A program made the translations under genes and the position numbers. A stretch of 64,000 nucleotides of DNA from Asanoa iriomotensis (GTDB lineage Bacteria > Actinomycetota > Actinomycetes > Mycobacteriales > Micromonosporaceae), in contig NZ_BONC01000003.1 in assembly GCF_016862515.1 (NCBI RefSeq), positions 186,001 through 250,000 on the forward strand, given 5' to 3'. The notes beneath the pieces were generated by a model that ran no database searches, was not told the origin of the DNA, and worked only from the letters and a program-made list of their open reading frames with translations. Positions 1 to 64,000 of the stretch are shown here, piece after piece; within the stretch, counting starts at the first letter, position 1, and every line of letters starts with the position of its first letter.

Positions 1-1203
1 AACATGATCACGACGATCCTGACGCTCCGGGCGCCCGGCATGACGATGTTCCGGATGCCGATCTTCACCTGGAACATCCTGGTCACCAGCCTGCTGGTCA
101 TCATGGTCTTCCCGCTGCTGGCGGCGGCGCTGTTCGCGCTCGCGGCGGACCGGATCCTCGGCGCTCACGTGTACGACGCCGCGACCGGCGGACCCATGCT
201 CTGGCAGCACCTCTTCTGGTTCTTCGGCCATCCAGAGGTCTACATCGTCGCGCTGCCGTTCTTCGGCATCATCAGCGAGGTCATCCCGGTCTTCTCCCGC
301 AAGCCGATCTTCGGCTACAAGGGTCTGGTCGGCGCCACCATCGCGATCGCCGCGCTGTCGATGAGCGTGTGGGCGCACCACATGTTCGCCACCGGCCAGG
401 TGCTGCTGCCGTTCTTCAGCTTCCTCAGCTTCCTGATCGCCGTGCCCACCGGCATGAAGTTCTTCAACTGGATCGGCACGATGTGGCGCGGCCAGCTGAG
501 CTTCGAGACGCCGATGCTGTTCGCGGTCGGCTTCCTGGTGACGTTCCTCTTCGGCGGCCTCACCGGCGTCCTGCTCGCGAGCCCGCCGGTCGACTTCCAC
601 GTCTCCGACTCGTACTTCGTGGTCGCGCACTTCCACTACGTGCTCTTCGGCACGATCGTGTTCGCCGTCTACTCGGGCATCTACTTCTGGTTCCCGAAGA
701 TGTTCGGCCGCATGCTCGACGAACGCCTCGGCAAGATTCACTTCTGGCTGACGTTCATCGGCTTCCACACCACGTTCCTGGTGCAGCACTGGCTGGGCAA
801 CGAGGGCATGCCGCGCCGGTACGCGGACTACCGCCCCAGCGACGGCTTCACGACGCTCAACGAGATCTCGACGGTCGGCGCGTTCATCCTTGGCGTCTCG
901 ACGCTGCCGTTCCTCTACAACATCTGGAAGTCCTACAAGGCCGGCCCGATGGCCCTGGCCGACGACCCGTGGGGCTACGGCAACTCGCTCGAGTGGGCGA
1001 CCTCGTCGCCGCCGCCGTTGCGTAACTTCGACCGCATGCCGCGGATCCGGTCCGAGCGCCCGGCGTTCGACCTGAAGTTCCCGGAGCTGGCCGCGGGCCA
1101 CTCGCTGGCCGGGCCGCCGGAGGGCGGCGCCAAGCCGCTGACCAGCGAGTCCGACGGCGGCGCCAGCTACAAGGAAGACACGGCGAGCAACGTCGACCGC
1201 TAG
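1..1203 (+). CDS. ctaD: cytochrome c oxidase subunit I, C-terminal part (5' end outside window)
   Basis: Catalytic subunit of the aa3 terminal oxidase in the cytoplasmic membrane; it reduces O2 to water and pumps protons. About 400 C-terminal residues are present and the reading frame is already open at base 1, so the start lies upstream. Counting from the first in-window Met, the CuB ligand and cross-linked Tyr are in WFFGHPEVY (H76, Y80), the other two CuB histidines in WAHHMF (H125, H126), the heme ligands in VVAHFHYVL (H209, H211), and the K-channel lysine in PTGMKFFNW (K152). All are intact, so nothing suggests loss of function. The hydrophilic C-terminus ([20 protein letters not shown]) matches actinobacterial CtaD. 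A strong terminator follows. Confidence 0.97.
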
Positions 1204-1210
1204 CGACAAC

Positions 1211-1252
1211 AAGAAGCGGCGCGCCAGGACCAGGTCCGGCGCGCCGCTTCTT
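1211..1252 (+). terminator. strong hairpin terminator after ctaD
   Basis: A perfect 15-bp inverted repeat (AAGAAGCGGCGCGCC at 1211-1225 with its complement at 1238-1252) has a 12-nt loop and is followed by TTTGTTT-like sequence. It lies between convergent ctaD and the membrane-protein gene, so it probably terminates transcription from both sides. Confidence 0.9.
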
Positions 1253-1290
1253 TGTTTGGTCCCGGGCCTGCCGCGGGTCGGCGGAACAGC

Positions 1291-1845
1291 CTAGAAGATC
1301 AGCACGAGTGCGGCCACGCCGACGATGACGTCCAACACGGCGCACCACTCGGCGAACGAGCGCGGCACGACCCGGTTCAGCCGGTGGTGGTAGACGTCCC
1401 ACGCGGCGTGGGCGAGCAACCCGAGCGAAATCAGGACGCCGCCGAGGACCAGGGACTCGCCCTCGATCGCCACCACTGCCAGCAAGGCGAACAGCACGGC
1501 CGCGATCGCCTGGACACCGAAGCCAGGAGCGCGACGCACGGTGCCGATCACGACGAAGACCGCGGAAGCCACCAGCAGCGCGTACGCCGGATTCAGCCCG
1601 AGAATCTTGAACGGCGCGATCGCCACGGAGCCGATCAGCACCGCGGGCCAGGTGATTCCGGGCCGGTTGACCGATGCCGGCACCAGGTAGCCCAGCGGCG
1701 ACAGGACGAGCAGGAACGCCAGTCCGCGCACGTCGGCCAGGCCGAACAACGAAGCCGCGACGACCGGGATCGCGGCGAAGGTGGGCCAGCGGTGGGCGAC
1801 CCACCGCAGCAGCGAGGGGTTCTCTTGGATCGTCGTGGGAGTCAT
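1291..1845 (-). CDS. integral membrane protein of unknown function
   Basis: This is a 184-residue protein with about five to six hydrophobic segments. A soluble N-terminus (MTPTTIQENPSLLRW) is followed by apparent membrane segments around residues 20-60, 70-110, 115-140 and 160-184. A His-rich loop (WDVYHHRLNRVVPRS) precedes the last segment. I do not recognise a family with a known function. The ATG at 1845 is chosen because the longer upstream frame is Arg/Pro-rich antisense of the divergent regulator's leader. CACCGT lies 6 nt before this ATG, a weaker version of the leaderless pattern seen elsewhere in the window. It is divergent from the GlxA-type regulator with a 91-bp gap, so the two may be regulated together. 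Confidence 0.6.
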   Translation of the reverse strand: MTPTTIQENPSLLRWVAHRWPTFAAIPVVAASLFGLADVRGLAFLLVLSPLGYLVPASVNRPGITWPAVLIGSVAIAPFKILGLNPAYALLVASAVFVVIGTVRRAPGFGVQAIAAVLFALLAVVAIEGESLVLGGVLISLGLLAHAAWDVYHHRLNRVVPRSFAEWCAVLDVIVGVAALVLIF

Positions 1846-1923
1846 GCCCCGACGGTGGCAGCGGCGGCGGCCCGCCCGGAACGGCCGGAGAAATACAGGT
1901 CCGAATCCCAGGGATCGGCGGCC

Positions 1924-1929
1924 TAAGGT
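1924..1929 (+). promoter_or_regulatory. -10 element, leaderless GlxA-type regulator
   Basis: TAAGGT lies 7 nt before the ATG at 1937, so the transcript would start at or beside the start codon. The spacer CAGGGAT could alternatively act as a weak Shine-Dalgarno site. Confidence 0.5.
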
Positions 1930-1936
1930 CAGGGAT

Positions 1937-2941
1937 ATGGATCCGCGGCACATCGTCATGGTCGGGTACGACGGCGCCGAACTGCTCGACATCGCCTGCG
2001 TAACCTCGACGTTCGGCCTGGCCAACACGATCGGCCAGCTGAGCCCCGGCTACCGAGTATCGCTGGCAACCCTCGGCGGCCGCCCGATCCGCTGCGACAG
2101 CGGCCTGGTGGTGGAAGCGCAGCTCACCCTGGAACGCCTGACAGGCCCGCTGGACACGGTGATCGTCTCGGGCGGCTTCGGCCACGAGAGGGCGGCCGAC
2201 AACGCACTGGTAGTCGCGCACGTCCGCCGGCTGGCCCGCGAGAGCCGCCGGATCGCGTCGGTATGCACGGGTGCGACGGTGCTCGCCGCGACCGGCCTGC
2301 TCGACGGCCGCCGCGCGACCACCCACTGGCGCTTCGCACCGCGGCTGGCCAGCCGCTACCACGACGTCCGCGTCGACTCGGCGCCCATCTTCATCCGCGA
2401 GGGCCGCGTAGCCACCGCCGCCGGCGTGACCAGCGCCCTGGACCTGACGCTCGCCTTCGTGGAGGAGGACCACGGCCCGGACCTGGCCCGCCAGGTCGCC
2501 CGGGACCTGGTCACATATCTGCAAAGACCGGGCAACCAGGCCCAGATGAGCGTGTACGTGGCGCCGCCCGCCCCCGACAACGACGTGGTCCGCCGCGCGG
2601 TCGACCACGTCCTCACCCACCTGGACGGCGACCTGTCCACGGCCCGCGTAGCGGACGCGGTCGGCGTGAGCCCCCGCCACCTGACCCGCTTGTTTCTACG
2701 CGAACTGGGCGACCCACCGGCCCGCTTCATCCGCTGCGCCCGAGTCGACGCGGCGGCCCGCCTGCTGGACTCGACCGACCTCCCGATGCCAGAGGTAGCC
2801 ACCCGCTCAGGCTTCGGCTCGGCCGAAGCGCTACGCCAAGCTTTCGTGGCCCGTTTCCGCATGCCACCGGCCAAATACCGCGCGGTCTCCCGCCGCCCAG
2901 CGCCCGAGACCCCCGAACCCGAAAGGGCAATGTCAGGCTAG
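1937..2941 (+). CDS. GlxA-family AraC-type transcriptional regulator
   Basis: A 334-residue DNA-binding regulator. Residues about 1-175 form a DJ-1/PfpI-like domain (IVMVGYDGAELLDIA; nucleophile-elbow region ASVCTGATVLAATGLLDG; THWRFAP), which in this family senses a ligand rather than acting as an enzyme. Residues about 215-320 contain two AraC helix-turn-helix motifs (LSTARVADAVGVSPRHLTRLF and MPEVATRSGFGSAEALRQAF) ending in FRMPPAKYRAV. The length is typical. The likely target is the divergent membrane protein or its own gene, but the sequence does not show the ligand. The ATG at 1937 fits both the start of the domain and the promoter geometry. Confidence 0.88.
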   Translation: MDPRHIVMVGYDGAELLDIACVTSTFGLANTIGQLSPGYRVSLATLGGRPIRCDSGLVVEAQLTLERLTGPLDTVIVSGGFGHERAADNALVVAHVRRLARESRRIASVCTGATVLAATGLLDGRRATTHWRFAPRLASRYHDVRVDSAPIFIREGRVATAAGVTSALDLTLAFVEEDHGPDLARQVARDLVTYLQRPGNQAQMSVYVAPPAPDNDVVRRAVDHVLTHLDGDLSTARVADAVGVSPRHLTRLFLRELGDPPARFIRCARVDAAARLLDSTDLPMPEVATRSGFGSAEALRQAFVARFRMPPAKYRAVSRRPAPETPEPERAMSG

Positions 2942-3082
2942 GGACCGACGAGGCTTCATGCTTCGGCCCGGCCGAGCCGCTGGGCTCGGCCGTCGTGGTG
3001 GGTTCCGCCTGCGATGGGGCAGGTTTCATGTGGTCTCCCCGCCGCGTGTCCTGGGCCCACTAACTGGATCGGCGATGCCGGG
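2942..3082. other. intergenic region with no recognisable gene
   Basis: The sequence downstream of the GlxA-type gene has no credible start codon, Shine-Dalgarno site or conserved frame. Short ORFs here have irregular codon use. Together with the fragment at 3083-3368 it makes a roughly 430-bp stretch without an intact gene. Confidence 0.5.
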
Positions 3083-3368
3083 TTAGAAGCCGAAGCGGAT
3101 CACAAGCTGGGTGGTCACGTCTTCGCCCTTCGGCTCGTGCGGGGTGTTGCCGCAGGCCTTCGCAGCTCGTGTCCGGATGCTGTGGAAGAAGCACGGTGCG
3201 GTTTCCGTTGCCTGGCCGCTGCGGGGTCCGCTGACCCAGGTCACCGAGAGGGCAACGTCTCTGGATGTGGTTCGCGGACGCAGCGCGGCACGCGCCGCAT
3301 GCCACCGGCCGAAATCAGGCGGGGTCTTCCGGCGCGCAATCGGTGGGCACGAGCCCAGCTCTGTCGAG
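3083..3368 (-). pseudogene. decayed 3' fragment of an unidentified gene
   Basis: On the minus strand one frame stays open from the end of the next hydrolase gene to a TAA at 3083-3085. It ends in a protein-like tail containing VALSVTWVSGP, APCFFHSIRTRAAKACGN and EDVTTQLVIRFGF. Most third codon positions are G or C, but fewer than in neighbouring genes. There is no start codon or ribosome binding site, and the frame would begin inside the neighbouring hydrolase. I read it as the surviving C-terminal end of a lost gene; the family is unknown. On the plus strand, RRMPPAEIRRGL at about 3293-3328 resembles the GlxA gene's C-terminus (FRMPPAKYRAV), but that may be chance. Confidence 0.35.
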
Positions 3369-4217
3369 TTAGGACGCGACCTGGGTCACAAACTTGGCGA
3401 CCACTTCCCGGAAACCCGCCGGGTCCTCGGCCCAGGGGATATGCCCGGCGCCAGCCAGAGTGACCCGCTTGACGTCGGGTAGCGACCGCTCCAACGAGTC
3501 GACCGCCCATCGCGGTCGGATGTCGTGTGCGCCATCCACGATGAGCGTGGGCGTGGTGAGCGCGCGGCAGAGCGCCGGCACGTCGTGATCCCGCAGGAAA
3601 CGACGCGACTCGGCGTTGATGGCCCGTGCGCAGGTGTAGTTGATCCCGAGCCACGGCGTTCCGAGTCGTTCGGCGTGGCCGCGGGCCGTGACCGGGTCGA
3701 CGAAGTCGGCCTGCCATTGGAGGATCGCGTGCTCGCGGTCCTCCTCGGGCGTCCGCTCACGCTCGTCCAGCTCGCGCCAACGCGCCGCGTCCGCTCCGAT
3801 GCCGTGTGTGAGGTTGCGATGAAAGGCATCACGCCAGGTCAGATCCGGGTCGACTCCGGTGCCGGAAACGTAGATCAGGCTGCCAACCCGGGAGGGGTGC
3901 GCCAACGCGTACCGCAACGCGAGCATGGCGCCCCACGAGTGCCCCAGCAGATTGACCCGCTCGGCGCCGAAGTGCCGACGCACGGCGTCCACATCGCCGA
4001 CGAACCGATCGACGGTGTACGGCCCGCGGCGCTCAGAACGCCCGCAACCCCGCTGATCCCAGCGAATGCTCCGAACGAAGCCGCCCAACAGCTCAGCGAC
4101 CCCGTCGAAGTAATCCCAGAGCCCCGGCCCACCATGACAGAGCAGAAGCGGCGGCCCATCACCGGCGACCGCGGTCCACAACCGGCAACCATCGTCAGCG
4201 AGAACATGCGCGCCCAT
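3369..4217 (-). CDS. alpha/beta hydrolase, proline iminopeptidase-like
   Basis: A 282-residue cytosolic serine hydrolase of the S33/proline-iminopeptidase-like group. The sequence shows the HGGPG oxyanion motif, the DQRGCGRS motif, the nucleophile elbow NLLGHSWGAM, an acidic residue in LIVDGAHDIRP and a C-terminal histidine in AGAGHIPWAED, so the catalytic triad is complete. Substrate cannot be read from sequence. The ATG at 4217 was chosen because TACCTT sits exactly 6 nt upstream on this strand, which fits a leaderless transcript. The longer frame back to 4397 would add a Pro/Arg-rich tract atypical of the family. The 237 bp before the next gene (4218-4454) contain nothing recognisable. Confidence 0.82.
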   Translation of the reverse strand: MGAHVLADDGCRLWTAVAGDGPPLLLCHGGPGLWDYFDGVAELLGGFVRSIRWDQRGCGRSERRGPYTVDRFVGDVDAVRRHFGAERVNLLGHSWGAMLALRYALAHPSRVGSLIYVSGTGVDPDLTWRDAFHRNLTHGIGADAARWRELDERERTPEEDREHAILQWQADFVDPVTARGHAERLGTPWLGINYTCARAINAESRRFLRDHDVPALCRALTTPTLIVDGAHDIRPRWAVDSLERSLPDVKRVTLAGAGHIPWAEDPAGFREVVAKFVTQVAS

Positions 4218-4223
4218 GATCGC

Positions 4224-4229
4224 AAGGTA
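4224..4229 (-). promoter_or_regulatory. -10 element, leaderless hydrolase gene
   Basis: TACCTT (minus strand) with 6 nt (GCGATC) before the ATG at 4217. There is no Shine-Dalgarno site. Confidence 0.5.
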
Positions 4230-4454
4230 CGACGGCGCCTCTGGCACCAGCCAGACGCGGCCTGCTCCGCTCGGCAAGCGGTTGCGTGGCCGAGGGCAGG
4301 CTGTGACCGCTGACGACCCGGGCCGATGCGGCTTGGCCGTCGGTCGACGCCGGCGGATTGCGGCGCGAGGGTTGGCCTGTCCGCTTCGGCATGGCACGTG
4401 GCGGCAGGTCAGGCGCGGGTGGCGCGGGAGCGCGAAGCGGCCGCACCCAGGGCG

Positions 4455-5684
4455 CTAGTCCGTGGCGGCCAAGGAAGGCTCTGCCGCGCGCTGCGTGGGC
4501 GGGACCGACAACGGCGGTCGTCGGCGTGACAGGTAGACCGGCAGCACCGCGACAGCGACCAGCAACCCCGCGACCCCGGTCGCCACGAAGCCCCAGCGCG
4601 GCGATGACGCGTCGATGACCCAGCCGGCCAACGGGGCGCCCAGCGCCAGACCGACCGTGATGGCCGACCCGTGTAAGCCCATCGCCTCGCCGCGGACCGA
4701 TGGCGGCGCCAGGTGGCTCACCGCGTCGGCGGCCGCCGCGAGGGCCGGGGCGCACAGCGCCCCGGCCGGGATCAGCGCCACCGCGAGCAGGAACCACTCC
4801 GCGCCGGCCAGGGCGACCAGCACGGTGCCCAGGGCCAGCACCGCGAGCAACACCAACGGCGACGGCACCCGCGACAGCGACCCGTAGACGAACCCGCCGA
4901 TCAGCGAATAGACCCCCCACAACGCCAGCACCAGGCCCGTCCAACCGACCTGGTCCGACTCGCGCAGCACCGCGACCACCGTCACGTCCGTGCCGCCCAG
5001 GACCAGGGTCGTCGCTGCCGCGATGGCCAGGATCGCCAGCATCCGCGGCGTCAGCCACGAGCGGCGCGGTGGCACCGGGCCGTCGGCGGCGACCGACTCC
5101 GACTCCGCGCGGACCGGTGGGTTGAAGACGAACAGGGCCGTGCCCGACAGGACCACGCCGACGCCGACCGCCCACATGGTCGCCTGCGGTGAGACCGCGG
5201 TGGCCAGCAGCACCGCCAGGGCCGGGCCGACCATGAAGGACAGCTCGACCGACATCGAGTCCAGGGCGTACGCGGGCCGGCGCTGGTCGGGCGGCACCAG
5301 CGCCGCCAGCGACTGCCGGACCACCGAGAAGATCGGCAGCATCAGCACGCCGGCGAGCAGGGCCAAGCCCAGCAGCATCGGGTAGGGGAGCCAACCCGCC
5401 ACCGACCAGAAGACGCCCTCGGCGACAGTGCAGACCGCCAGCACCGGGCGCAGGCCGCGGCGGTCGACCATGCGGCCCAGCAGCGGCGCGCCCACCGCGG
5501 CGCCGATCGTCGAGGCCGTGGCGACCAGGCCCGCCGCGAGGTAGCCGCGGTCGAGCTCCAGGACCACGTGCAGGGTCAGCGTCACGCCGGCGGCCACCGA
5601 CGGGATGCGGGCCAGGATTGCGACGACGAGCAGCGTGCGGACGCCGGGCAGCCCGAGGACCGACCGGTAGGGCGTCAGCCTCAC
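4455..5684 (-). CDS. MFS transporter
   Basis: A 409-residue major facilitator superfamily membrane transporter with about 12 hydrophobic segments. The MFS loop 2-3 signature appears as GRMVDRRGLRPVLA near residue 70, and a central cytoplasmic loop (NPPVRAESESVAADG) separates two six-helix halves. A GTG at 5684 overlaps the pncA stop codon (GTGA), indicating translational coupling and a pncB-pncA-MFS unit. That position suggests, but does not prove, transport of nicotinamide, nicotinate or a related compound; a drug exporter is an equally good family-level reading. The frame continuing upstream through pncA is an antisense-like artefact. Confidence 0.85.
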   Translation of the reverse strand: MRLTPYRSVLGLPGVRTLLVVAILARIPSVAAGVTLTLHVVLELDRGYLAAGLVATASTIGAAVGAPLLGRMVDRRGLRPVLAVCTVAEGVFWSVAGWLPYPMLLGLALLAGVLMLPIFSVVRQSLAALVPPDQRRPAYALDSMSVELSFMVGPALAVLLATAVSPQATMWAVGVGVVLSGTALFVFNPPVRAESESVAADGPVPPRRSWLTPRMLAILAIAAATTLVLGGTDVTVVAVLRESDQVGWTGLVLALWGVYSLIGGFVYGSLSRVPSPLVLLAVLALGTVLVALAGAEWFLLAVALIPAGALCAPALAAAADAVSHLAPPSVRGEAMGLHGSAITVGLALGAPLAGWVIDASSPRWGFVATGVAGLLVAVAVLPVYLSRRRPPLSVPPTQRAAEPSLAATD

Positions 5685-6262
5685 GCCGGCTTGACGATGG
5701 GCTCGCCGACGAGCGTGACGCCCGCCTCGCGTAGTCGCTCGACCGCCGCCGCCGTGGTGTCGGGTAGGACGCCCGCGGTCAGGTCGAGCAGCACCGTCGT
5801 GTGGAAGCCCTCGCGGGCCGCGTCGAGGCTCGTCGCCTGGACGCAGTGGTCCGTGGTGAGGCCGACCACGTCGACCGCGTCGACGTCGTGGTCGCGCAGC
5901 CAGGTCGCCAGGCCGACGCCGTCGGCGGTGTGGCCCTCGAAGCCGCTGTAGGCGGCCGCGTGCTGGCCCTTGTGGAAGACGGCCTCGATGCGGCCGGTCT
6001 CCAGGTTGGGGTGGAAGTCGGAGCCCGGCGTGCCGACCACCGTGTGCGCGGGCCAGGTGGTGACGAAGTTGGGGCTGTCGCTGAAATGCGCGCCCGGGTC
6101 GATGTGGAAATCCTTGGTGGCCACCACGTGGTCCCACCGGTCGGGCGACCCGGACAGCGCACGGGAGATCTCCGTTGCCACGCCGGCGCCGCCGGCCACG
6201 GCCAGCGAGCCACCCTCGCAGAAGTCGTTCTGCGTGTCGACGATGATCAGTGCGCGGGTCAT
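5681..6262 (-). CDS. pncA: nicotinamidase (isochorismatase-family hydrolase)
   Basis: Hydrolyses nicotinamide to nicotinate plus ammonia in the NAD salvage (Preiss-Handler) route; cytosolic. The 193-residue length is normal. The catalytic triad is visible as D9 (IIVDTQNDFCEGG), K98 (VFHKGQ) and C140 (TTDHCVQAT). The metal site corresponds to D51/H53/H59 in TKDFHIDPGAHFS. It lies 10 nt downstream of pncB, whose product uses the nicotinate made here, which supports the assignment. The MFS gene follows with a 4-nt overlap. A TAGTGT hexamer 7 nt before the ATG overlaps the pncB stop and could give an extra leaderless transcript. Confidence 0.93.
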   Translation of the reverse strand: MTRALIIVDTQNDFCEGGSLAVAGGAGVATEISRALSGSPDRWDHVVATKDFHIDPGAHFSDSPNFVTTWPAHTVVGTPGSDFHPNLETGRIEAVFHKGQHAAAYSGFEGHTADGVGLATWLRDHDVDAVDVVGLTTDHCVQATSLDAAREGFHTTVLLDLTAGVLPDTTAAAVERLREAGVTLVGEPIVKPA

Positions 6263-6269
6263 GGGGTGA

Positions 6270-6275
6270 ACACTA
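6270..6275 (-). promoter_or_regulatory. possible internal -10 element for pncA
   Basis: TAGTGT (minus strand) ends 7 nt before the pncA ATG at 6262. Its first three bases are the pncB stop codon, so pncA may be transcribed both with pncB and on its own. Confidence 0.4.
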
Positions 6276-7559
6276 ACGCGCGGGTACGACAGTAACGGGG
6301 ATCGCCGGATCGCCCGCCGACAGCTTGAGGCCCTCCCACGGAATCGAGATCAATCCCTGCCGGAGGTGCTCCCGCGACTCGTCCAGCGACGGCAGAACAG
6401 CAGCCTCACCACCAACGAAGTACGGCCGCTGCAACAACCGGTCGCCCGTACGCGACTCGGGTGTGCCCTGCGACACCACGATCTCCTCGATCGCCGTGCC
6501 GGTCGGCTTGTGCCGCCGCACCGCCGTCTTCCGCCCGCCGATCGTCGCCTTGTGTTCCGACCGCTTGACCACCGACCGGCCGTCGACCTCGACCAGCTTG
6601 TAGACCAGGCCGGCGGTCGGCGCCCCCGACCCGGTGACGACCGAGGTGCCCGCGCCGTAGATGTCGACCGGCTCGGCGGCCAGCGCCGCGATCGAGAACT
6701 CGTCGAGGTCGCCCGACACGATGATCTTCGTCTCGGTGGCGCCCAGCGAGTCCAACAGCTCCCGCGAGTGCCCGGCCAGCACCGACAGGTCGCCCGAGTC
6801 GATCCGGATCGCGCGCAAGTCGGTGCCCGCCACCTTGATCGCGGTGCGGATGCCCTGCGCGATGTCATAGGTGTCGACGAGCAGCGTGGTGCTCTTGCCC
6901 AGTGCCGCGACCTGTGCGGCGAACGCGGCCGCCTCGTCGTCGTGCAGCAGTGTGAACGCGTGCGCCGCGGTGCCCGCGGTCGGGATCCCGTACCGCATGC
7001 CCGCCGCCAGGTTCGAGGTCGAGGAGAAGCCCGCGAGATAGGCCGCGCGCGTCGCGGCGACCGCCGCCTCCTCGTGCGCGCGCCGCGAGCCCATCTCGAT
7101 CAGCCCGCGCCCGCGCGCCGCGGTGACCATCCGCGCGGCCGCCGCGGCGATCGCGCTGTCATGGTTCAGGACGGACAGAATCAGGGTCTCCAGGAGTACG
7201 CACTCCACGAACGTCCCGGAGACCGTGAGGATCGGGGATCCGGGAAAGAACAGCTCGCCCTCGGCGTAGCCCTCGATGTCGCCGGTGAACCGGTAACCGG
7301 CCAGCCATTCCGCGGTCTGGTCGTCGACCACTCCCCGCGACAGCAGGTGGGCGATCTCCTCCTCGTCGAACCGGAACGAGCGGATCAGGTCCACCAGCCG
7401 GCCCGGCCCGCCCACCACGCCGTAACGACGACCCGGCGGCAACCGCCGCGCGAACACCTCGAACACGGACTGCCGGTCGGCCGTGCCGTCCTTGAGCGCG
7501 GCACTGACCATGGTCAGCTCGTAGTGGTCAGTCAGCAGAGCGGGGTGGCCCTTGGTCAT
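6273..7559 (-). CDS. pncB: nicotinate phosphoribosyltransferase
   Basis: Converts nicotinate, PRPP and ATP to nicotinate mononucleotide in NAD salvage. The 428-residue protein begins with the family signature ALLTDHYELTMVSAAL. It contains RRYGVVGGPGRLVDLI, the SRRAHEEAAVAATRAAYLAGFSSTSN segment, the histidine-containing GTAAHAFTLLHDDE, and the phosphoribosyl-binding RIDSGDL and SGDLDE motifs. Directly followed by pncA. TAGTCT lies 6 nt before the ATG at 7559 and there is no good Shine-Dalgarno site, so a leaderless transcript is likely. In M. tuberculosis pncB1 is likewise divergent from clpS; here two genes are inserted between them. Confidence 0.95.
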   Translation of the reverse strand: MTKGHPALLTDHYELTMVSAALKDGTADRQSVFEVFARRLPPGRRYGVVGGPGRLVDLIRSFRFDEEEIAHLLSRGVVDDQTAEWLAGYRFTGDIEGYAEGELFFPGSPILTVSGTFVECVLLETLILSVLNHDSAIAAAAARMVTAARGRGLIEMGSRRAHEEAAVAATRAAYLAGFSSTSNLAAGMRYGIPTAGTAAHAFTLLHDDEAAAFAAQVAALGKSTTLLVDTYDIAQGIRTAIKVAGTDLRAIRIDSGDLSVLAGHSRELLDSLGATETKIIVSGDLDEFSIAALAAEPVDIYGAGTSVVTGSGAPTAGLVYKLVEVDGRSVVKRSEHKATIGGRKTAVRRHKPTGTAIEEIVVSQGTPESRTGDRLLQRPYFVGGEAAVLPSLDESREHLRQGLISIPWEGLKLSAGDPAIPVTVVPAR

Positions 7560-7565
7560 CCCACC

Positions 7566-7571
7566 AGACTA
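7566..7571 (-). promoter_or_regulatory. -10 element, leaderless pncB
   Basis: TAGTCT (minus strand), then GGTGGG (6 nt), then ATG at 7559. It lies in the 25-bp gap after the LAL regulator. Confidence 0.55.
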
Positions 7572-7584
7572 AGAGGAAGAGGCG

Positions 7585-10248
7585 TCAGCTGTCGGGAAGC
7601 ATGCGCAACGCGGCGCTCAGCTCCGCGCGGCCGGCGACGCCGAGCTTCGCGTACACCCGTTGCAGGTGGTTTTCGACCGTGCGGGTCGACAGGAAGAGCT
7701 CCGCGGCGATGTGCCGGCTGGGCACCCCGTTGGCGGCCAGCTTGGCGACCTGCCGCTCCCGGTCGGTAAGCGCCGGCCGGGACAGGCCGAGCGCCGGCGT
7801 GCGCAGCATGTCGCATTTACTCAACAGGTCGTTCATCAGCGCCTTGGCGTTGCCCGCCGCCTCGGTCGCCCGGGTCTCCCGGAAGCGGCCCGCGGCCGCT
7901 GCGGCCGCCTCGGCGGCGTACACCCAGAGGCCCTTGACCTTGAACAGGTCGGCGGCGATCAGCAGGTCAGGGCCGGAGCGCTGGGCCGCCGCCGTGGCGT
8001 GCGCCGCCATGATGCCCGGCAGGTCGCCCTCGAGCGTCGGCGCCAGCGCGGCGAGGCGCTGGGCGACCGTCTGCGCCGGGTCGTGCTCCTCGGGCCAGCC
8101 GATCGGCTCGGCCGCCCGGCCCAGCCGGACCAGGTCGTGCAGGGCCAGCACCTCGTGGCCGGCGAAGCCGTCGCCGCGCAGCCGCCAGACCAGGCGGCGG
8201 AGCACCTCGACCGCGCCCGGCAGGTCGTCGGCGACCGCGAGGACCGCGGCCCGGGCCTGCTCGCGCCACGGGTAGACGATCGACATGATCGGCGACTGCG
8301 ACTCGTCGGAGTCGGCCATCGCGTCGCGGGCCTCGTCGACCTCGCCGCGCAGCGCGTGCGCCTGTGCCCGCTCGGCGTGGGCCAGCCCCGCGTAGATCCG
8401 GCTGGTCGCCAGCGCCGCGCAGGCCTGCACGCTGGTGCGCAGCGCCTCGCCGGTCTGGCCGCGGAGCCGGGCCGCCTGCGCACGCAGCACCGAGAGATAG
8501 CCGGAGCCGAGCCGGAAGTCGCCGGCGTCGGCCAGGTCGGCGAACTCGTCGGCGACGATCGCGTCGATGCCGGTCAGGTCGCCGGCGATGGCCAGCCGGG
8601 TGCCCCGGGCCAGCTCCAGCGCGAGCTGAAGATAAGGCATGTCGGTGCGCCACAGTGGCGCGTCGGCCTGCACGCTGGCCACGGCCCGCTCGCTCGCCCG
8701 CGACTCGCCCTGTGCCGCCTGGAGGTGGGCGATCATGCACAGCGCCAGGCCGCGGGCGGAGACCGGGGCGGCCGGGCGGTCGAGGATCGAGCGGGCGATC
8801 CGCAGCGCCTCGGCGGACTCCAGCTTGTGCAGCCGCATGATCGCCTCGAACGAGCGGACCCGCGCCTGGTCGGCCGGGTCCGACAGCGCCTTGGCCTCGA
8901 CGGCCAGCTCGTCGGGAGTCGCCTCGCGGCTGAGGCCCCAGTAGGAGACCAGGCCGCGGACGACCAGCCAGCGGGCCCGCAGCGACTGCGAGGTGGCCTG
9001 CTCGCCGACCGCGTCGAGCACGGCCAGCGCCTCGGAGGGCTGGTCGCTGAACATCATCATCGTGGACAGCAGCTCGGCGGCGCCGAACCCGCCGCCGGCG
9101 TCGAGCGCTGCCCGGGCCAGCCGGGTGGCCAGCGGCACGTCGAAGCCCGCGAACGCCTGCGCGCCGGCCATCAGCAGCTGCATCGGGTCCTGTGCGGTGC
9201 CCGAGTCGAGGCGCCACACCGCGACCCGGAGGAGGTCGTCGCGGCGCCGGGCGCCGACCGCCTCGACCAGGTCGGCGAGCTGGGCCTCGAGCCGCCGCTG
9301 GCGCACCACCGGGCACCGGCGGCGGACCACCTCGCCGTAGAGCGGGTGGGCGAGCCGCACGTTGGAGCGCCGGTCGCTGGTCACCACGCGGATGAGCTGG
9401 CGCTCCTCGGCGGTCTCGACGTCGACCGGGTTGGTCGCCTTGATCAGCAGGTCGATGCCGATCGGCTCGCCGAGCGAGGCCAGCTCCACGACCGTGCGTA
9501 CGCCCGGCGTCAACTGCCCGATCCGGGCGTCGATCAGGTCGAACAGGCTGGGTGCCAGCTCGAGCCGGCCCGTCCACCGGTGGACGCCGAACTGCTTGGT
9601 GAACTCGCCTGCCTGCCGGGCCGCCATCACCAGCTCGCGCAGCAGCAGCGCGTTGCCCTCGGACAGCTTCCACAGCCGCTCGGCGCTGGCCTGGTCGACG
9701 TCGCCCTCCAGCATCTGCACCAGCAGCCGGCTCACGTCGTCGACCGACATCGGCTCGAGCTCGACCAGCTCCACGAAGTCGTCGGTCCACAGTGCCCGGA
9801 TCGGGTGCGGGAACTGCTCGCCGCTGCGCAGCGTGCCGAGCACGGTGGCGCCCTCGTCGCGGGCCATGAGGTAGACCAGTGCCGAGGACGACGGGTCGAG
9901 CAGGTGCGCGTCGTCGATCGCGAGCACGATCGGCCGGCCGGCGGCCTGCTGGTTGAGCGCCTCGACGGCCCAGCGCAGCAGGCCGGCCGCGGTCAGGCCG
10001 GGCGGTTGGTCGGTGGGCAGCACCTGGGCGAGCCCACCGAACGGCAGGGAGGCGGTCGCGGCGTTGGCGGAGGCGGTCCAGACCGCCAGCCGCTCGGTCG
10101 GCAGCGCGGCGACGCCTTCACGCAGCAGGCGGCTCTTGCCGATGCCCGCACTGCCGCTAAATATGAGCCCTCTTCCGCTTCCGCCCGAGGCGGTCGAGAT
10201 GAGACGGTTGAGTTCGGCGGCACGCCCGACAAATCTCCACGGACTCAT
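7585..10248 (-). CDS. LAL-type LuxR transcriptional regulator with ATPase domain
   Basis: An 887-residue large ATP-binding LuxR-family regulator. The N-terminal AAA-like domain has Walker A SGSAGIGKSRLL (K38, S39) and Walker B IVLAIDDAHLLD (D112, D113). The middle 500 residues are helical, Ala/Leu/Arg-rich TPR-like repeats. The C-terminal 65 residues are a LuxR helix-turn-helix (LTDRERQVAKLAANGVPSRHIAAELFLSTRTVENHLQRVY). Such proteins activate transcription after ligand or ATP-dependent oligomerisation; the inducer is unknown. The start at 10248 is supported by TATGCT 6 nt upstream; the longer frame adds an unrelated 58-residue leader. It is divergent from the dynamin-like gene, its most obvious candidate target. 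Confidence 0.9.
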   Translation of the reverse strand: MSPWRFVGRAAELNRLISTASGGSGRGLIFSGSAGIGKSRLLREGVAALPTERLAVWTASANAATASLPFGGLAQVLPTDQPPGLTAAGLLRWAVEALNQQAAGRPIVLAIDDAHLLDPSSSALVYLMARDEGATVLGTLRSGEQFPHPIRALWTDDFVELVELEPMSVDDVSRLLVQMLEGDVDQASAERLWKLSEGNALLLRELVMAARQAGEFTKQFGVHRWTGRLELAPSLFDLIDARIGQLTPGVRTVVELASLGEPIGIDLLIKATNPVDVETAEERQLIRVVTSDRRSNVRLAHPLYGEVVRRRCPVVRQRRLEAQLADLVEAVGARRRDDLLRVAVWRLDSGTAQDPMQLLMAGAQAFAGFDVPLATRLARAALDAGGGFGAAELLSTMMMFSDQPSEALAVLDAVGEQATSQSLRARWLVVRGLVSYWGLSREATPDELAVEAKALSDPADQARVRSFEAIMRLHKLESAEALRIARSILDRPAAPVSARGLALCMIAHLQAAQGESRASERAVASVQADAPLWRTDMPYLQLALELARGTRLAIAGDLTGIDAIVADEFADLADAGDFRLGSGYLSVLRAQAARLRGQTGEALRTSVQACAALATSRIYAGLAHAERAQAHALRGEVDEARDAMADSDESQSPIMSIVYPWREQARAAVLAVADDLPGAVEVLRRLVWRLRGDGFAGHEVLALHDLVRLGRAAEPIGWPEEHDPAQTVAQRLAALAPTLEGDLPGIMAAHATAAAQRSGPDLLIAADLFKVKGLWVYAAEAAAAAAGRFRETRATEAAGNAKALMNDLLSKCDMLRTPALGLSRPALTDRERQVAKLAANGVPSRHIAAELFLSTRTVENHLQRVYAKLGVAGRAELSAALRMLPDS

Positions 10249-10254
10249 CAGCGC

Positions 10255-10260
10255 AGCATA
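10255..10260 (-). promoter_or_regulatory. -10 element, leaderless LAL regulator gene
   Basis: TATGCT (minus strand) plus GCGCTG (6 nt) precede the ATG at 10248. Confidence 0.5.
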
Positions 10261-10277
10261 TAGAGAGTAACGGCGAT

Positions 10278-10335
10278 GGGTACTCCCCGTAACGGGTTGA
10301 AGTTGAGTATCTGGCCAACATGGCATGAGTACCCC
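10278..10335. promoter_or_regulatory. candidate operator: paired inverted GAGTACCC half-sites
   Basis: GGGTACTC (10278-10285) and its inverted copy GAGTACCC (10327-10334, followed by C) face each other across 41 bp in the divergent promoter region between the LAL regulator and the dynamin-like gene. A related GAGTATC occurs between them. This could be a binding site for the LuxR-type regulator, but is only a sequence resemblance. Confidence 0.3.
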
Positions 10336-10445
10336 GTCGCCTGTCATGTTAGGTGGCGGGTCGCATAGCGTTCCGGTGCCCGGCGGAATGCGGTCCGTGA
10401 TCGCCGCGCGCAAGACCAGCAAAACAGCCAGGGAGGCGCAGGCTA

Positions 10446-12014
10446 ATGGGTTCGAACACGCTCGATCGGCTGACCGGAGCGCAGATCATCTCCTTGCCGC
10501 AGCAGCGGCGGACGCCGACCCGGACGCGTGGTCCGATCCTCGAGCCCATCCCCGACGAGCCGCTGGCGGTCGTGGCGCTCGGTGCCCGCGGCAGTGGCCA
10601 CAGTGACGTGATCTCCGCGCTGGTGGGCTCCGTCGGCCCGCTGCTCGACGTCCCGCCGGCCAGCTACCTCGTGGTCAACCACGGCCACGGCAAGGACGTC
10701 TGCTCCTACCTACCCGGTGCCCGCAAGGCGCACCCGTTTCGTTCGGCGTCCGCGCCGGTCGACGAGCCGGCCGCGGCACGCCCGCCCCGCCGGGTCGAGC
10801 TCAGCCTGCCCGACCCGCTGCTGCGCCACTTCACGCTGGTCGACGCGCCAGACACCGAGGTGCTCGGCGTGGCCGGCGGCCGGGTGCTGCACGACGCGGT
10901 CGGCCGCGGCGGCGCGGTGATGTACGTGCTCAGCGCGGGCCAGCTACCCGGCCGCTTCGAGCTCGACATCCTCGGCGAGATCGCACAGACCAACGCCGCC
11001 GTCTTCTTCGTCGTCACGCCGCGCTCCGACGGCACCTGGTTCGCGCCCGCCACCGCCCTGTCGACCGGGTCCACCGCCGACGTCGACCTCCTGCACCTGA
11101 GCGAGATCGCGCCCGGCCTCGGCGACGACGACCCGGCCGCGGGCGCGGTCGAGGCACAGCGGCTGGCCATCGCCACCGCCATCCCGGCCCTAGCCGATTC
11201 GCCCTGGTTCGCCGTCGACCCCGCCGCCGGCGACACCGCCTACCTGCGGCGCGCGCTGATCGACTGGGCGTCGGCCGAGGGCATGCAGCGGGCCAGCCAC
11301 AACCCGCCCGTGCCGCCCAACGCGATGCGCACGGTCCGGGTCGCCGAAGGCGTCCACGAGTCCAACTGGGCCGAACGACTAGAGACGGCCGCGCGCGCCG
11401 AGACGCACCTCGTCCGGCAGCGCCTGGCCATCGAACTCGCCAACATCCACCTGCGCTGCGTCCAGGAGATCGTCTTCGGCACCGGCCCCAGCGGCCTGCC
11501 CGAGACCCTCGACCGCGAGATGCACGCGCTGTCCCTCCGGGCGGTCGCCGAGTGCGACGAGGTCGTCGACCGCCTCCTGACCTCCGCCGCCACCCAGGTG
11601 CTGGGCGCCCCACCGGATGAGGGTGTCCGGCGCCGGGTGGCGGCGGGCGTACGCCGCGCGCTGGCCGACGACCGCGCCGCCCGCGATCTCGACAAGGTCC
11701 TGCTGATCACCAGCACCGCCGGGGTGGCCACGGTCGCCGGCGGCGGCGCGGTGGCCGGGCTGGGCGCCTACCCGGTCGAGCCGGGCCGCACGATCCTGCC
11801 GTCGGTCGGCGTCGGGCTCGCCGGCGGCTGCTACGGCCAGTGGCGCGCGGCCGGCCCCGCCGACACCAACCGGGCCCGCTCGTGGGCACAACGGTCGATC
11901 CGCAGCGTCGAGCTGGAGCTGCTCCGGGAGGTCTCCCGGCGGCTCGAAGCCACCCACCGGGCACTCGCCGGCGTGCTGGCCGAAGCCGTCGATCACGGCA
12001 TCCTGCTGGCCTGA
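10446..12014 (+). CDS. degenerate dynamin-like GTPase-fold protein
   Basis: A 522-residue protein organised like a bacterial dynamin-like protein. A P-loop-like motif at residues 46-53 (GARGSGHS) is followed by a G3-like [11 protein letters not shown] at about residue 135. After a long helical region come two hydrophobic stretches near residues 415-470 ([24 protein letters not shown] and [15 protein letters not shown]) that could be a membrane paddle or hairpin, then a helical tail. The Walker A lysine is replaced by histidine (H52) and the G3 glycine is absent, so nucleotide hydrolysis is doubtful. GGGAGG about 10 nt before the ATG is a good ribosome binding site. The dynamin relationship is inference from layout, not a confirmed family hit. 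Confidence 0.5.
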
Positions 12015-12081
12015 CCAGCGCACACAACAGATGAGAGTTAGTGAGACGCATGTGGCGGTCGTCGGTGCGTCGAATTGCTCG

Positions 12082-12087
12082 TACGAT
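12082..12087 (+). promoter_or_regulatory. -10 element, leaderless clpS
   Basis: TACGAT, then 6 nt (GGCGGG), then GTG at 12094. It decides the clpS start, because a start at 12031 would place this promoter inside the gene. Confidence 0.6.
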
Positions 12088-12093
12088 GGCGGG

Positions 12094-12384
12094 GTGGCAG
12101 CCCCGCAGACGACCCCCGTGCAGGTGCCGGACGTCGAGACGGTGCCGGCGACCGACCGTCCCTGGATCACGATCGTCCACGACGACCCGGTCAACCTGAT
12201 GACCTATGTGACGTGGGTTTTCCAGAAGCAGTTCGGCTACAGCCACGACAAGGCCCAGTCCCTGATGCTCGATGTGCACAACAAAGGCCGCGCCGCCGTC
12301 TCCTCCGGCGCCCGCGAGCGGATGGAATACGACGCTTCGTGTCTCCACGGCTACGGCCTCTGGGCGACGGTCGAGCAACCCTGA
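12094..12384 (+). CDS. clpS: ATP-dependent Clp protease adaptor ClpS
   Basis: Adaptor that binds the ClpC/ClpA N-domain and delivers N-degron substrates to ClpP. The 96-residue form starting at GTG 12094 matches the usual actinobacterial length. The core motif [28 protein letters not shown] contains the conserved substrate-pocket residues (DDPVN, MTYV). It continues with [34 protein letters not shown]. It is followed 3 nt later by the DUF2017 gene, as in M. tuberculosis Rv1331-Rv1332. The longer frame from ATG 12031 adds an unconserved leader that contains the promoter. Confidence 0.93.
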
Positions 12385-12387
12385 ACC

Positions 12388-12882
12388 ATGTTCCGGCGTT
12401 ATGGCGAGCACTGCATCGCGACCTTCGCACCCGACGAGGTCCGGGTGCTGCGGAAGGTCGCGACAGAGGTGGTCGGGCTGCTGACCGACGGCTTCGACCA
12501 CGGTGACCCAGTGGTCGACCGGCTGTTCCCCGACATCTATCCCACCAACGCGGAGGACTCGGCCGAGTTCCGCCGGTTCACTGAGGGCGACCTCAAGACC
12601 GGCAAGATTGACGCCGCCGGCGCCATCCTGGCCGCCCTGCCCAGCGCCGCGGGCGGCGAGGTCAAGCTCGACGAGGAGGCCGCCGAGGCCTGGCTGCGAG
12701 CGCTCAACGACGCCCGGCTGGCGATGGGCGTGCGGCTCGACATCAGCTCCGACACCGACCTGGGCGAGGAACTCGACGACGCGGTGCTGAGCGACCCCTC
12801 GTCGTCGCGGGTCTTCCAACTCTCGGTCTACGCCTACCTCGGCTACCTCCAGGAATCATTGCTCACCGCGCTCACTGAGTAA
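12388..12882 (+). CDS. DUF2017 family protein
   Basis: A 164-residue mostly helical soluble protein; the function of this family is not established. The sequence starts MFRRYGEHCIATFAPDEVRVLRKVATEV, has the acidic PDIYPTNAEDSAEFRRFTEGDL region, and ends in a conserved RVFQLSVYAYLGYLQESLLTAL helix. It begins 3 nt after clpS, so it is surely co-transcribed. The same clpS-DUF2017 pairing occurs across actinobacteria, which suggests a link to ClpS-dependent proteolysis by association only. Confidence 0.85.
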   Translation: MFRRYGEHCIATFAPDEVRVLRKVATEVVGLLTDGFDHGDPVVDRLFPDIYPTNAEDSAEFRRFTEGDLKTGKIDAAGAILAALPSAAGGEVKLDEEAAEAWLRALNDARLAMGVRLDISSDTDLGEELDDAVLSDPSSSRVFQLSVYAYLGYLQESLLTALTE

Positions 12883-12926
12883 CAGTGGTGACCGCTGCCA
12901 CGTCCCGGGGCGGACCGCTCAGACGG

Positions 12927-12932
12927 TAGGCT
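12927..12932 (+). promoter_or_regulatory. -10 element, leaderless mec
   Basis: TAGGCT, then TGGACC (6 nt), then GTG at 12939. No Shine-Dalgarno site is present. Confidence 0.6.
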
Positions 12933-12938
12933 TGGACC

Positions 12939-13430
12939 GTGCTGAGCATCGACCGGTCGATCATCGACGCGATCATCGCCCACGCACGCCGCGATCATCC
13001 CGACGAGGCGTGCGGCGTGGTCGCGGGCCCGGTCGGCAGCGACACCCCGGTGCGCCACATCCCGATGGACAACGCGGCCCGGTCGATGACCTTCTACGAG
13101 TTCGACTCGATGGAGCAGTTGCGCGTCTGGCGCGAGATGGACGACCGTGACGAAGAGCCGTTGGTCATCTACCACTCGCACACCGCGACCGAGGCCTACC
13201 CGTCACGCACCGACACCGATCTCGCCGGCGTGCCCGAGGCGCACTACATGCTGGTCTCGACCCGCGAGCCGGACACCGAGGAGATCAGGTCATACCGCAT
13301 CGTGGACGGCGTCGTAACCGAAGAGCCGGTTCAGATCGTTGACCCCACCGTGGACCCGCACGCCGTTCAGTCATACATGTTCGGGCAGAGCCCGACGACG
13401 GTCGACTACGAGTGTTCGCCAGGCCGCTGA
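12939..13430 (+). CDS. mec: JAMM/MPN+ metallopeptidase (Mec, CysO-cysteine peptidase)
   Basis: Zinc metallopeptidase that in M. tuberculosis releases cysteine from the CysO-cysteine adduct in the alternative cysteine pathway. The 163-residue protein has the full JAMM signature: E23 (HPDEACG) and H79-S-H81-x7-S89-x2-D92 (YHSHTATEAYPSRTD). It lies directly upstream of cysO and cysM, the same order as Rv1334-Rv1336. The GTG start is fixed by the TAGGCT hexamer. The neighbouring CysO has residues after its diglycine, so here the enzyme may also process the carrier protein itself (see the finding on CysO). Confidence 0.92.
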   Translation: MLSIDRSIIDAIIAHARRDHPDEACGVVAGPVGSDTPVRHIPMDNAARSMTFYEFDSMEQLRVWREMDDRDEEPLVIYHSHTATEAYPSRTDTDLAGVPEAHYMLVSTREPDTEEIRSYRIVDGVVTEEPVQIVDPTVDPHAVQSYMFGQSPTTVDYECSPGR

Positions 13431-13491
13431 CCCACGCGCCCGCCCGACCACCGTCCCCATCAGACTGTCGTTCTTCACAGGAGCAATGATC

Positions 13492-13818
13492 ATGGCTATC
13501 GAGGTTCGCATCCCCACCATCCTGCGCACGTACACCGGCGGCGCGAAGACCGTCGAGGGTTCCGGCGACACGCTCGCCGCGCTGCTGTCCGACCTCGACT
13601 CGCGGCACGCGGGTCTGCGCGGCCGGCTGATCACCGAGCAGGGCGGGCTGCACCGGTTCGTCAACATCTACGTCAACGACGAGGACGTCCGCTTCCTCGG
13701 CTCGCTCGACGCCAAGCTCAACGACGGCGACAACGTGACGATCCTGCCCGCAGTCGCCGGCGGCGCCTTCGGTTTTGCCGCCGCGGCCGCCCTGCTGGGT
13801 CGCAACACGGCGCGCTGA
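13492..13818 (+). CDS. cysO: CysO-like ubiquitin-fold sulfur carrier protein with C-terminal extension
   Basis: Sulfur carrier for CysM-dependent cysteine synthesis; the thiocarboxylate forms on a C-terminal glycine. The beta-grasp core is conserved: VRIPTILRTYTGG, HRFVNIYVNDEDVRFL, DGDNVTILPAVAGG. In M. tuberculosis CysO the protein ends at this diglycine. Here it is at residues 90-91 and the frame continues 17 residues (AFGFAAAAALLGRNTAR) before TGA, giving 108 residues. The tail would have to be removed before activation, as QbsD does for QbsE. AGGAG at 13479-13483 sets the start at ATG 13492. It is followed by cysM after 12 nt. Confidence 0.9.
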   Translation: MAIEVRIPTILRTYTGGAKTVEGSGDTLAALLSDLDSRHAGLRGRLITEQGGLHRFVNIYVNDEDVRFLGSLDAKLNDGDNVTILPAVAGGAFGFAAAAALLGRNTAR

Positions 13819-15536
<1,718 letters not shown>

Positions 15537-15653
15537 AGTCACCCTCCGATCAGAGACACATAACTTTGCCCGGGTCCGCGGTGGCTGTAAACCGTCGCTC
15601 CCGCCGGACACCGCTCCGCTTCGCTGCGCTGCCAGGTCCGCGGGTGGCCACGG

Positions 15654-16427
15654 TCAAAGCGCGATGATCGTCAGCGCGATCGTCACTGCCAGGGGCAGGG
15701 TGGCGAAGGCGAGCAGGAGCCAGGGCAGGTAGCGGCGCTGGATCGTGACGAACGCGCCCACGGTCAGCAGCACCCCGATCACGCCCACGCCGATCAGCGC
15801 CGGCTTGTACCAGCCTGGTGCGCTGCCGCCGATGATCGCCGCGAGCCCGCGGATGCCGACACCGACGCCGGCCAGCGCCAACGCCGTGCCCCAGGCGCAG
15901 ATCCCGAGCATGTGGCTGTTGTCGGGCGTCGGGTGCGCGTCCGAGTGCAGGTCGCCCATGCGGAACATGCCGGTCTGTGCCGACGCCGCGTGCCGGGCCT
16001 TGTTGACGCTCAGCCGGGTCGGCAGCCGCTCGACGCTGACCGCACCAGCGTCGCCGTGCGCCGGAGCGCCGCCGTCAGCATCCTCCGCCTTCGGCGGCGC
16101 GGCCGGGGAGCGGACGCCACCGTGGAGCGTGTCGTCGCCGGTCGCGACTCCGCTGAGCGCACCGTCGCCGCTCGCCGCGGCCACTGTCTCCGGCCCGGCG
16201 ACCGTGTCGAGCCCGGTGATCGTGGGCACCACCGTCTGGCTGGGCGCCGGGTTGGCCCCGCTCGGCGGCACGATCGGCAGGGACTCGAGGCCGTCGCCGG
16301 CCGCCGGCCCCGCGATCACGCCGGTGGCCGCGGTGGCGTCCCCACCCTTGGCGTGCCGGGGTGACGACGACTCCGCCTGACTGCTGTCTGATTTGTCCGC
16401 CGCTGGGATATCTGCCTGGCTCGACAC
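15654..16427 (-). CDS. unknown protein: long low-complexity N-terminus and three membrane segments
   Basis: A 257-residue protein beginning at GTG 16427. Residues 1 to about 165 are Ala/Pro/Ser/Gly-rich and probably disordered (SQTVVPTITG, VAAASGDGALSG). Then follow three hydrophobic stretches: MLGICAWGTALALAGVGVGIRGLAAIIGG, PALIGVGVIGVLLTVGAFVTI and LPWLLLAFATLPLAVTIALTIIAL (positions about 173-257). I do not recognise a family. The layout resembles actinobacterial membrane proteins with an unstructured cytoplasmic head. It is divergent from the phosphodiesterase homologue; the 286-bp gap carries the uORF promoter. Confidence 0.6.
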   Translation of the reverse strand: MSSQADIPAADKSDSSQAESSSPRHAKGGDATAATGVIAGPAAGDGLESLPIVPPSGANPAPSQTVVPTITGLDTVAGPETVAAASGDGALSGVATGDDTLHGGVRSPAAPPKAEDADGGAPAHGDAGAVSVERLPTRLSVNKARHAASAQTGMFRMGDLHSDAHPTPDNSHMLGICAWGTALALAGVGVGIRGLAAIIGGSAPGWYKPALIGVGVIGVLLTVGAFVTIQRRYLPWLLLAFATLPLAVTIALTIIAL

Positions 16428-16623
16428 ACGTCACCGTCCCGTGCCTGAATCGGCCCGCCGCCTCCCGGCGGGCCCGCCACGGGTTCAACGTCAGAATGTG
16501 ACTACGCGTAACGGCATGATCTCCAACCGCGATCATCCGGAATTGCCGGAAGGTATCCGACGCTGCGGTGTCACCTTCGCGACAAGTTCGATCAGTTCTT
16601 TCATGAGCTTCCGGGCCACGGCG

Positions 16624-16629
16624 TAGGCT
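16624..16629 (+). promoter_or_regulatory. -10 element of the leaderless uORF/phosphodiesterase transcript
   Basis: TAGGCT, then GCGCAGC (7 nt), then GTG at 16637. The same hexamer precedes mec and rph. Confidence 0.5.
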
Positions 16630-16636
16630 GCGCAGC

Positions 16637-16723
16637 GTGACAATCTCGTCGACCACGATCTTGTGCCTCCGAACGGTCGGCGGGCCTGTCAACCACATGC
16701 CGGGAACGTCCGGATGCGTCTGA
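16637..16723 (+). CDS. 28-codon leaderless uORF overlapping the phosphodiesterase start
   Basis: GTG at 16637 lies 7 nt after TAGGCT. The frame runs 28 codons (begins VTISSTTILCLRTVGG, ends MPGTSGCV) to TGA at 16721-16723. Its end overlaps the ATG of the next gene (16714) by 10 nt in a different frame. The main gene has no good Shine-Dalgarno site, so translation may be coupled to, or gated by, this small ORF. The peptide has two cysteines and no recognised function. Expression is not shown by the sequence. Confidence 0.4.
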   Translation: MTISSTTILCLRTVGGPVNHMPGTSGCV

Positions 16724-17463
16724 CGATCCTCGGCTGTGCCGGCAGTTTTCCCGGCCCCGAGTCGGCCTGCTCCGCGTACCTGATCGAAGCGGACGATTTC
16801 CGTCTTCTCGTCGACTTCGGCACCGGATCGCTCTCCGCGCTCCAGCGCTACGCGAGCCTGCACGGCATCAACGCGATCCTGATCACCCACCTGCACTGCG
16901 ACCACGTCTCGGACGCGTGCGACTACATCGTGGTGCGGCGCTACGCGCCCGAGGGTGCCTACCCGCCGATCCCGGTCTACGCGCCCGCGGGCGCGCCGGC
17001 CCGGATCGCCGCCGGCTACAACAACGAGGTCGACGACACGCTCGACGACGTCTACACCTTCTACGGCCTCCAGCCGGGCTCGTTCCCTATCGGGCCGTTC
17101 CAGGTCGTCGTCGACCGGGTCAACCATCCGGTGGAGACCTACGGCGTGCGGATCGAGCACCAGGGCCGGGCGCTCGCCTACTCGTCCGACACCGCGCCCT
17201 GCGACGCGCTGCTGCGCCTGGCGCACGGGGCCGACGTGTTCCTGTGCGAGGCGAGCTACCTCGACGGTGCCGACAACCCGCCCGACATCCACCTGACCGG
17301 CGGTGAGGCCGGCGAGGTCGCCACCAAGGCCGGCGTCGGCCGGCTGCTGCTGACCCATCTGGTCACGGCGTGGGGCAGCGAGGCGCTCACGTTCGAGGCG
17401 GCGTCGGCGACGTACGCGGGCCCGGTCGAGATCGTCCGGCCCGGCGCCCGCTACGAGATCTGA
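16714..17463 (+). CDS. metallo-beta-lactamase-fold phosphodiesterase, Rv1339-like
   Basis: A 249-residue metal-dependent hydrolase of the RNase Z-like MBL group. The M. tuberculosis homologue Rv1339 is reported as an atypical class II cAMP phosphodiesterase. The metal motif is THLHCDHVSD (H59, H61, D63, H64), with later ligands in VNHPVETYG, LAYSSDTAPCDA, FLCEASY and LLLTHLV. Like Rv1339 it starts MRLTILGCAGSFPGPES and has HLTGGEAGEVATKAGV. It lies between cysM and rph as in M. tuberculosis. Whether it acts on cAMP in this organism is inference from orthology. Confidence 0.85.
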   Translation: MRLTILGCAGSFPGPESACSAYLIEADDFRLLVDFGTGSLSALQRYASLHGINAILITHLHCDHVSDACDYIVVRRYAPEGAYPPIPVYAPAGAPARIAAGYNNEVDDTLDDVYTFYGLQPGSFPIGPFQVVVDRVNHPVETYGVRIEHQGRALAYSSDTAPCDALLRLAHGADVFLCEASYLDGADNPPDIHLTGGEAGEVATKAGVGRLLLTHLVTAWGSEALTFEAASATYAGPVEIVRPGARYEI

Positions 17464-17537
17464 CCCTTCAGGCACTGTTTGCCGGATCGACAACCGGCCT
17501 TCGTCCCCCGCACCGGACCGGCGCACACGGTGTGCCC

Positions 17538-18683
17538 ATGCGTATCGCGCTCATCACGGAGTCCTTCCCGCCGGACGTCAACGGCGTAGCGAACTCCGTC
17601 GTCCGCGTCGCCGAGCACCTGGTCGCCCGAGGCCACCAGCCGATGGTGATCGCGCCCGCGCCGTCGTCGTCCGCCCGGGGCGTGACCGGCCCCCGGTCGT
17701 ACCCGGTGGTCCGCATCCCGAGCGTCCCCCTGCCCCGCTACCGGGGCTTCCGGTTCGGCATGCCCAGCGCCCGGCTCACCGACGCGCTCATCGCCCACGC
17801 CCCGGACGTCGTGCACCTCGCGAGTCCGTTCTTCCTCGGCGCGCGTGGCGTGGCGCTGGCCAACCAGCGCAACCTGCCGACGGTCGCGGTCTACCAGACC
17901 GACATCGCGGCGTTCCTGCGCAACTACCGGCTGGGCTGGGGTGAGGACATCACCTGGCACTGGATCCGCACGATCCACAACGGCGCCGACCGTACGCTCG
18001 CGCCGTCCTCGACGTCGGTGACGGACCTGGCCGAGCAGGGCATCCGTCGGGTGCACCGCTGGGGTCGCGGCGTCGACACCGTGCGCTTCCACCCGAGCAA
18101 GCGCAGCGCCGCGGTCCGCCGGGCGCTCGCGCCCAACGGCGAGGTGCTCATCGGGTACGTCGGCCGCCTGGCCGCCGAGAAGCGGCTGGACCTGCTGGCC
18201 ACCGCGGGCCGGCTGCCCGGCGTGCGGCTGGTCGTGGTCGGCGACGGCCCGGGCCGCAAGGACGCCGAGAAGGCGCTGCCGGGTGCCGCGTTCGTCGGCC
18301 AGCGGGCCGGCGATCAGCTCGCCCGGATCTACGCGAGCCTGGACGTGTTCGTGCACGCCGGGCCGCACGAGACGTTCTGCCAGAGCGTGCAGGAGGCGAT
18401 GGCCAGCGGCGTGGCCGTGGTCGCGCCGGCCGCCGGCGGCCCGGTCGACCTGGTCCGGCCCGGCCTGACGGGGACGCTGGTGCCACCGGGCGATGGCGCC
18501 GCGATCGCGGACGCGGTGGCCGCGCTGGCGGGCGATTCGGAACTGCGCGCGCGGTACGGCCTCGCGGCGCGGGACGCGGTCGCCGGGCGCACCTGGGCGG
18601 CGATCGGCGACGAGCTGATCGGGCACTACACGGAAGTGCTCGCCGCAAGGGCTTCCCGGCCGCGCCTGGCCGTCGCCGCATGA
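17538..18683 (+). CDS. GT4 glycosyltransferase, GDP-mannose-dependent alpha-mannosyltransferase-like
   Basis: A 381-residue retaining GT-B transferase closely resembling mycobacterial MgtA (Rv0557), which adds mannose to membrane glycolipids. Signatures include ITESFPPDVNGVANSVVRV at the N-terminus, DVVHLASPFFLG, VAVYQTDI, RVHRWGRGVDTVRF, GYVGRLAAEKRLDLL and the donor-binding E-x7-E region in GPHETFCQSVQEAMASG. The start ATG 17538 aligns with MgtA. The next glycosyltransferase gene overlaps by 4 nt (ATGA). Together they form a two-gene insertion between the phosphodiesterase homologue and rph, with likely roles in cell-envelope mannolipids. Confidence 0.88.
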   Translation: MRIALITESFPPDVNGVANSVVRVAEHLVARGHQPMVIAPAPSSSARGVTGPRSYPVVRIPSVPLPRYRGFRFGMPSARLTDALIAHAPDVVHLASPFFLGARGVALANQRNLPTVAVYQTDIAAFLRNYRLGWGEDITWHWIRTIHNGADRTLAPSSTSVTDLAEQGIRRVHRWGRGVDTVRFHPSKRSAAVRRALAPNGEVLIGYVGRLAAEKRLDLLATAGRLPGVRLVVVGDGPGRKDAEKALPGAAFVGQRAGDQLARIYASLDVFVHAGPHETFCQSVQEAMASGVAVVAPAAGGPVDLVRPGLTGTLVPPGDGAAIADAVAALAGDSELRARYGLAARDAVAGRTWAAIGDELIGHYTEVLAARASRPRLAVAA

Positions 18684-19843
18684 GTTCCGGCGCGGCCGGG
18701 CTGCGCATCGTGCGGCTCGCCAATTTCATCATGCCCAGGTCCGGTGGCCTCCGGACGGCGCTGCGGAGCCTCGGCGCGGGGTATCTCGCCAACGGGCACC
18801 ATCCGATCCTGGTGATGCCGGGGGAGCGGTACGCCGACGAGGAGACCGACCAGGGTCGCGTGATCACGCTGCCGGGGCCGATGGTGCCGCTGACCGGCGG
18901 CTACCGGGTGCTGGTCGGCCGCCGGCCGCTGGCCCGGTTGCTGGACAGTCTCGCGCCGGACCGGCTCGAGGTCTCCGACCGCAGCACGCTGCGCTGGACC
19001 GGCCGGTGGGCCCGGGACGCCGGGGTGCGCAGCGTGATGGTCTCCCACGAGAGCCTGGCGGGGCTGCTGCGGATCTCCGGGCTGCCGGGTGCGGCGGGAC
19101 GGCGGGCCGCGGACGCGCTCAACGCCCGCAGTGCGGACGCGTACGACACGATCGTCTGCACCACCGGCTGGGCCGCGGAGGAGTTCGTCCGGATCGGCGT
19201 GCCGGTCCTGCGGGCGCCGCTCGGCGTGGACCTGTCCACGTTCCACCCGCGCCGGCACGATCTCACGGTGCGCGCCCAATATGCCCCCGACGGCGAGGTG
19301 CTGCTGGTGACCTGCACCCGGCTCTCGCCGGAGAAGAAGCCCGAGTTGGCCGTCGACGCGCTCGCGGCCCTGGTCCGCACGGGCGTGCCGGCCCGGCTCG
19401 TGGTGCTCGGCGACGGCCCGCGCCGGCCGGCGCTCGAGGAGCGGGCGGCGGGTCTGCCCGTCACGTTCGCCGGCTTCCTGCCCGACCAGACCGCCGTGGC
19501 GGCGCTGCTGGCCAGCGCGGACGTGGTGATCGCGCCGGGACCGGTGGAGACGTTCGGGCTCGCGGCGCTGGAGGCGCTGGCCTGCGGCACGCCGGTGGTG
19601 GTCAACGCGGCCAGCGCGCTGCCCGAGGTGATCGGCCCGGCCGGCGCCGCCGCGCCCGGCAACGGTCCCGAACTGGCCGCCGCGGTGGCCGGCCTGCTCG
19701 CGGTCGACGAGGGTTTCCGCCGCTCACGGGCCAGGTCGCGGGCCGAGGAGTTCAGCTGGCCGGTGGCGACGGCGGGGTTCCTCGGTGCACACGCGGGGGC
19801 GGTGACAGCGGGGCGCGCGCGGGCCGACGTGGAGGCCGCCTAG
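18680..19843 (+). CDS. GT4 glycosyltransferase (second of pair)
   Basis: A 387-residue GT-B transferase translationally coupled to the preceding one. It opens [23 protein letters not shown], has [34 protein letters not shown] and the C-terminal donor motif [22 protein letters not shown] with the E-x7-E spacing. The N-terminal acceptor domain differs from the first enzyme, so the two likely act one after the other on a growing glycan or lipid acceptor; the acceptor cannot be read. It ends 10 bp before rph. Confidence 0.86.
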
Positions 19844-19846
19844 GCT
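19841..19846 (+). promoter_or_regulatory. -10 element, leaderless rph
   Basis: TAGGCT, then GGCCCCC (7 nt), then ATG at 19854. The hexamer overlaps the TAG stop of the preceding glycosyltransferase gene. Confidence 0.55.
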
Positions 19847-19853
19847 GGCCCCC

Positions 19854-20582
19854 ATGGCTCGACCAGACGGGCGGCGACCCGACCAACTGCGACCGGTGAC
19901 GATCACTCGACAGTGGAGCATGCACCCTGAGGGTTCGGTGCTGGTCGAGTTCGGTGACACCCGGGTGTTGTGCACGGCGAGCGTGACCGAGGGGGTGCCG
20001 CGCTGGCGCAAGGGCACGGGCCTCGGCTGGGTCACCGCTGAGTACGCGATGCTGCCACGGGCGACCACGACGCGCTCCGACCGGGAGAGTGTCAAGGGCC
20101 GGGTCGGCGGGCGTACGCAGGAGATCTCGCGGTTGATCGGTCGCTCGTTGCGGGCCTGTGTCGACCTGAAGTCGCTGGGTGAGAACTCGGTCGTCCTCGA
20201 CTGCGACGTGCTCCAGGCCGACGGCGGCACCCGCACGGCGGCGATCACCGGCGCTTATGTGGCGCTGCACGACGCGGTGACCTGGATGGCCGGCCGGAAG
20301 ATCCTCGCGGGCAAGATCGAGGAAGCGGTGCCGCGCTCGGTCTCGGCGGTGAGCGTCGGCGTGATCGACGGCGAGCCCCGGCTGGACCTGATGTACCTGG
20401 AGGACGGCGCCGCCGACGTCGACATGAACGTGGTCTGCACCGACGAGGGCGACTTCGTCGAGGTGCAGGGCACGGGCGAGGCCGCGGTCTTCAACCGGGC
20501 GGAGCTGGACGCCCTGCTGGACCTCGCGGTGGCGGGTTGCGCGACGCTGGCCGACGCCCAGCGGAAGGCGCTCGCGTCATGA
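19854..20582 (+). CDS. rph: ribonuclease PH
   Basis: Phosphorolytic 3'-5' exoribonuclease that trims tRNA 3' ends; cytosolic hexamer. The 242-residue length is standard. Conserved segments are [41 protein letters not shown], the phosphate-binding [25 protein letters not shown], and [22 protein letters not shown]. The next gene, rdgB, overlaps by 4 nt (ATGA). The gene order matches Rv1340-Rv1341. Confidence 0.97.
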
Positions 20583-21193
20583 GCCGTCGGATGCTGCTGG
20601 CGACGAACAACGCGAAGAAGCTTGTGGAGCTCCAGCGGATCCTCGATGCGGCTCTGGGTGGCGGTGCGATCGAGTTGGTGAGCCTCAAGGACGTGGAGTC
20701 CTATCCGGAGGTGCCGGAGACGGGGCTGACGTTCGCGGAGAACGCGCTGCTCAAGGCCCGCGAGGGGGCTAGCCGCACGGGCCTGCCGACGATCGCCGAC
20801 GATTCGGGCATCGCGGTGGACGCCCTCAACGGCATGCCGGGCGTGCTGAGCGCGCGGTGGGCGGGCAAGCACGGTGACGACACCGCCAACAACGACCTGC
20901 TGCTGGCCCAGGTCAGCGACTTCGCCGACGAGCACCGCAGTGCGGCCTTCGTCTGCGCGGCCGCGCTGGTGACGCCGGGGGGCCGCGAGCATCTGGTCGA
21001 GGGGCGGCAGCAGGGGCATCTGCTGCGTTCGCCGCGCGGCAGCGGGGGCTTCGGTTACGACCCGCTCTTCGTCGGCGAGGGGCAGGAGAAGACGAACGCC
21101 GAGCTGAGCCCCGCGGAGAAAGACGCGATCAGCCACCGCGGCAAGGCACTGCGCGCCCTGGCGAAGGTCATCGCCAAGGAGAACATCCGCTAG
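20579..21193 (+). CDS. rdgB: RdgB/HAM1 non-canonical purine NTP pyrophosphatase
   Basis: Hydrolyses dITP/XTP-type nucleotides to monophosphates and so keeps damaged purines out of nucleic acids. The 204-residue protein shows [33 protein letters not shown], the catalytic [34 protein letters not shown] and [16 protein letters not shown]. It is translationally coupled to rph. Starting at ATG 20579 removes 14 non-family residues present in the longer frame. Confidence 0.95.
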
Positions 21194-21500
21194 GACGACG
21201 TCTCGTGGCGGGGGACCTCGCGGCCGTCGCCGGCGGCGAGATAGAGGCTGACCTCGTCGCCGACAGTCGCGCCGCCAAGCGCGGGCCCGGTGCCGGCGAA
21301 CATCACGGCGACGCGGTCGCTGGCGCCGCCCGGGTCAGCGCACCACGCGCGGGGCCGCCAAGTGCGGGCCTGGTGCTGGTGAATCACGGCGACGCGGTCG
21401 CTGGCGCCGCCCGGATCAGCGCACGACGCGCGGTCACGGTGGCGCCCAGGAGCGCGATGAGCCAGATCGGCGCGGTGCCGATCGCACGCTTGGCTTTCAT
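21190..21500 (-). pseudogene. broken gene for a small secreted or membrane-anchored protein
   Basis: From ATG 21500 the minus strand encodes a typical signal/anchor start, MKAKRAIGTAPIWLIALLGA, then hits TGA after 38 codons. A different frame carries the rest, ending VAVMFAGTGPALGGATV, GDEVSLYLAAGDGREV and HETSS before TAG at 21190-21192. Between them lies an 83-bp imperfect tandem duplication (21274-21438). Neither single nor double copy restores one frame, so a frameshift is also needed. The C-terminal part starts its tail immediately after rdgB. The function of the intact ancestor is unknown. Confidence 0.45.
21274..21438. repeat. 2 x 83-bp imperfect tandem repeat
   Basis: Two head-to-tail copies begin at 21274 and 21357. 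They share a core of about 50 bp (ATCACGGCGACGCGGTCGCT and GGCGCCGCCCGGxTCAGCGC) and differ by several substitutions and one deleted base. The unit is not a multiple of three and lies inside the broken gene on the minus strand. Confidence 0.8.
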
Positions 21501-21631
21501 ACATCCATGATGATGTGTCTCCGTTGCCGGTGGGGTTCTTGGGGTGAGGGTGACCGGCGGCGGAGATGGCAGCGCAGCGGTGGCTGGCGGGAGCGACGGT
21601 CGCGCCCACCGCGGGCCCGAGCAGGGCTCGT

Positions 21632-21637
21632 TAGCAT
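21632..21637 (+). promoter_or_regulatory. -10 element, leaderless AraC-family gene
   Basis: TAGCAT, then GGTTCG (6 nt), then ATG at 21644. Confidence 0.5.
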
Positions 21638-21643
21638 GGTTCG

Positions 21644-22828
21644 ATGGATGCTCTTGCCGGGCTGCTGGACGGGCCGCGGGCGCGGGAGGCGTTCCTGCTG
21701 CGGTGTGTGCTGGACCCGCCGTGGTCGTTGCGGATCCGCGACGAGGCGCCGCTGTCGATCGTGTCGGTGGTTCGTGGCGACGCCTGGGTGATCTTCGACG
21801 ACGCGGCTCCGGTGCGGCTGCGGCCGGGTGACGTCGCGGTGATGCGCGGGCCTGACCACTACACCGTGGCTGACGATCCCGGGACCGTGCCGCAGATCGT
21901 GATTCATCCCGGGCAGCGGTGCACCACGCCCGACGGGCGGGAGCTGCACGACGAGATGGCGCTCGGCGTGCGGACCTGGGGCACCAGCGTGGACGGTGGG
22001 TCCGTGCTGTTGACCGGGACCTATCAGGTCAACGGTGAGATCAGTGAGCGGCTCTTGCGCGCCCTGCCGACGCTGCTCGTGGTGCGGTCCGACGAATGGG
22101 ACACGCCGCTGGTCGGGCTGCTCGGGGATGAGATCACCCGGGACGACCAGGGGCAGTCCGCGGTGCTCGACCGGCTGCTCGACCTGTTGCTGATCGCCGT
22201 GTTGCGGGCCTGGTTTTCGCGGCCGGAGGCTGCCGCGCCCGCGTGGTACCAGGCGCAGAGCGATCCCGTGGTCGGCCGTGCGTTGCGGATGCTGCACAGC
22301 AATCCGGCTTATCCGTGGACGGTGGCGTCACTGGCCGCGCGGAGTGGGCTGTCGCGGGCGGCGCTCGCGCGGCGGTTCGCGGAGCTTGTCGGCGAGCCGC
22401 CCATGTCCTATCTCACCGGGTGGCGGCTGGCGCTGGCGGCCGATCTGCTGCGTGAGCCAGACGCGACCGTGGCGGCGGTGGCGCGGCAGGTGGGGTACGG
22501 GAGCGCGTTCGCGCTCAGCACCGCGTTCAAGCGGGTCCACGGGGTCAGTCCCCAGGAGCATCGGCGCCGGTCGGGGGTGCTCGTGTCAGCGGGCCAGGAA
22601 GTGGTAGCCGATCCAGCACCACCAGCCGAGGACCAGGACGCGGCCGAGCGGGGTGCGCATGGCGGCGGTCAGCGCGGTCGCGACCGGCTGCGGGCCGCGG
22701 CCGCGTCGGCGGCTGACGAGGTCGACCAGGACCATCGAGCCGAAGATGACGATGAAGCCCGTGATGAGGATGTTGCGGGCGCTCATCGGGACGCCACCCA
22801 GGCTCCGGTGCTCAGCCAGATCACGTAG
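21644..22828 (+). CDS. AraC-family regulator with cupin sensor domain and long C-terminal read-out
   Basis: A 394-residue regulator. Residues about 1-180 form an AraC-type cupin sensor (APLSIVSVVRGDAWVIFDD, VRLRPGDVAVMRGPDHYTVAD). Residues about 205-305 carry the double helix-turn-helix (YPWTVASLAARSGLSRAALARRF and TVAAVARQVGYGSAFALSTAF), ending KRVHGVSPQEHRRRSG. The family normally stops there. This frame continues another 80 acidic, Ala/Asp/Glu-rich residues lying antisense to two small membrane-protein genes. The tail probably has no selected function and reflects loss of the original stop. Target genes are unknown. Confidence 0.85.
   Translation: MDALAGLLDGPRAREAFLLRCVLDPPWSLRIRDEAPLSIVSVVRGDAWVIFDDAAPVRLRPGDVAVMRGPDHYTVADDPGTVPQIVIHPGQRCTTPDGRELHDEMALGVRTWGTSVDGGSVLLTGTYQVNGEISERLLRALPTLLVVRSDEWDTPLVGLLGDEITRDDQGQSAVLDRLLDLLLIAVLRAWFSRPEAAAPAWYQAQSDPVVGRALRMLHSNPAYPWTVASLAARSGLSRAALARRFAELVGEPPMSYLTGWRLALAADLLREPDATVAAVARQVGYGSAFALSTAFKRVHGVSPQEHRRRSGVLVSAGQEVVADPAPPAEDQDAAERGAHGGGQRGRDRLRAAAASAADEVDQDHRAEDDDEARDEDVAGAHRDATQAPVLSQIT
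22586..22786 (-). CDS. small membrane protein, DUF6186-like
   Basis: A 66-residue protein with two membrane segments: ILITGFIVIFGSMVLVDLVS and, after a basic loop (RRRGRGPQPVATAL), VLVLGWWCWIGYHFLAR. It starts at ATG 22786, overlapping the upstream gene's stop (ATGA), so the two are coupled. The resemblance to DUF6186 is from memory of the WWCWIGYHFLAR ending and is unconfirmed. The whole gene is antisense to the C-terminal tail of the AraC-family gene. Confidence 0.6.
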   Translation of the reverse strand: MSARNILITGFIVIFGSMVLVDLVSRRRGRGPQPVATALTAAMRTPLGRVLVLGWWCWIGYHFLAR

Positions 22829-23190
22829 CCGAGCGCCCGGGCCGGATAGTTCTCCAGCACCGGGTCGAACGCCAGGCTCAGCGTGGGGTGGGCCTGGTCG
22901 TTGCCCCAGAGGAAGGCGACCACCTCCCACACGCAGAACAGGCCGAGCAGGGTGAACCAGGTGACGACGGTCGACCTGGTGGTTTTCACCGATCGATTCG
23001 GTACGCGGCGCGCGCCCCAGACGACCAGAGCCAGCCCGGGCGCGAGCACGGTGATCGACGCCGGCAGGGTCAATGGGCGGGCGATGGCGGCGGCCAGTGC
23101 GTAGCCGACGATGAGCACGACTACGACGGCGTATCGGTTGAGGAGGAGGGGACGACTGGCGGTCTCCTCGCGATGCTGCGACTCCACCAT
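22783..23190 (-). CDS. membrane protein of unknown function
   Basis: A 135-residue protein with about four hydrophobic segments: LLNRYAVVVVLIVGYALAAAIA, ASITVLAPGLALVVWGARRV, TRSTVVTWFTLLGLFCVWEVVAFLWG and YPARALGYVIWLSTGAWVAS. The family is not recognised. It forms a two-gene coupled unit with the DUF6186-like gene. The pair is typical of small actinobacterial membrane-protein operons whose role is unknown. The start ATG 23190 was chosen as the first Met before the hydrophobic core; the region upstream (23191-23304) contains no other recognised gene. Confidence 0.6.
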   Translation of the reverse strand: MVESQHREETASRPLLLNRYAVVVVLIVGYALAAAIARPLTLPASITVLAPGLALVVWGARRVPNRSVKTTRSTVVTWFTLLGLFCVWEVVAFLWGNDQAHPTLSLAFDPVLENYPARALGYVIWLSTGAWVASR

Positions 23191-23304
23191 CACTTCAGTC
23201 TGCCGAAGATCGACCCCGCCGGGATGCTCATTCGCGCGTGAGTTGCGGCTCAAGGGCGCATTGGTCGCTACGGATGGTGCGGGACCACTCAACGTGACAG
23301 GTGA

Positions 23305-24216
23305 TCAACCTGCGATGGCCTTGATCGCGTCCGCCGTGGCGGCCGGCTGGTCGTGGTGGAGGTAGTGGCCGGCGTCGTCGACCACCAGATGCTGACCCCT
23401 CGGGAAGGCGGCCGCGGTCTGGTCGGCCAGCTCGGCCGCGCGGGCCTGGAGCGCGGGCGGCTTGCCGCGGGTCGCGGTCAGGATCGTCATCGGCACGTCG
23501 GGCACCGTCATCGCGGCCCGGGCCCGGCGGGCGGCGGCGACCCGGGAGGCGAGCAGGTTCTCGGACCGGATGGACACGACCTGACCGAGCCGGTCGTACG
23601 AGGCCCGGTAGGCGTCCATGAACAGCGCCTGGACGGCCGGGTCGGCGCTGCATTTCTCGGCGGTGCCGCGGCCGAACGCGGTGAGCCGCTTCTCGAACCT
23701 GCCGACGGCCTTGAGCACCACGATCCAGGCGAGCATGGCATCGGCACCGAGCCGCAGCCGCACGGGTAGCTCGGCCATGATCTCCTCGTGGGTCGGGTCG
23801 ACCAGCACGAGCCCGGACACCATGCCGGGCCGGGCCGCGGCGGCGTGCTGGACGAGCAGCCCGCCCCAGCTGTGCCCGACCAGCAGCGCCGGCCCGTGCC
23901 AGTCGAGCAGCGCGACCAGGTCGTCGACCTGGGCGTCCAACGTGGTCCGCGGCGCCGGGTCGCTGGCACCGAGCCCCGCACGGTCGTAGGCCACGAGATG
24001 GAAGTCGGCGGCGAGCGCGGGCAGCACGGGACCCCAGTCGAGCACGGTGTCACCGGCGCCGGCGGCGAGCAGGATCGTCGGGCCGCCGTTGTCGGTCTCC
24101 ACCCACCGGAGGTGGCGGCCGCCGGGCCGGGCCAGCTCGCCGTAGCCGAAGCGCGCGCCGGGCGCCAGCGCCGAGAGTGCCTTGATCACCAGGTCGCGCT
24201 GCCGCCCATTCGTCAT
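23305..24216 (-). CDS. alpha/beta hydrolase
   Basis: A 303-residue serine hydrolase. LAAGAGDTVLDWGPVLPAL replaces the usual HG oxyanion start. The other motifs are standard: YDRAGLGASDPAP, nucleophile elbow LVGHSWGGLLVQ, and C-terminal histidine in VDDAGHYLHHDQP. AGGAGG lies 8 nt before ATG 24216. It is divergent from an ArsR-like regulator, with repeated CTTTCGAG half-sites between the two starts. It is therefore the most likely target of that regulator. Substrate unknown. Confidence 0.83.
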   Translation of the reverse strand: MTNGRQRDLVIKALSALAPGARFGYGELARPGGRHLRWVETDNGGPTILLAAGAGDTVLDWGPVLPALAADFHLVAYDRAGLGASDPAPRTTLDAQVDDLVALLDWHGPALLVGHSWGGLLVQHAAAARPGMVSGLVLVDPTHEEIMAELPVRLRLGADAMLAWIVVLKAVGRFEKRLTAFGRGTAEKCSADPAVQALFMDAYRASYDRLGQVVSIRSENLLASRVAAARRARAAMTVPDVPMTILTATRGKPPALQARAAELADQTAAAFPRGQHLVVDDAGHYLHHDQPAATADAIKAIAG

Positions 24217-24230
24217 CCCGTTGCCTCCTG

Positions 24231-24268
24231 CTTTCGAGGGAATTCTTTCGAGACGATATTCTCGAAAG
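24231..24268. promoter_or_regulatory. likely operator of the divergent ArsR-like regulator
   Basis: A perfect 9-bp inverted repeat, CTTTCGAGA (24245-24253) and TCTCGAAAG (24260-24268), has a 6-bp spacer. A third, directly repeated half-site CTTTCGAG lies at 24231-24238. It sits between the hydrolase start (24216, minus) and the regulator start (24303, plus). Winged-helix ArsR dimers bind such sites, so repression of both genes is a reasonable inference. Confidence 0.65.
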
Positions 24269-24302
24269 GTTGGACCCGAAACAAGAGGGAGCTTCGCGAA
24301 TA

Positions 24303-24869
24303 GTGAGCGGACGACTGCAGGGAGCGGCGGCGATGCGCGCGTTGGCGCACCCGACCCGAATCGCGCTGATGGAGGCGCTGCGCCTGCACGAGACGCTGAC
24401 CGCGACGGAGGCGAGCGCGCTGATCGGGGAAACTCCGACAAACTGCGCGTTCCACCTGCGTGCCCTGGCCAGGTTCGGCTTCGTCGAGGAGGTCGGCACG
24501 GGCCCGGGCCGCCGCCGCCCATGGCGGGCGCTGGAAATGCCGCTGGCCTTCTCGGACGTCCAGGACGATGAACAGTCGACGGCCGCCGCGCGGGCCTTGT
24601 CCGATGTGCTCATCCGGCATTGGCTGGAGCGGTTGCAATCTGCGCAGGCCAACCGGCACGCCGAGCCGGTCGAGTGGCAGGACGTGCTCGGCGGCTCGAA
24701 CACCGTGGTGCACGGGACAGTCGACGAGGTGCGCGAGCTGGTGGCCGATCTGCGGGCGGTGTTGAGCCGGTATGACGACCGGCTGCGGGATCCCGCCGCG
24801 CGGCCGGAGGGCTCGCGGCCGGTGGAGCTGTTGCTGTTCGCCCAGCCGTACGGGCCGGGGGAGCGCTGA
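24303..24869 (+). CDS. ArsR-family helix-turn-helix regulator
   Basis: A 188-residue regulator whose winged helix-turn-helix covers residues about 8-75: MRALAHPTRIALMEALRLHE, LTATEASALIGETPTNCAFHLRALARFGFVEEV, then the wing GPGRRRPWRALE. The C-terminal part is helical and may bind a ligand or a partner; no metal-binding Cys/His cluster is seen. GTG 24303 places the helix-turn-helix at the N-terminus as in related proteins and has GAGGGAG about 12 nt upstream. A TTG at 24270 would add 11 residues. Confidence 0.8.
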   Translation: MSGRLQGAAAMRALAHPTRIALMEALRLHETLTATEASALIGETPTNCAFHLRALARFGFVEEVGTGPGRRRPWRALEMPLAFSDVQDDEQSTAAARALSDVLIRHWLERLQSAQANRHAEPVEWQDVLGGSNTVVHGTVDEVRELVADLRAVLSRYDDRLRDPAARPEGSRPVELLLFAQPYGPGER

Positions 24870-25027
24870 GGGCCGTTGCCTGCGGCGGCTGCGCCGCCGT
24901 GCCCTGCGGCCCGCGCTGCGGTGACCCGCGGCTGGGCTTACCCCACACTGACCCGCGCCGCGCGCATGCCCGCGCTCCGCCGGCGGCGCCGCTGCCGACC
25001 CGCCCGGGCGGCGCGGTTGCGGTCGGG

Positions 25028-26566
25028 TTAGCTCAGGGGGCCGAGTTCTGCCTCGATCGCTGTGCGTAGGTCCGTGCCGGCCACCAGGTCGCGGGCCGCC
25101 TCGATGGTTGGGGCCAGGAAGACGTCCGGACCCGGCGTGCCCGCGAAGCGGGCTACCGCCGCCGTCGCGATGGTGCCCGCCGGCGACGGCGTGAGCGGCG
25201 CCCGTAGCTGGATCCCGCGGACCCCCGCCAGCAGCTCCACCGCGAGCAGGCTCGTCAGATTGTCGAGCACCGTGCGTAGCTTGCGCGTCGCCGCCCACCC
25301 CATCGAGACGTGGTCTTCCTGCATCCCGCTGGTCGGCAGTGAGTCGACCGACGCCGGCGACGCCAGGCGGCGGTTTTCCGCGACGATGCCCGCCGCCGTG
25401 TATTGCGCGATCATCAACCCCGAGTTGACCCCCGCGTCGGGCGACAGGAACGGCGGCAGGTCGCGCGAGCGGCACACGTCGAGCAGGCGGTCGACGCGGC
25501 GTTCGGCGATGGCGCCTACCTCGGCCGCCGCGATCGCCAGGTAGTCCGCGGCGAAGCCCAGCGGCGCACCGTGGAAGTTGCCCGTCGACTCGACACGACC
25601 ATCGGGCAGCACGACCGGGTTGTCGACCACCGAGCGGAGCTCGCGCCCCGCCACCTGGATCGCGAACTCGAGTGTGTCGCGAGCGGCGCCCGCCACCTGC
25701 GGCGCGCAGCGCATCGAGTAGGCGTCCTGGACCGCGTGAGCCAGGTCGTCGCGGTGGGAATCCATGATCGCGGAGCCCTGCAGCAGCCGGTGGATGTTGG
25801 CCGCCGACGTGGCCTGGCCCGGGTGCGGGCGGATGGCGTGCAGCTCCGGCAGGAACGGGCGCTCGGAGCCCAGCATCGCCTCGATGGACAGCGCCGCGGT
25901 CAGGTCGGCCATCGTGAACAGGTGCGCGGCGTCGCCGATCGCCAGCAGGAGCATGCCGAGCATGCCGTCGGTGCCGTTGACCAGCGCCAGGCCCTCCTTG
26001 GCGGCCAGCTCGATCGGGTGCAGGCCCGCGCGGCGCAGGGCCTCGCTGCCGTCGATGCGGGCACCCGACTTGTCGAGCACCCAGCCCTCGCCGAGCAGCA
26101 CGAGCGCGCAGTGCGCCAGGGGCGCCAGGTCGCCGGAGGCGCCGAGCGAGCCGTGCTCGGGCACCCACGGGGTGACGTCAGCGTTCAGCAGGTCGACCAG
26201 CGACTGCGCGACCAGCGGGCGGACGCCCGACCGGCCCATCGCCAGCGACCGGATGCGCAGCAGCATCATCGCCCGGACGACCTCGCGCGGCATCGGGGCG
26301 CCGACGCCGGCGGCGTGCGAGCGGATCAGCGCGTGTTGCAGCTCGGCCCGGCGTTCGCTGGCCACATAGGTGTTGGCCAGCGATCCGAAGCCCGTCGACA
26401 CCCCGTAGACCGGGCGGCCGGACTCCTCGATGCGGTCGACGTGGGCCCGCGACGCGGCCATCGCCTCGATGGCGGTCGGGTGCAGCTCGACCAGCGCGGC
26501 CCCGCGGGCCACGGCATGGACGTCGGCGGGGGTGACGCCGGTGGGAAGAACGGTGACAGTCGTCAT
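25028..26566 (-). CDS. hutH: histidine ammonia-lyase
   Basis: First enzyme of histidine degradation: L-histidine to urocanate plus ammonia. The 512-residue length is standard. The MIO prosthetic group forms from A143-S144-G145 in [15 protein letters not shown]. Other conserved parts are [13 protein letters not shown], the active-site loop [41 protein letters not shown] and [16 protein letters not shown]. It is the last gene of the hut operon, and its ATG overlaps the hutI stop by 4 nt. Confidence 0.97.
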
Positions 26567-27729
26567 TGCGGCACTCCGTTGTGCAGGACCTTGGTGACCA
26601 GTGGTACGCCAGGCCGGTAGGCCAGGTGCAGGTGGGAAGGCGCGTCGAGCAGCACGATGTCGGCCCGCGCACCAGGGCGGATCACGCCCACGTCGTCGCG
26701 GAGCAGCGCCCGTGCGCCGCCCGCGGTGGCCGCCCAGACCGCCTCGGCCGGCGTCATGCCCATCTCGCGGACGGCGAGCGCGACGCAGAACGGCATCGAG
26801 GAGGTGTAGGACGACCCGGGGTTGCAGTCGGTGGCCAGCGCGACGGTGGCGCCGGCGTCGAGGAGCCGGCGCGCGTCGGGATAGGCCGAGCGGGTGGAGA
26901 ACTCCGCGCCGGGCAGCAGCGTCGCGACGGTGCGCGACCCCGCCAGCGCGTCGATGTCGGCGCGGGACAGATGGGTGCAGTGGTCGGCGCTGGCCGCGCC
27001 CAGCTCGACCGCGAGCTGCACGCCCTCGCCGGGCCCGAGCTGGTTGGCGTGCACGCGGACGCCCAGACCGGCGTCCTTGCCCACGGTCAGGATCGCCCGT
27101 GCGTGGTCGGCGTCGAACGCGCCCTTCTCGCAGAACACGTCGATCCAGCGGGCATAAGGCCGGGCCGCCCGCAGCATCGGCCCGCAGACCAGCCCGACAT
27201 AGTCGTCGGCCCGGTCGGCGTATTCCGGGGGAACCACGTGGGCCCCGAGGAAGGTGGTGTCGCGGCTGAACTCCGTGGCGATCCGCAGCGAGCGGGCCTC
27301 GTCGGCCACGGTCAGCCCGTAGCCGCTCTTGATCTCGATGGTCGTGGTGCCCTGGCGCATCGCCTCGGTGTGCAGGCGGGCCACGTTGTCGCGGAGCACC
27401 TCGTCGTCGGCGGCTCGGGTCGCGGCGACGGTCGTGCGGATGCCGCCGCCGGTGTAGGACTCGCCGGCCATCCGCGCCGCGAACTCCGCGGCCCGGTCGC
27501 CCGCGAAGACCAGGTGGGCGTGACTGTCGACGAAGCCCGGCAGGACGGCGCCGCCCTGCGCGTCGATGCGGCGGTCGGCGGCCGGTGCGTAGCGGCTCGG
27601 GCCGATCCAGGCGATGTCGCCCTCCTCGACCAGCACGGCCGCCTTGCGCCGGATGCCGAGCAGCCCGCCGTCGCCGGTGCCCGGGATGTTGGTCACCAGC
27701 TCGCCGATGTTGTCGATCACCAGACTCAC
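26563..27729 (-). CDS. hutI: imidazolonepropionase
   Basis: Hydrolyses imidazolonepropionate to N-formimidoyl-L-glutamate (third step of the hut pathway). A 388-residue amidohydrolase-superfamily enzyme with metal ligands in [11 protein letters not shown] (H70, H72), [20 protein letters not shown] and [14 protein letters not shown], and substrate loop [10 protein letters not shown]. It is coupled at both ends: GTG overlaps the hutF stop (GTGA) and its stop overlaps the hutH ATG. A second GTG directly upstream (27732) is an equally possible start. Confidence 0.95.
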
Positions 27730-29063
27730 CACAAGCTTTGCACCGCCTCTTCGAGCGCCGCCGGGACGTCTATCCGCACATGGTGCCCGTCGCGGACGGT
27801 GACCCGCCCGTCGACCACCACCGTCGTGACGTCGGCGGCACTCGCGACCATTGCCGCACCGACCGGCGGGGCGCCGGCCGTGCGCGGGCTCGCGGTGTCG
27901 ATCGCGACCAGGTCGGCCCGCTCGCCGACCGCGATCCGGCCCACGTCGGCCCAGCCGAGCGCGTTGTGGCCGGCCACCGAGGCGGCCCGGACCAGCTCGG
28001 CGGGCGTGAAGTGCCCGCGCCGCTCGGTGCGGAGCCGCTCGTCGGCCTCCAGGGCACGGGACTCCTCGAACAGGTCGATCACCGTCTGGCTGTCGCTGCC
28101 GAGGGAGGGCGGGCTGCCGGCGTCGGCCAGCGCCCGGGCCGGGCCGATGCCGTCGGCGAGGTCGCGCTCGGTGGTCGGGCAGAAGCAGACGCCGGTGCCG
28201 GTGTCGCCGAGCAGGGTGCGGTCGAGGTCGGTGAGGTGGGTGGCGTGCACCGCCGTCGACCGGGTGCTGAGGATGCCGCTGTCGGAGAGCAGCTCGGTGG
28301 GGGTGCGCCCGTGCGTGGCGAGGCAGGCCTCGTTTTCGGCGCGCTGCTCCGACAGGTGGAAGTGCAGCGGACGCCCGACGGTGCGCTCGGCGAACGCGGG
28401 CAGCAGCTCCGCCGGCACGGCGCGGACCGAGTGCAGCGCGGCGCCGATCCGCACGGTGTCCTGGTTGTCGGCGTTGGCCGCGTCGAGCCGCTCCAGGCGC
28501 TCGAGGTAGGCGTCGAGGTCGTGGTCGGCGAACCGGAGCTGGACGCCCTCGAGCGGGGCGCCGTCGACGCTCGCGGTCAGGTAGAGCGCGTCGAGCAGCG
28601 TGATCCGGATGCCGGCTTGTGCGGCGGCCTCGATCAGCACGGTGCCCATCACGTTGGGGTCGACGTAGGGCTCACCGTCGACGTCGTTGTGCAGGTAGTG
28701 GAACTCGCCGACGGTGGTGATGCCGGCCAGCGCCATCTCCGCGTAGGTGGCCCGGGCCAGCGCCAGGTAGCGGTCGGGGTCGAGGCGGCCGGCCAGCGCG
28801 TACATCCGGTCGCGCCAGGTCCAGAAGCTGCCCCGGTCGTCGGTGGTGCGGCCGCGCAAGGCGCGGTGGAACGCGTGCGAGTGGGCGTTGGCGAGCCCGG
28901 GCAGCGTGAGCCCCGGCAACCGGATCGCGTCGGAGGGCGGCGTCGCGACCCCGACGGTGATCGTCGAGAACCGCGAGTCGACCACCTCGATCAGCACCCG
29001 CTCGGTCGGCGCCTCGTCGGAACCCAACCACGCAAAATCGGCGAACCACAGCCCGTCACTCAT
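27726..29063 (-). CDS. hutF: formimidoylglutamate deiminase
   Basis: Converts N-formimidoyl-L-glutamate to N-formyl-L-glutamate plus ammonia, the five-step variant of the hut pathway. A 445-residue amidohydrolase-superfamily protein with metal motif [12 protein letters not shown] (H61, H63), [54 protein letters not shown] and [13 protein letters not shown], all typical of HutF. The start ATG 29063 has GGAG about 7 nt upstream, but that Shine-Dalgarno site lies in the 3' arm of a perfect hairpin. An N-formylglutamate amidohydrolase is expected next; no classical hutG is present (see the M20 gene). Confidence 0.93.
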
Positions 29064-29065
29064 GC

Positions 29066-29090
29066 CCACTCCTCGAAAATCGAGGAGTGG
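29066..29090 (-). promoter_or_regulatory. perfect 11-bp hairpin sequestering the hutF ribosome binding site
   Basis: CCACTCCTCGA (29066-29076) and its exact complement (29080-29090) are separated by 3 nt. In the minus-strand mRNA the stem ends 2 nt before the hutF ATG, and its 3' arm contains the GAGGAG Shine-Dalgarno sequence. It could damp hutF translation, act as a processing or stability element between the M20 gene and hutF, or be a protein-binding palindrome. Confidence 0.6.
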
Positions 29091-29136
29091 CAAGAGCTCC
29101 AATCACTGAGCCGACTGGTTCGCTCGCTGCGCTCGC

Positions 29137-30432
29137 TCATGCCCCAGCCACCCCCTCGTCATGATCAACGAGTGGTCGGCGGGACAGTTCCTGGAGCACG
29201 CGGGCCAGCGCCCGGACCCCCGCCGCGCAGTCCTCGTCGGTGGCCGACTCGGCCGGGGCGTGGCTGACCCCGGTGGGGTTGCGGACGAAGAGCATCGCGG
29301 TCGGCAGGTGCGCGGAGAGCACCCCGGCGTCGTGGCCGGCCCCGGTGGGCAGGATCGGCACGCCGCCGAGCAGGGTGGCCAGGCGGTCGGCGAGACCGGT
29401 GTCGAACCGCACCTCGCCGGTGGTCGACTCGGCGGTGAACCGGATCGCGGTGCCGTCGCGCCCGGCCCGCTCGGTCGCCTTCTTGGCGACGGCCTCGACC
29501 AACCTGGCCAGCGCCTCTTCGTCGGCGGCCCGGGCGTCCAGCCAGCCCCGGACGGCGGCCGGGATCGCGTTGGTCGCGTTGGGCCTGACCTCGACCCGCC
29601 CGACGGTCGCGTGCGCGCCGCGCAGCCGGGCCTCCTTGTTGGCGGCGAGCACCGTGAACGCGTAGGTCAGCATCGGGTCGCGCCGGTCGCTCATCAGCGT
29701 GGTGCCGGCGTGGTTGCCCTCGCCCTCGACGTCGAAGCGCCAGCGACCGTGCGGCCAGATCGCGCTGGCCACCCCGACCGGTGCGGTGAGCGCGCGGCCC
29801 TGCTCGACGTGCAGCTCGACGTAGGCGTCGAAGCCCGCGACCAGGTCGGGCCGCACGCCGGCCGGCGCGGCGCCGAGCACGTCGCCCAGGCACAGGCCGT
29901 CGCGGTCGGTGAGCGCGGCGGCCCGCTGCGGGTCGATCGCACCGGTCAGCAACCGCGACCCGAGGCAGGCCAACCCGAACCGGGACCCCTCCTCCTCGGC
30001 GAACGCGGCCACGGTGATCGCCCGCTCGGGCCGGAACCCGAGGTCGCGCAGCAGGTCGACCGCGAGGAACGCCGAAACGATCCCGAGCGGCCCGTCGAAG
30101 GCCCCACCATGCGGCACGGAGTCGAAATGACTGCCGGTCAGCACCCCTCCGGGCCCACCGGACGGCGCCAACAGGCCGTCGGCGGTCGCCCGGCCGCCGC
30201 CGGGCGCGAGGCCGTCTCCCGCCGGGAACCAGGTGGCGAAGAGGTTGCCGTTGCCGTCGTGGGTGAGGGTCATGCCGCGGGCCGTGGCCTGGGCGCGGAA
30301 CCAGTCGCGGAGCGCGATCTCGGCCGGTGACCACGCGAAGCGCAGGTAGCCGCCGTCGGGTGCCCGGCCGATGCCCGACAGCTCCGCCCACACCTCCCGG
30401 AAGGTGCGCGCCAGGTCAAGGTCGCTGGGCAT
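29137..30432 (-). CDS. M20-family amidohydrolase (allantoate amidohydrolase/N-carbamoylase type)
   Basis: A 431-residue dinuclear metal amidase. Metal and catalytic motifs are visible: GSHFDSVPHGGAFDGPLG, AEEEGSRFG, ELHVEQGRAL, GEGNHAGTTLM and a late GAGHDAGVL. The family hydrolyses N-carbamoyl, ureido or N-acyl amino acids. Its place inside the hut operon, 3 nt after hutU and before hutF, suggests it removes the formyl group from N-formylglutamate in place of HutG. That is inference; allantoate or hydantoin metabolism is the alternative. A 73-bp gap with a hairpin separates it from hutF. Confidence 0.8.
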   Translation of the reverse strand: MPSDLDLARTFREVWAELSGIGRAPDGGYLRFAWSPAEIALRDWFRAQATARGMTLTHDGNGNLFATWFPAGDGLAPGGGRATADGLLAPSGGPGGVLTGSHFDSVPHGGAFDGPLGIVSAFLAVDLLRDLGFRPERAITVAAFAEEEGSRFGLACLGSRLLTGAIDPQRAAALTDRDGLCLGDVLGAAPAGVRPDLVAGFDAYVELHVEQGRALTAPVGVASAIWPHGRWRFDVEGEGNHAGTTLMSDRRDPMLTYAFTVLAANKEARLRGAHATVGRVEVRPNATNAIPAAVRGWLDARAADEEALARLVEAVAKKATERAGRDGTAIRFTAESTTGEVRFDTGLADRLATLLGGVPILPTGAGHDAGVLSAHLPTAMLFVRNPTGVSHAPAESATDEDCAAGVRALARVLQELSRRPLVDHDEGVAGA

Positions 30433-30435
30433 GGG

Positions 30436-32070
30436 TCACTCTGCCATCGGGACGCGGACGCCGCGTTCGGTGGCCACCTCGGCGGCGCGGTCGTAGCCGG
30501 CGTCGACGTGGCGGATGACGCCCATGCCCGGGTCGTTGGTGAGCACGCGCTCGATCTTCTGGCCGGCCAGCGCCGTGCCGTCGGCGACGCAGACCTGGCC
30601 CGCGTGGATCGAGCGGCCGATGCCGACGCCGCCGCCGTGGTGGATCGACACCCAGGACGCGCCGCTCGCGGTGTTGACGAGGGCGTTGAGCAGCGGCCAG
30701 TCGGCGATCGCGTCGGAGCCGTCGGCCATCGCCTCGGTCTCGCGGTAGGGCGACGCCACCGAGCCCGCGTCGAGGTGGTCCCGGCCGATCACGATCGGCG
30801 CCGACAGCTCGCCCGAGGCGACCATCTCGTTGAACCGGACACCCGCCTTGTCGCGCTCGCCGTAGCCCAGCCAGCAGATCCGCGCCGGCAGTCCCTGGAA
30901 CGCCACCCGCTCGCCGGCCATCCGGATCCACCGGGCGAGCGACTCGTTCTCGGGGAACAGCTCGAGCACCGCGCGGTCGGTGGCCGCGATGTCGGCCGGG
31001 TCGCCGGACAGCGCCGCCCAGCGGAACGGGCCCTTGCCCTCGCAGAACAGCGGCCGGATGTAGGCGGGCACGAAGCCGGGGAACGCGAAGGCCCGCTCGT
31101 AGCCGCCGAGCTGTGCCTCGCCCCGGATCGAGTTGCCGTAGTCGAACACCTCGGCGCCCGCGTCCATGAACCCGACCATCGCCGCCACATGGGCCGCCAT
31201 CGAGGCGCGGGCCCGGTCGGTGAACTCGTCGGGCTTCGCCGCCGCGTAGTCGGGCGCGTCACCCGGGTCGACACCCTCCGGCACGTAGGACAGCGGGTCG
31301 TGCGCGCTGGTCTGGTCGGTCACGATGTCGATCTCGACACCCCGGCGCAGCAACTCGGGGAACACCGTCGCGGCGTTGCCGACCACGCCGACCGACAGCG
31401 CCCGCCGCTCGGCCTTGGCGGCCACGGCGAGGGAAACCGCCTCGTCGAGCGAGTCGGCCACCACGTCGAGATAGCGCGTCGCCACCCGGCGGTCGAGCCG
31501 CGACCGGTCGACGTCGACGATCAGGCACGCGCCGCCGTTCATGGTGACCGCGAGCGGCTGCGCGCCGCCCATGCCGCCACAGCCGGCGGTCAGCGTCAGC
31601 GTGCCGGCCAGCGAGCCGCCGAACCGCTTCTCGGCCACCGCCGCGAACGTCTCGTAGGTGCCCTGCAGGATGCCCTGCGTGCCGATGTAGATCCACGAGC
31701 CCGCGGTCATCTGCCCGTACATGGTCAGGCCGAGCTTCTCCAGCCGGCGGAACTCGGGCCAGGTCGCCCAGTCGCCGACCAGGTTGGAGTTGGCCAGGAG
31801 CACCCGCGGCGCCCACTCGTGGGTGCGGAACACGCCGACCGGCCGCCCGGACTGCACGAGCATGGTCTCGTCGTCGCGCAGGGTGTCGAGCGTGCGCACG
31901 AGTGCGTGGAACGACGGCCAGTCGCGCGCCGCCTTGCCGGTGCCGCCGTAGACCACCAGGTCATCGGGCCGCTCGGCCACCTCCGGATCCAGGTTGTTGA
32001 TCAGCATGCGCTTGGCGGCCTCTTGCGGCCACCCGAGGGCGGTGATGCTGCTGCCACGCGGTGCTCGCAC
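30436..32070 (-). CDS. hutU: urocanate hydratase
   Basis: Second hut step: urocanate plus water to imidazolonepropionate, using bound NAD+. A 544-residue protein starting at GTG 32070, which has AGGAGG 8 nt upstream. Characteristic segments are [30 protein letters not shown], the NAD-binding [64 protein letters not shown] (with the active-site Cys in LFCEGKGP) and [13 protein letters not shown]. The longer frame to 32241 is antisense read-through of the regulator. It is the first enzyme gene after the rpiR-type regulator. Confidence 0.97.
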
Positions 32071-32089
32071 GGGACGGCCTCCTAGCTGA

Positions 32090-32932
32090 CTAGCTGACGA
32101 ACAACTGACGACGGGACGCGGAGCGTTCGAACTCTTCGAGGCGGCTCTGTGACTCGGCCGGCACCGCGTCGCAGAGCGCCTGCAGCAGCACCATGGCCAG
32201 CGCCATCGGGGCGGCGTGCAGGTCGAAGACGAGTTGGGCACCGACCGCGGCGGTGAGCACCACGTCGGCGTGGTCGGCGGCGGGGCCGACCGCGGAGTCG
32301 GTGATCAGGACGACCGACAGGCCGTCGGCCCGGGCGGCGGTCAGCGCGTCGACCGCCTCGCGTGGGTAGCGGGGCAGGACGAACGCCAGCAAAGCCGTCG
32401 CACCGGCCGCGCGGGCCTGGTCGACCCGATCGGCGAGCATGCTGCCGCCGGTGTCGAGCAGCCGGACGTCGGGATGCACCTTCGCGGCGAAGTATCCGAA
32501 ATAGGCGGCGAGTGGCGCGGCGGACCGCAGCCCCAGCACCGGCAACGGCCGGCTGGCCGCCAGCAGGGCGCCGGCCCGCGACAACGGCGACGGGTCACCC
32601 AGCCGACTCGCCAGGTCGTGCAGATTGTCGGCCTCGGCCCGGACGGCCACCTGAAGCTCGTTGTCACCGTCGGGCTTGGCCCAGGCGACGTCGACCGTCG
32701 GGCTGACCAGCTCTCGGAGCTTGCGCCGCAGCGCCGGATAGCCGTCGTAGCCCAGCGCCATCGCCAGCCGGGTCACGCTCGGCTGGCTCACCTGGGCGAG
32801 CTCGGCGACCTCCGACGCCGATAGATAGGCCGCGGACGTGGCGTTTTGCACCAGGCAGTGCGCGATCCGCCGCTGGGTCGGCGTCAGCCGCGCCCCACGG
32901 AACAGATCCACCACCCGAACGCCTTCATTCAC
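32090..32932 (-). CDS. RpiR/MurR-family regulator, probable hut operon regulator
   Basis: A 280-residue regulator: N-terminal RpiR helix-turn-helix ([60 protein letters not shown], residues about 15-77) and C-terminal SIS sugar-isomerase-like domain (about 120-260; [69 protein letters not shown]). It is the first gene of the six-gene minus-strand hut operon, 19 nt before hutU. The location argues that it senses a pathway intermediate, although SIS domains usually bind phosphosugars. The GTG at 32932 is placed by TACGCT 6 nt upstream. Confidence 0.88.
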
Positions 32933-32938
32933 TCCCGC

Positions 32939-32967
32939 AGCGTATGCATAGAACCATTCAGAAACAA
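32939..32967 (-). promoter_or_regulatory. hut operon promoter (leaderless rpiR-type gene)
   Basis: On the minus strand: TTGTTT (32967-32962) as -35, a 17-bp spacer, TACGCT (32944-32939) as -10, then 6 nt and GTG at 32932. This is one of the few leaderless promoters in the window with a recognisable -35. Confidence 0.6.
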
Positions 32968-33027
32968 GCGCGAGGCGTTGCCAACTACCTGTGTGACCCA
33001 GGCAACAGAGTCTGATACAACTGCCGC

Positions 33028-33861
33028 GTGAACCGGACGAGACTTCGCAGAGCCATCGCCCGCACACCGCTGGCACCCGTCGCGGCCTTCCCGAAACGGC
33101 TCCACCGCGTGGCCCGACACGACGCCGGCGTCATCGGCTCGTCGGTGCGGTGGCTTTTCACCTCCCGCGAGCACCACAACTACACGTACGAGCTGACGAA
33201 GTTGTCCCGGGAGCACCTCGCCTGGTTCGTCAGCATCACCTGCGCGGTCCCGGTCGCGACGGTCCGCGGCTACATGGACGAGCTCGACAACGACGAGGCG
33301 CTGCGCGACCACATCACGTCGGCCACCGCCGCGTCCGCCCGCCGCGGCCTCGCCGACAAGCAGGTCAGATATGCCAGGCGCATCGGTTGGTACGCGATCG
33401 TGCGAGCCAAGCGTCCCGCCCACGTGGTCGAGACCGGCGTCGACAAGGGTCTCGGCACGTGCGTGCTCGCGGCCGCGCTCCTGCGCAACACGGCCGAGGG
33501 TTCACCGGGCCGGGTCACGTCGCTCGACATCAACCCCGAGGCCGGCTACCTGGCCAGCATCGCGCCCTGGAGCGAGGTCGTCGACCTGGTCATCGGCGAC
33601 TCCATCGCCTCGATCGGCGCGCTGGACCGCAAGGTCGACATGTTCCTGCACGACAGCAACCACCACGTGGCGCACGAGCGGCGCGAGTTCCGGGCCGTCG
33701 AGCCCAAGCTGGCACCCGGAGCCCTGCTGCTGACCGACAACGTCACGGTGACCAACGTGCTGGCCGAGCACGCCGAGCGCACCGGCCGCCGTTTCCTCGC
33801 ATATCGCGAAACTCCGGCCAAGCACTGGTACGCCGGCGACGGAATCGGCCTCGCCTGGTGA
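33028..33861 (+). CDS. class I SAM-dependent methyltransferase
   Basis: A 277-residue protein. A basic N-terminus (residues 1-45) is followed by a helical region, then a Rossmann methyltransferase core: motif I VVETGVDKGLGTCVLAAAL (about residues 132-150), motif II acidic SLDINPE, a motif III-like IGDSIASI, then VDMFLHDSNHHVAHERREF and LAPGALLLTDNVT. This order fits Methyltransf_24-type enzymes. The substrate is not deducible. TACAAC 6 nt before GTG 33028 is a near-match to the leaderless pattern. It is divergent from the hut regulator and separated by 24 nt from the MOSC gene. Confidence 0.78.
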   Translation: MNRTRLRRAIARTPLAPVAAFPKRLHRVARHDAGVIGSSVRWLFTSREHHNYTYELTKLSREHLAWFVSITCAVPVATVRGYMDELDNDEALRDHITSATAASARRGLADKQVRYARRIGWYAIVRAKRPAHVVETGVDKGLGTCVLAAALLRNTAEGSPGRVTSLDINPEAGYLASIAPWSEVVDLVIGDSIASIGALDRKVDMFLHDSNHHVAHERREFRAVEPKLAPGALLLTDNVTVTNVLAEHAERTGRRFLAYRETPAKHWYAGDGIGLAW

Positions 33862-33885
33862 GCGCCCCGGTGGCACCCTGAAGCG

Positions 33886-34692
33886 ATGCGATTGGGCGCC
33901 ATCTACACGTACCCGGTGAAGGGTTGTCACCGAGTCACCCACGACGGCGCGCGCGTCGAGCCGTGGGGCCTGGCCGGCGACCGCCGCTGGATGATCGTCG
34001 ACAGCGCGGGTGTCGGCGTGACGCAGCGGGACAACGCCGCGCTCGTCTTCCTGCGTGCCGAGGTCCAGCCCGGTGAGCTGCGGCTGACGGCGCCCGGGCG
34101 CACATCGATCACGATCCAGGAGCCATCACCGGCGTACGACGTGGGCGTGAAGATCTTCAAAAGCCGGACCGCCCCGGTGCCGGCGCGCCCGGCCGGGCCG
34201 GAGGCGGACGCCTGGCTGAGCGAGTTCCTGGGCAGCCCCGTCAGCCTGGTGTTCCTGCACGACCCGACGGCCCACGTGGCCGGCGCCAGTTCGACGGTGG
34301 GCGTGACGACGTTCGCGGACGCGTACCCCTTGTTGCTCGCCAACGCCGCTTCCCTGAGTGCGCTCAACGACTGGCTGCTCGAGGCGGGCGACGAACCGGT
34401 GCCGATCACCCGTTTCCGCCCGAACCTGGTCGTCGAGGGCGCGGCACCGTGGGCCGAGGACGGCTGGGTCGGCGGCCGCCTGCGCGTGGGCGGCGTGGTC
34501 TTCGACGCCATCAGCCTGTGCGACCGCTGCGTCGTGACCACAATTGACCAGGAGACGGCGGTGAAGGGCAAGCAGCCGCTGCGCGCGCTGGGGCGGCACC
34601 GCAACATCGACCAGGGCCTGATGTTCGGCCTCAACCTGGTGCCGTCGGCCCCGGGCGCGGTCCAGGTGGGAGACGAGGTCGAACTTCTTTAG
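33886..34692 (+). CDS. MOSC-domain protein (YcbX/mARC-like)
   Basis: A 268-residue protein with an N-terminal MOSC beta-barrel (MRLGAIYTYPVKGCHRVTHD, GLAGDRRWMIVD, residues 1-110) and the MOSC core (FADAYPLLLANAASLSALNDWL, ITRFRPNLVVEG, FDAISLCDRCVVTTID). The cysteine pair in LCDRC includes the residue expected to coordinate the molybdenum cofactor. The family reduces N-hydroxylated or N-oxide compounds, usually with separate electron carriers; none is encoded nearby. CACCCT lies 6 nt before the ATG, a near-match to the leaderless pattern. Confidence 0.86.
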   Translation: MRLGAIYTYPVKGCHRVTHDGARVEPWGLAGDRRWMIVDSAGVGVTQRDNAALVFLRAEVQPGELRLTAPGRTSITIQEPSPAYDVGVKIFKSRTAPVPARPAGPEADAWLSEFLGSPVSLVFLHDPTAHVAGASSTVGVTTFADAYPLLLANAASLSALNDWLLEAGDEPVPITRFRPNLVVEGAAPWAEDGWVGGRLRVGGVVFDAISLCDRCVVTTIDQETAVKGKQPLRALGRHRNIDQGLMFGLNLVPSAPGAVQVGDEVELL

Positions 34693-34767
34693 CCGAGGCT
34701 GTCGAAGCTGCGGTGCCCGCTCCGACATCGTGTTTGAAGGACACGAAACCGAGGTCGGAGGACCATC

Positions 34768-35325
34768 ATGCGGAAGATCATTTACTGGGTGCACACGTCG
34801 GTCGACGGCTTCGTCGACGGCCCCAACGGCGAGTTCGACTGGACAGAGCTGGGCCCGGAGCTCGCCGACTACGCACACGAGGTCCACGACGGCGTCGACA
34901 CCTTTCTCTATGGCCGCGTTGTCTGGGAGATGATGTCCGGCTACTGGCCGACCGCGGACAAGGAATCGGATCACCCCCACGACCAGGAGTTCGCCCCAAT
35001 CTGGCGCGAAACACCGAAAATCGTCTTCTCGCGTACGCTGCGCGGCCCGCTCGACTGGAACACCACAGTGATCAACTCGGACGTGGCCGAGTCGGTAGCG
35101 GCCCTGAAGTCCGGCACGGGCAAGGACCTGCTGCTGAACGGCGGCTCTGGCATGGCCGCGACGCTGGCGGATTTGGGCCTCGTGGACGAGATCCAGGTCA
35201 TCGTCCACCCGGTCATCCTGGGCGGCGGCAAGCGGTTGCTTCCGATCGCGCGGACCGCTCTGGAATTGACCGGCACCCGCACGTTCGACAACCGGTCGGT
35301 GCTGTTGAGCTACACGTTGGGCTGA
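34768..35325 (+). CDS. dihydrofolate reductase-family protein (RibD C-terminal-like)
   Basis: A 185-residue NAD(P)H-dependent reductase-like fold. It begins MRKIIYWVHTSVDGFVDGPNGEFDW, has GVDTFLYGRVVWEMMSGYW, the nucleotide-binding LLLNGGSGMAATLADLGLVDEIQVIVHPVILGGGKRLL, and a C-terminal LLSYTLG strand. This group is common in actinobacteria as single genes; the substrate is unknown and a true DHFR role is unlikely. A GGAGG Shine-Dalgarno site lies about 7 nt before the ATG. Confidence 0.86.
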   Translation: MRKIIYWVHTSVDGFVDGPNGEFDWTELGPELADYAHEVHDGVDTFLYGRVVWEMMSGYWPTADKESDHPHDQEFAPIWRETPKIVFSRTLRGPLDWNTTVINSDVAESVAALKSGTGKDLLLNGGSGMAATLADLGLVDEIQVIVHPVILGGGKRLLPIARTALELTGTRTFDNRSVLLSYTLG

Positions 35326-35352
35326 TGCGGTGCGGGCCCGTGGCGGTCCGGC

Positions 35353-35640
35353 TCAGACGTCCAACGTCAACCGGACCGTCACGGTGTCACCGACATCGAT
35401 CCGCTCGGCCTTACGCACCGCGGTCTTGATCGGCACGATGTAACGCCCATCCTTGGGCCAGAGCGAGGTGGTGTAGTCGGTCGCCCCAACCCGCGCCCCG
35501 ACCGGAATCATCCCCCAGCCATAGCTGACCAGATCGGCATTGGCCGCAATCTCAAGACAGAAGGCCTCGGGCACGGTAACGAAGTGCCAAGGTGCCGGCC
35601 CCCTCCAAAACCAGATCTCCCCGTCGAACTCCATCTCCAT
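35353..35640 (-). CDS. DUF1905 domain protein
   Basis: A 95-residue small beta-barrel-like protein. The DUF1905 signature is clear: MEMEFDGEIWFWRGPAPWHFVTVPEA, then WGMIPVGARVGATDYTTSLWPKDGRYIVPIKTAVRKAE and a VGDTVTVRLTLDV ending. Function unknown. The ATG 35640 has TATGGT 6 nt upstream on the minus strand, indicating a leaderless start; the longer frame would add unrelated residues. The 264 bp between it and the immunity gene contain no recognised feature. Confidence 0.85.
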   Translation of the reverse strand: MEMEFDGEIWFWRGPAPWHFVTVPEAFCLEIAANADLVSYGWGMIPVGARVGATDYTTSLWPKDGRYIVPIKTAVRKAERIDVGDTVTVRLTLDV

Positions 35641-35646
35641 CGCCAC

Positions 35647-35652
35647 ACCATA
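35647..35652 (-). promoter_or_regulatory. -10 element, leaderless DUF1905 gene
   Basis: TATGGT (minus strand), GTGGCG (6 nt), ATG at 35640. Confidence 0.5.
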
Positions 35653-35904
35653 AACAGACCCACCACCCTCGCAACCGCCCGCTTCACGGGGGCGGCACCG
35701 CCGCGTTTCGCCCGGGAGCGCCGACAACCCCACCGTTGCAGGCTCTGGCGGTGCGGGCGCGCCAGGGCGATGCTGTGTCACCTCGCGGTCCAAGACGCTT
35801 CTTCGAGGTCTGCGATGACCAAGGCGTGGCAGCGCCGCGGCGAGAGCGGCGAGCGGCCGGCGCCTCGCGTCGGTTGCGGTGCACGGACCGGATGGGATCT
35901 CGAG

Positions 35905-36342
35905 CTAGAAGAGACGTCCGCGGTATGGATGTTGCCGCTCGCGGCGCTGCTCCCACAGCAATAGTTCCGCCTGCCATCGCGGCAGGTCGGGCCAGTACTG
36001 GCGGACGAGGTCGGGGTCCTCGGGCTGGGAAGCGAGGAAGCGCCAGTACTCCTCCAACGCCTCGGTCAGGTCGCGGAGTGAATAGCTGCCGGACTCGTCG
36101 ACGAAGCGATTGCTGAAACGGATGCCGTTGGCGTCGATAGCGACGTCGTAGTGTTCACTACCCCAGGGCTCGACCGGTCGACCCTTCGCAAGGTCGTCAA
36201 CGTCGGCCAAGGCGTCGAGGCACACTCTGAAATGGACCGAGATGTCGCCGGTGATCCACGACCCGAGTGCCGTGTACGTGGGATCTGTGACCGCGAATAC
36301 CGGAAGGTCGTACTGATCGGACGCAAATCTGATGAAGGTCAA
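35905..36342 (-). CDS. putative immunity protein for the EndoU toxin
   Basis: A 145-residue acidic cytosolic protein of unknown family. Visible features are a beta-rich first half (TFIRFASDQYDLPVFAVTD, DISVHFRVCLDAL, HYDVAIDANGIRFSNRFVD) and a helical, Trp-rich second half (LTEALEEYWRFLAS, LPRWQAELLLWEQRRERQH). The two-part layout loosely recalls YacL/UPF0231-type proteins. It lies 18 nt downstream of the EndoU toxin gene on the same strand, the position expected for a cognate immunity gene, and is the last gene of the cassette. The assignment rests on position. Confidence 0.6.
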   Translation of the reverse strand: MTFIRFASDQYDLPVFAVTDPTYTALGSWITGDISVHFRVCLDALADVDDLAKGRPVEPWGSEHYDVAIDANGIRFSNRFVDESGSYSLRDLTEALEEYWRFLASQPEDPDLVRQYWPDLPRWQAELLLWEQRRERQHPYRGRLF

Positions 36343-36360
36343 CTGGGGTTCGCTCCAGCT

Positions 36361-36858
36361 TCAGATGACCGGCCAGCCGTGACCGACGTCGCCGTTGTCA
36401 TAGTAGCCCTCGATTCTCATGCCCCGATACGTGCCGCGCCATCGATTGCTTCCGGGAACCGGAGTTGATCGATGGAAGGCTGTGTTGATCGCATTCTCTA
36501 CTTCGCTCGGTGTCCAGTGATCAGGAAAGAAGCTGCTCACGCCGTCGTTGCCGTGCTTGTCGCGCCACACTCCGCTGGGAGGGATCGTCGGGTCGAAGTA
36601 CTGCACGGTGGCGGAGTATGCGCCCGTCGACGACCTCCTCGTGACCGTCGACGGGTCGATCCGTCGATTCGGCCAGTCCATGCCGCCCGGGCGGTAATGC
36701 CAGCCTGAGCCGTGGGTCGCGCCAGGGTACATGTGGCCCTTAAACACATGATCGCGCGACCAGACGCTCAAGCGGCCAGGGCGCTCGCGGCGGTTGGCCT
36801 TCCGTAGGTACGCCAGGGCCGCTCGCATGAGTTTGCCACCGGCGTTCTTCTTGGCCAT
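36361..36858 (-). CDS. EndoU-family ribonuclease toxin domain protein
   Basis: A 165-residue protein that is almost entirely a bacterial EndoU nuclease domain, the C-terminal toxin of many polymorphic and CDI systems (it cleaves RNA in target cells). Family features are the His-containing DHVFKGHMYPGATHGSGWHYRPGG (H37, H42, H54), TVQYFDP, SFFPDHWTPSEVENAINTAF, RWRGTYRGMRIEGYYDN and the terminal GHGWPVI. The basic N-terminus (MAKKNAGGKLMRAALAYLRK) serves as the start. It follows the WXG100-like domain gene in the same frame, separated only by TGA and one codon, so the two look like halves of one toxin. Confidence 0.78.
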   Translation of the reverse strand: MAKKNAGGKLMRAALAYLRKANRRERPGRLSVWSRDHVFKGHMYPGATHGSGWHYRPGGMDWPNRRIDPSTVTRRSSTGAYSATVQYFDPTIPPSGVWRDKHGNDGVSSFFPDHWTPSEVENAINTAFHRSTPVPGSNRWRGTYRGMRIEGYYDNGDVGHGWPVI

Positions 36859-36861
36859 TGG

Positions 36862-37356
36862 TCACGCTTCGAGGAGCGTGGCGATTACCTCGTCGAAGAG
36901 GTTGCCGACCAGGGTGCGGGTGATGGCTTGGAAGATGGGGATCTCTGCCAGTGACGCGCCGAAGGTCACGGCTGACGTAGCAATCGCCTGGGCTATCTGG
37001 ATTGCCAGGATCGTTAGTTGGACGATCACGGCTACCTTCAGGGCCAGCACGATCGTGCCGCAGATGATTAAGCCTGTTCCTGTTAGGACCGCTGCTGGCA
37101 TGCCGTCGTGGAGGGTGGCCAGCGGGCTGTCCTCTTTGTGCCACCACTGTTCGAAGGCCGTGATGTCTGCTCCCGCGTTCCGGGACCACACCGGCGACGC
37201 GCCCGATTCCGCCGACGAGGACAGGTCCTCCAGCGTTGTGGCGAAGCCGAGCCAGGCCTGGCCCATCTCGAACAGCTTGTCCTCGTCGGCCTCTGGCCAC
37301 GTGTAGCCGAGCACGCCCAGCAACGACCGCAACTCTCCAGGCAGGTCGAGCGCCAT
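36862..37356 (-). CDS. WXG100-like N-terminal domain of a polymorphic toxin, separate ORF
   Basis: A 164-residue protein resembling the N-terminal trafficking domain of actinobacterial WXG100-like/CpnT-type toxins. It begins MALDLPGELRSLLGVLGYTWPEADEDKLFEMGQAWLGFA, has a second Trp-rich helix (FEQWWHKED), then two hydrophobic stretches (LTGTGLIICGTIVLALKVAVIV and QLTILAIQIAQAIATSAV). It ends LLEA-TGA; after the stop, CCA and then the ATG of the EndoU gene follow in the same frame. Its ATG overlaps the stop of the WXG100 gene by 1 nt. It is probably co-exported with the small WXG100 partner. Confidence 0.65.
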   Translation of the reverse strand: MALDLPGELRSLLGVLGYTWPEADEDKLFEMGQAWLGFATTLEDLSSSAESGASPVWSRNAGADITAFEQWWHKEDSPLATLHDGMPAAVLTGTGLIICGTIVLALKVAVIVQLTILAIQIAQAIATSAVTFGASLAEIPIFQAITRTLVGNLFDEVIATLLEA

Positions 37357-37670
37357 CAGAGACCCTCGAAGGTGGTGCGGATCCGGTCTTCGACCTGCTC
37401 GTACGCCGCGGCCATGTCGCCCAGGTCGAAGCCTGCAGCCTCGATCTCGTCCGCTGCTGTTCGGAAGCACTCGAATGCCCAGTCCGCTACCTCCGCGTGG
37501 GCCGTGCCGATCAGCGAGCCGATCTCGTCGGCGCCCCACGGCGAACCGAACGAAGCCAGCTCCGCCTCGAATGCCCGCAGCGCTCCCACGAACGAGCCCG
37601 CTGCCTGCGACAGCGAGGCGGCCGAGCTGCCCAGCGCGGCCGGGTCGACCTGGAAGCCCGGGCTGCTCAT
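37356..37670 (-). CDS. WXG100-family (ESX secretion-associated) protein
   Basis: A 104-residue all-helical protein with a WxG-type turn at the centre (FGSPWGADEIGSLI, W45-G46) between two helices, the size and layout of ESX/type VII substrates and chaperone partners. A C-terminal YEQVEDRIR-type helix is present. It overlaps the upstream YbaB-like gene (ATGA) and the downstream toxin-domain gene (TGATG), so it is tightly coupled in the cassette. No ESX machinery gene is in the window, so export would use a system encoded elsewhere. Confidence 0.75.
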   Translation of the reverse strand: MSSPGFQVDPAALGSSAASLSQAAGSFVGALRAFEAELASFGSPWGADEIGSLIGTAHAEVADWAFECFRTAADEIEAAGFDLGDMAAAYEQVEDRIRTTFEGL

Positions 37671-38053
37671 CGGCCTGCCCGGCGCGCCAGCGCCGCCTGT
37701 GCGTCGACGAGCGACTCCGTGAACGCCGAGAACTGGCGTGCCGTTTCCCGCTGGATCGTGTGTAGCCGGCTGCCCAGCACATCGAGGTCGACGGAGCCAG
37801 AGGGCAATCGAGCCTGCAGATCCGCCAGGGCGTCGTTGACCGCCGAGGTCAGCGACTCGGCCAAGACCGCGACGGGGAGCCGCAGCACCGCCGGGTCCAG
37901 GTCCATGTCGACCACCCGGCCCGGCAGCGCCACCCGCACCGCGATCAAGCCGTCAGCCGCGGCTCCGGAGCCGACAGGAGACTCGACGCTCGCCGCCGAC
38001 AAGGCAGCAGCGGCTTCCGAGATCAAATTAGTCAACGCCGATGAATCCGTCAC
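37667..38053 (-). CDS. YbaB/EbfC-like small protein at head of toxin cassette
   Basis: A 128-residue protein with the YbaB-like pattern: an N-terminal helix, a beta hairpin (AADGLIAVRVALPGRVVDMDLDPAVL), then a long helix (VAVLAESLTSAVNDALADLQARL). Such YbaB-like genes commonly precede WXG100 and toxin genes in actinobacteria; the role there is not established. The start GTG 38053 is set by TACGCT 7 nt upstream. It is the first gene of the four- to five-gene minus-strand cassette ending in the immunity gene. Confidence 0.7.
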   Translation of the reverse strand: MTDSSALTNLISEAAAALSAASVESPVGSGAAADGLIAVRVALPGRVVDMDLDPAVLRLPVAVLAESLTSAVNDALADLQARLPSGSVDLDVLGSRLHTIQRETARQFSAFTESLVDAQAALARRAGR

Positions 38054-38060
38054 GTGACGG

Positions 38061-38066
38061 AGCGTA
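38061..38066 (-). promoter_or_regulatory. -10 element of the toxin cassette
   Basis: TACGCT (minus strand), CCGTCAC (7 nt), GTG at 38053. It probably drives the whole YbaB/WXG100/EndoU/immunity cassette. Confidence 0.5.
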
Positions 38067-38107
38067 GGGCATCGATGTATTCACCGTGACGGACAAAGTG
38101 GACGGCG

Positions 38108-38131
38108 GTCAATCATGGGATGAGTATTGAC
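38108..38131. promoter_or_regulatory. candidate operator upstream of the sugar-transport operon
   Basis: GTCAAT (38108-38113) and ATTGAC (38126-38131) form an inverted repeat with a 12-bp spacer, flanked by further CGGTGA/TCACCG-like sequence. It lies in the 209-bp divergent region before the aldehyde dehydrogenase gene. No regulator is encoded next to it. Confidence 0.3.
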
Positions 38132-38262
38132 GGTGATCCACGGAGTCTGTGACCATTCCGTCACGACATCGAAACTCTTGCAGCCCTGGATGTTTATATC
38201 AGCGCAGGTCGAGTGCGTGGTGCCGGGCAAAGCGGACGGCATCGCCGGTTTGGAGTGATCGG

Positions 38263-39660
38263 ATGTTAGCGGCCGACGCGGTCATCGCCGTCCACAATCC
38301 GGGAACGGGTGAACAACTGGGTGAGGTGCGCGCCACCGACCACACCGGGCTCCAGCGCGCCATCGACAACGCGCAGCAGGGCCAGCGCGCGATGGCCAGC
38401 CAGCCGGCTCACGAGCGCGCGCGGCTGCTGCACGACATCGCCGACGGGATCGCCGCCGAACAGGAGCAACTCGCCTATCTGCTCGCGCAGGAGAACGGCA
38501 AGCCGATCACCCAGACCCGGGGGGAGGTCGCCGCCGCCATCCGGATCTTCAACGGCCTGGCCGGCGAGGCCACCCGCGTCTTCGGCCGGCAGATCCCGCT
38601 GGACGCCGTACCCGGTCTCGAAAAGCACCTCGCCGTGACCATCCGCGAGCCCCTCGGTGTCGTCGCGGCCCTGGTCCCGTTCAACTACCCGGTCGAGCTC
38701 TACGCGCACAAGGCCGGCGCCGCGCTGGCCGCCGGCAACGCGGTCATCGTGCAGCCGCCGCAGAAATGTCCCCTGGCCCTGCACCGCATCGCCGAGATCG
38801 TCAACAACGCCGGCGCGCCCGAACACGCCCACCAACTCGTCAACGGCGGCCCGGAGATCTCCCAAGGACTGGCAGAATCCGCCAAAATCGCCGCGATCTC
38901 CCTTACTGGCAGCACCCGGGCGGGCAAGGAGATCGCCAAAAGAGCGGGCCTCAAGAAGGTCCTCCTCGAGCTCGGCGGCAACGACGCCCTCATCGTCTGC
39001 GCTGACGCCGACATCGAGCGGGCGGCAGAGGCGGTCGTCCTCGGCCGGCTCGCCCGCGGCAACGGCCAGATCTGCTGCGCGGTCAAACGGGTGTATGTGC
39101 AGGACCCCGTACACGACGAGTTCGTCGACGCCCTCCTGGCCCAGACCGCGAAGCTCGTCGTCGGCGACCAGCTCGACGAACGCACCGACGTCGGCCCACT
39201 GATCACCGAATCGGCGGCCGAGCAGGTCGAGCAGGCGGTCCAACAGCTGAAAAGCGACGGCGCCAAAGAAAGAACCAACGGAAAGCGGCGCAACGCCTTC
39301 TTCGAACCCGCCGTCCTCACCGACGTGCCCACGAACAGCAGTGCCTTCAACGACGAGATCTTCGGACCCGTCGCCCCGGTCGCCCGCTTCAAGGAGCCCG
39401 AGGACGCCACCCGGATGGCGAGCGAGTCGCCCTACGGCCTCCAGGCCGCCGTCTGGACCCGCGACATCTCCCGTGCCTTCACCATGGCCCGCCAGCTCGA
39501 CGTGGGCGGCGTCATCGTCAACGGCTCCACCGCCCTGCGCGCGGAGAACCTGCCCTTCGGCGGCACCAAGGACACCGGCGGCTACCGCGAAGGCATCCAC
39601 GACACGGTCGCCGACCTCACCAGCCAGAAGACGATCATCGTGATGGACGCCTTCCAGTGA
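38263..39660 (+). CDS. NAD(P)-dependent aldehyde dehydrogenase
   Basis: A 465-residue ALDH-superfamily enzyme that oxidises an aldehyde to the acid. Visible motifs are VPFNYPVELYAHKAGAALAAGNAV (cofactor fold), SLTGSTRAGKEIAK, the catalytic-Glu region VLLELGGNDALIV, and the catalytic Cys region GNGQICCAVKRVYV, then EIFGPVAPV and ENLPFGGTKDTGGYREG. Closest in style to succinate-semialdehyde or lactaldehyde dehydrogenases. GGAG lies 8-9 nt before ATG 38263. It is the first gene of a five-gene operon with a CUT2 sugar importer, so the aldehyde is probably an intermediate in breakdown of the imported sugar. Confidence 0.88.
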   Translation: MLAADAVIAVHNPGTGEQLGEVRATDHTGLQRAIDNAQQGQRAMASQPAHERARLLHDIADGIAAEQEQLAYLLAQENGKPITQTRGEVAAAIRIFNGLAGEATRVFGRQIPLDAVPGLEKHLAVTIREPLGVVAALVPFNYPVELYAHKAGAALAAGNAVIVQPPQKCPLALHRIAEIVNNAGAPEHAHQLVNGGPEISQGLAESAKIAAISLTGSTRAGKEIAKRAGLKKVLLELGGNDALIVCADADIERAAEAVVLGRLARGNGQICCAVKRVYVQDPVHDEFVDALLAQTAKLVVGDQLDERTDVGPLITESAAEQVEQAVQQLKSDGAKERTNGKRRNAFFEPAVLTDVPTNSSAFNDEIFGPVAPVARFKEPEDATRMASESPYGLQAAVWTRDISRAFTMARQLDVGGVIVNGSTALRAENLPFGGTKDTGGYREGIHDTVADLTSQKTIIVMDAFQ

Positions 39661-41156
39661 GAAGGACGAAACTGCTGGAGCTAAAGGCAGTCCACAAGGC
39701 GTACGCCGGCGTAGAAGTCCTGCACGGCGTCGACCTGACCGGCGACCGCGGCGAGGTCATCGGCGTCGTCGGCGCGAACGGCGCCGGCAAGTCCACCCTG
39801 ATCAAGATCCTCGCCGGTGCCGAGACGATGACCGCCGGCGAGCTGCTCATCGACGGCACACAAACCCGACCAGGAAGCCCCCACGACGCGCACCAGCACG
39901 GCATCCGCACCGTCTACCAGGAGCTGACCCTCGCACCCGAGCTCACCGTCACCGAAAACCTGCTGCTCGGCCGTTTCCCGCGAAAGCGCGGCCTGATCGA
40001 CTGGCGCGCGGCCCACGAGCAAACGAAAACGTTGCTCGACGACATCGGCTTCACCAGCATCAACCCGCGCCAGAAAGCGGGCCGCCTCTCCGTCGCGAAA
40101 CAGCAGATGGTCGAGATAGCCAAGGCGCTGGTCGCGAAACCCCGCGTGCTGGTCCTCGACGAGCCGAGCGCCGTGCTGGCCGGCAGCGACCTCGACGCGC
40201 TCTTCGCCCTCATCAGAAGGCTGCAACAGCAGGACACCCTCGTCATCTACATCTCCCATCGCCTCGTCGAGGTGCTCGAGCTCGCCACGCAAATCGTTGT
40301 GATGAAGGACGGCGCGGTCATCGCCACCACGATCCCGGCCCAGACAGACGAGGACGAGCTGATCCGCCTGATGGCCGGCCGCCGCCTGGAGCAGATCTAC
40401 CCGGACCGGCGCGCCGCCACCGACCAACCGGCGCTCGTGACCAAAAACCTCGCCAGAGACAACGAGTTCCGCGACGTCGACCTGACGATCCACAAGGGAG
40501 AGATTCTCGGCCTCTTCGGCCTGGTCGGCTCCGGCCGCACCGAGCTGGCGCACTGCCTCTTCGGCGCGACCCGCCCCGACCACGGCTGGATCGAGCTCGG
40601 CGGCACGCCACACACGTTCAAGACCCCACAGGACGCCATCGCCGCCGGCCTCGCGCTGGTCACCGAGGACCGGAAGGGGAGCGGCATCGTTCCCGATCTG
40701 ACGGTACGCGAGAACGTCGCACTGACCACGTTGTACGCGACCACACGCGGCGGCCTCGTCGACCAGAAGGCACAGCGAACCGCGGTGCAGGCGATGGTCG
40801 ACCGCCTCGACATCCGCCCCGCGCACTGCGCCACGATGCCGGTCGTCCGGCTCAGCGGCGGCAACCAGCAGAAGGCCGTACTCGCGAAATGGCTCCTGAA
40901 AAAGCCGCGCGTGCTGATCCTCGACGAGCCGACCCGAGGCGTCGACATGGCCACCCGGGTCGCGATCTACCGGATGGTCGACGAGCTCGCCCGGTCAGGC
41001 GTGGCCGTCCTGCTGATCTCGTCGGACCTGACCGAGGTGCTCGGCGCCACCGACCGCGTGCTGGTGATGCGCGAGGGCCGCATCGCCGGCGAGCTGCGTT
41101 CCGAGGGCGCCACCGAAGACCAGGTCCTCGCATACTCGATCGGGCGGGCGGCATGA
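39657..41156 (+). CDS. sugar ABC transporter ATP-binding protein (CUT2, RbsA/XylG-like)
   Basis: A 499-residue protein with two tandem ATPase domains. Domain 1 has Walker A VVGANGAGKSTLIK, signature RLSVAKQQMVEIAKAL and Walker B RVLVLDEPSA. Domain 2 has the typical degenerate P-loop GLVGSGRTELAHC, signature RLSGGNQQKAVLAKWL and RVLILDEPTRGVD. It powers monosaccharide import by the CUT2 class. GTG 39657 overlaps the upstream stop (GTGA), and its own stop overlaps the permease ATG. Confidence 0.95.
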   Translation: MRRTKLLELKAVHKAYAGVEVLHGVDLTGDRGEVIGVVGANGAGKSTLIKILAGAETMTAGELLIDGTQTRPGSPHDAHQHGIRTVYQELTLAPELTVTENLLLGRFPRKRGLIDWRAAHEQTKTLLDDIGFTSINPRQKAGRLSVAKQQMVEIAKALVAKPRVLVLDEPSAVLAGSDLDALFALIRRLQQQDTLVIYISHRLVEVLELATQIVVMKDGAVIATTIPAQTDEDELIRLMAGRRLEQIYPDRRAATDQPALVTKNLARDNEFRDVDLTIHKGEILGLFGLVGSGRTELAHCLFGATRPDHGWIELGGTPHTFKTPQDAIAAGLALVTEDRKGSGIVPDLTVRENVALTTLYATTRGGLVDQKAQRTAVQAMVDRLDIRPAHCATMPVVRLSGGNQQKAVLAKWLLKKPRVLILDEPTRGVDMATRVAIYRMVDELARSGVAVLLISSDLTEVLGATDRVLVMREGRIAGELRSEGATEDQVLAYSIGRAA

Positions 41157-42118
41157 CGCTGACCAAAGTGGACAACCCAACGACGGAGGCCCGTAGCGCC
41201 ACGACGTTCAGCCTCGGGCACGCGGCCATCGGCCTCGTCGTGCTCGTGCTCGCGATCGCGGCGGTCACCACCGACGCGTTCCTCACCCAGACCAACCTGA
41301 CCAACCTGCTCAAGCAGATGGTGACGACCGGTCTGCTGGCGTACGGGATGCTGGTCGTGATCCTGACCGGCGGCATCGACCTGTCCGTCGGCTCGGTGGT
41401 CGCCTTCGCCGGCATCCTGACCGCCGGCCTGTCGTCCGGACTGCCGCTGCCGGTGGCCATGCTCGTGGGGATCGCCAGCGGCGTCCTCTTCGGACTCGTC
41501 AACGGCACCCTGGTGGCCCGCTTCGAGCTGGCGCCGTTCGTGGTCACGCTCGCCGCGCTGACCACCATCCGCGGCTTGGCGTTCGTCTACTCCGACGTGC
41601 CGATCGCGCCCGAGGACGAGTCGTTCTTCTGGCTCGGCTCGGCGATGCTCGGCCCGATCCCGCTCACCACGGTCATCATGCTCGCGGTGTTCCTGGTGGG
41701 CGGGGTGTTCCTGCACCGCACACCGGCCGGCCGGTCGATCGTCGCGATCGGCGGCAACGCGGAGACCGTGCGGCTGGCCGGGATCAGCGTGCGCAAGCAC
41801 GTGCTCCTCGCGTACACGATCAGCGGTTTCTGCGCCGGCCTGGCCGGCGTGATCCTGGCCAGCCGGGTCGGCATCGCCCAGCCCAGCGTCGGTGTCGCGT
41901 TCGAGCTCGACGCGATCGCGGCCTGTGTGATCGGCGGCGCCAGTCTGGCCGGTGGCAAGGGCTCCGCCGCGGCGACGCTCGGCGGGGTGCTCGTCCTCGC
42001 ACTCATCAACAACCTGCTCAACCTCTACAACGTGCAGAGCTTCTGGCAGCAGGTCCTCAAGGGATTGATCATCATCGCGGTCATCCTCGTACACCGGGCC
42101 AGCCGCCGGCGCACCTGA
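41153..42118 (+). CDS. sugar ABC transporter permease (CUT2, RbsC-like)
   Basis: A 321-residue membrane permease with about nine to ten hydrophobic segments. It contains the BPD_transp_2 motifs MLVVILTGGIDLSVGSVVAF, GIASGVLFGLVNGTLVARFELAPFVVTLAALTTIRG, GRSIVAIGGNAETVRLAGI and IAACVIGGASLAGGKGS. It probably forms a homodimer in the membrane with the double ATPase. It is translationally coupled to the ATPase gene (ATGA), and the binding-protein gene follows 22 nt later. Confidence 0.94.
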   Translation: MTLTKVDNPTTEARSATTFSLGHAAIGLVVLVLAIAAVTTDAFLTQTNLTNLLKQMVTTGLLAYGMLVVILTGGIDLSVGSVVAFAGILTAGLSSGLPLPVAMLVGIASGVLFGLVNGTLVARFELAPFVVTLAALTTIRGLAFVYSDVPIAPEDESFFWLGSAMLGPIPLTTVIMLAVFLVGGVFLHRTPAGRSIVAIGGNAETVRLAGISVRKHVLLAYTISGFCAGLAGVILASRVGIAQPSVGVAFELDAIAACVIGGASLAGGKGSAAATLGGVLVLALINNLLNLYNVQSFWQQVLKGLIIIAVILVHRASRRRT

Positions 42119-42140
42119 ACCCACAAGGAGGCCACGCACC

Positions 42141-43106
42141 ATGAGAAGGTTCGCAAGTCTGCTCCTGGCCGGCGCGCTCGCGTTCGGCGTCACCGCGTGC
42201 GGTTCCGACGAGCCCGAAGCGGGTGGCGGCGCCGACGACTCGTACACGATCGGGGTCGCGAACTTCACGCTCGGCGGACCCTACTTCAGCGGCATGGACA
42301 AGGCGATCGCCAACCAGGCCAAGAAGAAAGGCAACATCGAGATCCTGACGACGGATGCCAACGGCGACGCCGCCAAGCTCGCCGCCAACGTCGAGGACCT
42401 GCTGAGCAAGAACGTCGACGCCATCATCATCTCCGGCGGGCCGCTGGAGTCCGCGCCGGCCGCGCTGGCCGCCATCAAGGCCGCCGGCAAGCCGGTCGTG
42501 CTGGTCGACCGCAAGTTCCAGACGGGCGAGTACACGAGCTGGATCGGTCCCGACAACGAGGCGATCGGCAAGCAGAACGGTGAGTTCCTGGCCCAGCGCC
42601 TGACCAAGGGCGGCAAGGTGGCGATCATCAAGGGCGGCCCGGCCGACAACAGCATCGGGCTGGCGCGCACCAACGGCGTCAAGGCGGCCCTGCAGGGCAA
42701 GGCGGGCATCACCCTCGTCGAGGCGCCCGACTTCGGCGGCTGGAGCTCCGACGGCGGGCTGACCGTGATGGAGAGCCTGCTCGCCAGCCACCCCGACCTG
42801 GTCGCGGTGTTCTGCGAGAACGACGCGATGTGCCTGGGCGCGCAGCGGGCGATCGCGGACGCCAAGAAGACCGAGCAGATCGTCATCGCGGGCGTCGACG
42901 GGCAGACCGAGGCGCTCAAGGCCATCTCCGACGGCACCAACTATCTGGTCACCGGACTCAACGACGCCGACATCATCGGCGCGAAGGGCCTCGACCGGGC
43001 CGTCGAGATCCTGGGCGGTGCCACGCCGGAGAAGGACACCGTCGTCGACTCCCCGATGGTGACCAAGGACAACGCCAAGCAGTTCATGGACCGAGGAGTG
43101 TTCTAA
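42141..43106 (+). CDS. sugar-binding lipoprotein of the CUT2 transporter (RbsB-like)
   Basis: A 321-residue extracytoplasmic lipoprotein. A signal peptide with lipobox FGVTAC places lipidated Cys at residue 20. The Peripla_BP_4 fold follows: YTIGVANFTLGGPYFSGM, DAIIISGGPLESAPAAL, KPVVLVDRKF, ENDAMCLGAQRAI, IAGVDGQTEALKAI and TGLNDADIIGAKGLDRAV. It delivers a monosaccharide (ribose/xylose/inositol class; exact sugar unknown) to the permease. AAGGAGG precedes the ATG by about 10 nt. Confidence 0.93.
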   Translation: MRRFASLLLAGALAFGVTACGSDEPEAGGGADDSYTIGVANFTLGGPYFSGMDKAIANQAKKKGNIEILTTDANGDAAKLAANVEDLLSKNVDAIIISGGPLESAPAALAAIKAAGKPVVLVDRKFQTGEYTSWIGPDNEAIGKQNGEFLAQRLTKGGKVAIIKGGPADNSIGLARTNGVKAALQGKAGITLVEAPDFGGWSSDGGLTVMESLLASHPDLVAVFCENDAMCLGAQRAIADAKKTEQIVIAGVDGQTEALKAISDGTNYLVTGLNDADIIGAKGLDRAVEILGGATPEKDTVVDSPMVTKDNAKQFMDRGVF

Positions 43107-43157
43107 AGGGACAACTGTGGCGGTCGGCGTCGCCACCCGAGTGGATCTGGAGTGACC

Positions 43158-44987
43158 ATGCGCAGACGCAGCACACCGTCCATCCGTCGCCGATCGCCAG
43201 CACTCGCCGTGGTGGGGATCGTCGCGCTCAGCACGCTGGTCGGCCTGCCGGGGCGGGCCGCGGCTCTCGACGACCCCACCCGGCCCGGGTGGACGCTGCT
43301 CTACAACGAGAGCTTCGCCAACCCGATCGACACCGGAAACGCTCCCTGGGTACGCGAGACGTACGCGCAGCCGTTCGACACCATCATGGACGACAACGGG
43401 CAGTGGTACCGCAACGACTACGGTCCGGCGTGGACGACGGCGTTCAACTCGTTCCGGACGTACCGCAAGGAGTTTCCGGTCGGCCAGAACGGTTGGCTGA
43501 CCGCGTCGCTGTCGGCGCGCGACTGGAACGCCGACGGTGTCGTCGAGTCGCCGCCGTCGCTCACCCGCGAGCAGCTCGGCAGCGAGTGGGTGGCGAAGAT
43601 GAACGTGCCCGACCACACCGGCGGCGTCATCCTGCGGCCGTCGCAGCAGCTTCCGGAGCGGTACCGGGTCGAGTACAAGCTGAAGACCATCGACTTCGGC
43701 GGCAAGCGCAACGGCACCATCAACTACGACGGGCGGATCAACGGGTACGGGACGAGCGGCTGCAAGACCCAGCATCCGTGGGGTGAGGGGTCGGACAGCC
43801 CGGGCTGGAGCGGTGACGCCTCCGTTCCCTACTGCGAGTGGCAGGACGTGCGGGCCGGGAACTACGGCTACAACGGGTTCCACTTCATGTCCATCGTGGA
43901 CTTCGCCAACCCGGCGCCGCGCAACAACCACTTCTGGCACTATCGCCGCAAGGTGTTGATGGACTCGTTCTCGCAGCACCCCGACCGGGTCGGCAGCGGC
44001 ACCGGTGGGCGGGTCTGCGACTCGAACACCAACACGTACTACAACTACCGCGACGGCAACTTCAACACCGTCAACATGTGGATCAGCGGGATGCCCAACT
44101 GGAACCCGGGGCGCGGCGGGCTGGCCGGCAACTCGCAATGGTTCATGACCTCGTGTTCCGGTGGCGTCGCGGAGCAGCAGCTCTCGTCGGCGGCCGAGCT
44201 GCAGCCCGAGCTGATGCCGAACACGTTCTACACGTTCGCCATCGAGCGCGACGCCACCGGCTATGTGCTGGAGGCGAGCGGCAACTTCGCCCGGGTCGGG
44301 CAGAAGACGCTGCGGTTCCACCGGCCGTTCGTGGTCAACAACAACCCGATCTGGCACTACAACGTCAAGGCCGGCGAGTACAACGGGCAGTTCAACGGCA
44401 ACCTCGTGCAGAACGACTACAACGGCCGCACGACCTGGCCCAACCAGTGGCCGGCCGGGTCCGCGTACCCGGACTGGTTCGTGATCGGCGACCTCTACAC
44501 CAACGTGTACGAGGGGAGCGCGCGGCTGACCGACGTGCGGCTCTACGTGCCGTCCGCCGCGCCCGTGAACCTCGCGTTGAACCGGCCCGCGACCGCCGAC
44601 AGCCAGTGTGCGGCGAGTGAGGCGCCGGCGAAGGCGGTCAACGGGTCGGTGTCCGGCGGCAACGGTGACAAGTGGTGCTCGGTGGGCACGTCGAAGTGGA
44701 TCCGCGTCGATCTCCAGGCGGCGAGCCAGGTCGGGCGGGTGGTGCTGCGGCATTCGGGTGCGGGCAACGAGAAGCCCGTCTGGAACACGCGTGACTTCGA
44801 CGTGCAGGTGAGCACGGACGGGGTCGCGTGGACGACGGTGGCGTCGCCACGCGGGAACACGGCGAACGTGACGACGCATACGTTCACGCCGCGGTCCGTG
44901 CGATATCTCCGGGTCAATGTGATCACGCCGACCAGTGACACCGACCGGGCGGCGCGCATCTACGAGCTGGAGGCGTATTCCTCTTGA
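43158..44987 (+). CDS. secreted protein with C-terminal discoidin (F5/8 type C, CBM32-like) domain
   Basis: A 609-residue secreted protein. An Arg-rich signal peptide ends near GRAAA-LDD (about residue 36). Residues 40 to about 460 form an Asn/Trp/Tyr-rich extracellular domain of unknown family that resembles lectin/glucanase-type sheets (PGWTLLYNESFANPIDTG, GGVILRPSQQLPERYRVEYKLKT, YNGFHFMSIVDF). Residues about 465-608 are a discoidin module (NLALNRPATADSQC, GDKWCSVGTSKWIRVDLQ, VVLRHSGAG, VRYLRVNVITPTSD). No classical glycosidase motif (such as ExDxE) was found. Being last in the sugar-import operon suggests binding or cleavage of the polymer that supplies the sugar. Confidence 0.7.
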   Translation: MRRRSTPSIRRRSPALAVVGIVALSTLVGLPGRAAALDDPTRPGWTLLYNESFANPIDTGNAPWVRETYAQPFDTIMDDNGQWYRNDYGPAWTTAFNSFRTYRKEFPVGQNGWLTASLSARDWNADGVVESPPSLTREQLGSEWVAKMNVPDHTGGVILRPSQQLPERYRVEYKLKTIDFGGKRNGTINYDGRINGYGTSGCKTQHPWGEGSDSPGWSGDASVPYCEWQDVRAGNYGYNGFHFMSIVDFANPAPRNNHFWHYRRKVLMDSFSQHPDRVGSGTGGRVCDSNTNTYYNYRDGNFNTVNMWISGMPNWNPGRGGLAGNSQWFMTSCSGGVAEQQLSSAAELQPELMPNTFYTFAIERDATGYVLEASGNFARVGQKTLRFHRPFVVNNNPIWHYNVKAGEYNGQFNGNLVQNDYNGRTTWPNQWPAGSAYPDWFVIGDLYTNVYEGSARLTDVRLYVPSAAPVNLALNRPATADSQCAASEAPAKAVNGSVSGGNGDKWCSVGTSKWIRVDLQAASQVGRVVLRHSGAGNEKPVWNTRDFDVQVSTDGVAWTTVASPRGNTANVTTHTFTPRSVRYLRVNVITPTSDTDRAARIYELEAYSS

Positions 44988-44996
44988 TCTGTGTTC

Positions 44997-45026
44997 GGGA
45001 AGGGGTCCTTTGTCGGACCCCTTCCC
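44997..45026 (+). terminator. terminator of the sugar-transport operon
   Basis: A perfect 12-bp inverted repeat, GGGAAGGGGTCC (44997-45008) and GGACCCCTTCCC (45015-45026), has a 6-nt loop. It lies 10 bp after the discoidin-protein stop and just before the promoter of the kinase gene. Confidence 0.85.
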
Positions 45027-45032
45027 TACACT
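45027..45032 (+). promoter_or_regulatory. -10 element, leaderless sensor kinase gene
   Basis: TACACT immediately follows the terminator stem; TGCTCCC (7 nt) and GTG at 45040 follow. The upstream terminator hairpin occupies the -35 region. Confidence 0.55.
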
Positions 45033-45039
45033 TGCTCCC

Positions 45040-46329
45040 GTGACCGCGTCCCCCGACCTCGACCAGTGGCGCCGCCCGGGCCCGACCCCCGAGCAGCGCC
45101 GCGTCGACGTGCTGATCGGCGTGGCGGTCACCGCCCTGACGCTGCTCAACATGACGCTCGCCACGTCCGCCGGCGCCCTCGTGTTCGGGCGCGTGCCGGC
45201 TCTGCCCGAGCAGATTTTCTGGACCGTGCTGATCGCACTCCCGCTGTGCTGGCGGCGGCGCTTTCCCGAGGCGGTCGCGATCGTCGTTTCTGCGGCGTTC
45301 ATCGGCGGCCAGATCCGGGCAGCCCCCGAGCAGCAGCTGACCGCCTGGGTGCTCTTCGCCGCCATCTACGCGCTGGGCGCCTGGGGCCGTGACCGTCGCC
45401 GCGCCAAATGGATCCGCGTCGGCATCATCGCGGCGATGTTCCTGTGGCTCTTCACCAGCCTGGCCATCGGGCTGATCCGCGGCCCGCTGCCGGAGTTCTC
45501 CAACACCTCCGGGTTCCTGCCGCCGCTGCTGGCGGTGATCGTCAACAGCCTGCTGGTCAACGTGCTGCTCTTCGGCGCCGCCTACTTCTTCGGCGAGACC
45601 GCCTGGACGGCGGCGCGCCGCGAGCACCAGCTCGAGCTGCAGGCCGAGGAGCTGCGCGCGTCCCAGGCCGAGGCGCGGGAGCTGGCGGTCGCCGACGAGC
45701 GACTACGGATCGCCCGCGAGCTGCACGACGTGGTCGCCCACCACGTGTCGGTGATGGGCGTGCAGGCGTCGGCCGGCCGCCGGGTCCTCGACAAGGACCC
45801 GGCCAAGGCCCGCGCCGCGCTGGAGTCGGTCGAGCTGAGCGCCCGCACGGCGGTCGACGAGCTGCGTCGCATGCTGAGCCTGCTGCGGCAGTCGGGCGAC
45901 GCGGTCGAGGTGGCGGGCGGCGGCGTCGACCGGTTGGACGACCTGCTGGCCAACGCCCGCGAGGCCGGGTTGGAGACGAAGCTCGGTGTCTACGGCGACC
46001 CGGTGGAGCTGCCGGAGTCGCTGTCCCAGGCGATCTACCGGATCGTCCAGGAGGCGCTGACCAACACCATCAAGCACGCCAGCGCGACCACGGTCGACCT
46101 CCGGATCCGTTATCTGGCCAACGAAGTGGAGATCGACGTGACCGACGACGGCCGCTCGGTGCTGGCTGGCCAGCGCACGGGCGGCATGGGCCTGATCGGC
46201 ATGCGCGAGCGCGTCACGGCCCACGACGGCGTCCTCGAAACCGGCCCGGCCAACGACGGCGGCCCGAGCCGCCGCGGCTTCCGCGTCCGCGCCCGGTTCC
46301 CGCTGGCCCGAGTGGCGGTCGACGCATGA
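45040..46329 (+). CDS. two-component sensor histidine kinase (NarL/DesK type)
   Basis: A 429-residue membrane kinase. About six membrane segments occupy residues 24-190 with no large extracellular domain. A coiled coil (EHQLELQAEELRASQAEAREL) leads to the HisKA_3 box with phosphoacceptor H229 (RIARELHDVVAHHVSVMGVQ). The C-terminal HATPase has EALTNTIKHASA (N box), DDGRSVLAGQRTGGMGLIGMRERV (G boxes). It phosphorylates the response regulator, whose ATG overlaps its stop. The signal is probably a membrane perturbation or lipophilic compound, by analogy. GTG 45040 follows TACACT by 7 nt. Confidence 0.92.
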   Translation: MTASPDLDQWRRPGPTPEQRRVDVLIGVAVTALTLLNMTLATSAGALVFGRVPALPEQIFWTVLIALPLCWRRRFPEAVAIVVSAAFIGGQIRAAPEQQLTAWVLFAAIYALGAWGRDRRRAKWIRVGIIAAMFLWLFTSLAIGLIRGPLPEFSNTSGFLPPLLAVIVNSLLVNVLLFGAAYFFGETAWTAARREHQLELQAEELRASQAEARELAVADERLRIARELHDVVAHHVSVMGVQASAGRRVLDKDPAKARAALESVELSARTAVDELRRMLSLLRQSGDAVEVAGGGVDRLDDLLANAREAGLETKLGVYGDPVELPESLSQAIYRIVQEALTNTIKHASATTVDLRIRYLANEVEIDVTDDGRSVLAGQRTGGMGLIGMRERVTAHDGVLETGPANDGGPSRRGFRVRARFPLARVAVDA

Positions 46330-46988
46330 GCGCGATCAAGGTGCTGCTGGCCGACGACCATCACCTGGTCCGCACCGGGTTTCGGGTCATCCTGGAGACC
46401 GAGGACGACTTCGAGGTGGTCGGCGAGGCCTCCGACGGTGAGCAGGCCGTCCGCATGGTGTCCGCGACCAATCCCGACGTCGTGCTGATGGACGTCGAGA
46501 TGCCCGGCGTCGACGGGCTGGCCGCCACCCGGCGGATCACCTCAAGCCCCGACGGCCCGGCGGTGCTGATCCTCACGACGTTCGACCGCGACGACTACCT
46601 GTTCGCGGCGCTGGAGGCGGGAGCGAGCGGCTTCCTGCTCAAGAACGGCACCCCGGAGGCGCTGATCGACGCGGTCCGGGTGCTGGCCCGCGGCGACGCG
46701 CTGCTCGCCCCCGAGATCACCCGCCGGGTGATCGCCACCTTCGCCCGGCCGGGCGGCACGCCGCGCACGAGCGGCGAGCAGCTCGCCGAGCTCACCGCCC
46801 GCGAGCACGAGGTCCTGGTCGCCCTGGCCAGCGGCGCCACCAACGCCGAGATCGCGGCCGCGATGCACCTCGGCGAGGCCACGGTCAAGACCCACGTCAG
46901 CCGCGTGCTGACCAAGCTGGGCCTGCGCGACCGCACCCAGGCGGTCGTCTTCGCCTACGAACACGGCGTCGTGACGCCGGGCGGATAG
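46326..46988 (+). CDS. NarL-family response regulator
   Basis: A 220-residue regulator. The receiver domain (1-120) has the acidic pair LLADDHHLV, phosphoacceptor D56 in VVLMDVEMPGVDG, the switch Thr in LTTFDRDDY and K in GFLLKNGTPEALI. The LuxR-type helix-turn-helix (155-215) has LTAREHEVLVALASGATNAEIAAAMHLGEATVKTHVSRVLTKLGLRDRTQAVVFAYE. It is coupled to the kinase (ATGA). The nearby NatAB-type transporter operon is a likely target, a common pairing in this class. Confidence 0.94.
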   Translation: MSAIKVLLADDHHLVRTGFRVILETEDDFEVVGEASDGEQAVRMVSATNPDVVLMDVEMPGVDGLAATRRITSSPDGPAVLILTTFDRDDYLFAALEAGASGFLLKNGTPEALIDAVRVLARGDALLAPEITRRVIATFARPGGTPRTSGEQLAELTAREHEVLVALASGATNAEIAAAMHLGEATVKTHVSRVLTKLGLRDRTQAVVFAYEHGVVTPGG

Positions 46989-47654
46989 ATGCTGATCGAC
47001 TGGGACTCGGATCACTACCGGGAGCAGATCGCCGCGGCGGTGCACGGCGGCGCGGCCGGCGAGGAGACCCTCCTCGCCGCGTGGGCGGACGGCGCGGGCG
47101 ACATGGGCGGCTTCCTCCTCGCCGCACTCGGCGAAGCGACCGGTCCCGGCGGGCAGGCGCTCCTGCGCCGGCTGGTGATGGACCCGGCCGCCGAGCCCGA
47201 CGACCGGTGCGCCGCCCTGGTGGCGCTGGCGAAACGAGCCGGCGCCGACGCGTCCGACGTCCTGGGCGACGCGCTGCTCGACCCCGACGGCGACATCCGC
47301 GACTACGCCCTGATCGCGATGTCCTGCGTGGGCGACGACCGCGCGGTCGGGCACGTCCACGCCCTCCTCGCGATGGAGCTCGCGGATCCCGACCGCCAGC
47401 GCCTCCTGCTCGCGATCCAATCCTTGGTCATCCCGATGGCCACCTACCTGCTGCGGCACGCCACGACCGCGGCCGAGCAGGACGAGTTGGCGGCCCTGAT
47501 CCGCGCCAACCGCGACCGCCTGGGCCGAGCCGAGCGCGAATGGTTCACCGTCTACTGGCCGGCCGCCGTCGACGAGAGCGAGTCCGGCATCCACGCGGAC
47601 ACCGCCGACATGGTCGCCTGGCAGCCGTTGCTGAGGACCCTCTACCCCCGCTGA
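46989..47654 (+). CDS. HEAT-repeat-like protein of unknown function
   Basis: A 221-residue soluble, Ala/Leu-rich helical protein. Repeated units of about 35 residues (LLRRLVMDPAAEPDDRCAALVALAKRAGADASDVLGDALLDPDGDIRDYALIAMSCVGDD) resemble HEAT or PBS lyase repeats. It starts at the very next base after the response regulator stop, so it is the third gene of that operon. No enzyme motif is visible; a scaffold or modulator role in the two-component pathway is a guess from position. Confidence 0.6.
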   Translation: MLIDWDSDHYREQIAAAVHGGAAGEETLLAAWADGAGDMGGFLLAALGEATGPGGQALLRRLVMDPAAEPDDRCAALVALAKRAGADASDVLGDALLDPDGDIRDYALIAMSCVGDDRAVGHVHALLAMELADPDRQRLLLAIQSLVIPMATYLLRHATTAAEQDELAALIRANRDRLGRAEREWFTVYWPAAVDESESGIHADTADMVAWQPLLRTLYPR

Positions 47655-47667
47655 GTAGCCGCGCGGG

Positions 47668-47735
47668 GGACGGCATCCGTCGTGCGACGGACCCCGCGGT
47701 TCGATCCGGCGCCGGACGACGCCGGAACCGCCCGT
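47668..47735 (+). terminator. possible terminator/GC hairpins after the two-component operon
   Basis: The 97-bp gap has two overlapping GC-rich inverted repeats: GGGG/CCCC around 47671-47697, and GGTT(..)CCGGCG with CGCCGGAACC around 47699-47731. They lack a U-tract. They could terminate the kinase operon or be read-through structures ahead of the ABC exporter promoter. Confidence 0.3.
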
Positions 47736-47738
47736 TCA

Positions 47739-47744
47739 TAGCCT
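47739..47744 (+). promoter_or_regulatory. -10 element, leaderless ABC exporter ATPase gene
   Basis: TAGCCT, then TGTAGGC (7 nt), then ATG at 47752. No Shine-Dalgarno site is present. Confidence 0.5.
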
Positions 47745-47751
47745 TGTAGGC

Positions 47752-48645
47752 ATGACGAAGGTGCTTCATCTCGAAGCGATCAACCGAAGCTTCGGCGACC
47801 GCCAAGTCCTCCGGGACGTGACGTTCGACGTGACCGCCGGCCGGATGACGGGGTTCGTCGGCGCCAACGGCGCCGGCAAGACGACCAGCATGCGGATCAT
47901 CCTGGGTGTGCTCGCCCCCGACTCGGGCGAGGTCACCTGGCAGGGCAACCGGCTGACCCGCGAGGACCGGCGCCGGTTCGGCTACATGCCGGAAGAGCGC
48001 GGGCTCTACCCGAAGATGACCGTACGCGACCAGCTCGTCTACCTCGGTCGCCTGCACGGCCTCACGGTCCAGGCCGTCAACCGCAACGTCGACGACCTGC
48101 TGGAGTGGCTCAGCCTCGGCGAGCGGGCCAACGACCCCGTCGAGAACCTCTCGCTCGGCAACCAGCAGCGCGCCCAGATCGCGGCGGCGCTCGTGCACGA
48201 CCCCGACGTGCTCGTACTGGACGAGCCGTTCTCCGGGCTCGACCCCATGGCCGTCGACACCGTCGTCAGCGTGCTGCGCGAGCGGACCCACCGCGGCGTT
48301 CCGGTGCTCTTCTCCAGCCACCAGCTCGACGTGGTCGAGCGGCTCTGCGACGACCTGGTCATCATCGCCGGCGGCGCCATCAAGGCCGCGGGGAGCAAGG
48401 ACAGCTTGCGCGACTCGTACGCACAGCGGCGGTTCGCCCTGGTCGTGGCCGGCGATGCCGGCTGGGTGCGCGACCAGCCCGGTGTGACACTGGTCGACCT
48501 CGACGGCCCGCGCGCCGTGTTCGACCTCGCCGACGGCGCCGACGACCAGGTGGTGCTCCGCGCGGCCCTGGAGCGCGGCGCGGTGCGGTCGTTCGGTCCC
48601 GTCACGCCTTCGCTCGCCGAGATCTTCCGAGAGGTTGCCCGATGA
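47752..48645 (+). CDS. ABC transporter ATP-binding protein (NatA-like)
   Basis: A 297-residue ATPase of an ABC-2 exporter. Walker A GFVGANGAGKTTSMR, Q-loop region GYMPEERGLYP, signature NLSLGNQQRAQIAAAL, Walker B VLVLDEPFSGLDPMAVD and switch His SSHQLDVVERL are intact. The C-terminal extension (about 225-297) is typical of NatA-type proteins. It pairs with the coupled permease gene. Substrate (Na+, drug or peptide) is not deducible. The preceding two-component operon is a candidate regulator. Confidence 0.93.
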   Translation: MTKVLHLEAINRSFGDRQVLRDVTFDVTAGRMTGFVGANGAGKTTSMRIILGVLAPDSGEVTWQGNRLTREDRRRFGYMPEERGLYPKMTVRDQLVYLGRLHGLTVQAVNRNVDDLLEWLSLGERANDPVENLSLGNQQRAQIAAALVHDPDVLVLDEPFSGLDPMAVDTVVSVLRERTHRGVPVLFSSHQLDVVERLCDDLVIIAGGAIKAAGSKDSLRDSYAQRRFALVVAGDAGWVRDQPGVTLVDLDGPRAVFDLADGADDQVVLRAALERGAVRSFGPVTPSLAEIFREVAR

Positions 48646-49733
48646 ACACGTCGTCCGCCATCCGGCTGATCGCGGCCCGCGAGCTGAAGGTCAAGATCAA
48701 GGACAAGACCTTCCTCATCAGTACGATCCTCTTCCTGCTGATCGCGGTCGGCAGCACCGTGTTGCCGGCCATGCTCGGCGGCGGCGCGTCCAGCGTCGCG
48801 GTCGCCGACTCGGCCTCGGCCACGACCCTGCGCGACGCGGGGCTGGAGGTGACCCAGGTCAGCGACGACGCGGCCGCCGAGCAGGCGGTACGCGACGGTG
48901 ACGCGGACGCCGCAGTGGTAACGGGGGGCGGCGAGCCGCGGGTACTGGCCATGGACGACGCGCCGCGCGACGTGATCGACGCGCTCAGCTCCGCGCCGAC
49001 CGTCCAACTGCTCAACCCGGACGCGGTCGATCCGCTGCTGGCCTACTTCGTACCCTTCGGCTTCGCGATCGTCTTCTTCTTCACCTCGCTGACGTTCGGG
49101 TTGCAGATCGCGCAGAGCGTCGTCGAGGAGAAACAGACCCGGATCGTGGAGATCCTGGTGGCCAGCGTGCCGACCCGGGCCCTCCTGATCGGCAAGGTGC
49201 TCGCCGGCGGCCTGCTCGCGCTGGCACAGATCGCGCTGATCGCGGTCGTCACGGTCGCGGGCCTGCAACTGACCGACAACGGCGCGGTGCTGTCGCTGAT
49301 CGGCCCGTCGATCGGCTGGTTCGTGCCGTTCTTCCTGGTGGGCTTCCTGATGCTGGCAGCCCTCTGGGCGGCGGTCGGTGCGCTGGCCAACCGCCTGGAA
49401 GACCTGCAGGGCGTCTCGATGCCGATGCAGCTGGTGGTGATGATCCCGTTCTTCCTGGTCGTCTTCCTGAGCGACAACAAGCCGGTGATGACGCTGCTGT
49501 CCTACATCCCGTTCTCGGCACCGACGGCGATGCCGGTGCGGCTGTTCACCGGCGACGCGGCGGGTTGGGAGCCCTTGCTGTCGCTGGGCGTGATGGTGAT
49601 CGCGGCCGCGATCCTGATCGGCATCGGGGCCCGGGTGTACGACGGCTCACTGCTCCGCACCAACGGCAAGACCACGTTCGGCGCGGCGTTCCGCGACAAG
49701 GAAAGCCGCCGCCTGGCGGACCTCAACAGCTAG
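48642..49733 (+). CDS. ABC-2 type transporter permease (NatB-like)
   Basis: A 363-residue permease. One N-terminal membrane helix (TFLISTILFLLIAVGSTVLPAML) is followed by an extracytoplasmic domain (residues about 45-130). Then come about five helices: YFVPFGFAIVFFFTSLTFGLQIAQSV, VLAGGLLALAQIALIAVVTVAGL, GWFVPFFLVGFLMLAALWAAVGALANRL, VVMIPFFLVVFLS and LGVMVIAAAILIGIGARVYDG. The VVEEKQTRIVEILVASVPTRALLIGKVL segment is the hallmark of this family. It is coupled to the ATPase gene by a 4-nt overlap. Confidence 0.93.
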   Translation: MNTSSAIRLIAARELKVKIKDKTFLISTILFLLIAVGSTVLPAMLGGGASSVAVADSASATTLRDAGLEVTQVSDDAAAEQAVRDGDADAAVVTGGGEPRVLAMDDAPRDVIDALSSAPTVQLLNPDAVDPLLAYFVPFGFAIVFFFTSLTFGLQIAQSVVEEKQTRIVEILVASVPTRALLIGKVLAGGLLALAQIALIAVVTVAGLQLTDNGAVLSLIGPSIGWFVPFFLVGFLMLAALWAAVGALANRLEDLQGVSMPMQLVVMIPFFLVVFLSDNKPVMTLLSYIPFSAPTAMPVRLFTGDAAGWEPLLSLGVMVIAAAILIGIGARVYDGSLLRTNGKTTFGAAFRDKESRRLADLNS

Positions 49734-49740
49734 CCAACGG

Positions 49741-50034
49741 TCAGCAGCGGGTCGGAAAGCCACTGCGGCCTTCCGACCCGCTGCTGATTGTGCTCATCGC
49801 TTGTCGTTCGTCCCCGGCCTCGAGCTCGGCGATCGACCGACGCAGTGCGGCCGCGTTGGCCGGGGTCGGGAGCAGGTACTCGGTCTCCTTCATCGACTCC
49901 CACTCCGCCAGTCGCACGATCACGACTGACGGGCGTCCTGACCGGGTGACAGCGACTTCGGCGCCGTCGTTGATCACGGTGTCGAGTTCCGCCGCGAGGT
50001 TCTCGCGGAATTCGGCGAAGCGGATGGTCCGCAC
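49741..50034 (-). CDS. orphan YefM/Phd-family antitoxin, C-terminus encoded by a terminator stem
   Basis: A 97-residue antitoxin-like protein. The N-terminal fold is a clear YefM match: VRTIRFAEFRENLAAELDTVINDGAEVAVTRSGRPSVVIVRLAEWESMKETEYLL. It binds DNA in such systems and normally neutralises a YoeB/RelE toxin encoded just downstream. Here no toxin gene follows. The last 14 residues (SSGSEGRSGFPTRC) are translated from the hairpin at 49742-49786, which ends the convergent ABC operon. GGGGAG 8 nt before GTG 50034 is a good ribosome binding site. Probably a relic or solitary antitoxin. Confidence 0.78.
   Translation of the reverse strand: MRTIRFAEFRENLAAELDTVINDGAEVAVTRSGRPSVVIVRLAEWESMKETEYLLPTPANAAALRRSIAELEAGDERQAMSTISSGSEGRSGFPTRC
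49742..49786. terminator. bidirectional terminator between NatB-like gene and antitoxin
   Basis: A perfect 16-bp inverted repeat, CAGCAGCGGGTCGGAA (49742-49757) and TTCCGACCCGCTGCTG (49771-49786), has a 13-nt loop. It sits 8 bp after the NatB-like stop and within the last codons of the antitoxin gene. Confidence 0.85.
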
Positions 50035-50093
50035 CGGACATCTCCCCTGCGACTGGTCGGTCAACGATCGCATCCGCGCCGCGGGCGTGGCGA

Positions 50094-51365
50094 TCAGCTC
50101 AGGCTGGCGGCTTTGCGGAGCAGGACCGCGCGTTCGCGGGTGTTGCCGCACAGGCGGGCCGCCAGCTCCAGTTCCGCCCGGGCCTCCCTGGTGCGGCCAA
50201 GCCGGATCAACAGCTCGCCGCGCACGCTCGGCAGCAGATGCGAGCCGGCCAACCGGTTGCCGGCCACTAGGTCATCCACAATAGACAATGCCGGCAGCGG
50301 GCCGGCGGCCATCGCTACCGCGACCGCGCGGTTCAGTTCGACGATCGGGGACGGCGCGATTCGGCCCAGGGCCTCGTAGAGGAGCACGATTCGCTCCCAG
50401 TCCGTCTCCCCAACCGACGGCGCCGCGGCGTGGCAGGCGGCGATGGCCGCCTGGAGGCCGTACGGGCCCAGGCCCCGGCCCAGCGACGATGCCCGGTCGA
50501 TCGCGGCCTGGCCCCGCCGGATCGCCGACCGGTCCCACAGCCCGCGATCCTGGTCCTCCAGCAGCACCGCCTCGCCGTCGGGTCCCGTGCGGGCCGGGAA
50601 CCGTGCCGCCGTCAGCTCGCAGAGGGCGAGCAGGCCGAACGCCTCCGGCTCGGCAGGCAGCAGCGCGGTCAGCATCCGGGCCAGGCGGATCGCCTCGTAC
50701 GCCAGGTCCGTGCGCAGCAACCGGTCGCCCGCCGTCGCCGTCGAGCCCTCGGTGAAGATCACGTAGAGCACGCTCAGCACGCCGCCCAGGCGGTCCCGGC
50801 GGTCCGCCGCCGGCGGCAGCTCGAACGGGACGCCCGCCGCCGCGATGGTCTTCTTGGCCCGGGTGATCCGGGCCTGGATCGTCGGCACCGATGCCAGGAA
50901 CGCGCGAGCGATCTCCTCAGTGGACAGACCGCCGACGGTGCGCAGCGTCAGCGCCACCCGCGCCTCCGGCGACAGCACCGGGTGGCAGGCGATGAACATC
51001 AGCGCGAGCACGTCGTCGTCGACCCGGTCCGGGTCCCAGAGCAGATCGTCTTCGTCGTCCGCGGACAGCGTCGCGATCGTCGCGTAGCGGTCGTCCAACG
51101 CCGCCCGGCGGCGGAAGCCGTCGATCGCCCGCCGCCGTGCGGTCGACAGCAGCCAACCCACCGGCGAGGCCGGCGTGCCCTCGCGCGCCCAGGTGACCAG
51201 CGCTTCCGCGACGGCCTCCTGGGCGACGTCCTCGGCGAGCTCGAAGTCGCCGGTGTAGCGGGCCAGCGCCGAGATGATCCGGGCCGACTCGATCCGCCAG
51301 ACCGCGTCGACGGCCCGCCGCGCCGAGTCGGCGTCCGGCGGGCCGCCGCCGTCGATCCCGGCCAT
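50094..51365 (-). CDS. ECF sigma factor, ECF42-like, with C-terminal TPR-like extension
   Basis: A 423-residue sigma factor. Region 2 (ARIISALARYTGDFELAEDVAQEAVAEALVTW, then PVGWLLSTARRRAIDGFRRR) and region 4 (LTLRTVGGLSTEEIARAFLASVPTIQARITRAKKTIAA) are in the first 190 residues. The remaining 230 residues form a helical TPR-like domain with DLAYEAIRLARML, GRGLGPYGLQAAIAACHA, IVLLYEALGRIAPSPIVELNRAVAVAM. This architecture and the coupled DGPF gene match group ECF42, which lacks a classical anti-sigma factor. The ATG overlaps the YCII stop by 1 nt. Confidence 0.92.
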   Translation of the reverse strand: MAGIDGGGPPDADSARRAVDAVWRIESARIISALARYTGDFELAEDVAQEAVAEALVTWAREGTPASPVGWLLSTARRRAIDGFRRRAALDDRYATIATLSADDEDDLLWDPDRVDDDVLALMFIACHPVLSPEARVALTLRTVGGLSTEEIARAFLASVPTIQARITRAKKTIAAAGVPFELPPAADRRDRLGGVLSVLYVIFTEGSTATAGDRLLRTDLAYEAIRLARMLTALLPAEPEAFGLLALCELTAARFPARTGPDGEAVLLEDQDRGLWDRSAIRRGQAAIDRASSLGRGLGPYGLQAAIAACHAAAPSVGETDWERIVLLYEALGRIAPSPIVELNRAVAVAMAAGPLPALSIVDDLVAGNRLAGSHLLPSVRGELLIRLGRTREARAELELAARLCGNTRERAVLLRKAASLS

Positions 51366-51784
51366 CAGAGCTGGCCGGTCCGTTCGCGCCACGACCGCTC
51401 CGCGGCCACCCACTCGTTGTCCTGCGGGAACTCGTCGATCGTCGGCACCCGCCGGATCTCGCACTTCACGCCCGGCATCGACGGCAGCCGCTTGGCCCAC
51501 TCGACCGCCTCCTCCTTCGAGGCGACGTCGACCATCCAGAAGCCGCCGAAGAGTTCCTTGGTCTCCCCGTACGGGCCGTCGGTCACGACCGGCGCCTGCG
51601 TGCTCAGGTCGACCACGACGCCCTGCGTCGGGTCGTCGAGACCCTCGGCCGCGAGCAGCACCCCGGCCCGGATCATCTCCTGGTTGACCCGACCCATCGT
51701 GGCCAGCATCTCGTCGAACGGCGTGGCCATCATCGCGGCGGTCGTCTCGTCCGTACCCCGCATGATCAGCATGTACTTCGCCAT
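51365..51784 (-). CDS. YCII-related/DGPF-domain protein
   Basis: A 139-residue ferredoxin-like-fold protein: MAKYMLIMRGTDETTAAM, NQEMIRAGVLLAAEGLDD, the DGPF-type signature VTDGPYGETKELFGGFWMVD and a VKCEIRRVPTIDEF ending. Genes of this type accompany ECF42 sigma factors and are thought to be linked to their regulation; the reaction, if any, is unknown. GAGGGAG 7 nt before the ATG is a good ribosome binding site. It is translationally coupled to the sigma factor gene. Confidence 0.9.
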   Translation of the reverse strand: MAKYMLIMRGTDETTAAMMATPFDEMLATMGRVNQEMIRAGVLLAAEGLDDPTQGVVVDLSTQAPVVTDGPYGETKELFGGFWMVDVASKEEAVEWAKRLPSMPGVKCEIRRVPTIDEFPQDNEWVAAERSWRERTGQL

Positions 51785-51905
51785 GATCGTCTCCCTCTAG
51801 CGCGGGTCGCTTCCCGACCCTTTCACGCCAAGGTCGAACGCCTCCGCCGGGGATCGACACGGCCGCCGAGAAAATTAAGCTGAGTCACCACTCATAATCG
51901 AGGGC

Positions 51906-52496
51906 ATGAAGGCCGCGTGCTGGCTCGACCAGGAATCAGACCGTTACGGCGCCGCCGTGCGCCAAAAGATTGCCGAATTTGCCGAGACGTGGGGCGACGT
52001 CGCGTCGACCGGTTTCGCCGCGACGGCCTGGCGGATCGCGACGGAGCTCGAGCCCGCGTACCTCCGCCGGCACCCCCGCGTCATCTCCGCCACCTGCCGC
52101 CGCAACACCTGGGACGGCACGCTGACCTGCGAGGCGGCGATCGCCGCGCCATGGCCGGCGGAGCTGTCGGGCAACCGGCACTGGACGCAGGACCGCGGCT
52201 GGCGCGACTGGCCACAGACCTTTGGTCAATACCTCACACCCACGGACCACGATGTCGTACGCGCGCCGCACCTGCGTACCCAGTTGCTGGTCGCGGCGAC
52301 GATCCCGCCCGACCACCTGCCGCCGACGCCGCCCGGCCCGGCCGCCGACGAGGTCGAACATGCCGCCCGCCGGGCGGTCGCCGTCATCGCGCGCGAGCTG
52401 AACGATCTGCTCGGCCCGTTGCTCACCCAGCTCGAGCGAAATCCTCGCCCAACACCGCCCGCAGCCGGCTCAGCGCCCGCGCGTTCTGGGTCTTGA
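51906..52496 (+). CDS. hypothetical protein
   Basis: A 196-residue soluble protein of no recognised family. It is Trp-rich in the middle (TWDGTLTCEAAIAAPWPAELSGNRHWTQDRGWRDWPQTFGQY), helical at the N-terminus (YGAAVRQKIAEFAETWG) and near residues 150-175 (AARRAVAVIARELNDLLGPLLTQLE). The last 20 Pro/Ala-rich residues lie antisense to a sigma-factor remnant and may be read-through. CATAAT 7 nt before ATG 51906 resembles the leaderless promoters elsewhere. It is divergent from the YCII gene. Confidence 0.6.
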   Translation: MKAACWLDQESDRYGAAVRQKIAEFAETWGDVASTGFAATAWRIATELEPAYLRRHPRVISATCRRNTWDGTLTCEAAIAAPWPAELSGNRHWTQDRGWRDWPQTFGQYLTPTDHDVVRAPHLRTQLLVAATIPPDHLPPTPPGPAADEVEHAARRAVAVIARELNDLLGPLLTQLERNPRPTPPAAGSAPARSGS

Positions 52497-52566
52497 CCAC
52501 CGACACGCCGAGGTTGGCCACGCCCGGCGCCGCGACCAGGGCCGCGCTCGCATCACCGACCATCAT
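52423..52566 (-). pseudogene. remnant of a SigE-family sigma factor (region 4 end)
   Basis: The minus strand reads GVANLGVSVVKTQNARALSRLRAVLGEDF to a TGA at 52423. The pattern LGVSxxVKTQNARALSRLRAVLG is the DNA-recognition end of a sigma-70 region 4 of the SigE-family type. Nothing upstream (52567-52670) encodes the rest of a sigma factor, and the remnant overlaps the 3' end of the hypothetical gene on the other strand. It is therefore a fossil, not a working gene. Confidence 0.55.
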
Positions 52567-52670
52567 GGACTGACGCTGCGAGTGCCACCAACCTGCCGGC
52601 TGGGTGGCTGTCACCTGCGAAGACTGGTTGGGCCGGCGAAATCGTCACACCCCAATGCCACGATCACACC

Positions 52671-53480
52671 ATGAGATTCGCACTCGATGTGCCCGTCAAC
52701 GGTGACTACGCCGACCCCCGGCTGCTCGCCGAGCTGGCCCGCGAGGCGGAGGCGGCGGGCTGGGACGGGTTCTTCCTCCAGGACGGGCTCAACACCCCGG
52801 ATCCGCTGGCCGATCCGTGGATCTGCCTAGGCGTCGTGGCGGCCGCGACCGACCGCATCCGGATCGGGGTGATGGTCACCCCGTTGGCGCGCCGGAGGCC
52901 ATGGCAGGTGGCCAGGCAGGCGACCACCGTCGACCGACTATCGGGCGGGCGGATGACGCTGGGGGTGGGGCTGGGTTTCGCCGAGGTCGACTTCACGCCG
53001 TTCGGCGAGCAGTGGGACGCCCGGGCGCGGGCCGGCGTGCTCGATGAGGCGCTCGAGGTCGTCGCCGGTCTGTGGACCGGTCGGCCGTTCTCGTTCGCCG
53101 GTCGGCATTTCAGCCTCGACGACGTCACCATCGCGCCGGCGCCCATCCAGGAGCCGCGGATTCCGGTGTGGGTGGCGGCCGGCTGGCCCAACCGCCGGCC
53201 GCTCGCGCGCGCCGCGCGCTGGGACGGCGTTTATCTGATGACGGTCCATCAGCGCACCGGTGACCTGCTGCGGCCGGCCGACGTCGCCGAGGTGGTGGCG
53301 GCGCTCGACCGGCCCGGGCTCGACGTCGCTTTCAACGTGGTGCGGTCTGCCGACCCGGCGCGCCAGGTGCGGGAGTTCACCGAGGCGGGCGGCACGTGGT
53401 GGGTGGAACTGGCACCGGACGAGGCCGATGGCGGGCTGGCGGCATACCGGGACCGGATCAAGCGCGGCCCACCGGCATAG
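52671..53480 (+). CDS. LLM-class flavin/F420-dependent oxidoreductase
   Basis: A 269-residue luciferase-like TIM-barrel oxidoreductase. Segments are MRFALDVPVNGDYADPRLLAELAREAEAAGWDGFFLQDG, ATDRIRIGVMVTPLARRRPWQVARQATTVDRLSGGRMTLGVGLG, VVAGLWTGRPFSFAGRHFSLDDVTIAPAPIQEPRIPVWVAAGWPN. In actinobacteria such proteins usually use F420; the substrate is not deducible. CACGAT 6 nt before the ATG is a near-match to the leaderless pattern. It ends inside a long inverted repeat that also covers the plsC start codon. Confidence 0.87.
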   Translation: MRFALDVPVNGDYADPRLLAELAREAEAAGWDGFFLQDGLNTPDPLADPWICLGVVAAATDRIRIGVMVTPLARRRPWQVARQATTVDRLSGGRMTLGVGLGFAEVDFTPFGEQWDARARAGVLDEALEVVAGLWTGRPFSFAGRHFSLDDVTIAPAPIQEPRIPVWVAAGWPNRRPLARAARWDGVYLMTVHQRTGDLLRPADVAEVVAALDRPGLDVAFNVVRSADPARQVREFTEAGGTWWVELAPDEADGGLAAYRDRIKRGPPA

Positions 53481-53519
53481 ACAGTGTCTACGGCCACCTG
53501 GTAGACACTGTCTATGCCG
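53473..53519. promoter_or_regulatory. twin palindromic operators over the plsC start codon
   Basis: A perfect 19-bp inverted repeat (53473-53491 and 53501-53519) with a 9-bp centre. Each arm is itself a palindrome: TAGACA-G-TGTCTA (53478-53490) and TAGACA-C-TGTCTA (53502-53514), 24 bp apart. This looks like two adjacent dimer-binding sites, for example for a TetR-family repressor. The site overlaps the LLM-gene stop and the plsC ATG (53514), so binding or RNA folding would affect plsC directly. No regulator gene is adjacent. Confidence 0.7.
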
Positions 53520-54143
53520 CCCTTGTACGCGCTCGCGCACCACACCGTCGGCCGATACCTGCGCCGGCGCTGGCGGCCCACCGTCACGGGCCTCGACCAC
53601 CTGCCACACGGCGGCGCGATCCTGGCCGCCAACCACCTGTCGGTCGCGGACCAGTTGTTCCTCGGCATCCTGACGCCGCGGCACATCGCGTTCTGGGCCA
53701 AGGCCGAGTATTTCCGCGCCCCGCTCACCCGGGGTTTCGTCACCGGCATGGGCGCGATCCCGGTCGACCGCGGCGGCGGCCGGGCCGCGCTGACGGCGTT
53801 CGACGCCGCCGAGCCGATCCTGCGCGACGGCGGCCTGGTGGCGATCTTCCCGGAGGGCACCCGCTCGCCGGACGGCCGTCTCTACCGCGGCCGCACCGGC
53901 GTGGTCCGCCTCGCGCACCGGGCGGGCGTGCCCATCGTCCCGGTCGGCATCGTCGGCACGGACCGGCTGCGCCCACCCGGCACCCGCCTGCCCCGCCGGC
54001 ACCCGAACAGCATCACCTTCGGCCCGCCGATCCCGGTGCGGGTCGACCGCCCGGCGGACATCCGCCGGCACACCGACACTCTGATGGCCACGATCCAAAC
54101 CTTGACCAGCCAGGAGTACGTGGCTCGACACGCCCGACCATGA
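53514..54143 (+). CDS. 1-acyl-sn-glycerol-3-phosphate acyltransferase-like (PlsC family)
   Basis: A 209-residue membrane-associated acyltransferase that adds an acyl chain to lysophosphatidate or a related lipid. Motif I NHLSVADQ (H41, D46), motif II region FRAPLTRGFVTGMGAIPVDRG, motif III FPEGTRSPDGRLYRGRTG and motif IV VPIVPVGIVG are intact. It is followed 9 nt later by an alpha/beta hydrolase. The ATG lies in the 3' arm of the twin operator and has no Shine-Dalgarno site. Expression is thus likely under tight local control. Confidence 0.88.
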   Translation: MPPLYALAHHTVGRYLRRRWRPTVTGLDHLPHGGAILAANHLSVADQLFLGILTPRHIAFWAKAEYFRAPLTRGFVTGMGAIPVDRGGGRAALTAFDAAEPILRDGGLVAIFPEGTRSPDGRLYRGRTGVVRLAHRAGVPIVPVGIVGTDRLRPPGTRLPRRHPNSITFGPPIPVRVDRPADIRRHTDTLMATIQTLTSQEYVARHARP

Positions 54144-54152
54144 CGGCGTTTG

Positions 54153-54881
54153 ATGGGCTGCGTGGACGGCGTCGTCGAGCGGTCGTTGCGCGTCGGCCAG
54201 GTGCCGGTGGCGCTGTGGTCGCCGGCCGCCGACCCGACCCCGCGACCCCTGGTGCTGCTGGGCCACGGCGGCAGCGGCCACAAACGGAGCAGCCGGATCG
54301 TCTCGCTGGCGCAGTGGTTCACGACGCACGGCGGCTTCGCGGCGGTCGCGATCGACGGCCCGCACCACGGCGATCGGGTGTCCTCGCCGTTGCCGCCCGC
54401 GGACTACCAGGCGCGAATCGCCGAGACGGGGATCGAGGCCGTCCTGGACCGGATGACCAGCGACTGGCTGGCCGCCGTGGATGCCGTCGTGGCCGCGGGC
54501 CTCGCGATCCCGGACCGCCTCGCCTACGTCGGACTGTCCATGGGAACGCGCTACGGGCTGCCGCTGGCGGCGACCCTCGGCGACCGCCTGCGCTGCGCGG
54601 TCCTGGGCAAGTTCGGCCTGCACCAGTCAGCGGCGATGCCCGCGGCGCTGTCCGCGCCGCACCGGATCGCCCACGACGCCGCCCGCATCACGGCCCCGAC
54701 GCTCTTCCACCTCCAGTGGCACGACGAGATCTTCCCGCGCGAGGGTCAACTGGCCCTCTTCGGCCTGCTCGGCTCGAAGGAGAAAGAGCTGGCCGGCTAC
54801 AGCGGCCCACACGCCAACACCCCGCCGCAAGCTCTCACCCGCTGGATCGACTTCGTCCACCGCCACCTTGCGACAACGTAA
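54153..54881 (+). CDS. alpha/beta hydrolase (dienelactone hydrolase-like)
   Basis: A 242-residue soluble serine hydrolase. Oxyanion segment [25 protein letters not shown], nucleophile elbow [15 protein letters not shown], likely acid in [13 protein letters not shown], and His in [10 protein letters not shown]. The GPHHGDR motif is shared with dienelactone-hydrolase-like and xylan-esterase-like proteins. Its placement after plsC suggests a lipid or acyl substrate, without proof. The 121 bp that follow contain no recognised gene. Confidence 0.78.
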
Positions 54882-55002
54882 CCGACAGCCGTCTACCACG
54901 GTTTGACGGTGCTGCCGGCGCCCGTGACCGCTGCTGCGGGTTGACCTCGCGAGTGTTTGCCGGTCGATCGGGCCGACGCGTCCGTGCCGCCGTCCCTGGC
55001 GG

Positions 55003-55290
55003 TTACCGGGTGATGGAGCGGCGTCGGTTGCCGCCGCCGCGTAGGCGGTCGACAAGAGCCACGCCGCCGGCGGCGAAGGCGATCTGGAGGAACAGCTCGA
55101 TCCAGTCGATGCCGTCGGTGTCCGCGACGCCGACCGCGGCCGCGAGCAGGGTGCCCAGCAGTGCGGCGACGATGCCGACCACCAGGGTCAGCCAGAAGCC
55201 GATGCGCTGTTTGCCCGGCAGGACCAGCCGGCCCAGCGCGCCGATGATGATGCCGATGAACAGTGCGGTGAAAATGCCTGAGATCTCCAC
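55003..55290 (-). CDS. GlsB/YeaQ/YmgE-family stress-response membrane protein
   Basis: A 95-residue protein with three membrane helices: ISGIFTALFIGIIIGALGRLVLPG, IGFWLTLVVGIVAALLGTLLAAAV and WIELFLQIAFAAGGVALV, and a basic C-terminus. The GALGRLVLPGKQRIGFWLT core is the family signature (transglycosylase-associated protein family). A GGGAGG Shine-Dalgarno site lies about 6 nt before GTG 55290. It is probably induced by stress in other bacteria; the exact role is unknown. Divergent from the HhH gene. Confidence 0.85.
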   Translation of the reverse strand: MEISGIFTALFIGIIIGALGRLVLPGKQRIGFWLTLVVGIVAALLGTLLAAAVGVADTDGIDWIELFLQIAFAAGGVALVDRLRGGGNRRRSITR

Positions 55291-55353
55291 GACAACCTCC
55301 CGGAGCGCGCTTCGGCGTCCCTGCTGAAATCTTAGGTCGTGCGGGCAACCGGA

Positions 55354-55359
55354 TACCCT
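55354..55359 (+). promoter_or_regulatory. -10 element, leaderless HhH-domain gene
   Basis: TACCCT, then GATCGC (6 nt), then GTG at 55366. Confidence 0.55.
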
Positions 55360-55365
55360 GATCGC

Positions 55366-55578
55366 GTGAGTACCCGCGACGTGCCGGAGCGGATCGGCGA
55401 CCTGCCGCCGATCGGGCGGCCGGCCAACAGCGCCCTGCTCGAGGCCGGCATCACCACGCTCGACCAGGTGGCCGCCTGTCGCCGGCGCGACCTGCTGGCC
55501 ATGCACGGCGTCGGCCCCAAGGCGGTCCGCATCCTCGCCGCCGCCCTGGCCGACCGCGGCCAGGCGTTCGCCGACTGA
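55366..55578 (+). CDS. small helix-hairpin-helix DNA-binding domain protein
   Basis: A 70-residue protein consisting of one helix-hairpin-helix domain: IGDLPPIGRPANSALLEAGITTLDQVAACRRRDLLAMHGVGPKAVRILAAALADRG. The two hairpins (LPPIGRPA, MHGVGPKA) are of the type that bind DNA backbone. Such stand-alone HhH proteins are frequent in actinobacteria and of unknown role. The GTG at 55366 is set by the leaderless hexamer; starting at 55339 would place that hexamer inside the gene. Confidence 0.8.
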   Translation: MSTRDVPERIGDLPPIGRPANSALLEAGITTLDQVAACRRRDLLAMHGVGPKAVRILAAALADRGQAFAD

Positions 55579-55620
55579 CGGGCTTGACAAACAACGGGTT
55601 CCATAGTGGACGATGCCCGC

Positions 55621-56529
55621 GTGCGAATTCTCGTGGTCGGCGGAAGCGGTCTGATCGGCGCCCATGTCACGGCGGAGCTACGCGCCCGCGGCCATGACGC
55701 GACCACGACGGCCCGCAGCGCGGGCCCGGGCGTCGACCACGTCCTCGACCTCGCCACCGCCTCTGTCGACGAGCTGGGCGCGCTGCTGGCCGGCCACGAC
55801 GGCGTGGTCTACGCGGCGCGCACCGACGAGCAACGGCCGCTGCCCAAGCCGATCTACCCGGTGTTCCGCAGGGACCTCGTGGACCCAGTGGTGCGCCTGT
55901 TCACCGCGGCCCGGGCGCAGGGCCTCACCCGCGGGGTCATCATGGGCTCGTACTACACCTACTTCGAACGGCTGCACCCGCAGTGGCGGCTGGCGGAGCG
56001 CCACACGTACATCCGCTGCCGGATGGAGCAGGCGGGCGAAGGCCGCGCCGCGGCCGGTCCCGACCTGCCGGTGGCGGTGATCGAGTTGCCCTTCGTCTTC
56101 GGCCGGGCCGGCGACCGGCTGCCGAACTGGGCCGGCCCGCTGGACCGCTGGGCCCGGTCCCGCGCACCGCTGCTGGCCCCCGCCGGCGGCACCGCGGTGG
56201 TCTCGGCCCGCAGCGTGGCCAGCATCGCGGTCGACGCCCTGGAACAGCGCAGCGGCGCGGACCTCCCAGCCGCCGACGAGAACCTGACGTGGCGCGACAT
56301 GCTCGCGCGCATCGCCGGAGCGGCCGGCCGCCCGCGCCGGGTCCGCCACCTGCCAGCCACCGCCGTCAAGGCATCGCTCCGCCTCGGCGGCGCACTGCAG
56401 TCGCTGAGCCGCAAGGAGTCAGGCGTCAACCCCTCGCACCTCGGCGACCTGATGGTGGCCAACCAGTTCGTGGAGCCGACCACCGGCCGCTCCCTGGAGG
56501 CGGCAATCCGCGAGACCTTCCCGGATTGA
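55621..56529 (+). CDS. NAD(P)-dependent epimerase/dehydratase-like reductase
   Basis: A 302-residue extended-SDR/atypical Rossmann protein. The N-terminal dinucleotide-binding motif is VRILVVGGSGLIGAHVTAEL; later segments are VIELPFVFGRAGDRLPNW and the C-terminal KESGVNPSHLGDLMVANQFVEPTTGRSLEAAIRETF. Tyr and Lys of a classical YxxxK motif are not clearly placed, so it may bind rather than convert its ligand. GTG 55621 follows GACGAT by 6 nt, and a TTGACA lies at 55584-55589. The start at 55606 is the alternative. It lies 2 nt before the ATPase pseudogene. Confidence 0.75.
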   Translation: MRILVVGGSGLIGAHVTAELRARGHDATTTARSAGPGVDHVLDLATASVDELGALLAGHDGVVYAARTDEQRPLPKPIYPVFRRDLVDPVVRLFTAARAQGLTRGVIMGSYYTYFERLHPQWRLAERHTYIRCRMEQAGEGRAAAGPDLPVAVIELPFVFGRAGDRLPNWAGPLDRWARSRAPLLAPAGGTAVVSARSVASIAVDALEQRSGADLPAADENLTWRDMLARIAGAAGRPRRVRHLPATAVKASLRLGGALQSLSRKESGVNPSHLGDLMVANQFVEPTTGRSLEAAIRETFPD

Positions 56530-56531
56530 CG

Positions 56532-57383
56532 GTGCCGTTGTTGACGGTCAACGACCCGCTGCCGCGCCTCCCGCGGCGGGTGATCGTCGCGGGCACGTCC
56601 GGGTCCGGGCAGACGACGGTTGCCGGGCTGGTTGCGGCAACGCTTCAGGTGCCGCATGTCGAGATCGACTCCTTGTATCACGGGCCGGGCTGGACCCCGT
56701 TGCCCACGTTCGAGGCCGAGGTCGAGCGGTTCAGTTCGCGGGCGGAGTGGGTGACCGAGTGGCAGTACAGCCTGGTGCGGGCCCGCCTGGCTGAGCGGGC
56801 CGACCTGCTGGTCTGGCTCGACCTGCCACGGTCCCGCGTGATGCGGCAGGTCTTCCGCCGGACCGTCGTCCGCAGGCTGCGCCGGCAGACGCTGTGGAAC
56901 GGCAACACCGAGCCACCATTATGGACAATCCTCACCGAGCGCGACCACATCGTGCGCTGGGCCTGGCGGACACACCCCCACACGGCTAACAGGGTGGATC
57001 ACCTGTTGCGGCAACGTCCCGACCTGACGGTGGTCCGGCTGAGGAACCGGCCAGGTGGCCGCGTGGCTGGACGGGCCGTTGCGGCGATCTCGACGCTGAC
57101 CATCCCGATCTCGCCGGCCGGCACCTGGGTGACCACCTCGCCCGCCGGGTTCATGACACAGGTGGGTCCCAGCCCGACCCGCGACGGGTCGCGCGAGCCG
57201 GTGACGTCGGCCGAGACCAGCCACATGCCGGTCTCCCGCGCCCGGCGGGACCGGATCTCGTTGTGCCTGTCCTGCCACCACAACGCCTTCTCGCGGCGCA
57301 TCATGTTCTGCGCCGGCACCAGCAGCACCTGCGCACCGCCCGCCGCGACCGCGGCGGCCGCTTCCGGGAACTGGGTGTCGTAG
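56532..57383 (+). pseudogene. damaged AAA/adenylate-kinase-like ATPase gene (frameshift, altered P-loop)
   Basis: Residues 1 to about 170 clearly match adenylate-kinase-like P-loop proteins: RRVIVAGTSGSGQTTVAGLVAATL, HVEIDSLYHGPGW, DLLVWLDLPRSRVMRQV, PPLWTILTERDHIVRWAWR. The Walker A lysine is glutamine (Q27). Just after LTVVRLRNR one extra base near 57047 shifts the frame. Removing it gives the family-like end QVAAWLDGPLRRSRR and TGA at 57096-57098. As written, the frame instead runs 95 more codons antisense to the nitrilase-family gene. Two independent lesions suggest loss of function, unless the indel is a sequencing error. Confidence 0.65.
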
Positions 57384-57793
57384 CAGATGTTGATCCCGAA
57401 CCGGTCGAAGACCGGGTATTCGGTGCCCGCCGTGAACACCGCCTCGCCCGGGGTCAGGAACGTCTTGCGGTACGAGCCCACGACCCGCCCGTCGCTGACC
57501 ACGACCGCGGTGTTGTAAAACGCGCCCGAAGCCCGCTCGATGATGCCGAACACCAGCGTCTGCCTGATCGCCGCCAGCGAGCCCAGCACCGACGTGAGCC
57601 CGGCCGACCCGATCTCCAGCGCGTGCCGCCGCACATGCTCGTCGGAGACGAGATACCCCTGCAGGAAGCACTCCGGAAACAGCAGCAGCTCAGCCCCGGC
57701 GGCGTCGGCCTGACGGGCGAAGTCCCGCACGACGCCCACGGCCGCGGCCACATCGCCGAGGATCTCTGGCGTTTGACAGGCCCCGACCCGCAC
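56999..57793 (-). CDS. carbon-nitrogen hydrolase (nitrilase superfamily)
   Basis: A 264-residue amidase-type enzyme. The Glu-Lys-Cys triad is in LLLFPECFLQG (E41), SYRKTFLTPGE (K110) and INICYDTQFPE (C137). VRVGACQTPEILGD is the typical N-terminus. The last 22 residues (RPATRPPGRFLSR onward) are Arg-rich, antisense to the damaged ATPase gene, and unlike the family. Substrate (amide or nitrile) is unknown. GTG 57793 is preceded by TATCCT with a 7-nt spacer, overlapping the -10 of the divergent gene. Confidence 0.87.
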   Translation of the reverse strand: MRVGACQTPEILGDVAAAVGVVRDFARQADAAGAELLLFPECFLQGYLVSDEHVRRHALEIGSAGLTSVLGSLAAIRQTLVFGIIERASGAFYNTAVVVSDGRVVGSYRKTFLTPGEAVFTAGTEYPVFDRFGINICYDTQFPEAAAAVAAGGAQVLLVPAQNMMRREKALWWQDRHNEIRSRRARETGMWLVSADVTGSRDPSRVGLGPTCVMNPAGEVVTQVPAGEIGMVSVEIAATARPATRPPGRFLSRTTVRSGRCRNR

Positions 57794-57817
57794 AGCGGAA
57801 AGGATACATTGGCTTAC
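57794..57817. promoter_or_regulatory. 24-bp bidirectional leaderless promoter
   Basis: Only 24 bp separate GTG 57793 (minus) and ATG 57818 (plus). TATCCT (minus strand, 57806-57801) and TACATT (plus strand, 57805-57810) are each 7 nt from their start codons and share the self-complementary TA at 57805-57806. The two -10 elements therefore overlap on opposite strands. Confidence 0.6.
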
Positions 57818-58240
57818 ATGGATGATCCGGTGCCGTGCCACTTCTGTGCCGAAAACGCCGGTGCACCAGAGCATTGGCGGCGGGTCGAACTCTTCCGGCG
57901 CGACGGCAGCGGCTTGTCCACAAAGGAAGTCGCGGTGCCGAGGTGCCGGAAATGCCGCCGCCGCCACCGGTTGGTCGGCGTCGCGGCCGTCCTGGTCTAC
58001 CTCGCGCTGCTGGCCACGGCCGCCAGCAAGGCCGGCCGCGCGCTCGCCGACGCGGCGATTCCATCCGACGCCACCCTCGGGCTCGTCATCGGTGTCGGCG
58101 CCGTGCTCATCCTCGGAGCCTTGGCGTCAACCCTGCTGGTCGACGTCTGGAAATGGCTGCTGCTGCGGCGTCACCCCGTCGTCGCCGAGCATTGGCGCCG
58201 CGGCTGGACGATCCATTGGCAGCGACGGGCGGAAGGCTGA
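57818..58240 (+). CDS. membrane protein with N-terminal zinc-ribbon-like cysteines
   Basis: A 140-residue protein. Four cysteines in two CxxC pairs (PCHFCAEN at residues 7-10 and RCRKCRRR near 42-45) suggest a zinc-binding head. Two membrane helices follow: LVGVAAVLVYLALLATAASKAG and LGLVIGVGAVLILGALASTLLVDVW, and the end is basic and Trp-rich (HWRRGWTIHWQRRAEG). Function unknown. Its ATG has TACATT 7 nt upstream. It is divergent, back to back, with the nitrilase-family gene and stops 5 bp before the convergent beta-lactamase-fold gene. Confidence 0.7.
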   Translation: MDDPVPCHFCAENAGAPEHWRRVELFRRDGSGLSTKEVAVPRCRKCRRRHRLVGVAAVLVYLALLATAASKAGRALADAAIPSDATLGLVIGVGAVLILGALASTLLVDVWKWLLLRRHPVVAEHWRRGWTIHWQRRAEG

Positions 58241-58245
58241 CGCGC

Positions 58246-59145
58246 CTACGCGGTCGGAATTTTGCGCAGCTCACCCAGCACGTACTTGGCCGCTGCCTCG
58301 ATCATCCGTACGCCCGCGGTCTGGGTCTTGTGGTGGTTGGAGAGCACCGCCACCAGCCAGTCGTGGCCCGGCTCGACCAGCCGCCCGATGGTGTTGACCT
58401 GCCAGAGGCCGCCGTCAGCCGTGATGGTGTCCCAGCCGTTCTTGACGTAGACCCCCGTGGTGTCGGCGCCGGCCGCCGCGGGGACTCCCCAGTCCTGGGT
58501 CTCGTCGACCTGGCTCATCAGGTCGAAGAGGTAGCTCCGGCCGTCGTCGTCCAACGGGCCGTCCGGGTCCGTGATCGCGGTGAGCAGGCGGATCTGGTCG
58601 GCCGCCGTGGTCTTCGACATCCCCCAGGACGACGTGGGTACGGTCTCCTTCAACCCGAAGGTCCGGTTCGCCGTGTTGAGCCCTGCCGTCCCACCGACCT
58701 TCCAGAACAACGTCGTCGCCGCCGAGTTGTCGCTCAGGGTGATCATTTTCTTGGCGTTGCGCCGGTCCGTGTTGGTGATCTCCTGGTCGCGCTGCCGTGC
58801 ACGCAGCAGCAGGGCCGCCAGGATGTCGACCTTGATGATGCTGGCGGTCTGGAAGCGGGTGGCGCCGGCGGTGACCGCGATGTCCGAGCCCCGGTCTTTC
58901 ACCGCCACCGTGAGATGGCCCTTGCCGACTCTGTTCACGTACGCGGTGATCTTCGCCTTCGCCTCGGCCAGGTAGTCCGGCGTCGGGCTGGGCGTGGGCG
59001 AGTGGCTGGGTTTCGCCGCGGCCGGCGTCGCCGTCCCGCCGTCGCCGGACAGCCGCCACAGGGCGCTCGCCTCGACCACGCCGGCGCCCGTCAGGGCCAG
59101 CACCGACGCTCCCAACACCGCGCGGCGCGATACGCGCCGGCTCAT
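58246..59145 (-). CDS. serine beta-lactamase-fold (class A-like) exported protein
   Basis: A 299-residue exported protein. A twin-arginine-type signal (SRRVSRRAVLGASVLALTGAGVV) is followed by a Pro/Ser/Thr linker (SHSPTPSPTPD) and a beta-lactamase/transpeptidase-like domain. The three class A motifs are present: SxxK as SIIK (S102, K105), SDN as LSDNSAA (S138) and KNG as VYVKNGWD in place of KTG. The glutamate of a true class A omega loop is not obvious, so it may be a DD-peptidase-like or inactive relative. No clear promoter or Shine-Dalgarno site was seen. Confidence 0.82.
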   Translation of the reverse strand: MSRRVSRRAVLGASVLALTGAGVVEASALWRLSGDGGTATPAAAKPSHSPTPSPTPDYLAEAKAKITAYVNRVGKGHLTVAVKDRGSDIAVTAGATRFQTASIIKVDILAALLLRARQRDQEITNTDRRNAKKMITLSDNSAATTLFWKVGGTAGLNTANRTFGLKETVPTSSWGMSKTTAADQIRLLTAITDPDGPLDDDGRSYLFDLMSQVDETQDWGVPAAAGADTTGVYVKNGWDTITADGGLWQVNTIGRLVEPGHDWLVAVLSNHHKTQTAGVRMIEAAAKYVLGELRKIPTA

Positions 59146-59310
59146 CCGGCCCGCTTCGGCGACGGAACGTCATCGGCGGGTCGCGGCCAGTCTCGAGGGC
59201 TGTTCATCAGGTTCCTAACGCGTACGCCACGGTTGGCACGGGTTAGACGGAGCCGCCGACGCCCGGCGTTGCACGGCGTGAGAAATCCTCGAACCGGCCG
59301 TGAGTGCATC

Positions 59311-59316
59311 TATCGT
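59311..59316 (+). promoter_or_regulatory. -10 element, leaderless nucleoside hydrolase gene
   Basis: TATCGT, then CGAGCGA (7 nt), then ATG at 59324. It rules out the GTG at 59300 as start. Confidence 0.5.
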
Positions 59317-59323
59317 CGAGCGA

Positions 59324-60325
59324 ATGAGGGAGTACGCCGCTCAGCCGGTGATCGTCGACTGCGACCCCGGGCACGACGACGCGCTGGCGCTGCTGCTGGC
59401 CGTCGGCGACCCCCGGCTGCGACTGCTCGGCGTCACGACCGTCGCGGGCAACCAGACGCTCGACAAGACGACGCGGAACGCGCTGAAGATGCTCGCCCTG
59501 GCCGGCGTCACCGACGTGCCGGTCGCCGCCGGCTGCGACCGGCCGTTGGTCGGCGACCTGAGCGTCGCCGAATACATCCACGGCGCGTCGGGGCTCGACG
59601 GGCCCGACCTCGATCTGCCGGTCGCAGAGGTCGCCGACGTGCACGCGGTCGAGTTGATGCGCCGCGAGATCATGGGTTCGACCGAGCCGGTCACCCTGGT
59701 CGCGCTCGGGCCGCTGACCAATGTCGCGCTGCTGCTGCGCCGGCATCCCGAGGTCGCGCCGCGCCTACACCGGATCGTCTTCATGGGTGGTTCGACCGAT
59801 CGAGGCAACACGACGCCTTACGGCGAGTTCAACATCGTCACCGACCCCGAGGCCGCCGACATCGTGCTGCGGTCGGGGCTGCCGACCACGATGATCGGAC
59901 TCAACGTCACCCACCAGGCCCTCGCGACCGCGGAGGTCATCGCCGAGTTCCGCGGCCTGGGCACCCGGCTGGGCGCGGTCTGCGCGGAGCTGATGACGTT
60001 CTTCGCGAGCACCTACCTGCGGGAGTTCGGGCTCGCGGATCCGCCGGTGCACGACCCGATCGCGGTGGCCGCGGTCATCGACGCGGCGATCGTCCGGACG
60101 GTCGCGGCCCCGGTCGTTGTCGAGTTGACGGGTACGCACACCCGCGGTGCCACCGTCGTCGACCTGCATGGCCGGACCGGGCGGGCACCGAACGTGGACG
60201 TCGCGGTCGGGCTGGACGTGGACGCGTTCTGGCGCCTGCTCATGGCCGCGGTGCGACGACTGGGTGCGGCAGAAACGCATGGTCCTGCCAGATCAGACGG
60301 GACATCTCTTCCGGGTACGGGGTGA
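59324..60325 (+). CDS. inosine-uridine-type nucleoside hydrolase
   Basis: A 333-residue enzyme that splits nucleosides into ribose and base. The Ca2+/substrate motif PVIVDCDPGHDDALALLLA (D12, D14, D18, D19) is intact, followed by LGVTTVAGNQTLDKTTRNAL, IHGASGLDGPDL, LVALGPLTNVAL, GEFNIVTDPEAADIVLRSGL and VHDPIAVAAVID. The final 20 residues (ETHGPARSDGTSLPGTG) lie antisense to the end of the convergent esterase gene and look like read-through. ATG 59324 is preferred because of the TATCGT hexamer. Confidence 0.93.
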   Translation: MREYAAQPVIVDCDPGHDDALALLLAVGDPRLRLLGVTTVAGNQTLDKTTRNALKMLALAGVTDVPVAAGCDRPLVGDLSVAEYIHGASGLDGPDLDLPVAEVADVHAVELMRREIMGSTEPVTLVALGPLTNVALLLRRHPEVAPRLHRIVFMGGSTDRGNTTPYGEFNIVTDPEAADIVLRSGLPTTMIGLNVTHQALATAEVIAEFRGLGTRLGAVCAELMTFFASTYLREFGLADPPVHDPIAVAAVIDAAIVRTVAAPVVVELTGTHTRGATVVDLHGRTGRAPNVDVAVGLDVDAFWRLLMAAVRRLGAAETHGPARSDGTSLPGTG

Positions 60326-62243
60326 GAGCCGGCGAGGTGTCGAAGACCTGTGTGAGCCGGCGGTCGGCGTCGTAGGCCGGCCAACCTGGGTCGCCGTGCG
60401 AGGCGAAGCGGGTCCAGGCGGCCCGCATCTTTCGTGAGAGTGCCACCGCCTCGGCGGTGGGGTTGTCACCGATCAGCACGGCGGGCTGGCCGCTGGTCAG
60501 GTTGCCGAACACGAGCGGGACGTCGAGGCCGTGGCAGGCGCCGAGGACGCCGCCCATGCCCGGGGCGGGCCAGGTCAGCTCGTAGAAGTGCGCCCGGCCG
60601 CCGCCGGCGACCTGTGCCTCGGCGAGGTGCAGGGTGGGCATGCGGAACAGCCAGTCGGAGTGCACCAGCTCGTACAACTCGTCCGGGCCGGCGTCTTGGT
60701 AACGGCCATCGTCGGGGCCGAAGATCCGCAAGGCGGTCCGTGCCTGCTCCGGTGTCACCTCGCCGAGGAAGCCGGTGAACACGGTGAACAGCCGGTGCTC
60801 GTCGCGCGTGTGTCCGGCGAGCAGGTCGATGTCGCGGCCGGCGCCGGCGGCCAGCGCCTGCCAGGGCGTGGTCGGCAGGACCTCGCCGTCGACGACGGGA
60901 GCGAACGGGATCGACCGGTGCGCGGGCTGACCCCAGCGCTCGGCCCGGTCGGCCATCGTGGCGGTGACGTTGTCCGCGGCGAGGACGAGCAGCTCCGGGT
61001 CCACGTCGGCCAGGTCCGCGACGACGGGACGCAGTCCCAGCTTGGCGGCGCACGCGGAGGCGATGTCGGCGGCGAGCTCTGTCGAGAAGTAGGTGCCCGG
61101 CATGCTCTGCACGACGGCCCTGCGGAACAGCCCGGCCGCGCGTGGCATGGCCAGCAGCGCGGCGATCGATCCGGCCCCCGCCGACTGACCGAATACCGTG
61201 ACCTCTTCGGGGTCGCCACCGAAAGCGGCGATGTTCGCGCGCACCCACTCCAGTGCGGCCACCTGATCGAGCAGCCCGCGGTTGGGTGGGGCGCCGGTGA
61301 TCTGCGCGAACCCCTCCACGCCGAGGCGGTAGTTGAAGGTCACCACGACCACGCCACCGTCGCGGGCGAGGTTGGCGCCGTCGAACTCGGGCTGGCTGGC
61401 CCCACCGATCACGTAGGCACCGCCGTAGATCCAGACCCGCTCGGGCTTCGGCAGCCGTCCGCCGCGCGGCACCGGCGGGTCCGCCCACACGCCGAGCAGC
61501 GGCCTGATCATCCGCGGTGCCGGGTCGTGCAGCAGGACGACGTACGCCCGCCTGGGTGTCGTTCCTTTGTTGAGGTCGCGTAGCGCCAACCAGCCGGCCA
61601 CCAGCCTTCGCAGGACCCACCCGACCGGCAGGACGCCGACGAGGACGACGAAGCCGAGCACGCGGTCGGGCACGTCGAGCGCGGCGCTCCCGACCACGAC
61701 GACGGCCAGGGCGAGCACCCAGGCGAGCGACCGTCGACCATCCTGCGACACGGCGAGACGCAGAGCCGGCCCGAGGACGTCGACGTCGCGGGCCGGCGGC
61801 TCGTCGACGGCCGGTGTCGGGGGCAGCGAGGCTTCGTAAGCGTTCACGACCGAGCGGTTGGCCCGCGCTTTCCGGATCGCCCACATGTTCGCGATCAGGA
61901 GGCCACCGATCAGACCGGTGAGCATGGCCCCGCCGACGCCGCCCGCGAACCCCATGACCACGAAGGCCACTACCACCCCGGCGAACTGCAGCAGGGTGAG
62001 CCGGGCGGGTAGGTCGCGGCCGGCGATCGCCCGCCGCATCGCGGGCACAGCCACGGCGAGCCCGTACCCGAACGCGACGAGGAAACCGCCGGCGACGAGA
62101 GCGGCTTGCAGCGCGCCGCGGTCGGCCGCAGCCACCACGAACGCGACGCTGGATCCCACCGCGATCAGCACCAGCACGGCCGACACGACGAACGAGCCGC
62201 GCGGCCACGCACGATCGTCGCGGGGCAAACCGTCACCACTCAT
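60240..62243 (-). CDS. chimeric protein: N-terminal membrane domain fused to a truncated type B carboxylesterase
   Basis: A 667-residue protein. Residues 1 to about 262 form a membrane protein (helices near 18-40, 45-68, 88-122, 174-215) followed by TPRRAYVVLLHDPAPRMIRPLLGVWADPPVPRGGRLPKPERV. At about residues 265-272 it switches to carboxylesterase/lipase: VWIYGGAYVIGGASQPEFDG, VTVFGQSAGAGS (nucleophile S354), AGHTRDEHRLF and ACHGLDVPLVFGN (triad). The first 100 or so residues of a normal type B esterase, including the RGIPYA region, are missing. GGAGG 8 nt before ATG 62243 sets the start. Whether the enzyme is active is open. Confidence 0.75.
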   Translation of the reverse strand: MSGDGLPRDDRAWPRGSFVVSAVLVLIAVGSSVAFVVAAADRGALQAALVAGGFLVAFGYGLAVAVPAMRRAIAGRDLPARLTLLQFAGVVVAFVVMGFAGGVGGAMLTGLIGGLLIANMWAIRKARANRSVVNAYEASLPPTPAVDEPPARDVDVLGPALRLAVSQDGRRSLAWVLALAVVVVGSAALDVPDRVLGFVVLVGVLPVGWVLRRLVAGWLALRDLNKGTTPRRAYVVLLHDPAPRMIRPLLGVWADPPVPRGGRLPKPERVWIYGGAYVIGGASQPEFDGANLARDGGVVVVTFNYRLGVEGFAQITGAPPNRGLLDQVAALEWVRANIAAFGGDPEEVTVFGQSAGAGSIAALLAMPRAAGLFRRAVVQSMPGTYFSTELAADIASACAAKLGLRPVVADLADVDPELLVLAADNVTATMADRAERWGQPAHRSIPFAPVVDGEVLPTTPWQALAAGAGRDIDLLAGHTRDEHRLFTVFTGFLGEVTPEQARTALRIFGPDDGRYQDAGPDELYELVHSDWLFRMPTLHLAEAQVAGGGRAHFYELTWPAPGMGGVLGACHGLDVPLVFGNLTSGQPAVLIGDNPTAEAVALSRKMRAAWTRFASHGDPGWPAYDADRRLTQVFDTSPALTPYPEEMSRLIWQDHAFLPHPVVAPRP

Positions 62244-62334
62244 CTGACGACCCTCCACCCACCGTCCAATGCCGGATCAGCGTCGGCCGATGGCCGTGTG
62301 TCACCGGATCGGGGAGCAACAAACCCCCATGGGG

Positions 62335-62340
62335 TATCGT
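62335..62340 (+). promoter_or_regulatory. -10 element, leaderless DUF6153-like gene
   Basis: TATCGT, then GGCGCC (6 nt), then GTG at 62347. Confidence 0.5.
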
Positions 62341-62346
62341 GGCGCC

Positions 62347-62793
62347 GTGCGTCGAACGGGCAGGCAGACGACCGCGCGGAGCATCGGGCGCCTCGCGCAG
62401 CAGCTCCTCATGATCTGCACCGTCCTGGGCCTGGCGCTGATGCACAGCCTGGGCCACACCGACCTGCACCACTCCCGGGCCGCCGGAGCCTCGGCGAACG
62501 GCCATGCGGCTGAGATCTCGTCGTCGGCGGCCATCGCGGACGGTGACTGCGCCGATTGTGATCGCGCCTCAACCCCAACCGGGCCCGGCCGTCACGGTGG
62601 GTCCTTCTGGGAGATCTGCCTCGCGGTGCTGAGCGGCGTCGCCGCGGCCCTGCTGCTCACCGCCCTGCTCGTGATCTCGACTCGCGCCCACGGTTGGGCG
62701 CGCCCGGCCTTTTCCGCTCCGTCGCTGTCTCGCGGGCCACCGGTGCGACGCACGGGGTTGAAGCTGGCCACGGTTTCGGTGCTGCGCGTATAG
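62347..62793 (+). CDS. membrane protein, DUF6153-like
   Basis: A 148-residue protein with two membrane helices: IGRLAQQLLMICTVLGLALMHSLGHT and FWEICLAVLSGVAAALLLTALLVISTRAH. Between them lies an extracytoplasmic His/Cys-containing loop (HTDLHHSRAAGA, GDCADCDRAS) that could bind metal. Proteins of this layout often accompany DUF305 lipoproteins in actinobacteria, as here. The name DUF6153 is from recall and unconfirmed. GTG 62347 is chosen from the TATCGT hexamer; ATG 62269 would give a longer unconserved leader. Confidence 0.6.
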   Translation: MRRTGRQTTARSIGRLAQQLLMICTVLGLALMHSLGHTDLHHSRAAGASANGHAAEISSSAAIADGDCADCDRASTPTGPGRHGGSFWEICLAVLSGVAAALLLTALLVISTRAHGWARPAFSAPSLSRGPPVRRTGLKLATVSVLRV

Positions 62794-62874
62794 GACCGCG
62801 AGCGTGCGGGACGCCCGTACGGCTGTCTCGCATCAACTCGTCCTCGCGTACGTACCGATACCGAAAGGCCTTTT

Positions 62875-63504
62875 GTGTTTACGAACTCTCTTGTGATGCG
62901 GCGCGGCTTCGTCGCGGTCGCGATCGCGACAGGACTCGCGCTGTCCGCCTGCGGCGGAGCCGGGTCCTCCGACTCAGGAATGAACCACGGGTCAGGCATG
63001 GCCACCGGCGAAGACCCGTCAACCACGGCACAGGCGACCTTCAACGACGCGGATGTGATGTTCGCGCAGATGATGATCCCGCACCACACCCAGGCGGTCG
63101 AGATGGCTGACATGGCCGCCACGCGGGCGGCTGATGGGGAGGTCAAAGCCCTCGCGGCCAGGATCAGGCAGGCGCAGGAGCCCGAGATCCGGACGATGAC
63201 GGACTGGCTGTCGCGATGGGGTCGGCCGGCCGCATCGCCGGGCGCCGGCATGAACCACGGCGGGTCGCCCATGCCGGGCGAGATGTCCGAGGTGGACATG
63301 AAAGCCCTCACGGCGGCCAGCGGCACCGCGTTCGACAAGCAGTTCCTGACGATGATGGTCGCTCACCACGAAGGTGCGATCACGATGGCGCGGCAAGAGA
63401 TGGCCCAAGGTTCCAACCAGGACGCCACGGCTCTCGCCGCCAGGATTGTCCAGGACCAGCAGGCCGAGATCACGGAGATCGACAACCTTCTTCGCCGGCT
63501 CTAG
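62875..63504 (+). CDS. DUF305-domain lipoprotein
   Basis: A 209-residue lipoprotein. The signal peptide ends in a lipobox-like LALSAC (Cys at residue 26 from GTG 62875). The DUF305/ferritin-like repeats carry the His-His pairs FAQMMIPHHTQAVEMADMAA and LTMMVAHHEGAITMARQEM, with Met/His-rich linkers (GMNHGSGM, GMNHGGSPM) typical of copper-associated proteins. A copper-related extracytoplasmic role is inferred from these residues. GAAAGG lies 6 nt before GTG 62875; ATG 62896 is an alternative start. Confidence 0.88.
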   Translation: MFTNSLVMRRGFVAVAIATGLALSACGGAGSSDSGMNHGSGMATGEDPSTTAQATFNDADVMFAQMMIPHHTQAVEMADMAATRAADGEVKALAARIRQAQEPEIRTMTDWLSRWGRPAASPGAGMNHGGSPMPGEMSEVDMKALTAASGTAFDKQFLTMMVAHHEGAITMARQEMAQGSNQDATALAARIVQDQQAEITEIDNLLRRL

Positions 63505-63518
63505 CGCTCCGTCAGCGA

Positions 63519-63551
63519 CCGGGCTGGTCGATTCACACTCGGCCAGCCCGG
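63519..63551 (+). terminator. hairpin after the DUF305 gene
   Basis: A perfect 9-bp inverted repeat CCGGGCTGG (63519-63527) and CCAGCCCGG (63543-63551) with a 15-nt loop, 15 bp after the stop codon. There is no U-tract, so it is a probable rather than certain terminator. Confidence 0.5.
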
Positions 63552-63627
63552 CGGTGGTTCAGCACGGTCAGGGCGGGTATGCCGAGGCAGCATGTCCGCG
63601 CCCGTCGCGCTCAATCGGGAGAATGGG

Positions 63628-64000
63628 ATGCAGGTCGAGGGTTCAGTTGCGTTTGTTACCGGTGGGAACCGTGGCTTCGGGTTGGCGATGGCCGAGGAAC
63701 TGCGGGCGCGCAAGGCCAGCAAGGTCTACGTCGGTGTGCGCGATCCGGAAGCGTTCGATCATCCGGGAATCACCGCGGTCGACCTCGACGTGACGAGCCC
63801 GACGTCGGTCGCCGCGGCCGCACGACAGTGCGACGACGTGACGCTGCTGGTCAACAACGCGGGCACCGGGAGCGCCCACCCGAAGGGCACGCTTGACCCC
63901 GACCTGATCTCGAGCGCCGAGCGGGTGTTCGACGTCAACGTGTACGGGGTGATCCGTACCACGCAAGCCCTCGCGCCGGTGATCCTCGACAACGGCGGCG
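63628..64000 (+). CDS. short-chain dehydrogenase/reductase, N-terminal part (runs off window)
   Basis: The first 124 residues of an SDR oxidoreductase. Cofactor-binding motif FVTGGNRGFGLAMAEELRAR (TGxxxGxG at residues about 10-16), the adenine-binding region DLDVTSPTSV, and the structural LVNNAGTGS motif are present, then FDVNVYGVIRTTQAL. The catalytic Tyr-x3-Lys lies beyond the window end. GGGAGA 5-6 nt before ATG 63628 supports this start; an upstream ATG at 63592 is possible. Substrate unknown. Confidence 0.9.
   Translation, partial: MQVEGSVAFVTGGNRGFGLAMAEELRARKASKVYVGVRDPEAFDHPGITAVDLDVTSPTSVAAAARQCDDVTLLVNNAGTGSAHPKGTLDPDLISSAERVFDVNVYGVIRTTQALAPVILDNGG

Follow-up and report, generated by a model that had tools for sequence, protein, structure and literature searches.

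Does the hexamer TANNNT, placed 6 or 7 nt ahead of an ATG or GTG codon, mark genes that are transcribed without a 5' UTR in Asanoa iriomotensis? The question was raised by 64,000 nucleotides of contig NZ_BONC01000003.1 (positions 186,001 to 250,000), here called the window, in which the first-pass annotation had listed 20 start codons preceded by this pattern. All 20 positions carry it. They are given below with the putative -10 hexamer, the spacer, the start codon, the predicted product and the evidence for the start, where an exact independent call means the same start as chosen by a gene caller blind to the upstream sequence.

1924..1939, plus strand: -10 TAAGGT (1924-1929), 7 nt, ATG 1937; DJ-1/PfpI-AraC regulator, putatively leaderless (exact independent call, Pfam)
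4215..4229, minus strand: -10 TACCTT (4229-4224), 6 nt, ATG 4217; alpha/beta hydrolase, putatively leaderless, start re-annotated (Pfam domain)
6260..6275, minus strand: candidate stop/-10 fusion, stop TAG (6275-6273) of the NAPRTase gene forming the first half of -10 TAGTGT (6275-6270), 7 nt, ATG 6262; isochorismatase-family gene (exact independent call)
7557..7571, minus strand: -10 TAGTCT, 6 nt, ATG 7559; nicotinate phosphoribosyltransferase (exact independent call, Pfam, relatives)
10246..10260, minus strand: -10 TATGCT, 6 nt, ATG 10248; LuxR-type AAA regulator (exact independent call, Pfam)
12082..12096, plus strand: -10 TACGAT, 6 nt, GTG 12094; ClpS (exact independent call, Pfam)
12927..12941, plus strand: -10 TAGGCT, 6 nt, GTG 12939; JAB-domain protein (exact independent call, Pfam)
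16624..16639, plus strand: TAGGCT, 7 nt, GTG 16637; 28-codon ORF, background, outside the set (no called gene)
19841..19856, plus strand: candidate stop/-10 fusion, stop TAG (19841-19843) of ORF 18680-19843 forming the first half of -10 TAGGCT (19841-19846), 7 nt, ATG 19854; RNase PH (Pfam, relatives)
21632..21646, plus strand: -10 TAGCAT, 6 nt, ATG 21644; cupin/AraC regulator (exact independent call, Pfam)
32930..32944, minus strand: -10 TACGCT, 6 nt, GTG 32932; RpiR-type regulator (<6 nats from best start, Pfam)
35638..35652, minus strand: -10 TATGGT, 6 nt, ATG 35640; DUF1905 protein (<6 nats from best start, Pfam)
38051..38066, minus strand: -10 TACGCT, 7 nt, GTG 38053; YbaB/EbfC-like protein (<6 nats from best start, Pfam)
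45027..45042, plus strand: -10 TACACT, 7 nt, GTG 45040; sensor histidine kinase (exact independent call, Pfam)
47739..47754, plus strand: -10 TAGCCT, 7 nt, ATG 47752; ABC transporter ATPase (<6 nats from best start, Pfam)
55354..55368, plus strand: -10 TACCCT, 6 nt, GTG 55366; 70-aa protein (weak helix-hairpin-helix match below the Pfam cut-off)
57791..57806, minus strand: -10 TATCCT (57806-57801), 7 nt, GTG 57793; carbon-nitrogen hydrolase (<6 nats from best start, Pfam)
57805..57820, plus strand: -10 TACATT (57805-57810), 7 nt, ATG 57818; 140-codon ORF, gene doubtful
59311..59326, plus strand: -10 TATCGT, 7 nt, ATG 59324; inosine-uridine nucleoside hydrolase (Pfam)
62335..62349, plus strand: -10 TATCGT, 6 nt, GTG 62347; DUF6153 protein (Pfam)

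Genes were called with our own caller, which uses coding score and start-codon frequency and no upstream information. Among 1,381 genes called in this genome, TANNNT was located 6, 7 and 8 nt before the coding-score start in 74, 64 and 16 genes, respectively, as compared to 0-7 genes at every other spacing from 0 to 34. A held-out set of 695 genes from the host displayed the same profile, with 32, 30 and 5 genes at the three spacers and 0-6 elsewhere. Contigs C7-C14 were covered over their first 100 kb. After re-selection of the starts, the signature was identified in 265 of the 1,381 genes (20-44 for eight control offset triples) and in 116 of the 695 held-out genes (7-19 for seven such triples). 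The first-pass annotation had named a genome-wide offset peak as support for its claim and the lack of one as its refutation; the count was run, and the peak was present in the larger set and repeated in the held-out set. Thus, the offset observation is confirmed as real. The estimate that roughly a quarter of the genes may be leaderless holds for the window, where 15 of 64 called genes carry the signature, but not for the sampled genome, in which the frequency net of control offsets is approximately 16%.

Could the motif nevertheless occur at random, with start codons picked to fit it? Site 16637 is a background ORF, 57818 is doubtful, and the listed starts had been chosen partly by the motif. 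However, the peak is seen with upstream-blind starts, in held-out DNA and in relatives, and it is absent at RTG codons outside the called genes. The offset profile has already refuted this explanation, to which we assign practically no weight.

The individual starts hold up to different degrees. The upstream-blind calls equal eight of the 20 listed starts (1937, 6262, 7559, 10248, 12094, 12939, 21644 and 45040), and six more lie at most 6 nats below the best start (32932, 35640, 38053, 47752, 55366 and 57793). Three fall inside a called ORF but with a greater loss of score, namely 19854 (7.0), 4217 (11.6) and 57818 (13.7), and three are outside any called gene (16637, 59324 and 62347). Domain boundaries in Pfam, against which 19 of the 20 listed genes were checked (all except 16637), back four of these last six: 4217, 19854, 59324 and 62347. 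For 4217, the abhydrolase domain begins at residue 22 and would be cut by the caller's start at 3992; for 19854, position 1 of the RNase PH profile falls at residue 11. Re-annotation of starts by the motif, as proposed earlier, is therefore supported by these boundaries for 4217 and 19854, but fails for the 28 codons at 16637. Intergenic RTG codons that follow TANNNT and are not in-frame candidate starts of a called gene numbered 17 and 20 at spacers 6 and 7, with a mean of about 19 at the other spacers from 0 to 30, a count that still includes a few probable genes missed by the caller (59324 and 62347). Since this count is not raised at spacers 6 and 7, we consider 16637 to be background, and the idea of leaderless small ORFs of this type ahead of genes was rejected. 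For the ORF at 57818, neither Pfam nor the single close Asanoa locus used for comparison (L318) gave a match. Judged from sequence, 18 of the 20 listed sites are good gene starts, 57818 is doubtful and 16637 is wrong. Toxin genes had also been expected in the set, but no toxin family was the best Pfam match in the 19 genes scanned. The gene at 47752, whose best match is an ABC-transporter ATPase, also matches AAA_21, a family whose description includes the words 'putative AbiEii toxin'.

The features around the signature starts suggest how they are used. Shine-Dalgarno 4-mers were found in 10 of the 265 signature genes as compared to 441 of 1,116 others (25 and 144 in the control region), a deficit that is partly mechanical because the signature set was chosen for TANNNT in that very stretch. 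The start codons of the 265 genes were 145 ATG, 117 GTG and 3 TTG; TTG starts 39 of the 1,116 non-leaderless genes. The signature was nearly absent from tandem genes that overlap the gene in front (8 of 247; held-out, 0 of 126), and frequent in divergent genes with gaps of 0-100 nt (70 of 153) and 0-50 nt (17 of 33; held-out, 10 of 18). No clear -35 consensus, for which a TTGAC-like element at 16-19 bp would be expected, was found upstream of the 265 genes: at least four of six matches to TTGACA occurred in 13 genes at spacer 17 and 12 at spacer 18, versus 0-13 at the other spacers from 8 to 29. Mycobacterial promoters likewise lack a -35 consensus, according to the available text of the source (PMC3898074). 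The extended -10 element TGn preceded CANNNT at spacers 6-8 in 29 of 96 cases, as compared to 17 of 381 before TANNNT and 25 of 437 in the control region, as expected if it compensates for a weak -10.

The same spacing recurs in relatives. At the nicotinate phosphoribosyltransferase (NAPRTase) gene, 77 of 80 actinomycete loci carried the leaderless signature; these 80, the best of 156, are orthologs of one region. Across these 80 loci, from other genera, TANNNT was found at spacers 6, 7 and 8 in 80, 42 and 13 of 831 genes (background 1.8), and without 55 NAPRTase starts recognized by a motif, in 52, 33 and 6 of 776 genes. Another 146 loci gave 50, 28 and 6 of 571 genes, a set that is inflated because many loci were retrieved through the TANNNT pattern itself or through RNase PH; the 46 retrieved through other proteins gave 7, 15 and 3 of 175 genes (background 0.9). 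For RNase PH, the spacing between -10 and start was kept in all 29 readable loci; the loci came from the 30 best-matching genomes out of 60, one of them the host. In these conservation counts, a hit could lie at any in-frame start from -75 to +36 nt (NAPRTase) or from -45 to +9 nt (RNase PH) of the expected one, which adds somewhat to the chance hits. By contrast, only 7 of 77 isochorismatase loci looked leaderless, and ClpS was preceded by strict TANNNT in only 23 of 78.

The offset peak, the scarcity of Shine-Dalgarno motifs, the dependence on gene context and the spacing conserved in relatives all support the leaderless reading put forward at the outset. We are strongly convinced that TANNNT is the -10 element of the housekeeping sigma factor, with the +1 position on the start codon, a leaderless mRNA and a compact packing into neighbouring genes. 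The spacing of 6-8 nt, the excess, the scarcity of Shine-Dalgarno motifs, the context and the conservation are observed directly; where the transcripts begin and which sigma factor is used, presumably HrdB/SigA, we infer. The hexamer would lie at about -12 to -7, the A or G of ATG or GTG would be +1, and the mRNA, having neither a 5' UTR nor a Shine-Dalgarno site, would be recognized by the ribosome at its 5'-terminal start codon. A true -10 from which transcription starts a few bases up- or downstream, giving a very short leader, or processing that trims the finished transcript back to its start codon, would fit a spacer that ranges from 6 to 8. We regard this as very improbable: spacings 5 and 9 show no excess over background, in keeping with a start site that is chosen on the A or G of the start codon, and in Actinoplanes sp. 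SE50/110, of the same family (Micromonosporaceae), leaderless is defined in the available text as a TSS at most 3 nt from the start, with 1,179 such TSS mapped, or 14.03% of CDS, and TAnnnT as the -10 (PMC7682106).

Since promoter and start codon are joined in this way, a leaderless -10 can be fitted into adjacent genes. Where tandem genes are separated by 9-11 nt, the TA of the -10 would in many cases come from the TAG or TAA stop of the upstream gene; where divergent genes are separated by 17-22 nt, one -10 would in some cases serve both.

The first layout was identified in 34 of 179 tandem leaderless cases and, in the window, at 6262 and 19854, the latter being absent from the 34 because the caller placed the RNase PH start further in. 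With blind starts and gaps of 9-11 nt, a T at stop+5 was found in 23 of 31 pairs stopped by TAG or TAA versus 2 of 20 stopped by TGA; in the TAG/TAA pairs it occurred in 23 of 100 with any other gap of 60 or less and in 17 of 195 lying further apart. A third data set (2 of 3 versus 0 of 1) adds little. The NAPRTase/isochorismatase fusion layout was also present in Asanoa loci L124, L150 and L187 and in Spirilliplanes L148, and the fusions counted in the NAPRTase loci (15 of 21) are not independent, since these loci are orthologs of one region. The 34 fusions in 2.32 Mb suggest approximately 125 such junctions in this genome.

That these fusions reflect a Shine-Dalgarno-like AGG after the stop codon, or re-initiation spacing, with no promoter, is suggested by the NAPRTase/isochorismatase junction, where in many relatives either the stop codon shares bases with a Shine-Dalgarno site (TGAGGAGG) or TAGGGG is present. 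We consider it improbable, as AGG is absent from 24 of the 34 fused hexamers, a Shine-Dalgarno 4-mer is found at -18 to -4 in only 2 of the 34, and the decisive T at stop+5, which such a model does not need, is missing from most TGA pairs with the same gaps. A passive origin, in which a -10 starting with TAG or TAA is a stop in one frame and a drifting upstream ORF ends there, has in our estimate close to an even chance. All 29 readable loci keep the RNase PH -10, and in 6 of them a long upstream frame of coding character terminates on it; the constant -10 and varying frame imply that the promoter came first there, and NAPRTase behaves alike. Against passive drift, upstream ORFs stop exactly on the -10 in 34 cases and run past it in 12, where a random frame expects 1:2 (p ~2e-8), an excess that may also stem from selection against gene overlap or from the caller's overlap limit; at the NAPRTase/isochorismatase junction of Asanoa, the promoter seems to be a derived trait that arose on a TAG stop already in place. 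It is plausible, although we would put it at somewhat less than even, that the stop/-10 fusion recurs in leaderless actinobacteria as a genetic unit under partial selection, with some promoters born on pre-existing stops. One TAG or TAA triplet would then end the first gene and nucleate promoter melting for the second, and birth on an existing stop would take a single base change at stop+5. This double use would yield an operon-like pair 9-11 nt apart, with an independent leaderless promoter for the second gene.

For the second layout, the hexamers of 57793 (minus strand) and 57818 (plus strand) have the TA at 57805-57806 in common. This pair was rejected as a proven divergon, given the plus-strand ORF described above. 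Elsewhere, some divergent leaderless genes 17-22 nt apart appear to use one common -10, as TANNNTA or as a shared TA. One candidate is a glutamine-synthetase-like/amidohydrolase pair with a 17-bp region between the two genes (C6:183107-183124). The pattern CAY-N5-TANNNTA-N5-RTG was found in 98 of 150 genomes, as compared to 42 for a control with N8 flanks, and both ORFs were 100 codons or longer at 13 of 39 pattern sites versus 2 of 30 control sites. The ORF-test sites were non-random (one locus from each of 19 genomes, one further host site and 20 hand-picked stretches; 40 rows for 39 sites, host site L079 being repeated as L258), and the 13 positive sites form 8 ortholog groups. Third-position GC was weak at some positive sites (L267, L270). 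A reversed-pattern control, with different dinucleotides, was found in 104 genomes (105 with N8 flanks), and its sites outnumbered those of the pattern by 237 to 166 (206 to 46 with N8 flanks, the 46 being a hand count). The case for a shared -10 thus rests on the comparison of N5 with N8 and on the ORF test, which point to the predicted symmetric -10 between divergent genes. The host genome alone gave no excess of the palindromic pattern (2 sites versus 3 in the reversed control), and none of 120 divergent pairs in held-out host DNA had two overlapping strict hexamers. A general coupling of leaderless divergent starts was rejected, with both genes leaderless in 21 of 245 pairs versus 21.5 under independence; in the held-out pairs this was the case for 4 of 120.

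The leaderless grammar itself is already known, and the two compact layouts go beyond it. Zheng et al. (2011; PMC3160421) described TA-led genes with TANNNT approximately 10-12 bp before the start as common in Actinobacteria, the same motif and the same leaderless reading as in the Asanoa set; 'stop codon', 'bidirectional' and 'divergent' are absent from its main text, so neither layout appears to be treated there. In M. tuberculosis and other mycobacteria, about a quarter of the genes are leaderless, with TANNNT and no -35, a 5'-end ATG or GTG is necessary and sufficient for translation, and closely juxtaposed divergent promoters are reported, including one divergent pair in which neither mRNA has a leader (Cortes et al. 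2013, PMC3898074; Shell et al. 2015, PMC4633059). The available text of the former lacks the term 'stop codon', the ten stop-codon passages in that of the latter concern coupling and small ORFs rather than a stop-built -10, and a -10 common to two leaderless genes was found in neither. The Actinoplanes signature was mapped by experiment, whereas that of Asanoa is known from the genome sequence, and 'stop codon' and 'bidirectional' are absent from the main text of that study (PMC7682106). Bidirectional promoters with a symmetric -10 read both ways have TSSs 18 bp apart and share the -10 in the same manner, but 'leaderless' occurs in the available text of neither paper (PMC10268837, PMC12825309). 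The TSS distances predicted here from geometry are 18, 20 and 23 bp; each of the two start codons would also be a TSS, which would leave 17-22 bp for the entire intergenic region. We found no published description of the stop/-10 fusion or of divergent leaderless genes on one -10.

For Asanoa and its kin, the leaderless grammar provides an RNA-free rule to fix start codons. The fusion breaks the assumption that same-strand genes a few bases apart form one operon, as about one in five tandem leaderless genes has its putative -10 on the stop codon of the previous gene. If confirmed, stop-codon choice would be set in part by the promoter of the next gene, and the route to a new promoter would be simple, since TAG or TAA already gives the TA and one T at stop+5 completes the -10. 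Divergons with a shared -10 would rank among the smallest possible two-way gene control regions, at 17 bp.

The host genome comprises 8.57 Mb in 187 contigs, with the window on the third of these (G000:C3:186001-250000). Its NAPRTase is 91-92% identical to those of Asanoa siamensis, A. hainanensis and A. ishikariensis, which places the host in Asanoa, Micromonosporaceae. The first-pass annotation had listed 20 starts in the window with TANNNT 6 or 7 nt ahead of ATG or GTG, and the arrangement was found at all 20. Genes were called with our own gene caller (third-position-GC seeds and a three-periodic Markov model), which is blind to upstream sequence. The predicted sharp peak was recovered in contigs C1-C6 (1.52 Mb, 1,381 genes), with TANNNT at spacer 6 in 74 genes, spacer 7 in 64 and spacer 8 in 16, as compared to 0-7 at each remaining spacer from 0 to 34. 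In the held-out contigs C7-C14 (0.8 Mb, 695 genes), for which the coding model was frozen beforehand, the counts were 32, 30 and 5, and 0-6 elsewhere. RTG codons that were not candidate starts of called genes displayed no spacer peak. After start re-selection, with shifts permitted up to a loss of 6 nats, spacers of 6-8 were found in 265 of the 1,381 and 116 of the 695 genes; identical treatment of control offsets gave 20-44 genes (eight triples) and 7-19 genes (seven triples), respectively. The net excess, by arithmetic from both samples, is approximately 16% of genes. Within the window, the signature was carried by 15 of the 64 genes called, including one doubtful TTG start at 24270.

Shine-Dalgarno 4-mers were found in 10/265 leaderless candidates (25/265 in a background region) versus 441/1,116 other genes, a deficit that is partly mechanical because TANNNT occupies that stretch. 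Both ATG and GTG serve as start codons in the candidates, and TTG in only 3/265. The signature was scarce in genes overlapping the preceding tandem gene (8/247; held-out, 0/126) and frequent in divergent genes separated by 0-50 nt (17/33; held-out, 10/18). Leaderless TANNNT genes as such are known, also within the Micromonosporaceae: the available text of Zheng 2011 (PMC3160421), Cortes 2013 (PMC3898074) and Shell 2015 (PMC4633059) describes them, and that on Actinoplanes SE50/110, of the same family, puts them at 14.03% of CDS (PMC7682106).

Conservation of the box differed among genes. The scan of NAPRTase, ClpS and isochorismatase loci accepted any in-frame start lying between -75 and +36 nt of the expected one. 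TANNNT was present at spacer 6-8 in 77/80 NAPRTase loci (the best 80 of 156), spanning Micromonosporaceae to Geodermatophilaceae and Corynebacterium, and in 23/78 ClpS and 7/77 isochorismatase loci. For RNase PH, it was present in all 29 readable loci (30 loci were taken from 60 matching genomes, that of the host among them; one was cut by a contig edge). The carbon-nitrogen hydrolase gene starting at 57793 looks patchy in Asanoa, since the sole close copy among five congeners searched (L318, genome G101) carries an in-frame TAG.

At the clpS start, 52 of 78 loci (L124-L203) carry TGGCANNAT followed by 6-8 nt and ATG, with CANNNT in place of TANNNT. CANNNT forms a second class with an upstream TGn, observed at spacers 6-8 in 29/96 cases, as compared to 17/381 ahead of TANNNT and 25/437 in a control region. 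We read TGn-CANNNT as an extended -10 that would make up for the missing first T. The isochorismatase start in six Geodermatophilaceae loci (L195, L196, L198, L199, L201, L203) has GGCAGGATG directly upstream, the same CANNNT-like box. In the non-leaderless genes of C1-C6, spacer 6 was the one position with an excess of GANNNT (41 versus a mean of 11.9), which may represent a third -10 variant or a Shine-Dalgarno sequence.

Overlapping hexamers were found in 3/245 divergent pairs in C1-C6, 17, 19 and 22 nt apart; in a fourth pair (17 nt), one hexamer is only a near-match. Among 120 held-out divergent pairs none had two overlapping strict hexamers, and one pair on C12 (19 nt) combined a strict hexamer with CANNNT. 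The shared hexamer of the 17-nt and 19-nt cases is kept in both congeners compared. The pattern CAY-N5-TANNNTA-N5-RTG occurred in 98/150 Micromonosporaceae genomes and the version with N8 flanks in 42/150. Relative to the reversed-pattern controls, which matched 104 and 105 genomes, respectively, neither is in excess, but the N5 form lies three times closer to its control than the N8 form. Both ORFs reached at least 100 codons at 13 of 39 N5 sites examined (8 ortholog groups). For the N8 form the figure was 2 of 30, and one of these two sites has a non-coding third-position GC. The 19-nt divergent region (L011:1-240 and L094-L099), beside an MFS transporter gene, overlaps GTTACGG/CCGTTAC repeats, which recur near the start in some relatives. 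Its regulator gene presumably encodes a CGNR-type regulator, and the repeats are possibly the operator of this regulator on the shared -10. The TSSs of such pairs, predicted to lie 18, 20 and 23 bp apart, agree with the available text on bidirectional promoters, where 18 bp is the commonest spacing and 10 and 23 are also common (PMC12825309, PMC10268837). No description of leaderless divergons sharing a -10 was found in the literature searched, mostly non-subscription papers, which is weak evidence of novelty.

In tandem genes, the upstream stop codon can itself supply the TA of the putative -10. Two such candidate fusions lie in the window:

NAPRTase stop, fused to the -10 of the isochorismatase start at 6262
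Stop of the ORF at 18680-19843, fused to the -10 of the RNase PH start at 19854

The TA of TANNNT was the TA of the upstream stop in 34 of 179 tandem leaderless genes (27 TAG, 7 TAA), and no other offset listed exceeded 5. This count could reflect start selection, and the analysis was therefore repeated with blind starts. At gaps of 9-11 nt, the T at stop+5, which completes TANNNT, was found in 23/31 TAG/TAA pairs versus 2/20 TGA pairs (7/12 versus 0/8 in the held-out part alone), and in TAG/TAA pairs at other gaps in 23/100 (up to 60 nt) and 17/195 (beyond). TAG/TAA was over-represented at the 9-11 nt gaps, in 31/51 versus 56/188 at gaps of 3-8 and 12-30. AGG was absent from 24 of the 34 fused hexamers. 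At 80 loci from other actinomycetes, several of them orthologs, the T was present in 15/21 TAG/TAA versus 0/7 TGA pairs; a third locus set (2/3 versus 0/1) is too small to add much. Stop/-10 fusion was likewise not found described in the literature searched, mostly non-subscription papers, again weak evidence of novelty.

The LuxR-type regulator, NAPRTase and isochorismatase genes (window:10248-5681) are three successive same-strand genes with gaps of 25 and 10 nt, each with its own leaderless signature. In Actinoplanes-type genera (L125, L126, L128-L130, L155), the NAPRTase -10 is the exact end of an adjoining gene of 861-904 codons (gap 9), whereas in Asanoa the preceding LuxR-type regulator gene stops 25 nt short. 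Among 61 loci with adjacent NAPRTase and isochorismatase genes, 4 were fused (three Asanoa, one Spirilliplanes), 36 had a Shine-Dalgarno 4-mer and the remaining 21 showed neither feature. In a number of these 21, TAG is followed by GGG at an equal gap, one base off TANNNT. Judged from the sequences compared, this suggests that at the NAPRTase/isochorismatase junction the stop came earlier and the promoter later. The opposite order is suggested for RNase PH and NAPRTase, where the promoter would be the earlier element and the upstream ORF would later have come to end on it.
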